The notes under the pieces: model-generated | What the model was told of the DNA's origin: nothing | The model's input: only the letters and a program-made list of their open reading frames with translations | Databases searched by the model: none | Program-made: the position numbers and the translations under genes | Origin: an uncultured Clostridia bacterium | GTDB taxonomy: Bacteria; Bacillota; Clostridia; Oscillospirales; CAG-272 | DNA length: 40,577 bases | NCBI GenBank assembly: GCA_944391805.1 | Contig: CALXUY010000074.1 | Location: 1 to 40,577 of the forward strand | Reading direction: 5' to 3' | Shown: positions 1-40,577 of the stretch, one piece after another | How positions within the stretch are numbered: the first letter of the stretch is position 1 | Layout: the number at the start of each line of letters is the position of its first letter

Positions 1-191
1 TTTGTCGCTACTCCTTTTTGATCCGAAAGGAGGCTGTCACGGGATAACTGTACCCTTTTGCGGGAAACGCCCGCAATTTCGGGGGTTCCAACCCCAACAT
101 ATACATGAATTTTGAGGCAGGAATGCGGTTCGCCGCCCTGATTTCATTTTTTCGCTGTTGAATCGCAAAATTTAATACTGGGAACTAATTT
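1..191. other. Non-coding left edge with two hairpins; possible junction of a foreign insert
   Basis: No convincing gene is seen here. The stretch carries two adjacent perfect hairpins: TTGCGGG paired with CCCGCAA (about 58-76) and GGGGTT paired with AACCCC (about 82-95). It is richer in A/T than the DNA to its right. It abuts the point where the GNAT gene on the minus strand abruptly stops (192-278), so it may be the end of a mobile element or the product of a deletion. That is inference; no recombinase or target duplication is visible. Confidence 0.3.
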
Positions 192-278
192 TTAGAGGTT
201 CCCATAAATGGCCGGCAGATCATCCGGGGTAAACCGCCGCAAAATCAGGCGTTCGGTTTCAAGTGCGGGGGTATTCAT
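192..278 (-). pseudogene. Truncated GNAT acetyltransferase, first 28 codons only
   Basis: The 28-residue product opens with the signature of RimJ/RimL-type GNAT N-acetyltransferases (LETERLILRRFTPDDLPAIY) and hits a TAA stop right after it. The family normally runs 160-190 residues with the acetyl-CoA-binding motif downstream, and no continuation of the family is seen in positions 1-191. The ATG overlaps the TGA of the GrpB-Vat gene (ATGA), so the two were once translationally coupled in one operon. The remnant is best explained by a deletion or by an insertion whose edge lies at about 192. It should have no enzymatic function. Confidence 0.6.
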
Positions 279-1441
279 GCTTCTGCCTCCCGTAGCTTTG
301 CGCGAATGGTTTCGCGCACGGCGTCCAGATGCGGGCTGCAGAGCGTCGGCAGAAATCCGGCCAGCTCCGCCGGCTCCATGTCCCACCAGCGCAGGCGCAG
401 CAGCAGGGAAATCAGCTCATCGTCGAAGCGATTTTTGATCGGACGTGCCGGATTACCCCCCACCACCGCGTATGGCTCCACGTCCCGCGTCACCACCGAG
501 TAAGCCGCAACAATGGCTCCGTCCCCGATCTTCACTCCCGGCAGAATCACGCTTTCCCGGCCGATCCACACATCATTTCCCACAACCGTGTCTCCCTTGA
601 AGGGGAGCTGGGAGAGGTGCGCAGGGGTATTGGCCTCCCACGCGCCGCCAAACACATGAAACGGGTAGGTTGTCACGCTGCACAGGCGGTGGTTTGCGCT
701 GCCCATCACAAACTGTACCCCGCTGGCAATCGCGCAGAATCTGCCGATGATCAGCCGGTCGCCGAACTCCGGCCAGTTGAACAGCACATTGCGGCGCTCA
801 AAGGCGGTCGGGTCGACCGGGTCGTCGTAATAGGTGTAGTCCCCCACTGTGATATTGGGGGCGGTGATGACGTTTTTGAGAAAGCAGGAGGTTTTGTAGG
901 CATTGGGAAAGACCGTATCGGGGTTGGGAAGATAGGCGGCCAGTGCCCGCGCCTCCAGCTCCTGCACAAAGGCCTGCTTCCCGTTGCAGTAGCCGTTAAT
1001 GTCATAGGGGTATTGCGCCGCCAGCCGGCGCTTGAGCGCGGCATAGGCGTCCCGCTCGGCGGGGTGCGTGCGCAGATAGTCCCGCACGGCAAGATGGCGG
1101 TTGATGTTTTCCGCGTCATCCCATGCAAAAATATGCACCTGATGCGTGCGCTCATCCCCGCCTTTGCGCAGATACCGCCGGCCGGGAATGCCGAATTCGC
1201 CGAGGCATTCATAGCCGAGGCGTTCCAGCGCCGGGGCGGCACTGTCGACGGCAGAGAGCCTGCGCACCACCGGCATAATATCGATGATGGGTTTGGCGGC
1301 AAGTCCCTCCACCGCGGTGCTGCCGATGTGGTGAACGGCAACGCAGTTTTCCCCGAGCAGCTCGCGGATGGCAGCGGCCTCGCGGGCAAAATCCCCGGGC
1401 CATGCGGGGTTGTATTCGGTTACAACAATGTGCTGCGGCAT
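275..1441 (-). CDS. GrpB (UPF0157) - Vat-type xenobiotic acetyltransferase fusion
   Basis: 388 residues in two recognisable halves. Residues 1 to about 170 match the GrpB/UPF0157 nucleotidyltransferase-fold family, with the HHIGSTAVEGLAAKPIIDI segment typical of that family. Residues from about 172 to the end match Vat/CatB-type trimeric acetyltransferases with a left-handed parallel beta-helix of hexapeptide repeats: YLPNP, GDYTYYDD, the active-site segment MGSANHR (His as likely general base), YPFHVFGG, GNDVWIG and VVGGNPARPIK. Vat enzymes acetylate streptogramin A antibiotics; this divergent member could acetylate another small molecule. AGAAGGAGG lies just before the ATG. The reading frame is continuous across the junction, so it is a real fusion rather than a misread stop. 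Substrate unknown. Confidence 0.8.
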   Translation of the reverse strand: MPQHIVVTEYNPAWPGDFAREAAAIRELLGENCVAVHHIGSTAVEGLAAKPIIDIMPVVRRLSAVDSAAPALERLGYECLGEFGIPGRRYLRKGGDERTHQVHIFAWDDAENINRHLAVRDYLRTHPAERDAYAALKRRLAAQYPYDINGYCNGKQAFVQELEARALAAYLPNPDTVFPNAYKTSCFLKNVITAPNITVGDYTYYDDPVDPTAFERRNVLFNWPEFGDRLIIGRFCAIASGVQFVMGSANHRLCSVTTYPFHVFGGAWEANTPAHLSQLPFKGDTVVGNDVWIGRESVILPGVKIGDGAIVAAYSVVTRDVEPYAVVGGNPARPIKNRFDDELISLLLRLRWWDMEPAELAGFLPTLCSPHLDAVRETIRAKLREAEA

Positions 1442-1716
1442 GATGCAGCCTCCTTCTTGGAGAATTGTGTGTCGGTTCGCCCTTCGAGGCGCCAGCCCGC
1501 CAAGGCGAACGGTTCATTTCCGGCCGCGATGCAAACCTGCGGAAGCGGGCTGCGCACGGGCAATTGCGGAGCTCTTACCGGACGACCCTTGTTTGGCTCA
1601 AGGTTTGTTATCGCCGCAGTTATCATAACGGTGATCCGCCGGCCCATCGGACTGTGGTTCATTGGGGCATCGCATCCTGTGTGTTGCTTTCGTTTCTGGC
1701 CCTATCCCCATCCGCT

Positions 1717-2136
1717 TCAGAAGCGGAACAGGTTCAGGCCGATCGATTCGTCAAAATACCGGTCCACCTGCCCCTGAATGATCTGAATGACCATCTCACA
1801 GGTCGCGCTGACCTCCGCGCGGTTGAGATGACCGCCGAACACCTCGCCCCGCTCGTTTCCGGCGCTCATGTGCAGATGGCTGTAAAATTCCCCGTTCATC
1901 GTGTTCACGGTGCCGGTCAGGGAAACGATCTCATAGTCTCCGCAGAATTCGTTGGCAAGATATTGCTTTTCCGCGGGTCTGTAAACGCCAACCGTAAAGC
2001 GGCCCACCGCTCCGAGCGCCTGTACGCTGGCCAGCCGGATCTGCTCGCGCATGGCAATGATGCGGAGCTGTTCGGTAATTTCCTCGCCCTTGTCGATGCG
2101 GGCGACAATCGTGTTTTCAAATCTCCTGTATTCCAA
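1717..2136 (-). CDS. PPC/DUF296 domain protein
   Basis: 139 residues, the usual length for a stand-alone bacterial PPC (DUF296) domain, the fold also found in plant AT-hook proteins. Family features include the EEI.EQLR region near the N-terminus, a GAVGRFTVGVY strand and the histidine-containing segment GEFYSHLHMSA. Bacterial members are small trimeric proteins sometimes called DNA-binding, but their function is not established. The start is probably TTG (2134-2136), preceded at a good distance by AAGGAG; no ATG fits. The gene stands alone between the GrpB-Vat gene and the PAP2 gene. Confidence 0.8.
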   Translation of the reverse strand: MEYRRFENTIVARIDKGEEITEQLRIIAMREQIRLASVQALGAVGRFTVGVYRPAEKQYLANEFCGDYEIVSLTGTVNTMNGEFYSHLHMSAGNERGEVFGGHLNRAEVSATCEMVIQIIQGQVDRYFDESIGLNLFRF

Positions 2137-2327
2137 AATATCCGTCTCCTTTTTATCCTTTGTCAGTTTATTATTCCCGAAAAGGCTGCCGATGTCTCCC
2201 CAACAGCTGCACCGGGGACTTTCGCATCAGCCCAAAGGCTCGCGTATGACCCGAACCCCCGTTTCGGTGCTGTTCCGCTGCTTTCCCGCTTATGGAGGAG
2301 GTTTTTGGGAATGAGGACGCTTCTTTT

Positions 2328-3263
2328 TCAAGAGGAAGGCTCATCGCGCGCCGGCATCGTTCCTTTCGGAAGAAACCGGAAGAAGAACGGAATCACGATT
2401 CCGGCCGCGATCACCATGAGGAAATAGCGCACGGCTCCGCCGAGGTTCTCCCCCAGCCATTGGTTCAGCGGCGTTTTCAACCCCAGGCGCAGCGCCATCA
2501 CGATGCCGAAGCCCAGCGCCACCTTGAGGATCTGCGCCCACAAAACGGCCGAGGTTTCAAACCGGAGCCACATGCGGTCCACGGGATAGAGAATGCACAT
2601 GGCAAGGATCATTCCCAGCATCTTCCACGCCACGCTTCGCGCATCGGCGAGATTCGCAGCGTCCACATCGGCAGGGAAGGGATACAACTGCACAAATGCC
2701 AGATTGCAGACCGCCAGCAGCAGGACGACCAGAATGAGACAGAGCATTCCGAACGAGGAGCGGTACAGGCGGTCAAAAACCGGCCACAGCCCCAGCACCA
2801 GCACCGCGCCGATCGCGAGCGACACCAGCACGTCGGCGGGGGTGTGTACGCCGAGATACATCCGGGAAAAGGCGACCAGCAGGCAGATCAGCACCCCGGC
2901 GATCCGCACTGCGCGCGATCCGGCCGTCCGTGCGATTCCTCCGTAGAGCGTGGTGGCGATTTGCGTGTGCCCGCTGGGAAAGGAGTAGCCGGTTGCCTGC
3001 TCCCGGGCACTCTCCACAATTGTGAAATCGGGATCCAGCACCCACGGGCGGGGGATGCGGAAGATCATCTTCAGCAACTGGTTGCACACCATTCCGACAA
3101 AGCCGGTAAACAGCAGAAAATACCCCCGCTTCTTGTCCACACACCAGAAGATGGTCAGCGCCAGCACAATAAACAGGGCTTCCTCCCCCAATCGTGTGAC
3201 GGCGCTCATCAGCCAATCGCCGAGCGGTGTGCGCAGCTCGGCCAACCATTTCAGAAATTCCAT
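2328..3263 (-). CDS. PAP2-family integral membrane phosphatase
   Basis: 311 residues with about seven hydrophobic segments. All three motifs of the type 2 phosphatidic acid phosphatase family are present: KMIFRIPRP (motif 1), PSGHTQ (motif 2, catalytic His) and SRMYLGVHTPADV (motif 3, His and Asp). Such enzymes remove phosphate from lipid phosphates at the outer membrane face, for example undecaprenyl pyrophosphate or phosphatidylglycerol phosphate. The family includes similar Clostridia proteins with extra C-terminal membrane helices, as here. GGAGG precedes the ATG and a near-perfect sigma-A promoter lies upstream at 3292-3320. The substrate cannot be told from sequence. Confidence 0.85.
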   Translation of the reverse strand: MEFLKWLAELRTPLGDWLMSAVTRLGEEALFIVLALTIFWCVDKKRGYFLLFTGFVGMVCNQLLKMIFRIPRPWVLDPDFTIVESAREQATGYSFPSGHTQIATTLYGGIARTAGSRAVRIAGVLICLLVAFSRMYLGVHTPADVLVSLAIGAVLVLGLWPVFDRLYRSSFGMLCLILVVLLLAVCNLAFVQLYPFPADVDAANLADARSVAWKMLGMILAMCILYPVDRMWLRFETSAVLWAQILKVALGFGIVMALRLGLKTPLNQWLGENLGGAVRYFLMVIAAGIVIPFFFRFLPKGTMPARDEPSS

Positions 3264-3291
3264 AAAGCCTCCGCAAATTGGTCTTGCCTAT

Positions 3292-3320
3292 ATTATAAGG
3301 GGCAAAGTCGGATTTGTCAA
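3292..3320 (-). promoter_or_regulatory. Sigma-A promoter of the PAP2 gene
   Basis: On the minus strand, TTGACA (3315-3320) is followed by a 17-base spacer and TATAAT (3292-3297). Both hexamers are perfect. The start codon is about 30 bases downstream. Confidence 0.85.
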
Positions 3321-3383
3321 CCATCCGGCAGAATTTTCCCGGCCGTTGCCGGAAATCTGAAAGGAAAAAATTTTCTGTTTCGC

Positions 3384-3412
3384 TTGCATTTCCGCCTGGA
3401 CTGTGGTATAAT
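3384..3412 (+). promoter_or_regulatory. Sigma-A promoter of the TIM-barrel gene
   Basis: TTGCAT (3384-3389), 17-base spacer, TATAAT (3407-3412), about 50 bases before the ATG at 3462. Confidence 0.8.
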
Positions 3413-3461
3413 CAATTCACCGTTGCGGGCCGGCTGCCCGCAGAATGGAAAGGAGCAGACT

Positions 3462-4214
3462 ATGAATTACGGATTGCAGCTTTACAGTGTGCGGGACGCC
3501 GCCGAGAAGGATTTTGCAGCCATGCTGCGTCAGGTAGCCGCAATGGGATACCGCATGGTGGAGCCGGCCGGATTTTTCGGTGTGAAGGCCGAGGATGTGG
3601 CGGCGATGCTCAAGGAATACGGCCTGACGGCGAGCGGCACGCATACCGGGATCAAGGCCCTGACCGACGACTTTGCCGGAACGGTGGCCTATCACCATAT
3701 CATCGGCTGTGACGACCTGATTATCCCCGGCGCGCGCCAGTCCACGGCGGAGGAGGTGTCGGTTTTGGTGGATCAGATCAATCATTTTCAGCCCATGCTG
3801 GAGGCAGAGGGGATCCGCCTGCACTATCACAACCATTCCTCCGAATTTTTGCCGAACAAGGACGGGCAGATCGTGCATGACGAGCTGGCCGCCCGCACCC
3901 GTGTGCTCTTTGAGCTGGATACCTTCTGGGCCTTCAATGCCGGTCTCTCTCCGATCGATCTGATGGAAAAGTACCGGGATCGGATGCGGTTCATTCATCT
4001 CAAGGACGGCCTGCGCCAGAATTTTTCGGATCCGCAGAGCAGGGCACAGGGCAAGTCGCTCGGAGACGGGGAAGCGCCTGTGGCGCAGATCCGCAAAAAG
4101 GCCATTGAGCTGGGGCTCGGCATGGTGGTGGAGAGCGAGGGCCTGGAGCCGACCGGTCCCGACGAGGTGCGGCGCTGCATCGAATACCTCAGGCGGCTGG
4201 ATGCCGTGGACTGA
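3462..4214 (+). CDS. Sugar phosphate isomerase/epimerase family TIM barrel
   Basis: 250 residues, matching the xylose-isomerase-like TIM barrel (AP endonuclease 2) superfamily. The N-terminus GLQLYSVRD is typical. Metal-ligand candidates are the Glu in MVEPAG, LHYHNHSSEF (His pair and Glu), LFELDTFWA, RFIHLKDG (His and Asp) and VVESEG near the end. Members isomerise or epimerise sugars, sugar phosphates or inositol derivatives; the substrate here is unknown. The start was chosen because the family N-terminus begins at this ATG, a GGAAAGGAG ribosome binding site precedes it, and a good promoter lies just upstream; the same frame is open much further upstream, but only by chance. Monocistronic, followed by a strong hairpin. 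Confidence 0.8.
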   Translation: MNYGLQLYSVRDAAEKDFAAMLRQVAAMGYRMVEPAGFFGVKAEDVAAMLKEYGLTASGTHTGIKALTDDFAGTVAYHHIIGCDDLIIPGARQSTAEEVSVLVDQINHFQPMLEAEGIRLHYHNHSSEFLPNKDGQIVHDELAARTRVLFELDTFWAFNAGLSPIDLMEKYRDRMRFIHLKDGLRQNFSDPQSRAQGKSLGDGEAPVAQIRKKAIELGLGMVVESEGLEPTGPDEVRRCIEYLRRLDAVD

Positions 4215-4332
4215 ACCGGCCACGCGCACTGCCTGCCGTAACGTCGGGCCGGCAGTTACGGATGCCGGGATCATCGCAGCGGCGGTTGACCGATAAATCG
4301 ATATGCTTCCATCTCCCATATTTTTATAAACA

Positions 4333-4375
4333 AACAGACCGACCTCCGCGTGGATGCGGCAGGTCGGTCTGTTTT
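4333..4375. terminator. Bidirectional terminator
   Basis: A 12-bp perfect stem (ACAGACCGACCT / AGGTCGGTCTGT) with a 15-base loop. It is followed by TTTTC on the plus strand, and by TTTGTTT on the minus strand. It can serve both the TIM-barrel gene and the convergent rpsF-ssb-rpsR operon. Confidence 0.85.
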
Positions 4376-4434
4376 CATGTCGTGCGCCCGATGCTTCGGC
4401 AGAATGCCGGGAGACGGGCGGGGGCCGGCTGCAA

Positions 4435-4692
4435 TCAGTCGGTCACAAACGGCAGCAGAGCCATGTTGCGGGCGCGTTTGATGGCGGTAGTCAGCTCACG
4501 CTGATGCTTGGCGCAGGTGCCGGAAACGCGGCGGGGCAGAATTTTTCCGCGCTCGCTGATAAACTTTTTGAGCTTGTTGCTGTCCTTGTAATCAATAAAA
4601 TCAACCTTGTCCGCGCAGAAAATGCAGATTTTTCTTCTTCTGCGGTTCACCGGGCGGGCCGGACGGACGATTGCGGGTGCTTCGTTTTCCAT
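4435..4692 (-). CDS. rpsR: 30S ribosomal protein S18
   Basis: 85 residues, normal length. The core [18 protein letters not shown] and [20 protein letters not shown] is diagnostic of S18. The cysteines (CIFC and GTC) and the following His suggest the zinc-binding (C+) form of S18. It binds the platform of the 30S subunit together with S6. Last gene of the rpsF-ssb-rpsR operon, with CAGGAGG before the ATG and a bidirectional terminator just downstream. Confidence 0.97.
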
Positions 4693-4733
4693 AATATCAA
4701 AATCCTCCTGATTCGTATCCGCTGCCGCTTCGT

Positions 4734-5198
4734 TCAGAAGGGCAGGTCTTCATCTGTTTTCAGTTCCTCAAACTTGGGCGCTGCCGCAGGAGTTGAGGAA
4801 TAGGACGGGGTGGCGTAAGCGTCGGGGGTATACTGCCCGCCGCTTTCGTTTTTGCTGTCAACAAACATTGCGTCGTCGGCAACCACCTCGGTGGCATAGC
4901 GCTTTTGACCCTGCTGATCCTGCCAGGTTCTGGTCTGAATCGAGCCGGTGACGCAGAGCGCCGAGCCTTTTCGGAAATACCGTGAGATGAATTCCGCGGT
5001 GCTTCTCCAAGCCACCACCGAAATAAAGTCCGCTTGCTGCTGCTGCGGGGCGCTTCCGTCGGCGCTCTTGGCCTGATAGCGCCGGTTGACCGCCAGCGTG
5101 AAGGTAACCACGGCGATGCCGCTTCCGGTTTGCTTCAGCTCGGGGTCGGCCGTCAGTCGGCCGCAAAGCACCACCTTGTTGAGGTTCAGACTGGACAT
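4734..5198 (-). CDS. ssb: Single-stranded DNA-binding protein
   Basis: 154 residues: an N-terminal OB fold ([19 protein letters not shown], then [38 protein letters not shown]) and a low-complexity linker ending in the acidic tip DEDLPF, which recruits partner proteins. It coats single-stranded DNA during replication, recombination and repair. AAGGAGG precedes the ATG. The position between rpsF and rpsR is the standard arrangement in Firmicutes. Confidence 0.97.
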
Positions 5199-5232
5199 CC
5201 GTGTGTGCCTCCTTGTTCAAGCGATTGCCGCA

Positions 5233-5670
5233 TCATTCCGCATCTGCGGCGGGAGCCTGTGCGGCAGGGGCTTCGGCAGCCGGTGCTTGTTCTGTCGCAG
5301 CGGGGGCTTCCTCGGGGGCAGCCTCCTGTGCAGCTTCCTCCGGCGCCGGAGTGGCGGCGGCTCTCTCGGCGGCGTCATACTCCAGCCGAATGGTCATCGA
5401 GCGGAGCACGGTTTCGTCGATGTTCATCAGACGCTCCAGCTCGGTGGGGAATTCGCCGGCGCACTTGAAGGTGGCAACCGTGTAATAGCCCTCGTTCAGA
5501 TCCTGAATCGGATAGGCCAGCCGTCTTGTGCCCCAGTCGTCGAACCGGATCACCTCTGCATTGGCAGAGATCAGATTCGTAAACTTGCTCACCGTGGTCT
5601 TTGCGGCCTCCTCGCCGTTTGCGAGACTCACGATGAACATGGTTTCGTAGGAATTGAGTTTGTTCTCCAT
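5233..5670 (-). CDS. rpsF: 30S ribosomal protein S6 with Ala/Pro/Glu-rich tail
   Basis: 145 residues. The first 95 or so are a normal S6 (YETMFIVSLANGEE, IRFDDWGTRRLAYPIQDLNEGYYTV, LERLMNIDETVLRSM). About 45 further residues form a low-complexity tail of Ala, Pro, Glu and Gln ending at AADAE. S6 pairs with S18 on the 30S platform. First gene of the operon, with GGAGGG before the ATG and a strong promoter 90 bases upstream. The tail is longer than in B. subtilis S6 and is probably disordered. Confidence 0.97.
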   Translation of the reverse strand: MENKLNSYETMFIVSLANGEEAAKTTVSKFTNLISANAEVIRFDDWGTRRLAYPIQDLNEGYYTVATFKCAGEFPTELERLMNIDETVLRSMTIRLEYDAAERAAATPAPEEAAQEAAPEEAPAATEQAPAAEAPAAQAPAADAE

Positions 5671-5698
5671 GTGTTATCCCTCCCTATGGACTGATTCG

Positions 5699-5723
5699 AC
5701 TGCGCGTGAAAGATTTGCGCAGT
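5699..5723 (-). promoter_or_regulatory. Leader hairpin of the rpsF operon
   Basis: In the 5' leader of rpsF (minus strand), ACTGCGC pairs with GCGCAGT around an 11-base loop. S6:S18-binding leader hairpins are common at this place, but the conserved loop bases of that motif are not clearly present, so an autoregulatory role is only possible. Confidence 0.35.
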
Positions 5724-5759
5724 AGAGAGACAGGCAGAATTTGCCCGTATCAATCAAAA

Positions 5760-5788
5760 ATTATACCATATTCTGTTTGCTCTGTCAA
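5760..5788 (-). promoter_or_regulatory. Sigma-A promoter of rpsF-ssb-rpsR
   Basis: Minus strand TTGACA (5783-5788), 17-base spacer, TATAAT (5760-5765): full consensus, as expected for a ribosomal protein operon. Confidence 0.9.
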
Positions 5789-5838
5789 GGGATTTTTTCA
5801 TTTTTTCGGGTCGAACGGCATTTTTCCACTGAAAAACC

Positions 5839-5867
5839 TTGCAAAAGTGCAGTCTGTTTGCTATAAT
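5839..5867 (+). promoter_or_regulatory. Sigma-A promoter of the lipoprotein hydrolase unit
   Basis: TTGCAA (5839-5844), 17-base spacer, TATAAT (5862-5867), 34 bases before the ATG at 5902. Confidence 0.8.
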
Positions 5868-5901
5868 ATAGGAAAAACAGCGGAGAAAAGGGGGCGGGTG
5901 G

Positions 5902-6741
5902 ATGAAAAGGCTACGGCTTGCGGTCTGTATTTTGGTGATTGTGCTGTTGTTCGGCGCATGCGGGAAAAAAACAGAGCCTGCTCCCCTGCTTGAGGTGATC
6001 TGTCTGGATGTGGGGCAGGGAAACAGTACGCTGCTGCGCACCGGGGAGGGAGATGTGCTCATCGATGCGGGGCCGGAGGCGGCGCAGGACGCGCTGGTCC
6101 GCCGCCTGCACGCCCTTGGAGTGGAGCGCTTTGCGTTGGTGATCCTCACGCACCCGGATGAGGACCACATCGGCGGAGCGGACGGTGTGCTGCGGGAATT
6201 CCCGGCCGAGCGGGTGTGGGTGAACGGCGCCGCAGAGCAAAACGAGAGCAGCCTCCGGTTGGACGACGCCCTGCTGCGGGCAGGGGCTGCCCCCGAAGCC
6301 GTGGGCGCCGGAGATGCCGTCCGGTTGGGGGAGGCCGTGCTCACCGTGCTGTTCCCCCTGCGCGGTCAGGCGGAGGCCGGAAACGAGGGGAGCCTCGTGC
6401 TGAAGCTGCATTGCGGCGCGTTCTCGATGCTGGTGATGGGGGATGCGGGCGGAGAAACCGAGGAGTGGCTGCTGGAGCATTATGATCCGGTTCAACTCCG
6501 GGCAAGCCTTTTGCATGTCGGGCACCATGGGTCAAACGGTTCAAGCGGTGCGGATTTTCTCCGGGCGGTGGCGCCGGAATGCGCCGTCATCAGCTGTGGG
6601 GCGGCCAATTCCTACGGGCATCCGGACGGCCGGACGCTTGCCCGGCTGGAGGCCGAGGGAATCACAGTCCGGAGAACCGACCTGGAGGGAGAAATCCGCA
6701 TCTCGGCCGATGGGGAAGGCTATGCGTTTGCGAAAGAATGA
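5902..6741 (+). CDS. Lipoprotein of the ComEC/Rec2-type metallo-beta-lactamase fold
   Basis: 279 residues. A basic start and hydrophobic stretch end in the lipobox LFGAC (Cys at residue 20), so the mature protein should be a lipid-anchored extracellular protein. The rest matches the stand-alone ComEC/Rec2-like MBL hydrolase domain: DVGQGNSTLL, VLIDAG, THPDEDHIGG (metal-binding His/Asp motif), VMGDAG, LLHVGHHGSNGSS and SYGHPDGRTL. ComEC domains of this type are proposed nucleases acting during DNA uptake; lone secreted forms are common in Firmicutes but their substrate is not known. First gene of a probable three-gene unit with the SDR and VanY genes, with 15 bases before the next start. Confidence 0.85.
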   Translation: MKRLRLAVCILVIVLLFGACGKKTEPAPLLEVICLDVGQGNSTLLRTGEGDVLIDAGPEAAQDALVRRLHALGVERFALVILTHPDEDHIGGADGVLREFPAERVWVNGAAEQNESSLRLDDALLRAGAAPEAVGAGDAVRLGEAVLTVLFPLRGQAEAGNEGSLVLKLHCGAFSMLVMGDAGGETEEWLLEHYDPVQLRASLLHVGHHGSNGSSGADFLRAVAPECAVISCGAANSYGHPDGRTLARLEAEGITVRRTDLEGEIRISADGEGYAFAKE

Positions 6742-6756
6742 GGAAAGGATGAGCGT

Positions 6757-7479
6757 ATGAGAAATGTTCTGATCACCGGCGGCTCCAGAGGCATCGGCGC
6801 GGCCTGTGTGCGCGCATTTTGTGAGATGGGAGACCGGGTGGTGTTTCTGTACCGGAGCTGCCCGGAGCAGGAAGTACGGAGGCTGGAGAGCGAGACCGGA
6901 GCGCTCGGGCTGCGGGTTGACCTCTCGGAGCCAGCCGAAGCAGTGGCCGGCGCCGAGGAGGCGGTGCGGATGCTGGACGGCAGAACCGACGTGCTGGTCA
7001 ACAATGCCGGCATTTCGCAGATCAGACTGTTTGACGAGCTGACCGATGCGGATTGGCGGCGCATGATGGCCGTCAACCTTGACAGTGCCTTTTACGTGAC
7101 CCGCACGGTGGCAAAGGCGATGATCCGGCGGCAGAGCGGGCGCATCGTCAACATCGGCTCCATGTGGGGCAAATGCGGAGCCTCCTGCGAGGTGCACTAC
7201 TCCACGGCAAAGGCGGGGCTGCGTGGCTTTACCATGGCGCTGGCAAAGGAGCTGGGGCCGTCCGGCATCACGGTCAACTGTGTGGAGCCGGGCGTGATTG
7301 CCACCGGCATGAACGCGGAGCTTGGAGAGGAGACGCTGCGCGAGCTGTGCGGGCAGACGCCCCTCTGCCGCATCGGAAAACCGGAGGAGGTGGCGGCGGC
7401 GGTGCTGTTTTTTGCCTCGGATGCGGCGGGCTTTATCACCGGCCAGATGCTCGGGGTGGACGGAGGCTTTGCCATATGA
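6757..7479 (+). CDS. SDR-family NAD(P)-dependent reductase (FabG / YmfI type)
   Basis: 240 residues, a classical short-chain dehydrogenase/reductase. TGGSRGIG is the cofactor-binding glycine motif, VNNAGIS the NNAG motif, the catalytic triad is Ser in NIGSMWG with YSTAK (Tyr and Lys), and the C-terminus GQMLGVDGGFAI is typical. Candidates are 3-oxoacyl-ACP reductase (fabG) or the related elongation factor P 5-aminopentanone reductase (ymfI); the lack of fatty-acid genes nearby leaves this open. AGGAAAGG precedes the ATG. The TGA overlaps the ATG of the downstream carboxypeptidase gene, so the two are translationally coupled. Confidence 0.85.
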   Translation: MRNVLITGGSRGIGAACVRAFCEMGDRVVFLYRSCPEQEVRRLESETGALGLRVDLSEPAEAVAGAEEAVRMLDGRTDVLVNNAGISQIRLFDELTDADWRRMMAVNLDSAFYVTRTVAKAMIRRQSGRIVNIGSMWGKCGASCEVHYSTAKAGLRGFTMALAKELGPSGITVNCVEPGVIATGMNAELGEETLRELCGQTPLCRIGKPEEVAAAVLFFASDAAGFITGQMLGVDGGFAI

Positions 7480-8360
7480 AAAACAGGTGGAGGCGCTGCC
7501 GGAGGAGCCGCCGGTTCTGGCTGATCAGCGCGCTCTGTCTCCTGCTCTGTATGCTGCTTGCCGGGGGAGCCTTGCTTGCTCTGCGCGGGGACTGGCGCTA
7601 TCGCATCGGGCTGCGCCTGCGCCGGTATCCTGCCCCCGAGCTGACCGCACAGCAGCCGCAGGATGGGCTGACCGAGGTCGGGCTGGAGGAGCTCCTTTCC
7701 GATCCCCGCGTGTCCGTAACCGCCGACCTGCTGCTGATCAACGGCTCTCACCCGGTACCGGACGGGTTTTCTCCGGGGCTGACCGACGAAGGCGGCTGCC
7801 CCATGCTGCCGTCGGTGCTGGAGGCTTTCCGCACGATGAACGAGGTTGTCCGGGAGCTGACCGGAACGCGGCTGTATGTGCTCAGCGGATGGCGGAGCGC
7901 CGCAGAGCAGGAGCAGGAGTGGCTGGAGAGCGGGGAGAAGCTCGCGGCCAAGCCGGGGTACAGCGAGCACCAGACCGGAATGGCGCTGGATGTCTGCGTG
8001 GTGGGCTACGGCGGAATGTCCTTTCTCAAAACCGAAGCCGGACGTTGGGTCAATGACCGCTGCGGGGATTACGGCTTTATCATCCGCTATCCGGACGGCA
8101 GGGAGGAGGAGACCGGCATGAGCTATGAGCCGTGGCATCTGCGCTACGTGGGGGAGCCGCACGCGCGCATCATCATGGAGAGCGGACTGACGCTGGAGGA
8201 TTATTTCGCGCACCTGACGCCGGATACCCTGTATGCCAGCGGGGAGTATTACATCCTGCGCACCGCCGCGCAGACGCTGTCCGTACCGAACGGTTTTGCC
8301 GGATGCACCGTCTCGGAGGACAACTGCGGTTACCGGATTTTCACTTTCCGGATGGGATAG
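7476..8360 (+). CDS. VanY-type D-alanyl-D-alanine carboxypeptidase, membrane anchored
   Basis: 294 residues. A very basic N-terminus is followed by one membrane helix (about residues 14-35, FWLISALCLLLCMLLAGGAL), so the catalytic domain faces outward. M15B/VanY zinc peptidase motifs are present: SGWRS, SEHQTGMALDV (SxHxxGxAxD zinc motif) and EPWHLRYVG. These enzymes trim the terminal D-Ala of peptidoglycan precursors. VanY homologues also contribute to glycopeptide resistance when they come with vanHAX genes, which are absent here, so a housekeeping role is likelier. The ATG overlaps the stop of the SDR gene and CGGAGG lies 10 bases upstream. About 70 residues follow the last motif. Confidence 0.88.
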   Translation: MKNRWRRCRRSRRFWLISALCLLLCMLLAGGALLALRGDWRYRIGLRLRRYPAPELTAQQPQDGLTEVGLEELLSDPRVSVTADLLLINGSHPVPDGFSPGLTDEGGCPMLPSVLEAFRTMNEVVRELTGTRLYVLSGWRSAAEQEQEWLESGEKLAAKPGYSEHQTGMALDVCVVGYGGMSFLKTEAGRWVNDRCGDYGFIIRYPDGREEETGMSYEPWHLRYVGEPHARIIMESGLTLEDYFAHLTPDTLYASGEYYILRTAAQTLSVPNGFAGCTVSEDNCGYRIFTFRMG

Positions 8361-8382
8361 CCGCCCGCAGGCACAGCAACAG

Positions 8383-8419
8383 AGGCGCAGCCTTTGCCGG
8401 AACGGCATTGGCTGCGCCT
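8383..8419 (+). terminator. Hairpin after the carboxypeptidase gene
   Basis: A perfect 10-bp stem (AGGCGCAGCC / GGCTGCGCCT) with a 17-base loop starts 23 bases after the stop codon. There is no proper T-tract (TCAAAC follows), so termination is possible rather than certain. It sits immediately before the dispersed repeat at 8421. Confidence 0.45.
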
Positions 8420-8420
8420 T

Positions 8421-8700
8421 CAAACTGTAGACCCAAGCAAGGGCATTCGTCAGTTTTGCTAAAGTTTTCGCCAATGCGCAAAGCGCATTTCCTTTTTTCA
8501 AAATGGCGGCAGGCGACAAATAGCCGCAAACAACCGCCATGGCGGTTGTACGAATTTTTGCTATGCAAAAAGTTCCCACGGATCCAACGCCGTGGGGCGT
8601 TGTGTCGCAAGGCACCATAGGTGCCGAACAACCGCCGGGCGGTTGTTTGATTTTCTGCTCCGCAAAAGTTTCCGTCCGCAGGCGGCGAAATTCCCTTATA
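8421..8700. repeat. Dispersed hairpin-rich intergenic repeat, copy 1
   Basis: A non-coding stretch that begins ACTGTAGACC, continues TTCGTCAGTTTTGCTAAAG and ends CGCAGGCGGCGAAATTCCC. The same start and end blocks recur at 40453-40577. In between lie five short hairpins: 8473-8489 (AATGCGC/GCGCATT), 8531-8548 (an 18-base perfect palindrome with CCATGG at its centre), 8585-8602 (CAACGCC/GGCGTTG), 8611-8625 (GGCACC/GGTGCC) and 8627-8647 (AACAACCGCC/GGCGGTTGTT). It separates two genes of opposite strand. No coding signal; it resembles a non-autonomous repetitive element. Confidence 0.7.
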
Positions 8701-8770
8701 CGGCGGCAGACCGGCGAAGGGATACACAGCGGTACACGCAGGGGCGGCTCTGTTCCCGGCGGTCCTCGGC

Positions 8771-9253
8771 CTACAGTCGCTCGGCCAGATTGATGTATTC
8801 CAATCCCGCGCGCAGTGCCAGCGCGCTGGTGTATGCGGTTCCGCCACCGTGCGAGCCTTTGAGATAGGCGATGCAGACGTCGGCTCCCTCCACGAGCTGC
8901 CGGTTGCGGAGCTGCAGAATCCCGTTGTAGTAATTGCTGCCGCTGTAGCGGACGCGGTCGGCCTGCGAGAGAATTTCCGCGTACTGCCTTCTGTCCCTCT
9001 CCTGCCAATTCTCGGCCTGTGTCGGGCAGGGGAGTACCAGCTCCAGCTCTGCCGGAAAATCCTGTTGCCGCAGCTCCAGTAAGGTCAATGCGGCCAGAGT
9101 GTCAAACCCGAGCGCACCGCCGCACCGGAACACGCGCGCGCCTGCGGCAAGCTGACGCTCCAGCTCCTGACGCAGGAGCACATGCAGACGCTCGCGTTCC
9201 TCGGGCGGAATCTGCCTGTGTCCCGTAAAGCACACCGTTCTGATCTGTTCCAT
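8771..9253 (-). CDS. SLOG-fold DUF1273/YpsA-like protein
   Basis: 160 residues. The opening VCFTGHRQIP, the internal FRCGGALGFDTLAA and the late LKGSHGGGTAYTSALAL match the DUF1273/YpsA group of the SLOG (Rossmann-like, DprA/LOG-related) superfamily, thought to bind nucleotides or nucleotide-derived ligands. The biochemical role is unknown; B. subtilis YpsA has been linked to cell division. The start at 9253 is the ATG at which family similarity begins, although the frame stays open further upstream. A probable promoter lies at 9359-9387. Monocistronic. Confidence 0.8.
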   Translation of the reverse strand: MEQIRTVCFTGHRQIPPEERERLHVLLRQELERQLAAGARVFRCGGALGFDTLAALTLLELRQQDFPAELELVLPCPTQAENWQERDRRQYAEILSQADRVRYSGSNYYNGILQLRNRQLVEGADVCIAYLKGSHGGGTAYTSALALRAGLEYINLAERL

Positions 9254-9358
9254 GTTGCAGTGTCCGGTCGGTCCCCGATGAATCGCACCGTTTGCCGACG
9301 CACCGGAACCGCTCTCCGTTTCCTTTCGTTCTGTATGAAAAAACTTTGCTCTTTTTCC

Positions 9359-9387
9359 ATTATAGCACAAAAATACTGAAAATGGAA
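9359..9387 (-). promoter_or_regulatory. Promoter of the SLOG-fold gene
   Basis: Minus strand TTCCAT (9382-9387), 17-base spacer, TATAAT (9359-9364). The -10 is perfect and the -35 weak. The rest of 9254-9705 (about 450 bases) shows no gene and no clear promoter for spoIIE; a TTCGACC box at about 9593 recalls a Spo0A box but is too short to trust. Confidence 0.65.
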
Positions 9388-9705
9388 GTGCTTTTTCAAA
9401 AATAATTCCATAATTGATTCCAAAATCGGAACGATTTGCGCGGCGAAAAAAATCGTGCGACAAAAACGGCAGGCAATCGCCTCCACTCGTTCCGATCCCG
9501 GTTTCTTCTGCCTCCCATTCGCTCTGATGCTGCACAAAGCTCGAGTATTCACAATGAAATGTCAAAAACTTCCAAATTTGGATGAGCAGACTTCGACCGA
9601 TTCTGCATGATAAAAGGAGTAAAATAGAGACGGAATTCCGAATAGGCAGGAAAATGACTGAATTTTGCTTGACGGAATGTGAACGGAAGGACGGCAGGAA
9701 AGGAA

Positions 9706-12210
9706 ATGGATGAAAAAATGCAGGAAAAGGCAAAAGAAAAACGGGAGGGCCTGACTGCCAGACTCAAGGCCAAGGATGCGTCGGTCAGCCGGCGCCGGCT
9801 GATGTGGCTGGGAAAGGAGCTGCTTTGGGGAGGCGTGGCCTACCTGTTGGGGCTGGGCAGCCTGTTGTTTGATACCAAGCCGCTTGGGGTGGCGCTGATC
9901 TGTGCCAGTCGGGGGCATCTGATCGGCATTCTCGCAGGACTGGTAATTTCCGAGCTGGCGCTCATGCAGAACCCGGTTCTGATGATCTGTACATACGCGG
10001 CGGCAACCCTGATCCGCGCGGTTTCTTATCTGCTGCTCGATTCTCCCAATGCGCGGGTCACGCTGCCGTCCCGCCTGCGCCGCAGACTCACACCCTCCGG
10101 AGAGGAGCTCGCCGAGGCGCCGGCCGGAGGCGGGCGGTCCCGGATATCCGCCTTTTGGCAGGGAGCCGGGTGCGCGCTGCGCAGCCTGCGGACCGACCTG
10201 CGCGGGCTGTTCAGCGAGAGCGTCTGTCTGCGCATGGCAACGGCTGCGGTGAGTATGCTGGTGGTGTCGCTCTACCGCATCATCGAAGGCGGCTTCCGGT
10301 ATTACGATCTGTTTGCCGCGATTTTCTCGGTACTGGTGGCGCCGGCAGCCGTGCTGGTTTTTTCGGTCTGGATCGAGGGCAGGCAGGAGAATCACATCCT
10401 CCGCGCAATCTCGGCAGGGGCTTTGATGTATGCGCTGGTGTGGTCGGCAAACTCGGCCGCCATTGCCGCCATTCCGGTTTCTGCCATTCTGGCCCTGCTC
10501 CTGCCGCTGCTGGCTTCCGAGCTTTACGGCTTCGGCTGGGGCTGCGCGGCGGGTGTGCTGTGCGGCGTGGCGTACGACCCGATGCAGGCGCCGGCGTTTC
10601 TGCTCGCCGCATTGGTATACGGTGGGATCAAATGGAAAAAGCAGAGCCGCGCCGGGGTGTCGCTCGCCTGTCTTGCGGCATGGCTCTGGTCCTTTTATGC
10701 ACAGGGGACAACCGCCTTTACGGTGGCGCTCCCGGCGTATCTCATCGCGGGCACATCCTTTACCGTGCTGGCTCGCCTGATGCAGGGTCAGCAGGCAGAG
10801 CGGGAGGGCGGAGAGGAGACCGCGCCTGATCCCGAAACCGCGCTGCGCTGCGAGCGCTCCCGGCATGAGGACTCCAACGACCGCTTCCGCGATATTTCCG
10901 AGGCATTTTCGGCGCTCTCCGAGATGTTCTATAACCTCAGCGACCGCCTGCGCCGGCCGGGAGCTTTGGATCTGCGCCGCATCTGCGACAGCTCGTTTGA
11001 TGCCTTCTGCACGGACTGCCCGAACAAAACCGTTTGCTGGGGACTGGAGTATTCGGACACGCTGGGCGTGATGAGCGGTCTGATCTCCCGTCTGCACACA
11101 AAGGGCAAGGTGACCATGGAGCAGATCCCCGCACATTTGCTGCAGCGATGCCACTCAATGGAACGGATCCTTTCCCAGATCAACACCGAGTGCGCACGCT
11201 TTACCGGCGAGCTGCTCCGCAACAACCGCACCGAAATTTTTGCAATGGACTATGAGGCGGCCGCCAATATCATCAACGACGCGCTGGAGGAGGATGCGGG
11301 GGAATACCGCTTCGACCAGGAGCTGGAGGCAAGGCTGTTCGACTATCTGACCGACGCCGGCATTGCCGTCCAGAGTGTTTCGGTTTACGGCATGCGCCGC
11401 CGCCAGCTCATCGCGCGGGGCGTGAACATCGACCGCTCCACCGTTACCATGGAGACCCTGCGGAGCGATCTGGGCGAGATGTGCGGACTGGAGCTGAGCA
11501 TGCCCGCCTTTGAGGTCGAGAACAACGTGACGTCGATGATGCTGCAGGCGCGCCGCAAGCTCTCGGTGATCGGTGCGCAGAACAATCTCTCGGCCGACGG
11601 CGGTGTGAGCGGGGACAGCATCAATCTGTTCTCAAACAAAAAGGATTATTTTTACGCGCTGATCAGCGACGGGATGGGAGCCGGGAGAGAAGCGGCGCTG
11701 ACCTCCAATCTCTGTTCTACCTTTCTGGAGAAAATGCTGCGCGCGGGCAACCGCGCCAACACCTCTCTGCGGATGCTCAACAATATGATTCTCTCCCGCT
11801 GCTCGAGCAGCGCCGGGGAGTGCTCGTCTACCATTGATCTGATCGAGCTGGACCTAATTACCGGGAGTGCCTCCTTCATCAAGGGGGGCGCCGCGCCCAG
11901 CTTTGTGGTGCGGGGAGGAACCGTGCACCGTCTGCAGGCCGGAACCGCTCCGATCGGTATTATCCGGAAGCTGGATACCCAGACCACGCGCTTTGACCTG
12001 CGCGTCGGGGACACAGTGGTGATGATCAGCGACGGCATCATGCAGGACGATCCCGACTGCAGGTGGCTCACCGGATTGCTCGGCGGCTGCGGGGAGATGA
12101 CGCCGGAAGAGCTCGTATACGAAATCTGCCTGCATGCTTCGCAGGCCCCCCAACATGACGACTGCTCCGCGGTAGCGCTGCGCATCCAACCGGCAGAGGA
12201 CGCGGGCTGA
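9706..12210 (+). CDS. spoIIE: Stage II sporulation protein E (PP2C phosphatase)
   Basis: 834 residues, full family length. About ten hydrophobic segments (residues 35-360) form the membrane domain. A central regulatory region follows, with a cysteine cluster FDAFCTDCPNKTVCW. The C-terminal PP2C domain has the metal-binding motifs SDGMGAG (about residue 655) and SDGIMQDD (about 775) and the glycine-rich strand KGGAAPSFV between them. SpoIIE dephosphorylates the anti-anti-sigma factor SpoIIAA in the forespore, which frees sigma-F, and also interacts with FtsZ at the polar septum. The ATG at 9706 follows GCAGGAAAGGAA; a GTG at 9679 in frame is an alternative. Strong evidence that the organism can sporulate. 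No terminator is evident after the gene. Confidence 0.97.
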   Translation: MDEKMQEKAKEKREGLTARLKAKDASVSRRRLMWLGKELLWGGVAYLLGLGSLLFDTKPLGVALICASRGHLIGILAGLVISELALMQNPVLMICTYAAATLIRAVSYLLLDSPNARVTLPSRLRRRLTPSGEELAEAPAGGGRSRISAFWQGAGCALRSLRTDLRGLFSESVCLRMATAAVSMLVVSLYRIIEGGFRYYDLFAAIFSVLVAPAAVLVFSVWIEGRQENHILRAISAGALMYALVWSANSAAIAAIPVSAILALLLPLLASELYGFGWGCAAGVLCGVAYDPMQAPAFLLAALVYGGIKWKKQSRAGVSLACLAAWLWSFYAQGTTAFTVALPAYLIAGTSFTVLARLMQGQQAEREGGEETAPDPETALRCERSRHEDSNDRFRDISEAFSALSEMFYNLSDRLRRPGALDLRRICDSSFDAFCTDCPNKTVCWGLEYSDTLGVMSGLISRLHTKGKVTMEQIPAHLLQRCHSMERILSQINTECARFTGELLRNNRTEIFAMDYEAAANIINDALEEDAGEYRFDQELEARLFDYLTDAGIAVQSVSVYGMRRRQLIARGVNIDRSTVTMETLRSDLGEMCGLELSMPAFEVENNVTSMMLQARRKLSVIGAQNNLSADGGVSGDSINLFSNKKDYFYALISDGMGAGREAALTSNLCSTFLEKMLRAGNRANTSLRMLNNMILSRCSSSAGECSSTIDLIELDLITGSASFIKGGAAPSFVVRGGTVHRLQAGTAPIGIIRKLDTQTTRFDLRVGDTVVMISDGIMQDDPDCRWLTGLLGGCGEMTPEELVYEICLHASQAPQHDDCSAVALRIQPAEDAG

Positions 12211-12439
12211 GCCTGCCGGTCGGTGAATCCGATCCGCGCACGGTTTGTATGAAAACAGACTTCTTGAATCGAATCACCGCCGAGGACGCGGGGAGGAATT
12301 TTTGCCGGCATGTTCCTTCCTGTGTCCTTTTTGTTTCCAATACTTTGGTTAATTTTGAACGCAAGATGAAAAAACCGAAACAATCGGTGGCATTCCGCAC
12401 AGAAAACGGCAGGATGTTACTAAATATGTCAAAAGGGGC

Positions 12440-12468
12440 TTGTATTTTTTTTTGGAGTATGGTATAAT
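12440..12468 (+). promoter_or_regulatory. Sigma-A promoter of the structured RNA / sugar transferase
   Basis: TTGTAT (12440-12445), 17-base spacer rich in T, TATAAT (12463-12468). The start codon of the next gene is about 250 bases away, which leaves room for a long leader or a separate RNA. The upstream part, 12211-12439, contains nothing I recognise. Confidence 0.8.
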
Positions 12469-12473
12469 ATACG

Positions 12474-12640
12474 AGGCTTCCGACCAAGAAGCCGCCGTTT
12501 GCCGGAAATGCGGCATCATCGGATATTGTGAGGCAAGACGCTCCCACCCCTGCGTAGGGCATCCGTGTAAGGGAGGAGTTATCTCCCACGGAGTGCTTCA
12601 ATGCTCTTGCCGCATACCAATGAAGGGACAAGTCCTTGTT
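12474..12640 (+). ncRNA. Structured leader or small RNA of unknown class
   Basis: The segment after the promoter folds strongly. A 5' hairpin GGCTTC/GAAGCC (12475-12493) comes first. Then a closing stem GGCAAGA (12532-12538) pairs with TCTTGCC (12605-12611) and encloses a small hairpin CCCT/AGGG (around 12548-12559) and a long hairpin (about 12560-12597) built on GGGAG/CTCCC and CCGT/ACGG: a three-way junction. This is riboswitch-like or sRNA-like. It does not match the T-box, SAM, c-di-GMP-I/II, c-di-AMP, TPP, SRP or 6S features I know. It precedes an exopolysaccharide-type sugar transferase. Confidence 0.5.
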
Positions 12641-12721
12641 GAAATCATGATGATAGATATAGATAGAATAATGAAAACAATGAGAGGCCCTGTCAAAAGG
12701 CGCCCGCGGAGATCATGTAGG

Positions 12722-13444
12722 ATGACAAAGGGGAAACCTTCGGAGGAAAGCGAATGCTTCTCCTCCTTTGATGAAAATTTTGACTTTCAGGTGGAGTACT
12801 CGGATGAGTACTATGAGGCTTACATCGCAAATTTTGTTCCCAATCAGAAAAAGCGGTATGGCTACCGATTTGTCAAACGCACGTTTGATATCATCGCCTC
12901 CCTGCTTGCCTTGGTTCTGCTTTCTCCTTTGGTTCTGATCATTGCCATTGCCATCAAGCTGGACTCCAAGGGTCCGGTTATTTTTAAGCAGGAGAGAATG
13001 GGAAAGGGAGGAAAGCCCTTCCGCTGCTATAAATTCCGATCCATGAAAATCGAAACGCCGCACGATTGTGCAACCTCCGTGCTGGAGAATCCGGAGCAGT
13101 ATCTCACCCGCGTGGGCAAGCTGCTGCGCAAATTGAGTCTGGATGAAATTCCGCAGTTTTACTGCTGCCTCATTGGCACCATGTCGATCATCGGACCCCG
13201 CCCGCTGGTGCTTACCGAGGAGAAGTGCAACCGGATGCGGATGCGGCTGGGTGTGTTTGCCATGCGCCCGGGCATCTCGGGCTATGCGCAGGTCAAGGGC
13301 AGGGACGACGTTTACTATAAGAACAAAGCGATCATGGATGCCGAGTATGTCAAACGCGCGTCGGTCTGGTTCGATACCAAGCTGATTTTTCAGACCGTGT
13401 TTGTGGTGCTGAACCGCAAAGGAAACCGGGATCACGGCGGCTGA
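12722..13444 (+). CDS. Undecaprenyl-phosphate sugar phosphotransferase (bacterial sugar transferase family)
   Basis: 240 residues. After an acidic N-terminus (FDENFDFQVEYSDEYYEAY) comes the family core: KRTFDIIASLLALVLLSPL (one membrane or re-entrant helix), FKQERMGKGGKPFRCYKFRSM, TRVGKLLRKLSLDEIPQF, SIIGPRPL and MRPGISGYAQVKGRD. It corresponds to the WbaP/PglC-like catalytic domain that transfers a sugar phosphate from a nucleotide sugar to undecaprenyl phosphate, the first step of exopolysaccharide or glycan assembly. The start is uncertain: GGAG lies 10 bases before this ATG, but in-frame ATGs exist upstream (12671, 12647). The likely substrates are UDP-sugars. No other polysaccharide genes adjoin it. 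Confidence 0.88.
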   Translation: MTKGKPSEESECFSSFDENFDFQVEYSDEYYEAYIANFVPNQKKRYGYRFVKRTFDIIASLLALVLLSPLVLIIAIAIKLDSKGPVIFKQERMGKGGKPFRCYKFRSMKIETPHDCATSVLENPEQYLTRVGKLLRKLSLDEIPQFYCCLIGTMSIIGPRPLVLTEEKCNRMRMRLGVFAMRPGISGYAQVKGRDDVYYKNKAIMDAEYVKRASVWFDTKLIFQTVFVVLNRKGNRDHGG

Positions 13445-13500
13445 GCGGCATGCGAGCCGAAAAATCCGGGAGATCGGCCGAAAAAATTTGCAAAAAGCTA

Positions 13501-13529
13501 TTGACAAACCTGAAATGTTGTGATATAAT
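13501..13529 (+). promoter_or_regulatory. Sigma-A promoter of the Ile T-box unit
   Basis: TTGACA (13501-13506), 17-base spacer, TATAAT (13524-13529): full consensus, directly before the T-box. Confidence 0.92.
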
Positions 13530-13540
13530 ATCCCAAAATT

Positions 13541-13820
13541 GATCAAAGGCTGTGACGAAGCCGGTAGAGAAACGCAAGTCCCCAGAGAGTCGGCGCTTGG
13601 TGCGAGCCGATGGCGAGCCTTCTCATACCCATCCCTTCCGAGCCGGAAATCCGAACGCGGGCGGTTGCCGCCGGCAAGTAGGCGTTTCCCGTGATTGCTG
13701 CGTCAATGCATAGGAATTGTTGGATTCCAAGAGTGGCGGCTTTTTGCCGCAATTTGAGTGGTACCGCGGATGTATGATACACCCGTCTCAAAGAGTATTC
13801 TTTTGAGACGGGTGTTTTTT
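13541..13820 (+). promoter_or_regulatory. T-box riboswitch 1, specifier ATC (isoleucine)
   Basis: Stem I starts at about 13548 with a GTGAC kink-turn strand and carries AGAGAG (13584-13589) and the distal GGTGCGA loop. GAAG (13557-13560) pairs with CTTC (13635-13638); GGTAGAGAA (13563-13571) pairs with TTCTC and TACC (13620-13629). The specifier ATC (13631-13633) then lies one base before the lower stem, as in B. subtilis glyQS. GAGTGGTACCGCGG (13756-13769) is the T-box sequence that contacts the tRNA acceptor end. The terminator is the 13-14-bp stem ACACCCGTCTCAAA / TTTGAGACGGGTGT followed by T6 (13779-13820). Expected action: uncharged tRNA-Ile lets transcription through. The base after the specifier is C instead of the usual purine, so Ile is likely but not certain. 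Confidence 0.85.
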
Positions 13821-13854
13821 GTCTGATTTTTGTCTGAGAAAAGGAGAGAAAACA

Positions 13855-16122
13855 ATGGCAACAGTTGATACCGAAAAGCTGTCGGAGGTCGCGCAGCGCA
13901 TCCGGGAGATGCGGGAGATTTCCGGACTGACGCCGGAGGAGATGGCCAGGCGCACAGAGGTCAGTCCCGAGGCGTACTGCCTGTATGAGAGCGGCACACA
14001 GGATTTTCCTTTTACCTTTATTCATAAGTGCGCACTGGCCTTCGGCATCGGCATCACCGATCTGCTCGAGGGGCAGAGCGCGCATCTCTCGTCCTATACC
14101 GTCACCCGTCGGGGGCAGGGACAGGAGACTGCCAAGGAGGACGGTATTGAGATTCAGAATCTTGCTCCGCTCTTCCGCAAAAAGCTGGCCGAGCCGTACT
14201 GGGTGCGTTATTCCTACAGTGAGGAGCTGCAGACACGGCCGATTCACCTGACCCGTCATTCGGGGCAGGAGTTCGATCTTGTCATGCAGGGAAGGCTCAA
14301 GGTGCAGGTCGGCGATCACATCGAGTACCTCGAGGAGGGGGACAGTATTTACTACAACAGCTCCACGCCGCACGGTATGATTGCGGTGGGGGGGGCCGAC
14401 TGCCTGTTTGTGGCGGTTGTGCTCTCGGGTGAGAACGAGGCCGAGCCGGTGATCCGGAGCACGCTGCTGCCGTCACGCACGCAGTCGGAGGGGCTTGTCA
14501 GCGAGCGCTTCATTTCGGTGACCGAAAGTGAAACCGGCTACCCCACATCCATCACCTTCCACAATGAGGATCGCTTCAACTTTGCCTTTGACGTGGTGGA
14601 CGCCATTGCCAAGCGGGAGCCGGATAAGCTGGCCATGCTGCACGTTTCGGGGGACAAAACCGAGCGTCGCTTTACCTTCAACGATATGAAGCGGGCGTCG
14701 GCGCAGTGCGCCAACTATTTCAAGTCGCTCGGAATCAAAAAGGGCGACCGCGTGATGCTGGTGCTCAAGCGGCACTATCAGTTCTGGTTCGCCATCCTGG
14801 GGCTGCACAAGCTGGGCGCCATCGTCATTCCGGCGACAAACCAGCTTCAGGAGCACGATTTCAGCTATCGCTTCCGCGCTGCCGGTGTCAGCGCCATTGT
14901 CTGTACGGCGGACGGGGATGTGGCGCATCAGGTTGAGCTGGCCGAGGCCGACGGCTGTGAGCTGAAGCAAAAGCTGCTGGTGGGCGGTGCACGCGAGGGA
15001 TGGAGAAATTTTGATGAGGAATTCCCGCTCTACAGTGCGCATTTCTACCGCACCGAGGATACCCCGTGCGGGAAGGATCCGATGCTCATGTTCTTCACCT
15101 CCGGCACCACGGGCTATCCCAAAATCGCCGTACATTCTTATCAGTACCCGCTGGCACACTACATCACGGCCAAGTACTGGCATGGTGTGAGCGAAGGGGG
15201 ATTGCATTTTACAATCTCGGATACCGGCTGGGGCAAGGCGCTCTGGGGCAAGCTCTACGGTCAGTGGCTGTGCGAGGGAGCGGTGTTCACCTACGACTTT
15301 GACCGCTTCGATGCGGCCGACATCCTGCCCATGTTCGCAAAATACCACATCACCACCTTCTGCGCGCCGCCGACCATGCTGCGCATGATGATCAAGCAGG
15401 ACATCTCGAAATACGATCTTTCATCGATTGTACACATGACCACGGCGGGAGAGGCGCTCAACCCGGAGGTCTACCGGCAGTTTGAAAAGGCCACCGGACT
15501 GCAGATTATGGAGGGCTTCGGTCAGACCGAAACCACCCTGAGCATCGCAAATCTGATCGGCGACATGCACAAGCTGGGTTCGATGGGACGGCCGGTATCG
15601 CTCTATGATGTGGATCTGCTCGATCCCGACGGCAACCCGGTGCCGGACGGCGAGACCGGAGAAATTGTCATCCGCACCGGCGATCACGTGCCCTGCGGAC
15701 TCTTTCTCGGCTACTATGGCGACGAGGAGAGAACCCGGGAGGTCTGGCATGACGGCTACTACCATACCGGCGCCACCGCCTGGCGGGATGAGGACGGCTT
15801 TTACTGGTTCGTTGGCCGTGTGGACGACGTGATCAAGTCGAGCGGCTACCGCATCGGTCCGTTCGAGATCGAGAGCGTGATCATGGAGCTGCCGTATGTG
15901 CTGGAGTGCGGCGTGTCGGCCGTGCCGGATGAGGTGCGGGGGCAGATCGTCAAGGCCAGCATCGTGCTCACAAAGGGGACCGAGCCGAGCGAAGAGCTGA
16001 AAAAAGAGATTCAGAATTACGTCAAGGCGCACACCGCGCCGTATAAATACCCGCGGGTGGTGGTGTTCCGCGAGGAGCTCCCAAAAACCATCAGCGGCAA
16101 GATTCAGCGCAATCTGTTGTGA
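13855..16122 (+). CDS. HTH-cupin-fused AMP-forming acyl-CoA synthetase, Ile T-box unit
   Basis: 755 residues. Residues 7-72 are an XRE-type HTH (VAQRIREMREISGLTPEEMA and on), residues about 120-195 a cupin (SGQEFDLVMQG, GDSIYYNSSTPHGM), and 225-755 an ANL-family ligase. Ligase motifs are FFTSGTTGYPK (about 415), GFGQTE (about 552), GRVDDVIKSSGYRIGP and the catalytic Lys749 in SGKIQR. It resembles the medium-chain (ACSM-like) group, which forms CoA thioesters from short or branched carboxylates using ATP. Oddity: the nearly invariant TGD motif reads TGA (Ala640, codon 15772-15774). The Ile T-box suggests 2-methylbutyrate as substrate (inference). AAGGAGAG precedes the ATG. Sole gene between two T-boxes; its last 115 residues almost equal those of the next ligase. 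Confidence 0.88.
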   Translation: MATVDTEKLSEVAQRIREMREISGLTPEEMARRTEVSPEAYCLYESGTQDFPFTFIHKCALAFGIGITDLLEGQSAHLSSYTVTRRGQGQETAKEDGIEIQNLAPLFRKKLAEPYWVRYSYSEELQTRPIHLTRHSGQEFDLVMQGRLKVQVGDHIEYLEEGDSIYYNSSTPHGMIAVGGADCLFVAVVLSGENEAEPVIRSTLLPSRTQSEGLVSERFISVTESETGYPTSITFHNEDRFNFAFDVVDAIAKREPDKLAMLHVSGDKTERRFTFNDMKRASAQCANYFKSLGIKKGDRVMLVLKRHYQFWFAILGLHKLGAIVIPATNQLQEHDFSYRFRAAGVSAIVCTADGDVAHQVELAEADGCELKQKLLVGGAREGWRNFDEEFPLYSAHFYRTEDTPCGKDPMLMFFTSGTTGYPKIAVHSYQYPLAHYITAKYWHGVSEGGLHFTISDTGWGKALWGKLYGQWLCEGAVFTYDFDRFDAADILPMFAKYHITTFCAPPTMLRMMIKQDISKYDLSSIVHMTTAGEALNPEVYRQFEKATGLQIMEGFGQTETTLSIANLIGDMHKLGSMGRPVSLYDVDLLDPDGNPVPDGETGEIVIRTGDHVPCGLFLGYYGDEERTREVWHDGYYHTGATAWRDEDGFYWFVGRVDDVIKSSGYRIGPFEIESVIMELPYVLECGVSAVPDEVRGQIVKASIVLTKGTEPSEELKKEIQNYVKAHTAPYKYPRVVVFREELPKTISGKIQRNLL

Positions 16123-16164
16123 TGGAATTCACAAAAAAATCACAAAATAAATGAAAATAGCCTA

Positions 16165-16193
16165 TTGACAAATCCCCGAAGATGTGATACAAT
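16165..16193 (+). promoter_or_regulatory. Sigma-A promoter of the Val T-box operon
   Basis: TTGACA (16165-16170), 17-base spacer, TACAAT (16188-16193). Confidence 0.9.
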
Positions 16194-16199
16194 GGGTAC

Positions 16200-16479
16200 C
16201 AAATCAAAGACGGTGACGGAGAGGGCACAGAACCAGCGGACTTCCAGAGAGATGGCGGACGGTGCGAGCCATTGGGACGGATTTTGTGTTTGTAGCTCCT
16301 GAGTCGGGAGGAAGAAAACGGCAGGCGCCGCGAGTAGACCCTCTCCGTGATTGCTGCGTCAAGGCATAGGAATTGCTGGATTCCAAGAGTGGCGGCTCTG
16401 CCGCAATTTGAGTGGTACCGCGGGTGTATTTTTCACACTCGTCTCAAAGTCATTATCTTTGAGGCGAGTGTGTTTTTTT
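16200..16479 (+). promoter_or_regulatory. T-box riboswitch 2, specifier GTA (valine)
   Basis: GAC-GGTGAC-GGAG (16209-16221) pairs with CTCC-TGA-GTC (16296-16305). CACAGAA (16226-16232) pairs with TTTTGTG (16282-16288). The 3' specifier loop is TTTGTAG, so the codon one base above the lower stem is GTA (16292-16294), valine, followed by the expected purine. AGAGAG and the distal GGTGCGAGCC are present, as is the T-box core GAGTGGTACCGCGG (16409-16423). The terminator stem CACACTCGTCTCAAAG / CTTTGAGGCGAGTGTG (16434-16472) is followed by T7. The 3' half is almost identical to T-box 1, so the pair arose by tandem duplication followed by specifier change. Confidence 0.9.
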
Positions 16480-16504
16480 CGCCTCACAGAGAGGAGAAGA
16501 AAGC

Positions 16505-18793
16505 ATGGAACAGATCAGCGGACTCAATTTCAAGATTCAGGAGATGGCCGGGCGCATCCGGGAGCTGCGCGAGGTGGAGGGGCTGAGCGCCGAGGAGATG
16601 GCGCAGAGGGTCGAGGTGCCGCTCCGCGAGTACGAGCAGTGCGAATCCGGAAAGAGCGACCTCAACTTCGCCTTTCTCTATCGCTGCGCGATTGCGCTGA
16701 ATGTCAATGTCACCGACATCATCGAGGGCTACAGCCCCAAGCTCCAATCCTACACGGTGACCCGCAACGGGGGAGGACAGGAGATCGGCCGGGCGCACGG
16801 CATGACCTATTACAACCTTGCCTATGCGTTTCAGAACCGCATTGCCGAGCCGCTCTACGTGCGCAGCAGCTATGACGAGAGCGCACAGCGGCGGGACATT
16901 GAGCTGACGACTCACAAGGGGCAGGAGCTTGACATCGTGGTGGAGGGCAACCTGATGGTGCAGGTCGGGGAGCACCGGGAGGTGCTCGGCCCCGGGGACA
17001 CCATTTATTACGACAGCTCCACGCCGCACGGTATGATCGCCGTGAACGGCAGAGACTGCGTGTTTTATGCGATTGTGCTCAACGCCGCCGGCGAGCCGAT
17101 CCCCGAGCTGGCAGCAGCCAAGCTCATCCGGGAGGCCGCGCCCGCACGCCGCGACATGCAGGACCGCATCTGGCGCAAATACATTGATGTGGTGGAGAAC
17201 GAGCAGGGAACCCCAACCTCCATTTCCTTCAAAAACACCGAGCATTTCAATTTTGCGTTTGACCTGGTGGATGCGTTGGCAGACCGGGAGCCGGATAAGC
17301 TGGCCATGCTCCACGTTGCAAAAGACAAAACCGAGCGCCGCTTCACCTTCCGGGATCTGAAAAAGGCCTCGTCCCGCTGCGCCAACTATTTCAAGTCGCT
17401 CGGAATCAAAAAGGGCGATCGCGTGATGCTGGTGCTCAAGCGGCACTATCAGTTCTGGTTTGCCATGCTGGGGCTGCACAAGCTGGGGGCCATTGCCATT
17501 CCGGCAACAAACCAGCTTCAGGAGCACGATTTCGCATACCGTTTTGCATCTGCGGGCATTTCGGCTATCCTCTGTACGGCGGACGGCGACACTGCGCACC
17601 AGGCCGATCTGGCCGCGGCCGGATGTCCGGAGCTGAAGCACAAGCTGCTGGTGGGGGGACGCCGCGATGGCTGGAGGAGCTTTGACGAGGAGTATCTGCT
17701 CTACAGCACGCACTACGACCGGCCGGCCGACGCCCCCGGCGGGGACGATACCATGCTCATGTTCTTTACCTCCGGTACCTCCGGGTATCCGAAGATTGCG
17801 GTGCATAACTACAAATACGCGCTCGGGCACTTTCACACCGCCAAATACTGGCACAATGTGGAGCCGGACGGCCTGCATCTGACCATCTCGGATACCGGCT
17901 GGGCCAAGGCCATGTGGGGCAAATTTTACGGCCAGTGGCTGTGTGAGGCCGCCACGTTTGTCTATGATTTTGACCGTTTCGACGCGGCCGACATCCTGCC
18001 CATGTTCGCCAAATACCACATCACCACCTTCTGCGCCCCGCCGACCATGCTGCGCATGATGGTGAAGCAGGATATCTCCAAATACGATTTTTCCTCGGTG
18101 CATCATATGACCACGGCGGGAGAGGCGCTCAACCCGGAGGGCTACCGGCAGTTTGAAAAGGCCACCGGGCTGCAGATCATCGAGGGCTTCGGTCAATCCG
18201 AGAGCACAATGATCATCGGCAACCTCACGGGCGCGCCCCATAAGCTCGGCTCGATGGGCCGTCCGGCGCCGATCTATGATGTGGAGCTGCTGGACGCCGA
18301 GGGCAACCCGGTGCCGGACGGCGAGACCGGAGAGATCTGCGTGAATGTCAAAAACGGCGCTCCCTGCGGTCTGTTTACCGGCTATTACCGGGATCCGGAG
18401 CGCACTGCCGAGGTCTGGCACGACGGCTACTATCACACCGGCGACGAGGCGTGGCGGGATGAGGACGGCTTTTACTGGTACGTCGGCCGTGTGGACGACG
18501 TGATCAAATCGAGCGGCTATCGCATCGGCCCGTTCGAGATCGAGAGCGTGATCATGGAGCTGCCGTATGTGCTGGAGTGCGGCGTGTCGGCCGTGCCGGA
18601 TGAGGTGCGGGGGCAGATCGTCAAGGCCAGCATTGTTCTGACCAAGGGAACCGAGCCGAGCGAGGAGCTGAAAAAGGAAATTCAGAACTACGTCAAGGCA
18701 CACACCGCGCCGTATAAATACCCGCGGGTGGTGGTGTTCCGCGAGGAGCTGCCCAAAACCACCAGCGGCAAAATTCAGAGGAACAGGCTGTAA
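16505..18793 (+). CDS. HTH-cupin-fused AMP-forming acyl-CoA synthetase, Val T-box operon
   Basis: 762 residues, same architecture as the upstream paralogue: XRE HTH (about residues 12-75), cupin (about 125-200; KGQELDIVVEGNL, YYDSSTPHGM), then the ligase with FFTSGTSGYPK, GFGQSE, HTGDEAWRDEDG (Asp647 present), VDDVIKSSGYRIGP and Lys756 in SGKIQR. All adenylation motifs are intact. The Val T-box suggests isobutyrate as substrate, giving isobutyryl-CoA for the oxidoreductase in the same operon (inference). The HTH and cupin could make it a DNA-binding or ligand-sensing protein as well as an enzyme, in the manner of PutA-like bifunctional proteins. GAGGAGA precedes the ATG. About 130 bases without gene separate it from ilvE. 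Confidence 0.9.
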   Translation: MEQISGLNFKIQEMAGRIRELREVEGLSAEEMAQRVEVPLREYEQCESGKSDLNFAFLYRCAIALNVNVTDIIEGYSPKLQSYTVTRNGGGQEIGRAHGMTYYNLAYAFQNRIAEPLYVRSSYDESAQRRDIELTTHKGQELDIVVEGNLMVQVGEHREVLGPGDTIYYDSSTPHGMIAVNGRDCVFYAIVLNAAGEPIPELAAAKLIREAAPARRDMQDRIWRKYIDVVENEQGTPTSISFKNTEHFNFAFDLVDALADREPDKLAMLHVAKDKTERRFTFRDLKKASSRCANYFKSLGIKKGDRVMLVLKRHYQFWFAMLGLHKLGAIAIPATNQLQEHDFAYRFASAGISAILCTADGDTAHQADLAAAGCPELKHKLLVGGRRDGWRSFDEEYLLYSTHYDRPADAPGGDDTMLMFFTSGTSGYPKIAVHNYKYALGHFHTAKYWHNVEPDGLHLTISDTGWAKAMWGKFYGQWLCEAATFVYDFDRFDAADILPMFAKYHITTFCAPPTMLRMMVKQDISKYDFSSVHHMTTAGEALNPEGYRQFEKATGLQIIEGFGQSESTMIIGNLTGAPHKLGSMGRPAPIYDVELLDAEGNPVPDGETGEICVNVKNGAPCGLFTGYYRDPERTAEVWHDGYYHTGDEAWRDEDGFYWYVGRVDDVIKSSGYRIGPFEIESVIMELPYVLECGVSAVPDEVRGQIVKASIVLTKGTEPSEELKKEIQNYVKAHTAPYKYPRVVVFREELPKTTSGKIQRNRL

Positions 18794-18924
18794 GCACGCA
18801 TATCCGTGCCTCTTCGCCAGAGGACGAGAGGATAACCGATACGGTGCTGCTGACGCTGATTGTCCTATGTCATTTCGCTGTGAGGCCACGGCCGCGCAGT
18901 ATCTCATAAAAAGGAGAAGGAATC

Positions 18925-20004
18925 ATGAATATTTCCATCACCAGAACCACCCAACCAAAGGCAAAGCCTGCCGATGAGAGCAAGCTCGGCTTCGGTCGGA
19001 TCTTCACCGACCACATGTTCCTGATGAACTATTCGGTCGAGGAGGGCTGGCACAACGCCCGCGTAGTGCCCTACGGCCCGATTGCGCTGGATCCCTCTGC
19101 CATGGTATTTCACTATGCGCAGGAGCTGTTTGAGGGGATGAAGGCTTACCGCCGTCCGGACGGCAGCATTCAGCTCTTCCGCCCCGACAAGAACATCGAG
19201 CGCATGAACAACACCTGCGACCGCCTGTGCGTCCCGAGAATCGACCCTGCCGATGCGCTCCAGGCCATCGAAACCGTGGTGGCCGTGGACAGCGACTGGG
19301 TTCCGCACACCAAGGGAACCTCGCTCTACATCCGCCCGTTTATCATCGCCACCGATCCGCAGCTGGGCGTGCATCCTTCGCACACCTACATCTTTGCGGT
19401 TATTCTCTCGCCGGTCGGCTCGTACTACGCCGCAGGGCTTGATCCGGTCAAAATCATGGTGGAGCGGGAATATGTCCGCTGCGTCAAGGGGGGAACCGGA
19501 CTGGCCAAGGCCGGAGGAAACTATGCGGCCTCGCTCATCGGTCAGAAAAAGGCCGAGGATATGGGATTTGCGCAGGTGCTCTGGCTGGACGGCGTTCACC
19601 GCAGGTATATCGACGAGGTGGGCGCGATGAATGTGTTCTTTGTGATTGACGGCACCGTCATCACGCCGGACCTGACCGACGGCAACATCCTGCCCGGCGT
19701 CACCCGCGCCTCCTGCGTCGAGCTGCTGAAAAAATGGGGGATGCCGGTGGAGGAGCGCAAGCTCTCGATTGATGAAATTCTCGAGGCGCAGGCGTCCGGC
19801 CGGCTGGACGAGGCCTTCGGCACCGGTACCGCTGCGGTTATCTCACCGATCGGTGAGCTGTATGACCGGGGACAGACCTACATCATCAACAACGGTGAGA
19901 TCGGCAAAATCGCGCAGAAGCTCTATGATACGCTCTACGGCATTCAGAACGGGAGCGTAGAGGACTTCATGGGCTGGACGCGCCCGCTGAGCGTGAAGGC
20001 ATGA
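18925..20004 (+). CDS. ilvE: Branched-chain amino acid aminotransferase
   Basis: 359 residues, the length of the mammalian-type (BCAT-like) fold-type IV PLP enzymes. Diagnostic parts are FHYAQELFEGMKAYR, the PLP-lysine segment GGTGLAKAGGNYA (Lys195), VLWLDG with YIDEVGAMNVFFV, ILPGVTRAS and EAFGTGTAAVISPIG. It interconverts the three branched 2-oxoacids and Val, Leu, Ile with glutamate/2-oxoglutarate. In this operon it would carry out the last step of all three routes. AAGGAGAAGG precedes the ATG; the TGA overlaps the start of the next gene (ATGA). Confidence 0.95.
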   Translation: MNISITRTTQPKAKPADESKLGFGRIFTDHMFLMNYSVEEGWHNARVVPYGPIALDPSAMVFHYAQELFEGMKAYRRPDGSIQLFRPDKNIERMNNTCDRLCVPRIDPADALQAIETVVAVDSDWVPHTKGTSLYIRPFIIATDPQLGVHPSHTYIFAVILSPVGSYYAAGLDPVKIMVEREYVRCVKGGTGLAKAGGNYAASLIGQKKAEDMGFAQVLWLDGVHRRYIDEVGAMNVFFVIDGTVITPDLTDGNILPGVTRASCVELLKKWGMPVEERKLSIDEILEAQASGRLDEAFGTGTAAVISPIGELYDRGQTYIINNGEIGKIAQKLYDTLYGIQNGSVEDFMGWTRPLSVKA

Positions 20005-20666
20005 ATTCCGCCAAGCGCATCACGCTGTTCTGCGGACACTACGGGAGTGGGAAAACCAACATTGCCATCAACTACGCGCTGCATCTGCGGCAGGGCGGGG
20101 AAGCCGTAACGGTGGCCGATCTCGACATTGTGAATCCCTATTTCCGCACAAAGGACAGCCGTGCCGAGCTGGAGCGGGCGGGCATCCGGCTGATCTGCTC
20201 GGATTACGCCAATACCAACCTCGACATTCCGGCGCTCCCCCCCGAGCTGTACGCCATTACCGATGACCGCTCCCACCGCGTGGTGCTGGATATCGGCGGC
20301 GACGACCGGGGCGCGCTGGTGCTCGGGCGCATCACCCCCGCCATTCTCGCCGAGGATTCCTATGAGATGCTGCTGGTCATCAACCGCTACCGCCCGCTCA
20401 CGCCGGACGCCCCTTCCACCGTTGAGGTTATGCGGGAGATTGAGCAGGCCGGCGGCATCCGCTTCACGGGTCTGGTCAACAACTCCAATCTCGGTGAGGA
20501 AACCGAGCCGGACACGGTGCTCGGCTCGGTTCCCTATGCGGAGGAGCTTTCCCGCCTGACAGGGCTGCCGGTGGTGATGACCACCGTCAAAAAGAACCTG
20601 TTTGAGGCTCTGCAGGGGCAGGTGCCGGGTCTGTTCCCCCTGACGCTGCAGGCGAAGATTGTGTGA
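20001..20666 (+). CDS. P-loop ATPase associated with 2-oxoacid oxidoreductase
   Basis: 221 residues. A Walker A motif GHYGSGKTN lies at residues 12-20, VADLDIVNPYFRT resembles the switch region of SIMIBI/MinD-like ATPases, and VVLDIGGDD is the likely Walker B. Cytosolic; no membrane helices. The gene is coupled to ilvE and followed by the ferredoxin-type subunit gene. It could help assemble or reactivate the iron-sulfur enzyme, as MinD-like ATPases do in other metallo-enzyme systems, but that role is inferred from position only. Confidence 0.8.
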   Translation: MNSAKRITLFCGHYGSGKTNIAINYALHLRQGGEAVTVADLDIVNPYFRTKDSRAELERAGIRLICSDYANTNLDIPALPPELYAITDDRSHRVVLDIGGDDRGALVLGRITPAILAEDSYEMLLVINRYRPLTPDAPSTVEVMREIEQAGGIRFTGLVNNSNLGEETEPDTVLGSVPYAEELSRLTGLPVVMTTVKKNLFEALQGQVPGLFPLTLQAKIV

Positions 20667-20716
20667 ACGGGGCGGCGTGCCCGGCGCACCTCTATTTTAA
20701 CAAAGGAGTACCAATC

Positions 20717-20923
20717 ATGGCAAAACTGAGTTTCCGGACCGACCTGTGCAAGGGCTGCGGTCTGTGTGTGGATGCCTGCCCCAAAAAGGTGCTGCGGCTG
20801 GCAACCGACAAAATCAATAAAAAGGGACATCATCCGGTGGAGGCAGCGGACGAGGCCGCCTGTATCGGCTGCGCGTTCTGCGCCACCATGTGCCCCGACT
20901 GCATCATTCAGGTAGAAAGGTAA
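20717..20923 (+). CDS. vorD: 2-oxoacid:ferredoxin oxidoreductase, 4Fe-4S delta subunit
   Basis: 68 residues with two ferredoxin-type cluster motifs, CKGCGLCVDACP and CIGCAFCATMCP, so two [4Fe-4S] clusters. It passes electrons between the TPP subunit and ferredoxin. The delta-alpha-beta-gamma order matches 2-oxoisovalerate or 2-oxoglutarate oxidoreductases of anaerobes. AAAGGAG precedes the ATG; 8 bases separate the stop from the alpha subunit. The symbol reflects the BCAA context and is not proof of substrate. Confidence 0.92.
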   Translation: MAKLSFRTDLCKGCGLCVDACPKKVLRLATDKINKKGHHPVEAADEAACIGCAFCATMCPDCIIQVER

Positions 20924-20931
20924 GGAGAACA

Positions 20932-22002
20932 ATGTCTGAAAAGGTTTTGATGAAGGGGAATGAGGCCATCGCGGAGGCGGCCATCATTGCGGGGTGCCGG
21001 CACTATTTCGGCTACCCGATCACCCCCCAGACTGAAATTGCCGCGTACATGGCCAAGCGGATGCCCAAAATCGGCGGCACCTTCCTGCAGGCCGAGAGTG
21101 AGATTGCGGCAATCAATATGGTGTACGGCGTCTCTGCCGCCGGTAAACGGGTGATGACGTCCTCGTCCAGCCCCGGAGTGGCGCTCAAGAGCGAGGGGCT
21201 TTCCTATCTGGCCGGAGCCGACCTGCCGGCGCTGGTGGTCAACGTGCAGCGCGGCGGCCCGGGCCTGGGCGGCATTCAGCCCAGCCAATCGGATTATTTT
21301 CAGGCCACCCGCGGGGGCGGTCACGGGGATTTCCACATGATTGTTCTGGCTCCCGCTTCGGTACAGGAGATGGCCGAGTTCACGGTCAAGGGCTTTGAGC
21401 TGGCCGACCAGTACCGCATGACCGCCATGATTCTGGCCGACGGAACCATGGGGCAGATGATGGAGCCGGTTAGCCTGGACCTTGCGGTCTCTCCGATGCC
21501 CGAAAAGCCGTGGGCAACCACAGGCACCCGCATGAAGCGGCCGCACAATATCGTCAACTCTCTGTATCTGGTGCCCGAGGTGCTCGAGCGCTCCAACTTT
21601 GAGCGGTACGAGCGCTACCGTACCATTGAGGAGCGGGAGGCGATGTATGAGGAATACCGGATGGAGGATGCGGAGATCTGTATCGCCGCCTTCGGCATTG
21701 CCGCGCGCGTTTCCAAAAACGCCATCAACGAAGCGCGGGCAGAGGGGATCCGGGTGGGGATGATCCGTCCCAAAACGCTCTGGCCCTTCCCGTCGGCGCC
21801 CTTCCGGGCGGCGGCCGACCGTGTCAAGGCGATGATCTCGGTCGAGCTTTCGATGGGGCAGATGATTGAGGATGTGCGCCTTGCCACCGAGTGCCGGGTT
21901 CCCGTATCCCTGTGCAACCGGGTGGGAGGCATGATTCCCGAGCCGGAGCAGATTCTGGCGGCCATTCGCGAGGCCGCCAAGACAGGAGGTAACAAGCAAT
22001 GA
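20932..22002 (+). CDS. vorA: 2-oxoacid:ferredoxin oxidoreductase, alpha subunit
   Basis: 356 residues. The N-terminal pyrimidine-binding domain (GNEAIAEAAIIAGCRHYFGYPITPQTEI; AESEIAAINMVYGVSAAGKR; TSSSSPGVALKSEG; NVQRGGPGLG) and the C-terminal transketolase-type domain (IRPKTLWPFP; VELSMGQMIEDVR) match KorA/VorA. The complex interconverts acyl-CoA + CO2 + reduced ferredoxin with 2-oxoacid + CoA; the context favours branched acyl groups. In the KorA/VorA family substrate cannot be read reliably from sequence alone. AAGGAG before the ATG; overlaps vorB by four bases. Confidence 0.92.
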   Translation: MSEKVLMKGNEAIAEAAIIAGCRHYFGYPITPQTEIAAYMAKRMPKIGGTFLQAESEIAAINMVYGVSAAGKRVMTSSSSPGVALKSEGLSYLAGADLPALVVNVQRGGPGLGGIQPSQSDYFQATRGGGHGDFHMIVLAPASVQEMAEFTVKGFELADQYRMTAMILADGTMGQMMEPVSLDLAVSPMPEKPWATTGTRMKRPHNIVNSLYLVPEVLERSNFERYERYRTIEEREAMYEEYRMEDAEICIAAFGIAARVSKNAINEARAEGIRVGMIRPKTLWPFPSAPFRAAADRVKAMISVELSMGQMIEDVRLATECRVPVSLCNRVGGMIPEPEQILAAIREAAKTGGNKQ

Positions 22003-22757
22003 TCGTTTTTCAGAAACCAAAGGCTTTGGCAGACGTGCCGATGCACTATTGCCCGGGCTGCACGCACGGTATCATTCACCGTCTGGTGGCCGAGGTGATC
22101 GATGAGCTGGGCATTGAAGGCAGGACCATCGGCATCGCTCCGGTGGGCTGCTCGGTGATGGCCTATGATTACTTCAACTGCGATATGATCGAGGCCGCGC
22201 ACGGCCGTGCGCCCGCGGTTGCCACCGGCGTCAAGCGCGCCGATCCCGAAAACCACATTGTGTTTACCTATCAGGGCGACGGCGACCTGGCCTCCATCGG
22301 TATGGCCGAAACCGTACACGCCGCTGCGCGCAACGAGAACATCACGGTCATTTTCATCAACAACGCCATCTACGGCATGACCGGCGGGCAGATGGCGCCG
22401 ACCTCTCTGCCCGGGCAGGTCACGCAGACCTCCCCCTACGGCCGGGACGTCAAGCTCTGCGGCTATCCGGTGAAGGTATGCGAAATGCTCTCCGAGCTGG
22501 AGGGGCCGGAGTATCTCGAGCGTGTGACCGTGAACAACGTCAAAAACGTGAAAAATGCCAAAAAGGCGATCAAAAAGGCCTTCCAGAATCAGGTGGAGGG
22601 CAAGGGCTTTTCTCTGGTGGAGGTGCTTTCCTCCTGCCCGACCAACTGGGGCATGACCCCGCAGAAGGCGCTGCAGTGGATTGACGAGAAGATGATTCCG
22701 TATTACCCGCTGGGCGTGTATAAGGATCGCTCCGGGAGCGCGGAGGTGAGCAAATGA
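21999..22757 (+). CDS. vorB: 2-oxoacid:ferredoxin oxidoreductase, beta (TPP) subunit
   Basis: 252 residues. CPGCTHGIIH near the start and the TPP/Mg motif GDGDLASIGMAE ending at FINNAIYGMTGGQ are diagnostic for the beta subunit of the KorB/VorB family. The cysteines CPGC and Cys in PVGCS may contribute a further [4Fe-4S] cluster, as in related beta subunits. It binds thiamine diphosphate, where C-C bond formation or cleavage takes place. Start overlaps vorA (ATGA) and stop overlaps vorC. Confidence 0.93.
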   Translation: MIVFQKPKALADVPMHYCPGCTHGIIHRLVAEVIDELGIEGRTIGIAPVGCSVMAYDYFNCDMIEAAHGRAPAVATGVKRADPENHIVFTYQGDGDLASIGMAETVHAAARNENITVIFINNAIYGMTGGQMAPTSLPGQVTQTSPYGRDVKLCGYPVKVCEMLSELEGPEYLERVTVNNVKNVKNAKKAIKKAFQNQVEGKGFSLVEVLSSCPTNWGMTPQKALQWIDEKMIPYYPLGVYKDRSGSAEVSK

Positions 22758-23287
22758 GTACCATGCAGTTTTTGTTTTCCGGCTTTGGCGGACAGGGCAT
22801 TCTGTTTGCCGGTAAATTTATGGTATACAAGGGGATGCTGGAGGGAAAGCAGGTCAGTTGGCTCCCCTCCTACGGTCCCGAGATGCGCGGAGGTACGGCG
22901 AGCTGCAGTGTGATTGTCGGTGATGAGCCGGTCGGTTCTCCGATCGTGACCCGTCCGGACGTGCTGGTTGCTATGAATCTCCCGTCGTTCGACCGATACG
23001 AGCCGGCGGTGGTTCCGGGCGGCACCGTCTTTTTGGATTCCACTCTGATCAGCCGCAAGCCCGCACGCAGCGACGTCACGGTGTATGAAATTCCCGCCAC
23101 CAAGCTCGCCAGCGACAACGGCATTCCTACACTGGCCAATATGATCATTGTCGGTAAGATTCTGCATGTTCTCGGTCAGTTTGACGAGGGGGATGTGGAG
23201 GCCGCGCTCAAAAAGGTGATTTCCGCCAAGCATGCGGATATGATGGAGGCCAACCTGCGGGCGCTTCGGTTGGGCACACAGGCCTGA
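22754..23287 (+). CDS. vorC: 2-oxoacid:ferredoxin oxidoreductase, gamma subunit
   Basis: 177 residues. FSGFGGQGILFAGK, SYGPEMRGGTASCSVIV and ANMIIVGKILHVLG are the family signatures of the catalytic gamma subunit that binds CoA. Last gene of the Val unit and completes a four-subunit enzyme. After the stop only an A/T hairpin (AAAAATC/GATTTTT, 23304-23333) could act as a weak terminator before the Leu promoter. Confidence 0.93.
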   Translation: MSTMQFLFSGFGGQGILFAGKFMVYKGMLEGKQVSWLPSYGPEMRGGTASCSVIVGDEPVGSPIVTRPDVLVAMNLPSFDRYEPAVVPGGTVFLDSTLISRKPARSDVTVYEIPATKLASDNGIPTLANMIIVGKILHVLGQFDEGDVEAALKKVISAKHADMMEANLRALRLGTQA

Positions 23288-23367
23288 TTTGAGCAGAAAA
23301 GCCAAAAATCAGAGCGAAAAATGTGAGATTTTTATTCGGATGCGCATTTGAATTTTCAAAATCCGCA

Positions 23368-23396
23368 TTGACAAAACCCGAAAATTGTGCTATAAT
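23368..23396 (+). promoter_or_regulatory. Sigma-A promoter of the Leu T-box operon
   Basis: TTGACA (23368-23373), 17-base spacer, TATAAT (23391-23396): full consensus. Confidence 0.92.
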
Positions 23397-23410
23397 AGCT
23401 CATATTTCAA

Positions 23411-23676
23411 AATGCGATGAAGGAATTATTTTTTCCCATGTATCACGTGCAGAGAGTTGGCGGGCGGTGCGAGCCAAACGGGAGAGGGAAAAAAGTCTCG
23501 TTCCGGAGCAGATCCGCCGAACCCCAAGGGGCAGTAAGCGGGTACGGATGGCCCCGTTATCATGGCTGAGAGCTTGTTTGAGTTCTGCTGAGTGACCGCC
23601 CGTGGGGCGGTAATTGGGGTGGTACCGCGATGATTCGTCCCTGAATCCGTTTTTTCAACGGCTTCAGGGGCTTTTC
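23411..23676 (+). promoter_or_regulatory. T-box riboswitch 3, specifier CTC (leucine)
   Basis: TGC-GATGAA-GGAA (23413-23425) pairs with TTCC-GGA-GCA (23501-23510). TTTTTTCCC (23429-23437) pairs with GGGAAAAAA (23486-23494). The 3' specifier loop is GTCTCG, giving CTC (23497-23499), leucine, one base above the lower stem and followed by the expected purine. AGAGAG (23450-23455) and distal GGTGCGAGCC are present. The T-box core is GGGTGGTACCGCGA (23617-23630). The terminator hairpin CCCTGAA...TTCAGGG (23639-23669) with inner TCCGTT/AACGG ends in a short CTTTTC. Its sequence is unlike T-boxes 1 and 2, so it was acquired independently. 23680-23855 is a further leader of about 175 bases with GC-rich hairpins and no gene. 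Confidence 0.9.
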
Positions 23677-23855
23677 TGTATTCAGCCGGCAGAAGAAACG
23701 GGTTCGTGGGGCGGAGAGCGCGGCAGACTGCGTGCCCTTCCCGGGCGGGCTTTGCCCGGCGGTACGCAGCGGCGTTTTTGCCGACGCGCGACCTGCGCCG
23801 ACAGCCGAACCGATCAGGCGTTTACAGAACGCCGCAAGGCGAAAAGGAGGTTTGT

Positions 23856-25247
23856 ATGAAGAAAATCATCATTTCGGACACCACGCTCTGCCGGGAAAAC
23901 GGCAGCTTCAGCTTCAAGGAGAAAATTGAAATTGCCCGCCATCTGGGCCGGCTCGATGTGGATGTCATTGAGCTTCCCGCGATCGCCAGTGCCAAGACCG
24001 ACGTCCTGCTGGTGCGCACCATGGCTTCCTTTGTCAAAGCTCCGGTGCTCTCTGTGGCGGCAGGAGCGGATCTGCAGAGCATCGAGCTGGCGGCGGCGGC
24101 GCTGAACGGCGCGGCGCACCCGCGCATCCGCGTGGCGCTGTCGCTCTCGCCGGTGGGCATGGAGTATACGTATCATAAAAAGCCGGAAAAAATGCTCGGG
24201 TGGATTGCCGAGGCTGTGGAGGCTGCATGCAAAACCGGCATGGAGGTGGAGTTCTGCGCGCTGGACGCCACCCGTGCCGAGGAGGCCTTCCTGAAGGAAG
24301 CGCTCGCGGCGGCCATTGCGGCCGGGGCCACGGTGTTCTCGCTTTGCGACGACGCGGGGCAGATGATGCCCGATGATTTTGCCGCCTTTGCCGAACAGAC
24401 GGCCGAGTCGGCCGGCATTACGGTCGGGGTGCATTGCAGCAACCGCAGCGGATTTGCCTGTGCCGCCGCCGCGCTGGCGGTTCGCCGGGAGCATGTCAGC
24501 GGGGTCAAAACCTCGGTGGGAGGAGACGGCGTTCCGCTGGAAACCTTTGCCGATATGATGCAGAACTGCGGCAGCCACTATCGGCTTTCGGATGGAATCC
24601 GGCACACCGAGCTGCATCGCGTCGTGCGCCAGATCGGCTGGATTGCCGCGCATTCCGGGCAGGAAAAGGCGGCGGTGCCGGCAGCGTCCGGCGACGGGAT
24701 GCCTGCGGTGTGTCTGGATGCGAAGGACAGCCGCGAGGATGTGATTGCTGCGGTCCGCGCGCTTGGCTACGATCTCTCGGAGGAGGACTGCGCGCGGGTG
24801 TATGAGGAATTTCTGCGTGTGGCCTCCAAAAAGCAGGTGGACGTGCGGGATCTCGAGGCCATTGTCGCCAGCACCGCCCTGCAGGTTCCCCCGACCTATC
24901 AGCTCAAAACCTATGTGGTCAACAGCGGCAATGTGCTCTCGGCCAGCGCGCAGATCACGCTGACCAAGGGAGAGGCCGAGCTTTCCGGCGTCTGCATCGG
25001 CGAGGGACCGGTGGAGGCTGCCGTGCGTGCGCTCGAGCAGATCATCGGGCGGCACTATGAGCTGGACGATTTTCAGATTCACTCGGTCACAGAGGGCACC
25101 GGAGCGGTGGGATCCGCGCTGGTACGGCTGCGCTCGGGGGGCAAGCTCTATTCCGGCAACGGAATTTCCACCGACATCATCGGCGCGGGCATCCGGGCGT
25201 ATATCAACGCGGTGAATAAGATTGTTTACGAGGAGGATGTGCAATGA
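23856..25247 (+). CDS. Isopropylmalate-synthase-like protein with degenerate active site and intact LeuA regulatory domain
   Basis: 463 residues: an HMGL-like TIM barrel (1-290), a linker, and a C-terminal LeuA allosteric domain (about 345-460; LSASAQITLTKGE, GEGPVEAAVRALEQI, GTGAVGSALV, GNGISTDIIGAGIRAYINAVNKI). Catalytic motifs of true synthases are altered: the TLRDGEQ region reads DTTLCRENGSF, the metal motif HxHND reads HCSNRSG (His193 kept, second His is Ser195, Asp is Arg197), and the NGxGERAGN region reads KTSVGGDGVPLE. It probably cannot perform the normal condensation with metal. The regulatory domain binds leucine in LeuA, so this may be a leucine sensor or a re-purposed lyase. The start follows AAAAGGAGG. 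Leu T-box controlled; TGA overlaps the next ATG. Confidence 0.85.
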   Translation: MKKIIISDTTLCRENGSFSFKEKIEIARHLGRLDVDVIELPAIASAKTDVLLVRTMASFVKAPVLSVAAGADLQSIELAAAALNGAAHPRIRVALSLSPVGMEYTYHKKPEKMLGWIAEAVEAACKTGMEVEFCALDATRAEEAFLKEALAAAIAAGATVFSLCDDAGQMMPDDFAAFAEQTAESAGITVGVHCSNRSGFACAAAALAVRREHVSGVKTSVGGDGVPLETFADMMQNCGSHYRLSDGIRHTELHRVVRQIGWIAAHSGQEKAAVPAASGDGMPAVCLDAKDSREDVIAAVRALGYDLSEEDCARVYEEFLRVASKKQVDVRDLEAIVASTALQVPPTYQLKTYVVNSGNVLSASAQITLTKGEAELSGVCIGEGPVEAAVRALEQIIGRHYELDDFQIHSVTEGTGAVGSALVRLRSGGKLYSGNGISTDIIGAGIRAYINAVNKIVYEEDVQ

Positions 25248-27778
25248 AGCTGTCGTTTTCCACCAAGGGGTGGCACCAGAGCAGTTTTGATGAGTTCTGC
25301 GAGATGGCGAACGATCTCGGCTTTGAGGGGATCGAGCTGCACAACATACACAATCGGCTCTTTACCGATCCGGACGGCGCGTTCCATGATTACGCCGCCG
25401 CGGCCACCCGCCGCCGGCTGTTTGAGCGCGGACTGACGATCCCGTGTATCGATGCGGTCTGCGAGCTTTCGGATACGCCGGAGGCGGTGGAGGAGATTAC
25501 AAAGTGCTTGGAAATCGCCAAAAATCTGCACATTCCGCATGTGCGCCTGCGCGCCAGCGCGCCGGATACCGAGGCGGTTGAGGCCGCGGATATGGCCATC
25601 GAGCAGGTGGCGGCGCTGATCTCGCGTGTGCTCCCCGCGGCCGAGGAGAGCGGCGTGACGCTGCTGCTGGAGACGGCCGGGCTGTTTGCCAAAACCGCCG
25701 TGCTGCGGGATATGCTCGAGCGCTTTGCCTCGGATTCTCTCGCCGCTCTCTGGGAGCTCTCCGCCACCAGCCTGTGCGCCGGGGAGACGCCGGAGGAGGT
25801 CATCCGCAATCTCGGGGCGTATGTGCGGCATGTCCACTTCAGCGATGCGAAAAAGGCCGCGGACGGCGGCGTGGAATACTGCCTGGCAGGGGAGGGCGAG
25901 CTGCCGCTGGACGACGTGATGCGCGCGCTGCGCTCGGTCAATTATGACGGCTTCCTCTCGCTGGTCTGGAATCCCGCATGGTGCGAGGAGCTGGACGATA
26001 TGGAAATCATCTTCGCGCAGTTTGCCGGCTTTATGAAGCAGTACAGCGACACCTCCCGCAAGGAGAAAACCCTGTATTACAACAACGCCCGCACCGGAAA
26101 GTTTGTCTGGAAAAAGGATCTGCTGATCGACGCGACCTTCTCGCAGGTGCTCGACCGTATGGTGGAGGAGTTCCCGGATCAGTACGCCTTCAAATACACC
26201 ACGCTGGATTATACCCGCACCTACAGTGAGTTCCGGGACGATGTGGACACCTTCTGCCGGACGCTCATCGCGCTGGGGGTCCGGGCGGGGCATCATGTCG
26301 CGGTCTGGGCGTCCAACGTGCCGCAGTGGTATATCGCCTTCTGGGCGGCCACCAAAATCGGCGCCGTGCTGGTGACTGTCAACACCGCTTACAAGATTCA
26401 CGAGGCCGAGTATCTGCTCAAGCAGTCGGATACGCATACCCTCATTTTCACCAAAGGCTCCAAGGATTCGGATTATTCCGCGATCATTGCCGAGCTTTGC
26501 CCCGAGCTGGAGCACACCCGGCCGGGCGAGCACCTGCACAGCAAGCGGCTGCCGTTTTTGCGCAACGTCATCACCGTAGGGTTTCACCAGAAGGGGTGCC
26601 TGGAGTGGAACGAGGCGCTGGAGTATGCCGGGCAGGTGCCGCAGGAAACTGTGGACCGCATGGCGGCCGCAGTCAGCCCGGATGACGTGGCCAACATGCA
26701 GTACACCTCCGGCACCACAGGATTCCCCAAGGGCGTTATGCTGACGCATTACAACATCGTCAACAACGGCAAGTGCATCGGCGACCGGATGGATCTTTCC
26801 ACCGCCGACCGCCTGATGATTCAGGTGCCCATGTTCCATTGCTTCGGCATGGTGCTGGCCATGACCGCGGGCATGACGCACGGGACCACGCTGCTGCCGC
26901 TTCCGTATTTTTCGGCCAAGCCGGCGCTGGCCTGCATTCACAACGAGCATATCACGGCCTTTCACGGCGTGCCCACCATGTTCATCGCTCTGCTGGAGCA
27001 TCCGGATTTTGCCAAAACCGATTTTTCGTATATGCGCACCGGCATTATGGCCGGCAGCCCCTGCCCGATCTCGGTGATGCGGGATGTGGTGGACAAAATG
27101 CACATGAGCGAGATCACCATTGTGTACGGGCAGACCGAGGCGTCGCCGGGCTGCACTATGAGCTCGACCGACGACCCGATCGAGGTGCGCGTGGGTACCG
27201 TGGGGCGTCCGCTGCCCGAGATCGAATGCAAAATCGTCAATCCCGAGACCGGCGAGGAGTGCCCGGACGAGGTGACAGGAGAGTTCCTGGCGCGGGGCCA
27301 TAATATCATGAAGGGGTATTATAAGATGCCGGGCGCCACTGCCGCCGCCATCGACGCCGACGGCTGGCTGCACACCGGCGACCTGGCCTGCCGCACGCCC
27401 GAGGGCAACTACCGCATCACCGGGCGCCTGAAGGATATGATCATCCGGGGCGGAGAAAACATCTACCCCAAGGAGATTGAGGACTTCATTTACACCCACC
27501 CGAAGGTCAGCGACGTGCAGGTCATCGGTGTGCCGGATGAGCAGTATGGCGAGGAAATCATGGCCTGCATCATCCTCAAGGAGGGCGAACAGATGACCGA
27601 GAAGGAGATGAAGGATTATATCAACGCCCACATGGCCCGCCACAAGGTGCCGCGGTATATCGAATTTGTGGACTCCTTCCCGATGAACGTGGCAGGCAAG
27701 ATTCTCAAATACAAAATGCGGGAAATGGCAATTGAAAAGCTGGGTCTGCAGAAGGCGAACGGAGTGGTGACGGCATAA
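25244..27778 (+). CDS. TIM-barrel / AMP-forming acyl-CoA synthetase fusion, Leu T-box operon
   Basis: 844 residues. Residues 1 to about 265 are a sugar-phosphate-isomerase/epimerase-like TIM barrel (LSFSTKGWHQSSFDEF; GFEGIELHNIHN; VRHVHFSDAKK). Residues 280-844 are a complete acyl-CoA synthetase: YTSGTTGFPKGVMLTH (about 487), YGQTEASPG, HTGDLACRTPEGNY (about 709), GRLKDMIIRGGENIYPKEIE and the catalytic Lys819 in AGKILK. It is of the FadD/acyl-CoA ligase type and not close to the two HTH-cupin ligases. Several barrel residues that usually bind metal look replaced (for example LLLETAG kept, but ALWELSATS instead of a Asp-His pair), so the barrel may be a binding module. The Leu T-box suggests isovalerate as substrate (inference). 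Confidence 0.88.
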   Translation: MKLSFSTKGWHQSSFDEFCEMANDLGFEGIELHNIHNRLFTDPDGAFHDYAAAATRRRLFERGLTIPCIDAVCELSDTPEAVEEITKCLEIAKNLHIPHVRLRASAPDTEAVEAADMAIEQVAALISRVLPAAEESGVTLLLETAGLFAKTAVLRDMLERFASDSLAALWELSATSLCAGETPEEVIRNLGAYVRHVHFSDAKKAADGGVEYCLAGEGELPLDDVMRALRSVNYDGFLSLVWNPAWCEELDDMEIIFAQFAGFMKQYSDTSRKEKTLYYNNARTGKFVWKKDLLIDATFSQVLDRMVEEFPDQYAFKYTTLDYTRTYSEFRDDVDTFCRTLIALGVRAGHHVAVWASNVPQWYIAFWAATKIGAVLVTVNTAYKIHEAEYLLKQSDTHTLIFTKGSKDSDYSAIIAELCPELEHTRPGEHLHSKRLPFLRNVITVGFHQKGCLEWNEALEYAGQVPQETVDRMAAAVSPDDVANMQYTSGTTGFPKGVMLTHYNIVNNGKCIGDRMDLSTADRLMIQVPMFHCFGMVLAMTAGMTHGTTLLPLPYFSAKPALACIHNEHITAFHGVPTMFIALLEHPDFAKTDFSYMRTGIMAGSPCPISVMRDVVDKMHMSEITIVYGQTEASPGCTMSSTDDPIEVRVGTVGRPLPEIECKIVNPETGEECPDEVTGEFLARGHNIMKGYYKMPGATAAAIDADGWLHTGDLACRTPEGNYRITGRLKDMIIRGGENIYPKEIEDFIYTHPKVSDVQVIGVPDEQYGEEIMACIILKEGEQMTEKEMKDYINAHMARHKVPRYIEFVDSFPMNVAGKILKYKMREMAIEKLGLQKANGVVTA

Positions 27779-28584
27779 TGTTTGGAAATCAGATAGAAGT
27801 GATCGACGCGCACTGCCATATCTATCCCGAAAAAATCGCGGCGCGTGCCGCCCTGAGCGTGGGAGACTTTTACGGGGAGAGCGCTGCCTGCCCGGGCACG
27901 GTCGAGGGGCTTTTGCGCGAGGGGAGCGCGGCCGAAATCGACCGGTTTGTGGTGCAGTCGGTTGCAACAACCCCCCACCAGGTTGAAAGCATCAACCGCT
28001 TCATTGCCGCCGAGGTGGCAGAGCAGGGCGGGAGGCTCATCGGGTTTGGCACCCTGCATCCCGACAGCGCCGATCAGGCAGGCGACATCGCCCGCCTGCG
28101 CGAGCTGGGGCTGCGCGGGGTCAAGCTGCACCCGGACATTCAGGGCTTTAAAATTGACGATTACCGCTGCCTGCGCATCTATGAGCTGTGCGAGCAGGAG
28201 GGGCTGCCGATTCTGATGCACACCGGCGACAGCCGGTACGACAATTCCAACCCCAACCGCCTGCTGCCCATCCTCAAAATTTATACCGGCCTGACCGTGA
28301 TCGGCGCGCATTTCGGTGGCTGGTCGATCTGGGAGGAGGCAAGCGAACAGCTTTGCGGCATTCCCAACCTGTATGTGGACTGCTCCTCCAGCCTCTCTTA
28401 TATCCCGGCTGAAACCGCGCGCAAAATCATCCGGCGCTACGGCGCTGACCGGGTGCTCTTCGGCACCGATTATCCGCTGCACTCCCCGGTGCATGAGCTG
28501 GAGCTGTTCGGGGCGCTTGGGCTGACCGATGAGGAAAACCGGGCGATTCTGAACGGCAACGCCCGGCGGCTGCTGGGGCTTTGA
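27778..28584 (+). CDS. Amidohydrolase family TIM-barrel protein
   Basis: 268 residues of the amidohydrolase 2 family (ACMSD-like). Metal-site candidates are IDAHCHIYP (HxH), LHPDIQGF, MHTGDS (His), GAHFGGWS (His) and GTDYPLHSP (Asp). Members hydrolyse or decarboxylate ring or carboxyl compounds; no substrate can be assigned. Its ATG overlaps the stop of the ligase fusion by one base (TAATG), so it belongs to the Leu unit. It might hydrolyse or recycle a side product of the pathway, but that is a guess. Confidence 0.82.
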   Translation: MFGNQIEVIDAHCHIYPEKIAARAALSVGDFYGESAACPGTVEGLLREGSAAEIDRFVVQSVATTPHQVESINRFIAAEVAEQGGRLIGFGTLHPDSADQAGDIARLRELGLRGVKLHPDIQGFKIDDYRCLRIYELCEQEGLPILMHTGDSRYDNSNPNRLLPILKIYTGLTVIGAHFGGWSIWEEASEQLCGIPNLYVDCSSSLSYIPAETARKIIRRYGADRVLFGTDYPLHSPVHELELFGALGLTDEENRAILNGNARRLLGL

Positions 28585-28652
28585 AGCGGACCGTCAGGCC
28601 GGCGGGCCGGGGCTGACAAGCGGCGGCAGCCTGTGCTTGTGAACCAAACCGA

Positions 28653-28674
28653 GAAAACGCACCGACCAGGTGCG
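28653..28674 (+). promoter_or_regulatory. Hairpin in the leader of metY
   Basis: ACGCACC and GGTGCGT form a 7-bp stem around GACCA in the 124-base gap between the amidohydrolase gene and metY. No T-tract and no SAM-riboswitch signature is visible. No clear promoter either, so read-through from the Leu unit is possible. Confidence 0.35.
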
Positions 28675-28708
28675 TCATTGAAACACGATAGGAACAGGAG
28701 ATCAAACC

Positions 28709-29992
28709 ATGAGCAACATCAGCAAGGATACCATTTGTGTGCAGGGGGGCTACACGCCCGGAAACGGTGAGCCGCGCCAGCTTCCCATTGTGCAAAGCAC
28801 CACCTTCAAATATGCAACCGGCGATGCGATGGGGGCGCTGTTCGATCTGAAGGCCTCCGGCTACTTCTACTCCCGCCTGCAAAACCCCACCTGCGACACG
28901 GTGGCGGCCAAAATTTGTGAGCTGGAGGGGGGGAGCGCAGCCATGCTCACCTCCTCCGGGCAGGCGGCGTCCTTTTACAGCATTTTCAACATCGCCTCCT
29001 GCGGCGATCACATCGTGTCCTCCTCCACGATTTATGGGGGTACCTACAACCTTTTCGCGGTCACGATGAAGCGCATGGGCATCGAGTTCACGTTTGTCTC
29101 CCCCGACTGCACCGACGAGGAGCTGAACGCGGCCTTCCGCCCCAATACCAAGGCGGTGTTTGGGGAGACCATCGCCAACCCGGCGCTGGTGGTGCTGGAC
29201 ATTGAGCGCTTTGCCAGGGCCGCGCATGACCACGGCGTGCCCCTGATCATCGACAACACCTTTGCCACACCGGTCAACTGCCGCCCCTTCGAGTGGGGAG
29301 CCGACATTGTCACGCATTCCACTACCAAGTACATGGACGGTCACGGCGCGGCGGTGGGAGGCTGTATTGTGGATTCGGGCCGCTTCGATTGGGCCGCACA
29401 TGCCGAAAAATTCCCCGGCCTCTGCACACCGGACGACAGCTACCACGGCGTGACCTATGTCAAAGAGTTCGGGCTGGGCGGCGCCTATATCACCAAGGCC
29501 ACCGCACAGCTCATGCGGGATTTCGGCTCGGTGCAATCTCCGCAGAGCGCCTTTCTGCTCAATCTGGGGCTGGAGAGCCTGCACGTGAGAATGGCACGGC
29601 ACTGCGAGAACGGAATGGCCGTCGCACGCTTCCTGCAGGGGCACGAAAAGGTGACATGGGTGACCTATCCGGGGCTGGAGGGCGACAAATCCTATGCGCT
29701 GGCACAGAAATATCTGCCGAACGGCAGCTGCGGCGTGGTGAGCTTTGGCGTCAGGGGCGGGCGCGAGGCCGCCGCCAAAGTGATGGAGGGGCTGAAGATT
29801 GCGGCGATTGAAACGCATGTGGCCGACGCGCGCTCCTGCTGCCTGCATCCTGCCACCACCACGCACCGCCAGATGAGCGACGAGGAGCTGCTGGCTGCCG
29901 GCGTATCGGCTGATCTGATCCGGTTTTCCTGCGGTCTGGAGAGCAAGGACGATCTCATCGCCGATCTCGCGCAGGCGCTGGACCGGGTCTGA
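28709..29992 (+). CDS. metY: O-acetylhomoserine sulfhydrylase (aminocarboxypropyltransferase)
   Basis: 427 residues, Cys/Met metabolism PLP-dependent family. Features are YSRLQNPT, SSGQAASFYSIFN, DNTFATPVNCRPFEWGADI, the PLP lysine in STTKYMDGHG, and the C-terminal arginine region IRFSCGLE. It makes homocysteine from O-acetylhomoserine and sulfide, the direct sulfhydrylation route to methionine. The partner gene metA follows 15 bases later and makes O-acetylhomoserine, so the assignment is supported by context. AGGAACAGGAG precedes the ATG. Confidence 0.93.
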   Translation: MSNISKDTICVQGGYTPGNGEPRQLPIVQSTTFKYATGDAMGALFDLKASGYFYSRLQNPTCDTVAAKICELEGGSAAMLTSSGQAASFYSIFNIASCGDHIVSSSTIYGGTYNLFAVTMKRMGIEFTFVSPDCTDEELNAAFRPNTKAVFGETIANPALVVLDIERFARAAHDHGVPLIIDNTFATPVNCRPFEWGADIVTHSTTKYMDGHGAAVGGCIVDSGRFDWAAHAEKFPGLCTPDDSYHGVTYVKEFGLGGAYITKATAQLMRDFGSVQSPQSAFLLNLGLESLHVRMARHCENGMAVARFLQGHEKVTWVTYPGLEGDKSYALAQKYLPNGSCGVVSFGVRGGREAAAKVMEGLKIAAIETHVADARSCCLHPATTTHRQMSDEELLAAGVSADLIRFSCGLESKDDLIADLAQALDRV

Positions 29993-30007
29993 TCGGGGGA
30001 GAGAACC

Positions 30008-30925
30008 ATGCCGATCCGCATTCCGAACGACCTGCCCGCGGTCAAGGTGCTCACGGACGAAAATATATTCGTCATGACCGAAACCCGGGCGCTCACACAG
30101 GACATCCGCCCGCTGAAAATTCTGCTGCTCAACCTGATGCCCAAAAAGATCGAGACCGAAACCCAGTTCTCCCGTCTGCTCGGCAACACACCGCTGCAGG
30201 TCGAGCTGGAGCTGATTCACACCAAAAGCCATCAATCCAAAAACGTGTCGCCCGAGCATCTGCTCTCCTTCTACAAAACCTTTGACGATGTGAAGGAGCG
30301 GAATTTTGACGGCATGATCATCACCGGCGCGCCGGTGGAGCAGATGCCCTTCCAGCAGGTGGAATACTGGCAGGAGCTGTGCGGCATTATGGAGTGGAGC
30401 AAAAGCCACGTGCACAGCACCTTTCATATCTGCTGGGGGGCGCAGGCCGGGCTGTTTTACCATTTCGGCATTGAGAAAAGGCCCCTGCCGCAAAAGCTGT
30501 TCGGGGTATTTCCGCATGAGGTCGAATACAGGCGCTCCATCCTGTTCCGCGGGTTTGACGATTGCTTCATGGTGCCGCACTCCCGGCACACGGGATTGGA
30601 CGAGGAGGCTGTCCGCCGCACGCCGGAGCTGAAGGTGCTGGCCTCCTCGCCCGAGGCCGGGATCTTTGCCGTTTCCACCGAAAACGGGAAGCAGATCTTC
30701 ATCACCGGGCATCCGGAGTACGACGCCGGCACGCTGCGCAGCGAGTATGAGCGCGATCTGGCCGAGGGCAGGCCGATCGGAATGCCGCGGAACTATTTCC
30801 CGGATGATGATCCTGCCCGTGCGCCGCAGGTGACATGGCGCTCTCATGCCAATCTGCTTTACAGCAACTGGCTCAATTACTTTGTGTATCAGACCACGCC
30901 CTACGACCTTTCCCAGATCAAATGA
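30008..30925 (+). CDS. metA: Homoserine O-acetyltransferase (MetA type)
   Basis: 305 residues, full-length MetA. Cys142 in [10 protein letters not shown] is the acyl-enzyme nucleophile, with His235 and Glu237 in TGHPEY completing the catalytic set. Residue 111 is Glu (TGAPVEQMP), the form established as acetyl-CoA-specific, whereas Gly at this place goes with succinyl-CoA in E. coli. So the product is O-acetylhomoserine, which feeds metY next door. GGGGGAGAG precedes the ATG. Confidence 0.95.
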
Positions 30926-30982
30926 TGCAGAAAAGGCCGCAGCCGCCCGGGAAACAGGCAGCGCGGCCGCAAGGAGAAGAGC

Positions 30983-31516
30983 ATGATCCTCGAACAAGGC
31001 AGACCTGCCAACGACCGTGAGCGCGCCGAACGGGAGCGCCCTGTGTATGATTTCCTCGACGGACTCGGCGTCAGCTATGGCCGGATCGACCATGAGCCGG
31101 CCATGACCATGGAGGTCTGTGCCGAAATCGACCGGGTGCTGAACGCCACCATCTGTAAAAATCTCTTTCTGTGCAACCGGCAGGAAACCGCCTTTTATCT
31201 GCTGATGATGCCGGGGGATAAGCCCTTCAGAACCAAGGATCTCTCGGCGCAGATCGGCTCGGCGCGCCTGTCCTTTGCTTCTCCCGCGCACATGGAGCGG
31301 CTGCTGGGGCTGTATCCCGGCTCGGTCAGCGTGCTCGGCCTGCTCCATGACCGGGATCACGAGGTGCAGCTTCTCATTGATCGGGATGTGCTGGCCGGGG
31401 AATTTATCGGCTGCCACCCCTGTGTCAATACCTCCAGCCTGCGCCTGCGCACTGCCGACCTGACCGGACGCATTCTGCCGGCGCTCGGCGTTGTGCCGCG
31501 CGTGGTGCAGCTCTGA
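30983..31516 (+). CDS. YbaK/ProX-type aminoacyl-tRNA deacylase (prolyl-tRNA editing domain)
   Basis: 177 residues. VSYGRIDHEPAMTMEVC, ICKNLFLCNRQETAFYLLMMPGDKPF, LSAQIGSARLSFAS, GSVSVLGLLHD and GCHPCVNTSSLRL identify the free-standing YbaK/aminoacyl-tRNA editing family, close to the ProX/PrdX group that clears Ala- or Cys-tRNA-Pro. Cytosolic proofreading enzyme. AAGGAGAAGAG precedes the ATG, 57 bases after metA, so it may be co-transcribed. Which mischarged tRNA it hydrolyses is not clear. Confidence 0.88.
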   Translation: MILEQGRPANDRERAERERPVYDFLDGLGVSYGRIDHEPAMTMEVCAEIDRVLNATICKNLFLCNRQETAFYLLMMPGDKPFRTKDLSAQIGSARLSFASPAHMERLLGLYPGSVSVLGLLHDRDHEVQLLIDRDVLAGEFIGCHPCVNTSSLRLRTADLTGRILPALGVVPRVVQL

Positions 31517-31557
31517 GAGCTGTGCCTTCGGGTCTGGCGGAAAGGAGATGCGAACCA

Positions 31558-31992
31558 ATGAACCGGAAAGCCGCAAAACAGTTTTTGCTGGCGCATATCG
31601 CCGCGATTGCCGCGGTGCTGCTGCTTCCGCTCTATGCACGGTTTGCCGATTTTTTGTCGTTCGGTATGCCGAAGTGCCTGCTGCACGACATTTTTTACGT
31701 GTACTGTCCGCTGTGCGGCGGCACGCGGGCAGCCGAGGCGCTGCTGCGTCTGAATGTGGCGGAGGCGTTTCGCTGCAACGCGCTTGTGGTGCTGTCGGTC
31801 CCATTTGTCCTGTTTTTTTATCTGCGCGCGTGGAGACGGCTGCTGCGCGGAGAGAAGCAGCTCTGGCGGGTACCCGCCTGGGTATGGATTGCGGTGGTTT
31901 CGGCAATGGTGCTGTTCGGCGTTGCGAGAAATGTTCTGATGATCGGATTCGGCATCGATCCGCTTGGCGATCTCTGGCCGGTCTGGAATTGA
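31558..31992 (+). CDS. DUF2752 membrane protein
   Basis: 144 residues with three predicted hydrophobic helices (about 10-30, 75-95 and 105-128). The family signature CPLCGGTRAAEALLRLNVAEAF is found as YCPLCGGTRA, the conserved Cys-x-x-Cys-Gly-Gly-Thr-Arg. Function of DUF2752 is unknown. AAAGGAG lies 10 bases before the ATG. A strong terminator follows. Confidence 0.82.
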   Translation: MNRKAAKQFLLAHIAAIAAVLLLPLYARFADFLSFGMPKCLLHDIFYVYCPLCGGTRAAEALLRLNVAEAFRCNALVVLSVPFVLFFYLRAWRRLLRGEKQLWRVPAWVWIAVVSAMVLFGVARNVLMIGFGIDPLGDLWPVWN

Positions 31993-31999
31993 AACCGGA

Positions 32000-32032
32000 A
32001 AGTCTGTGCATACTATCGGCACAGGCTTTTTT
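32000..32032 (+). terminator. Rho-independent terminator
   Basis: AAGTCTGTGC / GCACAGGCTT (10 bp with one G-T pair) around a 9-base loop, followed by T6. Ends the DUF2752 unit. Confidence 0.88.
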
Positions 32033-32195
32033 GTTTGCGCCGGAGGATGAAGGCTGCTGCCTGCAGGTTTATGCGCGCGCCGGATCGGCGGGAAGCCGGC
32101 CGCCGCGCCGACCGGGCGGCAGCACCGCGGGGTTAGGCATACCACCGCTCCGGAAATGCGGGCAATTCCGGCTGTATGGAAAGGGAAGAGTGAGC

Positions 32196-33296
32196 ATGAA
32201 GATTTTGTATGTCATCAGCGATTGCAATATCGGCGGCGCGGGGGTTTTGCTCTGCAACATCCTGCGCAATATTGACCGAAAGCGTTTTCATTGCTGTGTC
32301 GCGCTCCCGTATGGCAGCGAGCTGCGTCGGCGGTTGCTCGCCCTGCGGGTTCCGGTGCGGGAGCTGGAATATCCGTGCGATCGGTTTTCGGCGGCTTCCG
32401 TTCGGGAGCTGATCGGTGTGATCGGTTCAGTCTCCCCGCATGTCGTACATGCCAACGCGGCGCTCTGTGCGCGGATCGCCGGCAAGCTCTGCGGCAAAAA
32501 GGTGGTGCACACCAGGCACTGCTGTTTTCCCGTGGAGCAGAGCGGCAATCCGCTGGTGCGCGCGGCGGAACGGATGGGGAACCGTCTGCTTTCCGACCGT
32601 GTGATTGCCACCGCTCAGGCCGCGGCGGTCAATCTGGAGCAGCTCGGTATTCCGCGCAGCGAGATCCGGGTGATTGTCAACGGCTCCGAGCCGGTACGGC
32701 CGGTGGAGGAGGGGGAGCTGAACGAATGGAGACGCCGCCTGCGGCTCGATGCGCAGGATTTTTGCGTCGGGATTTGCGCACGGCTGGAGCCATGCAAAGG
32801 GCACGAGACCTTTTTGCGCGCGGCCGTCATTGCCGTGGGGCGAATGCCGCATCGGCGCTTCCGGTTCCTGATTGTGGGAGAGGGAAGCCAGCGGCGGAAG
32901 CTGGAGGGGATGATCCGGGCAATGGGGCTGGAGGACGTGGTCCGCCTGACCGGATTTGTCTCGGATATGGCTCCGATCTATCGTTTGCTCCGCGTCAATG
33001 TCAACTGCTCCTGCGGCACCGAAACCTCCTGTCTGGCGATTTCGGAAGGCATGAGCGCGTCTCTCCCTACGGTGGCCAGCAGCTACGGCGGAAATCGGGC
33101 CATGATCGGGAACGACGGTGCCGGCATCTGCTTTCCGGTGGGAAACGCAACGGCGCTGGCCGAGGCGCTCTGCCGCATCGCGTCGGATCCGGTTTTGGAG
33201 CAATCCATGCGGCAGGCCGCATATCGGCGCTATTCCAGCCGGTTTACCGCCAGAGCAATGACGCGCAGGCTGGAGAAGCTGTATCTTTCGCTGTAA
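32196..33296 (+). CDS. Glycosyltransferase of the GT4 (GT-B) family
   Basis: 366 residues. N-terminal ILYVISDCNIGGAGVLLCNIL and VHANAALCARIAGKL belong to the acceptor-side domain, and the C-terminal donor-binding domain has GICARLEPCKGHETFLRAA, LIVGEGSQRRKLE, VRLTGFVSDM, and the EX7E-type region ETSCLAISEGMSASLPTVAS. It transfers a sugar from a nucleotide sugar in cell-surface glycan or glycolipid synthesis; acceptor unknown. Ribosome binding site AAGGGAAGAG. Stands alone between two terminators. Confidence 0.9.
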   Translation: MKILYVISDCNIGGAGVLLCNILRNIDRKRFHCCVALPYGSELRRRLLALRVPVRELEYPCDRFSAASVRELIGVIGSVSPHVVHANAALCARIAGKLCGKKVVHTRHCCFPVEQSGNPLVRAAERMGNRLLSDRVIATAQAAAVNLEQLGIPRSEIRVIVNGSEPVRPVEEGELNEWRRRLRLDAQDFCVGICARLEPCKGHETFLRAAVIAVGRMPHRRFRFLIVGEGSQRRKLEGMIRAMGLEDVVRLTGFVSDMAPIYRLLRVNVNCSCGTETSCLAISEGMSASLPTVASSYGGNRAMIGNDGAGICFPVGNATALAEALCRIASDPVLEQSMRQAAYRRYSSRFTARAMTRRLEKLYLSL

Positions 33297-33316
33297 CCGG
33301 GCGATCAGACGCCGGA

Positions 33317-33353
33317 AAAGCCGGCCTGACGGGGAAAAGTCAGGCCGGCTTTT
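33317..33353 (+). terminator. Rho-independent terminator after the glycosyltransferase
   Basis: An about 14-bp GC-rich stem built on GCCGGCCTGAC / GTCAGGCCGGC, loop GGGGAAAA, then TTTT. Confidence 0.9.
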
Positions 33354-33436
33354 GTGCCGCACACGGCTGTGCGTTTGATGCAGCGGTGAGGCGGTTGTTT
33401 GTTCTCATTTGTTCGTGCTTTGCGCATACAGATATA

Positions 33437-33456
33437 CCCCCGCCCGCAGGCGGGGT
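33437..33456 (-). terminator. Hairpin downstream of the zinc-ribbon gene
   Basis: On the minus strand, CCCCGCC and GGCGGGG form a 7-bp stem with a 4-base loop about 25 bases after the stop at 33482. The T-tract is poor (GTATA), so it is a weak terminator. Confidence 0.45.
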
Positions 33457-33481
33457 TATCAGGTGATGACACCATGCGGCT

Positions 33482-33802
33482 TTATTCCTGGGCTTGCTTC
33501 CGCCGCTCAAAGCAGGCGCTGCAATAAACCGGTCTGTCATTGCTTGGCTGAAAGGTGAGCTTTGCCTCTCCTCCGCAATCTGCGCAGACGGCCGTGAAAT
33601 ATTCACGTGGGGCTTTGCCGGCGGCCTTTCTGGCTTCACGACAGGCCTTGCAGGCTCTGGGCTTGTTCTGAAATCCTTTTTCGGCATAGAACCGCTGCTC
33701 ACCTGCTGTGAACACAAATTCCTTGCCGCAGTCCTTACAGACCAGGGTTTCGTCCACAAAGTCGTGATCCGCAGCTGCATTGTAGTTTTCGTCCTGAAAC
33801 AT
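33482..33802 (-). CDS. Small protein with two zinc-ribbon Cys pairs
   Basis: 106 residues. Two treble-clef/zinc-ribbon units can be seen: CKDCG...CKAC (first half) and CADCG...CSAC (second half), each with the FxxGEQRFYAEKGFQNKPRACKAC type spacing of the bacterial probable zinc-ribbon domain protein family. The family is small, cytosolic and of unknown function; DNA or RNA binding is likely. GAGAGGGT lies before the ATG. The gap to the sigma factor gene (33803-33977) holds nothing I recognise. Confidence 0.82.
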   Translation of the reverse strand: MFQDENYNAAADHDFVDETLVCKDCGKEFVFTAGEQRFYAEKGFQNKPRACKACREARKAAGKAPREYFTAVCADCGGEAKLTFQPSNDRPVYCSACFERRKQAQE

Positions 33803-33977
33803 GGTGTTTACCCTCTCTTGTCATGATAAAGATTCTTTCGCCCATTGCCGGGCTTTACCGGCATCCTCTCCTGCCAGGGAGCGCTCTGCTTGAGCTATTT
33901 GGACGTGGATGATCGCGACCGTAGGGAAATCGCGGGGGAGCATCGAGGGTATACGGCACCATGCCGGACTGAGGCTG

Positions 33978-34571
33978 CTATTCCTGCGGCGGCAGCGCCC
34001 GGCGCAGCTTGCGGCGCGCCCGGAAAATCGCATTCTCCACCGAGCGTTTGTCCTGCTTCAGCTCCTTGGCAATTTCGCCGGCGGTTCTCCCGGCGATAAA
34101 GCGGAACCAGACCTCTTTTTCTCGATTGGAGAGTACCTGCTCCATGAGCTGATGCAGAATCGCGTATTGTTCCTGTTCAAGAATGCGGCTCGCGGGATCG
34201 CTGTCCTCTCCGGCCGGCAGTTCGGCCATCTCGTCGGCGTCGAGCTGTACAATCCCGCCTTGCTTGCGCTGGTGGCGCAGGTAGCTGATCAACCGCTTCT
34301 GAATGCAGATCTGCGCATAGCGCCCAAAGGTTACGCGGGAGTCCTCACCGGTGCGGAAGTTCCTGACGGCGTTCAGAAACGCCAGCCCTGCCTCGGAGAT
34401 GAGATCCTCCAGATCCGTATGAGAGAGCGTCTGCGCAAAGCGCCTGCACTGCGAGGCGATCAGAGGCTCATACCGGTGATACAGTGCCGCAAATGCATCC
34501 TGGTTGCCGTTTTGCGCCTGACGGATCAGCTCAAGCGTTTCGGCAGAATCCTGTTCGTATAGAGAACTCAT
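33978..34571 (-). CDS. Sigma-70 family RNA polymerase sigma factor, SigH-like
   Basis: 197 residues. Region 2 is LIRQAQNGNQDAFAALYHRYEPLI... DLEDLISEAGLAFLNAVRNF, region 2.4 is GRYAQICIQKRLISYLRH, and region 4 is LSNREKEVWFRFIAGRTAGEIAKELKQDKRSVENAIFRARRKL. The size and pattern fit the SigH (Spo0H) class rather than ECF factors. SigH directs early sporulation and competence transcription, which fits spoIIE in this window, but other sporulation-related sigma factors are not excluded. Promoter at 34716-34743 with a 145-base leader. Confidence 0.85.
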   Translation of the reverse strand: MSSLYEQDSAETLELIRQAQNGNQDAFAALYHRYEPLIASQCRRFAQTLSHTDLEDLISEAGLAFLNAVRNFRTGEDSRVTFGRYAQICIQKRLISYLRHQRKQGGIVQLDADEMAELPAGEDSDPASRILEQEQYAILHQLMEQVLSNREKEVWFRFIAGRTAGEIAKELKQDKRSVENAIFRARRKLRRALPPQE

Positions 34572-34715
34572 GTGGCACTGTTTCCTTCCTGTATGAAACG
34601 GATATCGGGAACAAGACCCGAAAAGAAAAAACAGCAGCTCGGAATGCTGCCGTTCGGCCCCAAAGCCGGGGAATATGCGGGCGTCAGACTCCGGATGTTC
34701 AAACTCTTTATCATT

Positions 34716-34743
34716 ATTATACCATTTTTTTGCACATTGTCAA
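34716..34743 (-). promoter_or_regulatory. Sigma-A promoter of the sigma factor gene
   Basis: Minus strand TTGACA (34738-34743), 16-base spacer, TATAAT (34716-34721). The surrounding stretch is very A/T rich. The rest of 34744-35103, about 360 bases, holds no convincing gene or RNA. Confidence 0.85.
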
Positions 34744-35103
34744 TTATTTTTTTACAAATATTTTAATCTCTTTATACAAATCCGAGCGCTTTTCGTCCTT
34801 TTTAACAATGCAAAGAACTGTCATTTGTTCTGCATCAACAAAAAAACAGCCCAAATTGGTTGAAATTTACAGAATTTTCAGTAAAAGATTGTGAATCATG
34901 CATGATTTCCGTCAAACCATCAGGCTTCCGTTACTGTCGTTTTGGGCGCCGGTAAGCTGTTGCCAGATTGCCGAAGCCGGGAGGCAGTGCCTCTGTATCG
35001 GCGCGCCGTTGCCCGTATGGCTGCGGGCCGCAAAACCGAAGCAAGCGCATCGGGCAGCCGCGGAAAACAGAGGCAAATACCGCTTTGCGGACGTTGGCGG
35101 ATT

Positions 35104-35991
35104 TTATGTGAACAGCGCCTCGATGTCGGTTCGGGTTAAGCGCTGAATGCGGTCGCAGAACCGGCAGCTCACGGTCAGACAGTCCGGCTTTCCCTCGGCC
35201 TTTTGCTCCTCCAGCATCCGGAGCAGCTCGGCCTTTCCGAGGGTGATCAATGCGCGGGAAACCCGCTCCCTGCTGCAGGTGCAGCGGTATTCTACCTCCA
35301 GCTCGTCAAACACATCGTAGGGAATATCCCGCAGCGCAAGATCCGCGATGGCCTTGTTGTCCATCCCGGCCTCAAACAGGCGGGAGAGGTTGGCCAGCTC
35401 CCGGGAATTGCGCTCGAGCAGATCGATCACGGTATCGTCCGCGAATGGGAGGAGTTGAATCAGAACGCCGCCGGCCGCCCGGCAGCTGCGGTCGGTGTCC
35501 ACCAGAACGCCAAGCGCACAGACGGTTGGAATCTGCTCGCTCTGCGCATAGTATGCGGCAATATCCTCGGCGATCTCACCGCTGACCAGGGCGATCGAGC
35601 CGTTGTAGGGCTGCTCTGCGCCGGTGTCGCGGATGATGTTGAGCAGGCCCCGGCCCACAGCGCCCCCGACGTCCAGCTTTCCGTTGGCCTTGAGCGGGAG
35701 ATCAACCGCCGGGTTCTGGATATAGCCCCGGACGTTTCCCATATCATCCGCCACGGCCAGCACACGCCCGGCGGGGCCGTCCCCGTTGAGGGTTACGGTC
35801 AGGCTGTCCTCCGGCTCGCCGAGCATACTGCCCATCATCGAGGCAGCGGTCAGCAGTCGTCCCAGCGTGGCGGTGGCGGTGGGGGAGGTGTGGTGGTAGG
35901 CGATGGCACGGTTCACAATATCGGTGGATTGAATGACGTGAATGCGCGCGCTGCCGTCGGCAGTCATGGCACGCAGAATGGTGGAGGGCAT
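35104..35991 (-). CDS. hslO: Redox-regulated chaperone Hsp33
   Basis: 295 residues, full length. [54 protein letters not shown] and [11 protein letters not shown] mark the Hsp33 substrate-binding domain, and the C-terminal redox switch has the four zinc-binding cysteines as CTC (in [10 protein letters not shown]) and CRFC. Oxidation releases zinc and activates its holdase function. Cytosolic. Six bases after the methyltransferase gene, so it is last gene of the yerC-type operon. Confidence 0.96.
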
Positions 35992-35996
35992 GAGGT

Positions 35997-36830
35997 TCAG
36001 CTTCCTTTCTGTTGTTCGGAGTTGGGGAAATCCGGAGATGCCGGTTTGACGGCGCGGGCAGCGAAAAACCAGCGTTCGGTGTGCGCGTCCGGAGGTGCAA
36101 AGCGCCAGTCGGCAAACACGCCGAGCAGCTCGAGGCGGGCGCTCTGCAGTGCGGCGCGGATTTCCTCCATTGTGTAGCAGCGCTCCTGCTGGTGCTCGTC
36201 CTCACGGAGGTAGCTGCCGTTTTCCGCTTCCGCAAACAGTGAAAGATCAAAATCACAGAGGTTGGTTTTGGGGTCAAAATGGTTCTGCCAGCCGCAGTAG
36301 ACCGCCGCCGGAGGAGCGCTGTCTCCGGGAACGGGCGGCAGCTCCCCCTCGAGAATATAATCGCTTGTTCCGTATATTTCCCGGAACTTGTAGGGCGTGT
36401 TCATATCGAATAGGAACAGCCCCCCGGGGTCGAGATAGTTGTGCACCAGTGAAAAGCAGGCGGCAAGCTCTCCGTCGCCGAGCAGATAGTTAAGGCTGTC
36501 CAGGCAGCACACCACCGCGCCTACGGTGCCGTACAGCTCAAAGCTGCGCAGGTCCTGCTGCAGAAACAGAATGCCGCCCCCTGCGCGGGAGTAGGCCTCG
36601 GAGAGCATTTCGGCGCTGCCGTCCACCCCGATCATATCGTAGCCCCTGCACGCCAGCTCTGCCGTCATTCTTCCGGTTCCGCAGGCAAGGTCCAGCACCA
36701 GCTCCGGTCGTTTTGGCAGCCAACGGCGGAAGCATTCCTCCAAAAAATCCGCCCAGCCGGAATAGTCGATGCCGGAATTGAGGCAGTCGTAAAACCGCGC
36801 CAACGCGCGATATCCCTCGCAGCCGCTCAT
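35997..36830 (-). CDS. Class I SAM-dependent methyltransferase
   Basis: 277 residues. The SAM-binding motif is [16 protein letters not shown], followed by [14 protein letters not shown] (acidic Asp of motif II) and [12 protein letters not shown]. The motif order and the [14 protein letters not shown] stretch match Firmicutes methyltransferases of the YqeM/Bioc-like group with unknown substrate. Its ATG overlaps the stop of the YerC-like gene (ATGA), so translation is coupled; the same frame is open upstream but only in the overlap with that gene. Confidence 0.82.
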
Positions 36831-37120
36831 CTCTTCCGTTCCATCCGCTCCAGCACGGTCATATAGCCGTCGTTCCCGTATTTGAGGCAGCGGTTCACCC
36901 GGCTGATGGTGGCGGTGGAAAGACCGGTTTTGGCGGCAATATCCGCATAGATGTGATTGTGGCTGAGCATTCTGGCGGCCTGGAGCCGTCTGGACATCTC
37001 CTGAATCTCCGAAACGGTGCACAGGTCTTCAAAAAAGTGCAGACATTCCTCCGGGGTCTGCAGGGTCAGAATGCCCCGGATTAAGTATTCGATGCTTTCA
37101 TCCGGCTTGCGTTTCTCCAT
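36827..37120 (-). CDS. YerC/YecD family TrpR-related regulator
   Basis: 97 residues with TPEECLHFFEDLCTVSEIQEM, RRLQAARMLSHNHIYADIAAKTGLSTATISRVNRCL: the TrpR-like helix-turn-helix with the family signature of YerC/YecD. It is a small DNA-binding protein of unknown regulon. The start at 37120 fits the family N-terminus; GGAAAGG lies about 13 bases upstream, and the in-frame codons upstream look non-coding. First gene of a probable three-gene operon with the methyltransferase and hslO. Confidence 0.85.
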   Translation of the reverse strand: MEKRKPDESIEYLIRGILTLQTPEECLHFFEDLCTVSEIQEMSRRLQAARMLSHNHIYADIAAKTGLSTATISRVNRCLKYGNDGYMTVLERMERKR

Positions 37121-37400
37121 AAAATGTGACCATACCTTTCCGCTGCGCCGGTCAACCGGGCAAGTCAACCGCCGCGCAGCATTTGCAAAATGTAAAAATC
37201 ATGTCATAACAGCGTTTGTCATTCCCGATCGCCGCAGCGTGCGTCGCGTGGACGCCGCGCAGGCGATTTTGCCGACGGGGACGGCTGCAGGTCCGGCAGA
37301 CTGCCTCAACGGATCGACTTTTCAGGGCTGTGAGATCGTCTTCCCGCGCCGGAAAATGAACCGATACTGCCCATTGCGTTCCGGAGGGCACAGGTTCAAG
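37121..37400 (-). other. Long structured leader before the YerC-like gene
   Basis: About 280 bases between a weak promoter (37408-37436) and the gene. In minus-strand reading, TGAACC pairs with GGTTCA and within it TGCCC with GGGCA; further hairpins include GGCAG/CTGCC. I recognise no riboswitch class. It holds no gene I can support. Confidence 0.35.
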
Positions 37401-37407
37401 CCTCACT

Positions 37408-37436
37408 ATTCTATCATGTTTTCCCTGAAAAGTAAA
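37408..37436 (-). promoter_or_regulatory. Possible promoter of the YerC-methyltransferase-hslO operon
   Basis: Minus strand TTTACT (37431-37436), 17-base spacer, TAGAAT (37408-37413). Moderate match. Confidence 0.55.
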
Positions 37437-37537
37437 GAGAAAAGCGCATTTTTTTATCAAGGATCTTGACTTTTGCCGTCGGAATTGCGTTATTTGATGA
37501 ATTTCAAAAGAATTTCCGTAAAATCTGAAAATAACTA

Positions 37538-37567
37538 TTGACAATCACCCCCTTTTTGGATTATAAT
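37538..37567 (+). promoter_or_regulatory. Sigma-A promoter of the polytopic membrane protein gene
   Basis: TTGACA (37538-37543), 18-base spacer, TATAAT (37562-37567), 32 bases before the ATG. Confidence 0.82.
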
Positions 37568-37599
37568 AATGTAAAGTCATCTGTTAAAGGAGATACATT

Positions 37600-38262
37600 A
37601 TGGGGCTGCAAAACTTTTTGAACCATAAGCCGCTTGAGCTGTTTGAAATGTTGAACGATAACTTGACGGAATTGGCCGCAAAAATGCATGTCCGCGCCCT
37701 TGTGCTTTACATACTCGCCGCTGTGGCCGCGGCACTGATCGGTTTTGTAGGGATGCGTATGGCAAAAGCCTTGAGTATGGTTGGGGTTGGCGCCATCGGG
37801 TATCTGGTTGGAGTGGAGCTGTTCAACTGGATGCAGGGCAATGTCAAGGGGCTGGCTGAAATGCCGGAATTCCTTGCTTATATCTTCGGTGGCGTTCTGG
37901 CAATTGTGTTCTTTATTTTGGGTTGGAAGAAATGCCTGCTCGCTATTTTCGTGATGTTCGGACTGGTTGGCTACAATCTGGTTGTCAGCTATGTTCCCGA
38001 TGCCAATGTGTGGCTGGCCATCGGCGGCTTCATCCTGTTGGCGATGATCGCTGCGCTGATTCTGAAGGTGGCCTTCATTGCGCTGACCAGCGCGGTCGGC
38101 GGCTTTGCACTGACCGGCCTGATGGGCATGATGCTTCCCGACGTTTCATGGCTCCAGCTTGGCACCGAACAGAACGCCATCTGGGTGGCGGTTGGTGTTT
38201 CGGTGGTGATGATGATTGTGCAGTTTTCTACCACTATTCACTACAGTCTCACGAGAGATTAA
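37600..38262 (+). CDS. Polytopic membrane protein (TMEM198/TM7SF3-like, unknown function)
   Basis: 220 residues with about six hydrophobic segments: roughly 33-52, 57-77, 91-108, 112-127, 138-160 and 166-180, plus a last one near 193-213. A short amphipathic N-terminus precedes them. The glycine-rich helices recall the DUF4203/TMEM198 fold, but similarity is loose. AAAGGAGA lies before the ATG, with a strong promoter upstream and a strong terminator downstream, so it is monocistronic and likely well expressed. Confidence 0.65.
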   Translation: MGLQNFLNHKPLELFEMLNDNLTELAAKMHVRALVLYILAAVAAALIGFVGMRMAKALSMVGVGAIGYLVGVELFNWMQGNVKGLAEMPEFLAYIFGGVLAIVFFILGWKKCLLAIFVMFGLVGYNLVVSYVPDANVWLAIGGFILLAMIAALILKVAFIALTSAVGGFALTGLMGMMLPDVSWLQLGTEQNAIWVAVGVSVVMMIVQFSTTIHYSLTRD

Positions 38263-38302
38263 AAAGCTCCGCCGGAACGGGGAGCCGAAAGCAAACCGAA
38301 TC

Positions 38303-38336
38303 AAAGGCCTCCTGCAGCTCGCGCAGGAGGCCTTTT
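38303..38336 (+). terminator. Rho-independent terminator
   Basis: A perfect 13-bp stem (AAAGGCCTCCTGC / GCAGGAGGCCTTT), 7-base loop, then further T residues. Very strong. Confidence 0.92.
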
Positions 38337-38453
38337 TGTGCGTATTTGTGAAGCCGCGGCAAGCACCGGGAAAAGCGAAGGCGGTGCTATGCCTGATGGA
38401 AAGGGAAGTGCTTGGCGGAAAGGGAAGCGCTTTTTGTCCCGCGGTCTGTCCTG

Positions 38454-39413
38454 TTACAGCGCGGCGAGAAATGCGAACACCTTGTCGTCGTGCCCCTTGA
38501 GCGTTTCGTGGCCGAAATCGGGATAGATCAGTATTTCCTTCGGAGAGGTGATTTTGTTATAGACCGCAAACTGCGTGGAGGGTGGACAGGTGGTGTCCAT
38601 CAGGCCGGTGCCCATGAGCACGCGCGCACGGATGCGGGGTGCCAGGTTCTGAATATCGATGTAGCCCAGCTTGTAAAAAATTTCATCCTCGCGCTCATGC
38701 AGGGGGTCGCAGTTGCGGAAATAATATCGGAGTCCCTCGTAGGCACCCTTGTCGAGATCCATTTCCCATACCCGGCGGTAGTCCGAGAGATAGGGGTATG
38801 TGGGAGCGCACAGCCTGATCTCGGGGACCAGCGCCGCGCAGGCTACCGAGAGCGCGCCGCCCTGCGAGCCGCCGAACACCCCGACGCGGGATGCGTCCAC
38901 ATCCTCCCGCTCCATCACCACCCGGGCCAGCATGGCGGTATCGAGAAAGATGTCGCGGCAGAGCAGCTCCTCGGGCGGCCCGTCCAGCCCGCGGCTGAAG
39001 GGGGAGCTGTAGGTGGTTCCCTTGGTTCCGCCCACGTCCTCAGAGTATCCGCCCTGCCCGCGGCAGTCCATCGAGGCGACAACGTAGCCCTGCGATGCAT
39101 AGGCGTACAGCGATTTCCAACTGTCGCTGCACCCGCCCAGTCCGTGAAAATGGAGCAGTGCCGGGAGCTTGCCCTCCGCCTGCTTGGGGCGGACGAGCTT
39201 GGCGTAAATCGTGGCCTGCTTGGTCGAGCGGAAGGTCAGCTCATAGCAATCGGCAAAGCGGGAGCCGGTTTCCACTCTCCGGCAGACCGGCTGCGGGTCC
39301 ACGGCCCGCATGTCCTGCAGTGATCGATCCCAAAATGCGTCAAAGTCCTTCGGCTTGGGGCTGATCCCCTGATACGTTTTCAGCTTTTCCAGCGGCATGT
39401 CAATCAGCGGCAT
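38454..39413 (-). CDS. Acetyl xylan esterase / cephalosporin-C deacetylase family hydrolase
   Basis: 319 residues, CE7 family alpha/beta hydrolase. The nucleophile elbow is GGSQGGA, preceded by the family RGQGG motif (MDCRGQGG) and HFHGLGG; the acid Asp lies in MGTGLMDTTCPPST and the catalytic His in FGHETLKGHD. CE7 enzymes remove acetyl groups from short xylo-oligosaccharides and small acetylated compounds inside the cell, which fits a plant-fibre-feeding gut anaerobe. No signal peptide. Promoter at 39461-39489. Confidence 0.92.
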   Translation of the reverse strand: MPLIDMPLEKLKTYQGISPKPKDFDAFWDRSLQDMRAVDPQPVCRRVETGSRFADCYELTFRSTKQATIYAKLVRPKQAEGKLPALLHFHGLGGCSDSWKSLYAYASQGYVVASMDCRGQGGYSEDVGGTKGTTYSSPFSRGLDGPPEELLCRDIFLDTAMLARVVMEREDVDASRVGVFGGSQGGALSVACAALVPEIRLCAPTYPYLSDYRRVWEMDLDKGAYEGLRYYFRNCDPLHEREDEIFYKLGYIDIQNLAPRIRARVLMGTGLMDTTCPPSTQFAVYNKITSPKEILIYPDFGHETLKGHDDKVFAFLAAL

Positions 39414-39460
39414 GATGATGATTCCTTTCTGTTGCGCGTGTGTTGAATTGTGACGGGCCT

Positions 39461-39489
39461 ATTGTATCATATTCCGCTGCGGGTGTCAA
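39461..39489 (-). promoter_or_regulatory. Sigma-A promoter of the acetyl esterase gene
   Basis: Minus strand TTGACA (39484-39489), 17-base spacer, TACAAT (39461-39466). Confidence 0.85.
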
Positions 39490-39518
39490 CTGTTTTCCGA
39501 CTTTTTCCCGAATTTCTA

Positions 39519-39547
39519 TTGTAAAGCCGGCCGGAGTGTGATATACT
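39519..39547 (+). promoter_or_regulatory. Sigma-A promoter of the ZIP transporter gene
   Basis: TTGTAA (39519-39524), 17-base spacer, TATACT (39542-39547), 38 bases before the ATG. Divergent from the esterase promoter. Confidence 0.8.
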
Positions 39548-39585
39548 GTGAATGGAGTTGTCTGTCAGAGAGGAGGACGCATTCA

Positions 39586-40374
39586 ATGAGTGATACCATC
39601 AAAGCCGCAATCGGACTCGTGCTGCCTTTTCTTGGCACGGTTCTGGGAGCGGGGACGGTGTTTTTTCTGAAAAAAAACATGGGACTCCGGCTGCAGAAGC
39701 TGCTGCTGGGTTTTGCCTCGGGGGTGATGGTGGCCGCGTCGGTCTGGTCGCTGCTGATTCCGGCCATTGAGATGTCGGAGGCGGCGGGAGGCGTGGCATG
39801 GATTCCGGCTGTCGTCGGCTTTTTGCTTGGCATGGGCTTTCTGCTGGTTCTGGACACCGTGATTCCGCATCTGCACCTCAACGAGGAGCACCCCGAGGGG
39901 CGGCCCAGCAGTCTCGGAAAATCCTTTATGCTGGTGCTGGCTGTCACACTGCACAACATTCCCGAGGGCATGGCTGTGGGAGTGGTGCTGGCCGGTATGC
40001 TGGAGGGGAGCACCGTCATCACCACGGCCAGCGCGCTGGCGCTTGCCATCGGCATCGCGGTGCAGAATTTCCCGGAGGGGGCGGTGATCTCGGCACCGCT
40101 GGTGTCGAACGGGCTTTCCCGCCCGAAGGCGTTTTTCTATGGGGCCATGTCCGGCATTGTGGAGCCGATCGGCGCTATACTCACCATTCTGCTCACCTCT
40201 GTGGTCACGCCGGTGCTGCCGTATATTCTCGCGTTTGCGGCAGGGGCGATGATTTATGTGGTGGTGGAGGAGCTGATCCCCGAGTCGCAGGCCGGGGCGC
40301 ACAGCAACGTCGGCACGGTGGGCGTGGCCATGGGCTTTGCCCTGATGATGGTGCTGGATGTGGCGCTGGGGTGA
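39586..40374 (+). CDS. ZIP family divalent metal transporter
   Basis: 262 residues with eight predicted membrane helices. The ZIP signature helices carry the metal site: LVLAVTLHNIPEGMAVGV (HNxPEG) and AIGIAVQNFPEGAVISAP (QNxPEG), with further conserved Glu in the GAMSGIVEPIGA helix. The cytoplasmic loop HLHLNEEHPEG is metal-binding in ZupT-like members. It would import zinc, iron or manganese by facilitated diffusion. AGAGGAGG lies before the ATG. Monocistronic. Confidence 0.92.
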   Translation: MSDTIKAAIGLVLPFLGTVLGAGTVFFLKKNMGLRLQKLLLGFASGVMVAASVWSLLIPAIEMSEAAGGVAWIPAVVGFLLGMGFLLVLDTVIPHLHLNEEHPEGRPSSLGKSFMLVLAVTLHNIPEGMAVGVVLAGMLEGSTVITTASALALAIGIAVQNFPEGAVISAPLVSNGLSRPKAFFYGAMSGIVEPIGAILTILLTSVVTPVLPYILAFAAGAMIYVVVEELIPESQAGAHSNVGTVGVAMGFALMMVLDVALG

Positions 40375-40396
40375 GATCCGCGCGCCTGAGCAGACC

Positions 40397-40450
40397 TTGA
40401 GACGCTGTCTCAAACTCTGCTTAAGGAACTTTTTTGCAAAAAAGTTCCTT
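40397..40450 (+). terminator. Two consecutive hairpins, the second a perfect 28-base palindrome
   Basis: TTGAGAC/GTCTCAA (40397-40413) with a 3-base loop comes first. Then AAGGAACTTTTTT and AAAAAAGTTCCTT (40423-40450) form a perfect palindrome centred on GC. The latter has T and A runs on both sides and could terminate transcription in either direction. It directly precedes the dispersed repeat copy 2. Confidence 0.6.
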
Positions 40451-40577
40451 AGACTGTAGACCAAAGAAACGGCTTTCGTCAGTTTGATGAAAGTTTTGAT
40501 CAAACTTTTTCAAAAGTTTGCGGGGTGGAGGGCGCGAAGCCCTCCTCGACGCCCGCAGGCGGCGAAATTTCCTTACC
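40451..40577. repeat. Dispersed hairpin-rich intergenic repeat, copy 2 (reaches window end)
   Basis: Starts at ACTGTAGACC (40453) and continues TTTCGTCAGTTTGATGAAAG, then carries AAACTTTT/AAAAGTTT hairpins and GGAGGGCGCGAAGCCCTCC, and ends CGCAGGCGGCGAAATTTCC. The start and end blocks match copy 1 at 8421-8700, but the middle differs. No gene. It may continue beyond the window. Confidence 0.7.

Follow-up and report, generated by a model that had tools for sequence, protein, structure and literature searches.

Closest Described Systems

T-boxes induce their genes when an amino acid is short, and the usual targets of the branched-chain amino acid (BCAA) T-boxes are ilv-leu biosynthesis, synthetase and transporter genes. 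It is long established that rumen bacteria turn isobutyrate, isovalerate and 2-methylbutyrate into amino acids, and Allison, Robinson and Peel reportedly described how rumen anaerobes form Val, Leu and Ile by reductively carboxylating branched-chain acids. PMC7356843 discusses how these three acids are routed to the three amino acids. Among the enzymes that activate such acids, the 2-methylbutyryl-CoA synthetase of Methanosarcina acetivorans (MacsMa, 3ETC) prefers 2-methylbutyrate and relies critically on Trp259 for substrate binding (PMC10455477), and MbcS of Staphylococcus aureus accepts 2-methylbutyrate and isobutyrate and uses isovalerate poorly (PMC10026030).

The window analysed here, a stretch of 40,577 nucleotides, belongs to a host related to uncultured animal-gut Clostridia (each of the 80 named relatives listed bears a MAG or uncultured label, and an animal host or gut site appears in 39 of the 80 titles). 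Its three units (Table 1) share leader architecture, tRNA specifier logic and transcription attenuation with the RF00230 BCAA T-box regulons of Firmicutes, but the leaders precede carboxylic acid:CoA ligases. The predicted chemistry and the habitat resemble rumen reductive carboxylation, with the difference that here, from sequence alone, candidate genes can be named that are under separate, amino-acid-matched tRNA control. The individual parts are already known; our literature search found no paper on a three-way, amino-acid-matched T-box/ligase arrangement, and neither of two surveys (PMC2494555, PMC3766115) has a match to acyl-CoA, CoA ligase or ferredoxin in its main text.

We consider it very probable that the Ile, Val and Leu T-boxes each gate a ligase for the matching acid, and that a ketoisovalerate:ferredoxin oxidoreductase (VOR) and a branched-chain aminotransferase (BCAT) likely finish all three amino acids. 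The preliminary description had already proposed that branched acids are turned into the matching amino acids, and this interpretation is supported by the comparative analysis below.

Table 1. Features of the Ile, Val and Leu units, in window coordinates
Feature	Position	Strand	Basis
Ile-unit sigma-70 promoter	13501..13529	+	TTGACA-17-TATAAT, consensus 12/12
Ile T-box leader, specifier ATC	13543..13793	+	RF00230 85.6 bits, E 9.4e-18, below gathering score
Ile specifier codon ATC	13631..13633	+	Lower-stem rule; flanking bases variable among relatives
Ile-unit intrinsic terminator, antiterminator competitor	13779..13815	+	15-pair stem and T run
Ile-type ligase: HTH, cupin and MACS/MbcS-type AMP-forming acyl-CoA synthetase	13855..16122	+	Pfam; 3etc E 1e-184
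Val-unit sigma-70 promoter	16165..16193	+	Consensus 11/12
Val T-box leader, specifier GTA	16204..16449	+	RF00230 75.6 bits, E 3.6e-15, below gathering score
Val specifier codon GTA	16292..16294	+	Lower-stem rule; GTA/GTC/GTG among relatives
Val-unit intrinsic terminator	16434..16472	+	16-pair stem and T run
Val-type ligase: HTH, cupin and MACS/MbcS-type synthetase, Ala467	16505..18793	+	Pfam, NCBIfam, 3etc
BCAT, ilvE type II	18925..20004	+	TIGR01123 and NF009897 above cut-off
CbiA/ParA-like P-loop NTPase	20001..20666	+	PF01656 just below cut-off
VOR delta subunit, 2x[4Fe-4S] ferredoxin	20717..20923	+	ORF and Fer4 families
VOR alpha subunit (vorB)	20932..22002	+	NF005507 532.8 bits, cut-off 399
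VOR beta (TPP) subunit	21999..22757	+	PF02775 above cut-off; best NCBIfam matches below their cut-offs
VOR gamma subunit	22754..23287	+	PF01558 3e-37, above cut-off; NCBIfam matches below their cut-offs
Leu-unit sigma-70 promoter	23368..23396	+	Consensus 12/12
Leu T-box leader, specifier CTC	23408..23645	+	RF00230 111.7 bits, above gathering score
Leu specifier codon CTC	23497..23499	+	RF00230 match and lower-stem rule
LeuA-like protein, complete LeuA_dimer (leucine-binding) domain, no RDGEQ/HxH motifs	23856..25247	+	HMGL-like and LeuA_dimer domains
Leu-type ligase: AMP-forming synthetase fused behind an AP_endonuc_2-type TIM barrel	25244..27778	+	Pfam, NCBIfam, relatives
Amidohydro_2 family hydrolase	27778..28584	+	PF04909 1.8e-35

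The HTH and cupin front ends, the P-loop gene, the LeuA-like gene, the TIM-barrel front end and the amidohydrolase are additions to the preliminary description.

Three T-Box Leaders and Their Specifiers

The promoters and T-box leaders that had been claimed for all three units are present where they were placed, as judged by RF00230 and a promoter scan, and the structural lower-stem rule returns the same specifiers (ATC at 13631, GTA at 16292 and CTC at 23497), in agreement with the T-box covariance model. One of the three leaders (Leu) exceeds the RF00230 gathering score of 93 bits; those of Ile and Val fall short of this curated cut-off, with E-values far past chance expectation. The scan of the region found 11 promoter-like sites against 4.9 expected, so the weight rests on the near-perfect matches. 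Terminator-like sites numbered 20 against 13.1 expected in the same scan, and attenuator-like terminators lie 3' of the Ile and Val antiterminators; a stem-loop in the Leu leader (~23633-23675) was read by eye and is absent from the scan's list. All three leaders have the UGG(N) antiterminator, the specifier in the stem I loop and the terminator (by eye only for Leu) of T-boxes, whose antitermination would depend on tRNA.

The register of the specifier was checked in relatives' leaders read as Ile (85), Val (90) and Leu (36), where the codon's neighbours on either side vary and its third position changes only to synonymous bases (Val A/C/G, Leu C/T); the fixed codon in this check is partly built in, because rows were picked by the codon read. 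As same-genome controls, the rule gives GTG upstream of a putative valS, and ATC, TTC and TGG were read by eye upstream of putative ileS, pheS and two trpB-like genes, all named from protein reading. The rule is off by one base if the lower stem has five pairs, as in Tyr leaders, and the same slip was seen by eye in one leader ahead of a putative asparagine synthase. The genome carries tRNA Val(UAC) and tRNA Leu(GAG), matching the Val and Leu specifiers, and tRNA-Ile(GAU) was not found among 37 tRNA matches.

Co-variation of specifier and ligase clade, a check proposed in the preliminary description, holds in the family: readable leaders match the ligase type for 90/91 Ile-type and 93/96 Val-type ligases (4 exceptions in 187), and all 43 readable leaders at the 56 Leu-type loci examined read Leu (42 CTC, 1 CTT). 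Leaders were not readable at 13 of these 56 loci and for 29 of the 216 Ile/Val ligases. Across the 216, the script's other deviant readings (5 Ile-type, 3 Val-type) proved on tracing to be misparses. A tree of 185 labelled ligases contains 4 specifier changes, compared with at least 52 in each of 100 shuffles. The match of specifier and ligase extends beyond the family, to all 45 of 45 readable leaders from other families of the class (49 ligases from 15 families, in 35 genomes examined out of 142 other genomes with a match).

Ile- and Val-Type Ligases and the Acyl Pocket

Each unit has, as previously described, one AMP-forming ligase, which the Pfam domains bear out. The Ile-type enzyme is a predicted 2-methylbutyryl-CoA synthetase and the Val-type enzyme a predicted isobutyryl-CoA synthetase. 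Their closest solved relative by sequence is 3etc (E < 1e-180), and six MacsMa pocket positions (Trp237, Trp254, Lys256, Trp259, Cys298 and Gly351) are invariant in 216/216 ligases. The Ile type also keeps the equivalents of Trp259 and Gly255; unlike MacsMa, the ligases here carry HTH and cupin domains in front and come in a Gly (Ile) and an Ala (Val) form. The MacsMa numbering follows PMC10455477 and was checked against motif III.

The split falls at residue 467, which adjoins the acyl-pocket tryptophan and is Gly in 90/91 Ile-specifier and Ala in 94/94 Val-specifier ligases; it ranks first among 746 columns (L084 and L100 set aside). The tracking of the specifier by this residue, with one exception, is an observation beyond the preliminary description. 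Counted by lineage, Gly is found in 106/107 Ile-lineage and Ala in 109/109 Val-lineage ligases, and residue 467 is mostly a lineage marker. L100, a ligase on the Ile branch, has a Val specifier and, counting Ala467 and Met470, 5 of 8 Val-type residues of the ligase domain, compared with at most 2 of 8 in the other Ile-lineage ligases; it looks as if codon and pocket had switched together. Because residue 467 largely follows lineage, any link between codon and pocket over and above shared ancestry depends on the single event L100. L084 has an Ile codon with Ala still at 467, and L067 and L068 combine a Leu codon with Ala. From sequence, we infer that Gly or Ala at 467 affects substrate size; a predicted ligase structure (mean pLDDT 66, below 50 at 463-470) was too poor for use.

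The Val Unit: Direction and Purpose

The BCAT and full 2-oxoacid:ferredoxin oxidoreductase ascribed to the Val unit were both found, the VOR set being complete with alpha, beta, gamma and delta subunits. In relatives, the CbiA/ParA-like P-loop gene co-occurs with VOR downstream of Val-type ligases.

The ligases might instead chiefly give primers for branched membrane fatty acids, with the T-boxes sensing a shortage of BCAAs, the usual primer source. MbcS (NF047394) belongs to the same broad family and is the best NCBIfam match of both the Ile and Val ligases, at 422 and 434 bits, far below its cut-off of 850; in S. aureus it provides activated 2-methylbutyrate and isobutyrate to lipid synthesis (PMC10026030), one enzyme serving both acids. 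Against a lipid role, BCAT and full VOR lie downstream of the Val ligase on the same strand, 53 of the 73 Val-type ligases tested in relatives have VOR alpha, beta and gamma downstream of them, Val- and Leu-type ligases tend to occur where ilvC or leuB is missing, and one T-box per acid would make more sense for amino acids than for a mixture of lipids. We therefore regard a primer function as improbable.

A second alternative is that the Val unit degrades BCAAs, BCAT and VOR yielding acyl-CoA and the ligase running in reverse to the free acid. Both enzyme families do act in Stickland-type fermentation as well, but T-boxes switch on at amino acid shortage, AMP-forming ligases spend ATP and are driven toward the CoA ester by pyrophosphate loss, the genes identified in the units include no phosphotransacylase or kinase, and the host assembly yielded no ilvC or ilvD, which together make degradation very unlikely.

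The Leu Unit

The earlier picture of three like units stands for one T-box and one ligase each, but not for the Leu unit's make-up, which has a ligase of another family with a TIM-barrel fusion and a LeuA-like protein ahead of it. This ligase is a predicted isovaleryl-CoA synthetase, and the different family fits the poor use of isovalerate by MbcS (PMC10026030).

The HMGL-like and LeuA_dimer domains of the LeuA-like protein could mean that the unit survives from the classical leucine route, in which this protein makes isopropylmalate from ketoisovalerate and the ligase serves elsewhere. However, RDGEQ and HxH, the metal and catalytic motifs of 2-isopropylmalate synthase, are replaced in the window protein by DTTLCRENG and HCSN and occur in none of the LeuA-like relatives read; the genome has no leuB over the family cut-off; and in 12 relatives the Leu T-box stands immediately ahead of the ligase and no intervening LeuA-like gene was found. 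A surviving leucine route thus seems hardly credible to us, and the LeuA-like protein is a candidate leucine sensor.

The Classical Route in Host and Family

The host has the gene set of ligase, VOR and BCAT, and the classical markers were not found in it: ilvC and ilvD gave no match, and leuB none over the cut-off, in the host assembly (94% complete) and two sampled congeners. In control genomes, ilvC and ilvD were detected in 14/14 and the leuB cut-off was reached in just 9/14, so the absence of leuB is the weaker. These absences, too, lie outside the checks proposed in the preliminary description.

Among 118 family genomes, ilvC is missing from 31 of the 33 with a Val-type ligase (Fisher p 3e-8, inflated by kinship), ilvD from 28/33 and over-cut-off leuB from 32/33; over-cut-off leuB is likewise missing from 55 of the 63 with a Leu-type ligase (Fisher p 1e-12, also inflated by kinship). 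Replacement of the classical route is not universal, because two genomes (G105 and G117) have a Val-type ligase together with ilvC, 5/33 with this ligase have ilvD, 34/118 lack both Val-type ligase and ilvC, and ilvC is kept in 17/34 genomes with Ile-type ligases only.

A Working Model

We propose the following order of events for the reading in which each T-box gates the ligase for its own acid:

(i) Uncharged tRNA-Ile, -Val or -Leu would pair with its own leader and stabilise the antiterminator, turning on the matching ligase: 2-methylbutyrate for Ile, isobutyrate for Val and isovalerate for Leu.

(ii) The induced ligase would be the step that commits the matching acid, its ATP-to-AMP chemistry setting the direction from acid to CoA ester.

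(iii) The shared carboxylation, with ferredoxin-linked VOR presumably working in the carboxylating direction, and the amination by BCAT would both be governed by the Val signal, so that upon shortage each amino acid is likely rebuilt from scavenged fermentation acids.

The same design likely recurs for Tyr in the host genome (G000:C3), where a Tyr T-box lies upstream of a ligase, an indolepyruvate oxidoreductase and a PaaK-like ligase gene. Aryl acids are known to lead to aromatic amino acids via indolepyruvate oxidoreductase, and the Tyr unit has this gene set in common with that route, but it lies behind a Tyr T-box, and the host carries a TyrA-type gene as well.

We are evenly divided on a broader version, in which specifier and pocket residue co-evolve in gut Clostridia (Gly for 2-methylbutyrate, Ala for isobutyrate), an acid is called in only upon shortage of its own amino acid, the classical pathway has been displaced in many lineages, the scheme extends to Tyr, and, in the Leu unit, a dead isopropylmalate synthase acts as a second, protein-based leucine sensor.

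Implications

Substrates in the AMP-forming ligase superfamily are hard to predict, and these ligases may be annotated via the leader because its codon tells the amino acid served. For rumen-type acid use, candidate genes and one switch per branched acid can now be named, and the connection of branched-acid cross-feeding with the amino acid supply of animal guts can be tested one gene at a time.

Leaders and gene content of the three units

The preliminary description had claimed three promoters followed by T-box leaders, and all three were found in place, with specifier codons that the lower-stem rule reads as AUC, GUA and CUC. Leaders of relatives read Ile (n = 85), Val (n = 90) and Leu (n = 36), with variable flanking bases and third bases that change only synonymously; these two features are the informative part, since the codon itself was the criterion for choosing the rows. 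The host genome carries 11 T-boxes and provides its own controls: a GTG specifier (lower-stem rule) lies before a gene read from its protein as valS, and ATC, TTC and TGG (codons read by eye) lie before genes read as ileS, pheS and two trpB-like genes. Searched against plasmids, the full region matched one record, over about 42 bases at the best place.

Features of the three units, their surroundings and the tyrosine loci (window positions unless a contig of the host assembly, G000, is named)
Feature	Content	Position
Ile unit	single gene: HTH + cupin + MACS-type ligase	
Val unit	second HTH + cupin + MACS-type ligase, BCAT, P-loop protein, VOR delta, alpha, beta, gamma	
HTH + cupin domains	ahead of the Ile and Val ligases	13855-14500 and 16505-17150
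Ile/Val identity block	91-97% identity between the ligase genes	15805-16104
Identical run	104 consecutive identical bases	ending at 15962
P-loop NTPase	CbiA/ParA kind, within Val unit	20001-20666
Leu unit	LeuA-like protein, TIM-barrel/AMP-ligase fusion, amidohydrolase	
LeuA-like protein	LeuA_dimer domain	23856-25247
TIM barrel	AP_endonuc_2 type, fused to Leu-type ligase	25244-26000
Downstream of Leu unit, adjoining	Cys/Met-metabolism PLP enzyme, homoserine O-succinyltransferase	28709-30925
Tyr unit (L119)	UAC T-box, AMP ligase, IorA/IorB, PaaK-like ligase	G000:C3 2273-7891
Second UAC T-box (L004, L121)	before sodium:solute symporter	G000:C81 14670-14926, minus strand

HTH and cupin domains are typical of regulators, and the Ile and Val ligases, to which they are fused, may on this domain make-up also bind DNA. 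A relative of the P-loop NTPase lies downstream of 53 of the 73 Val-type ligases tested. The Ile and Val ligase genes share about 60% identity over their first 450 bases and 65-90% between there and the block listed in the table, a possible trace of gene conversion.

Specifier codon follows ligase type

Ile/Val-type ligases were collected from family genomes and from 80 named contigs, which are the 80 best among at least 592 relatives; 228 matches were obtained, after exclusion of those whose alignment starts beyond residue 20. Leaving out sequences with stops, under 600 aa or identical, 216 distinct ligases remained, and 214 entered the tree after clustering at 98.5%. In eight of the 216 (L050, L073, L104, L112, L117, L280, L286 and L300) the specifier call was replaced before counting by a second candidate, an earlier parse or a reading by eye. 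Ile-type ligases are preceded by 90 ATC and 1 GTC specifiers (16 without a readable leader), and Val-type ligases by 80 GTA, 12 GTC, 1 GTG, 2 CTG and 1 ATC (13 without a readable leader). That specifier and ligase clade go together is borne out on the tree, where the 185 labels need 4 changes and 100 shuffles need at least 52. The 56 Leu-type loci read 42 CTC and 1 CTT, with 13 unreadable.

The pairing is also seen outside the family, within the class: 15 families, sampled through 35 of 142 matching genomes, contributed 49 ligases, whose leaders read 26 ATC and 19 GTA, with 4 unreadable and no conflicts. Three partial gene copies that would have counted a gene twice were removed from this sample, and four calls (L400, L394, L395 and L405) were likewise replaced.

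A substrate switch was considered for the Val-type ligases with deviating codons and not adopted. Behind L067 and L068 (Leu codon), a Leu-type unit lies further down the same strand, its own leader not found by the script; L083, the nearest relative of L084 (Ile codon), has a leaderless Val-type ligase after an Ile-type one. Our own explanation for these exceptions is operon rearrangement.

Every one of the 80 named loci carries a MAG or uncultured label. An animal host or gut site appears in the titles of 39 of them, the 80 being the best among at least 592 relatives. For the rumen, PMC7356843 discusses routes by which branched acids yield Val, Leu and Ile. We found no description of the T-box/ligase arrangement in open-licence literature, a scope that may miss subscription T-box work.

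A pocket residue that tracks the codon

Position 467 of the Val ligase corresponds to residue 255, four ahead of Trp259, in MacsMa, the 2-methylbutyryl-CoA synthetase of Methanosarcina acetivorans (structure 3etc; MacsMa numbers are obtained by subtracting 23 from the chain numbers, as verified on motif III), where the residue is Gly. This column ranked first of 746 with L084 and L100 set aside; both are restored in the full counts. Over all rows, Gly467 occurs in 90 of 91 ligases with an Ile specifier and Ala467 in 94 of 94 with a Val specifier; by lineage, the counts are 106 of 107 (Gly, Ile lineage) and 109 of 109 (Ala, Val lineage). Because the residue is nearly fixed within each lineage, descent explains most of the pattern. 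If ligases and acids are matched, the smaller acid would call for the larger side chain in its enzyme.

The informative exception for a link between codon and pocket is L100, which falls within the Ile lineage in the tree, yet has a GTC specifier, Ala467 and Met470, and in all five of eight Val-type residues of the ligase domain; the remaining Ile-lineage ligases have at most two of eight each. Its nearest neighbour, L101, has Gly467 and an ATC specifier (by eye). Speaking against the match, L084 pairs an Ile codon with Ala, and L067/L068 pair a Leu codon with Ala. The AlphaFold model of the Val ligase, with a mean pLDDT of 66, was too poor for placing residue 467 and was left unused.

The leucine branch

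According to PMC10026030, MbcS, the branched acyl-CoA synthetase of Staphylococcus aureus, takes 2-methylbutyrate and isobutyrate and takes isovalerate poorly, so a separate ligase family for isovalerate would make sense. The LeuA-like protein of the Leu unit retains the entire leucine-binding domain and has lost the RDGEQ and HxH catalytic motifs, which are likewise lost in Leu-unit relatives with those regions covered (42 frames, counting that of the window and two duplicates). Our guess is that the protein may sense leucine by binding it and act on the ligase next to it.

Classical pathway markers

Neither ilvC nor ilvD, markers of the classical branched-chain route, had a match in the host assembly (3.0 Mb, 94% complete), and leuB had none over the family cut-off there. 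The sole leuB-model match, which scores 139 bits where the cut-off is 353, is, in our reading, probably isocitrate dehydrogenase; leuB absence is the softer marker, because the cut-off was reached in just 9 of 14 controls. In two congeners (95-97% complete), ilvC, ilvD and an over-cut-off leuB were also not found.

Co-occurrence in 118 family genomes (only fetched loci were classed, from 67 of 81 matching genomes)
Pair	Both	Ligase alone	Marker alone	Neither
Val-type ligase, ilvC	2	31	51	34
Val-type ligase, ilvD	5	28	53	32
Leu-type ligase, leuB	8	55	42	13

The p-values of these counts are optimistic because the genomes share ancestry. The Leu-type set omits 8 of 71 family genomes, in which the match is limited to the ligase part, without the TIM barrel.

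A probable tyrosine counterpart

A further T-box of the host genome is followed by an AMP ligase, by IorA and IorB of indolepyruvate:ferredoxin oxidoreductase and by a ligase resembling PaaK. IorA and IorB each exceed their NCBIfam cut-offs, and the PaaK-like ligase falls below the cut-off. Tyr units were read GAA-UAC by eye, because the lower-stem rule slips one base with 5-pair stems. A leader was readable in 14 of 42 Tyr-type loci examined, all 14 UAC; an Rfam search gave no T-box in 19 of 23 loci, and 9 further loci, examined by script alone, had no readable leader. The symporter behind the second UAC T-box (by eye; TIGR00813 over cut-off) is possibly an importer of Tyr or an aryl acid. 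Because the genome has a gene of the TyrA family, we gave up the idea that the Tyr route takes the place of tyrosine biosynthesis; the UAC unit is likely an aromatic counterpart of the branched-chain units.
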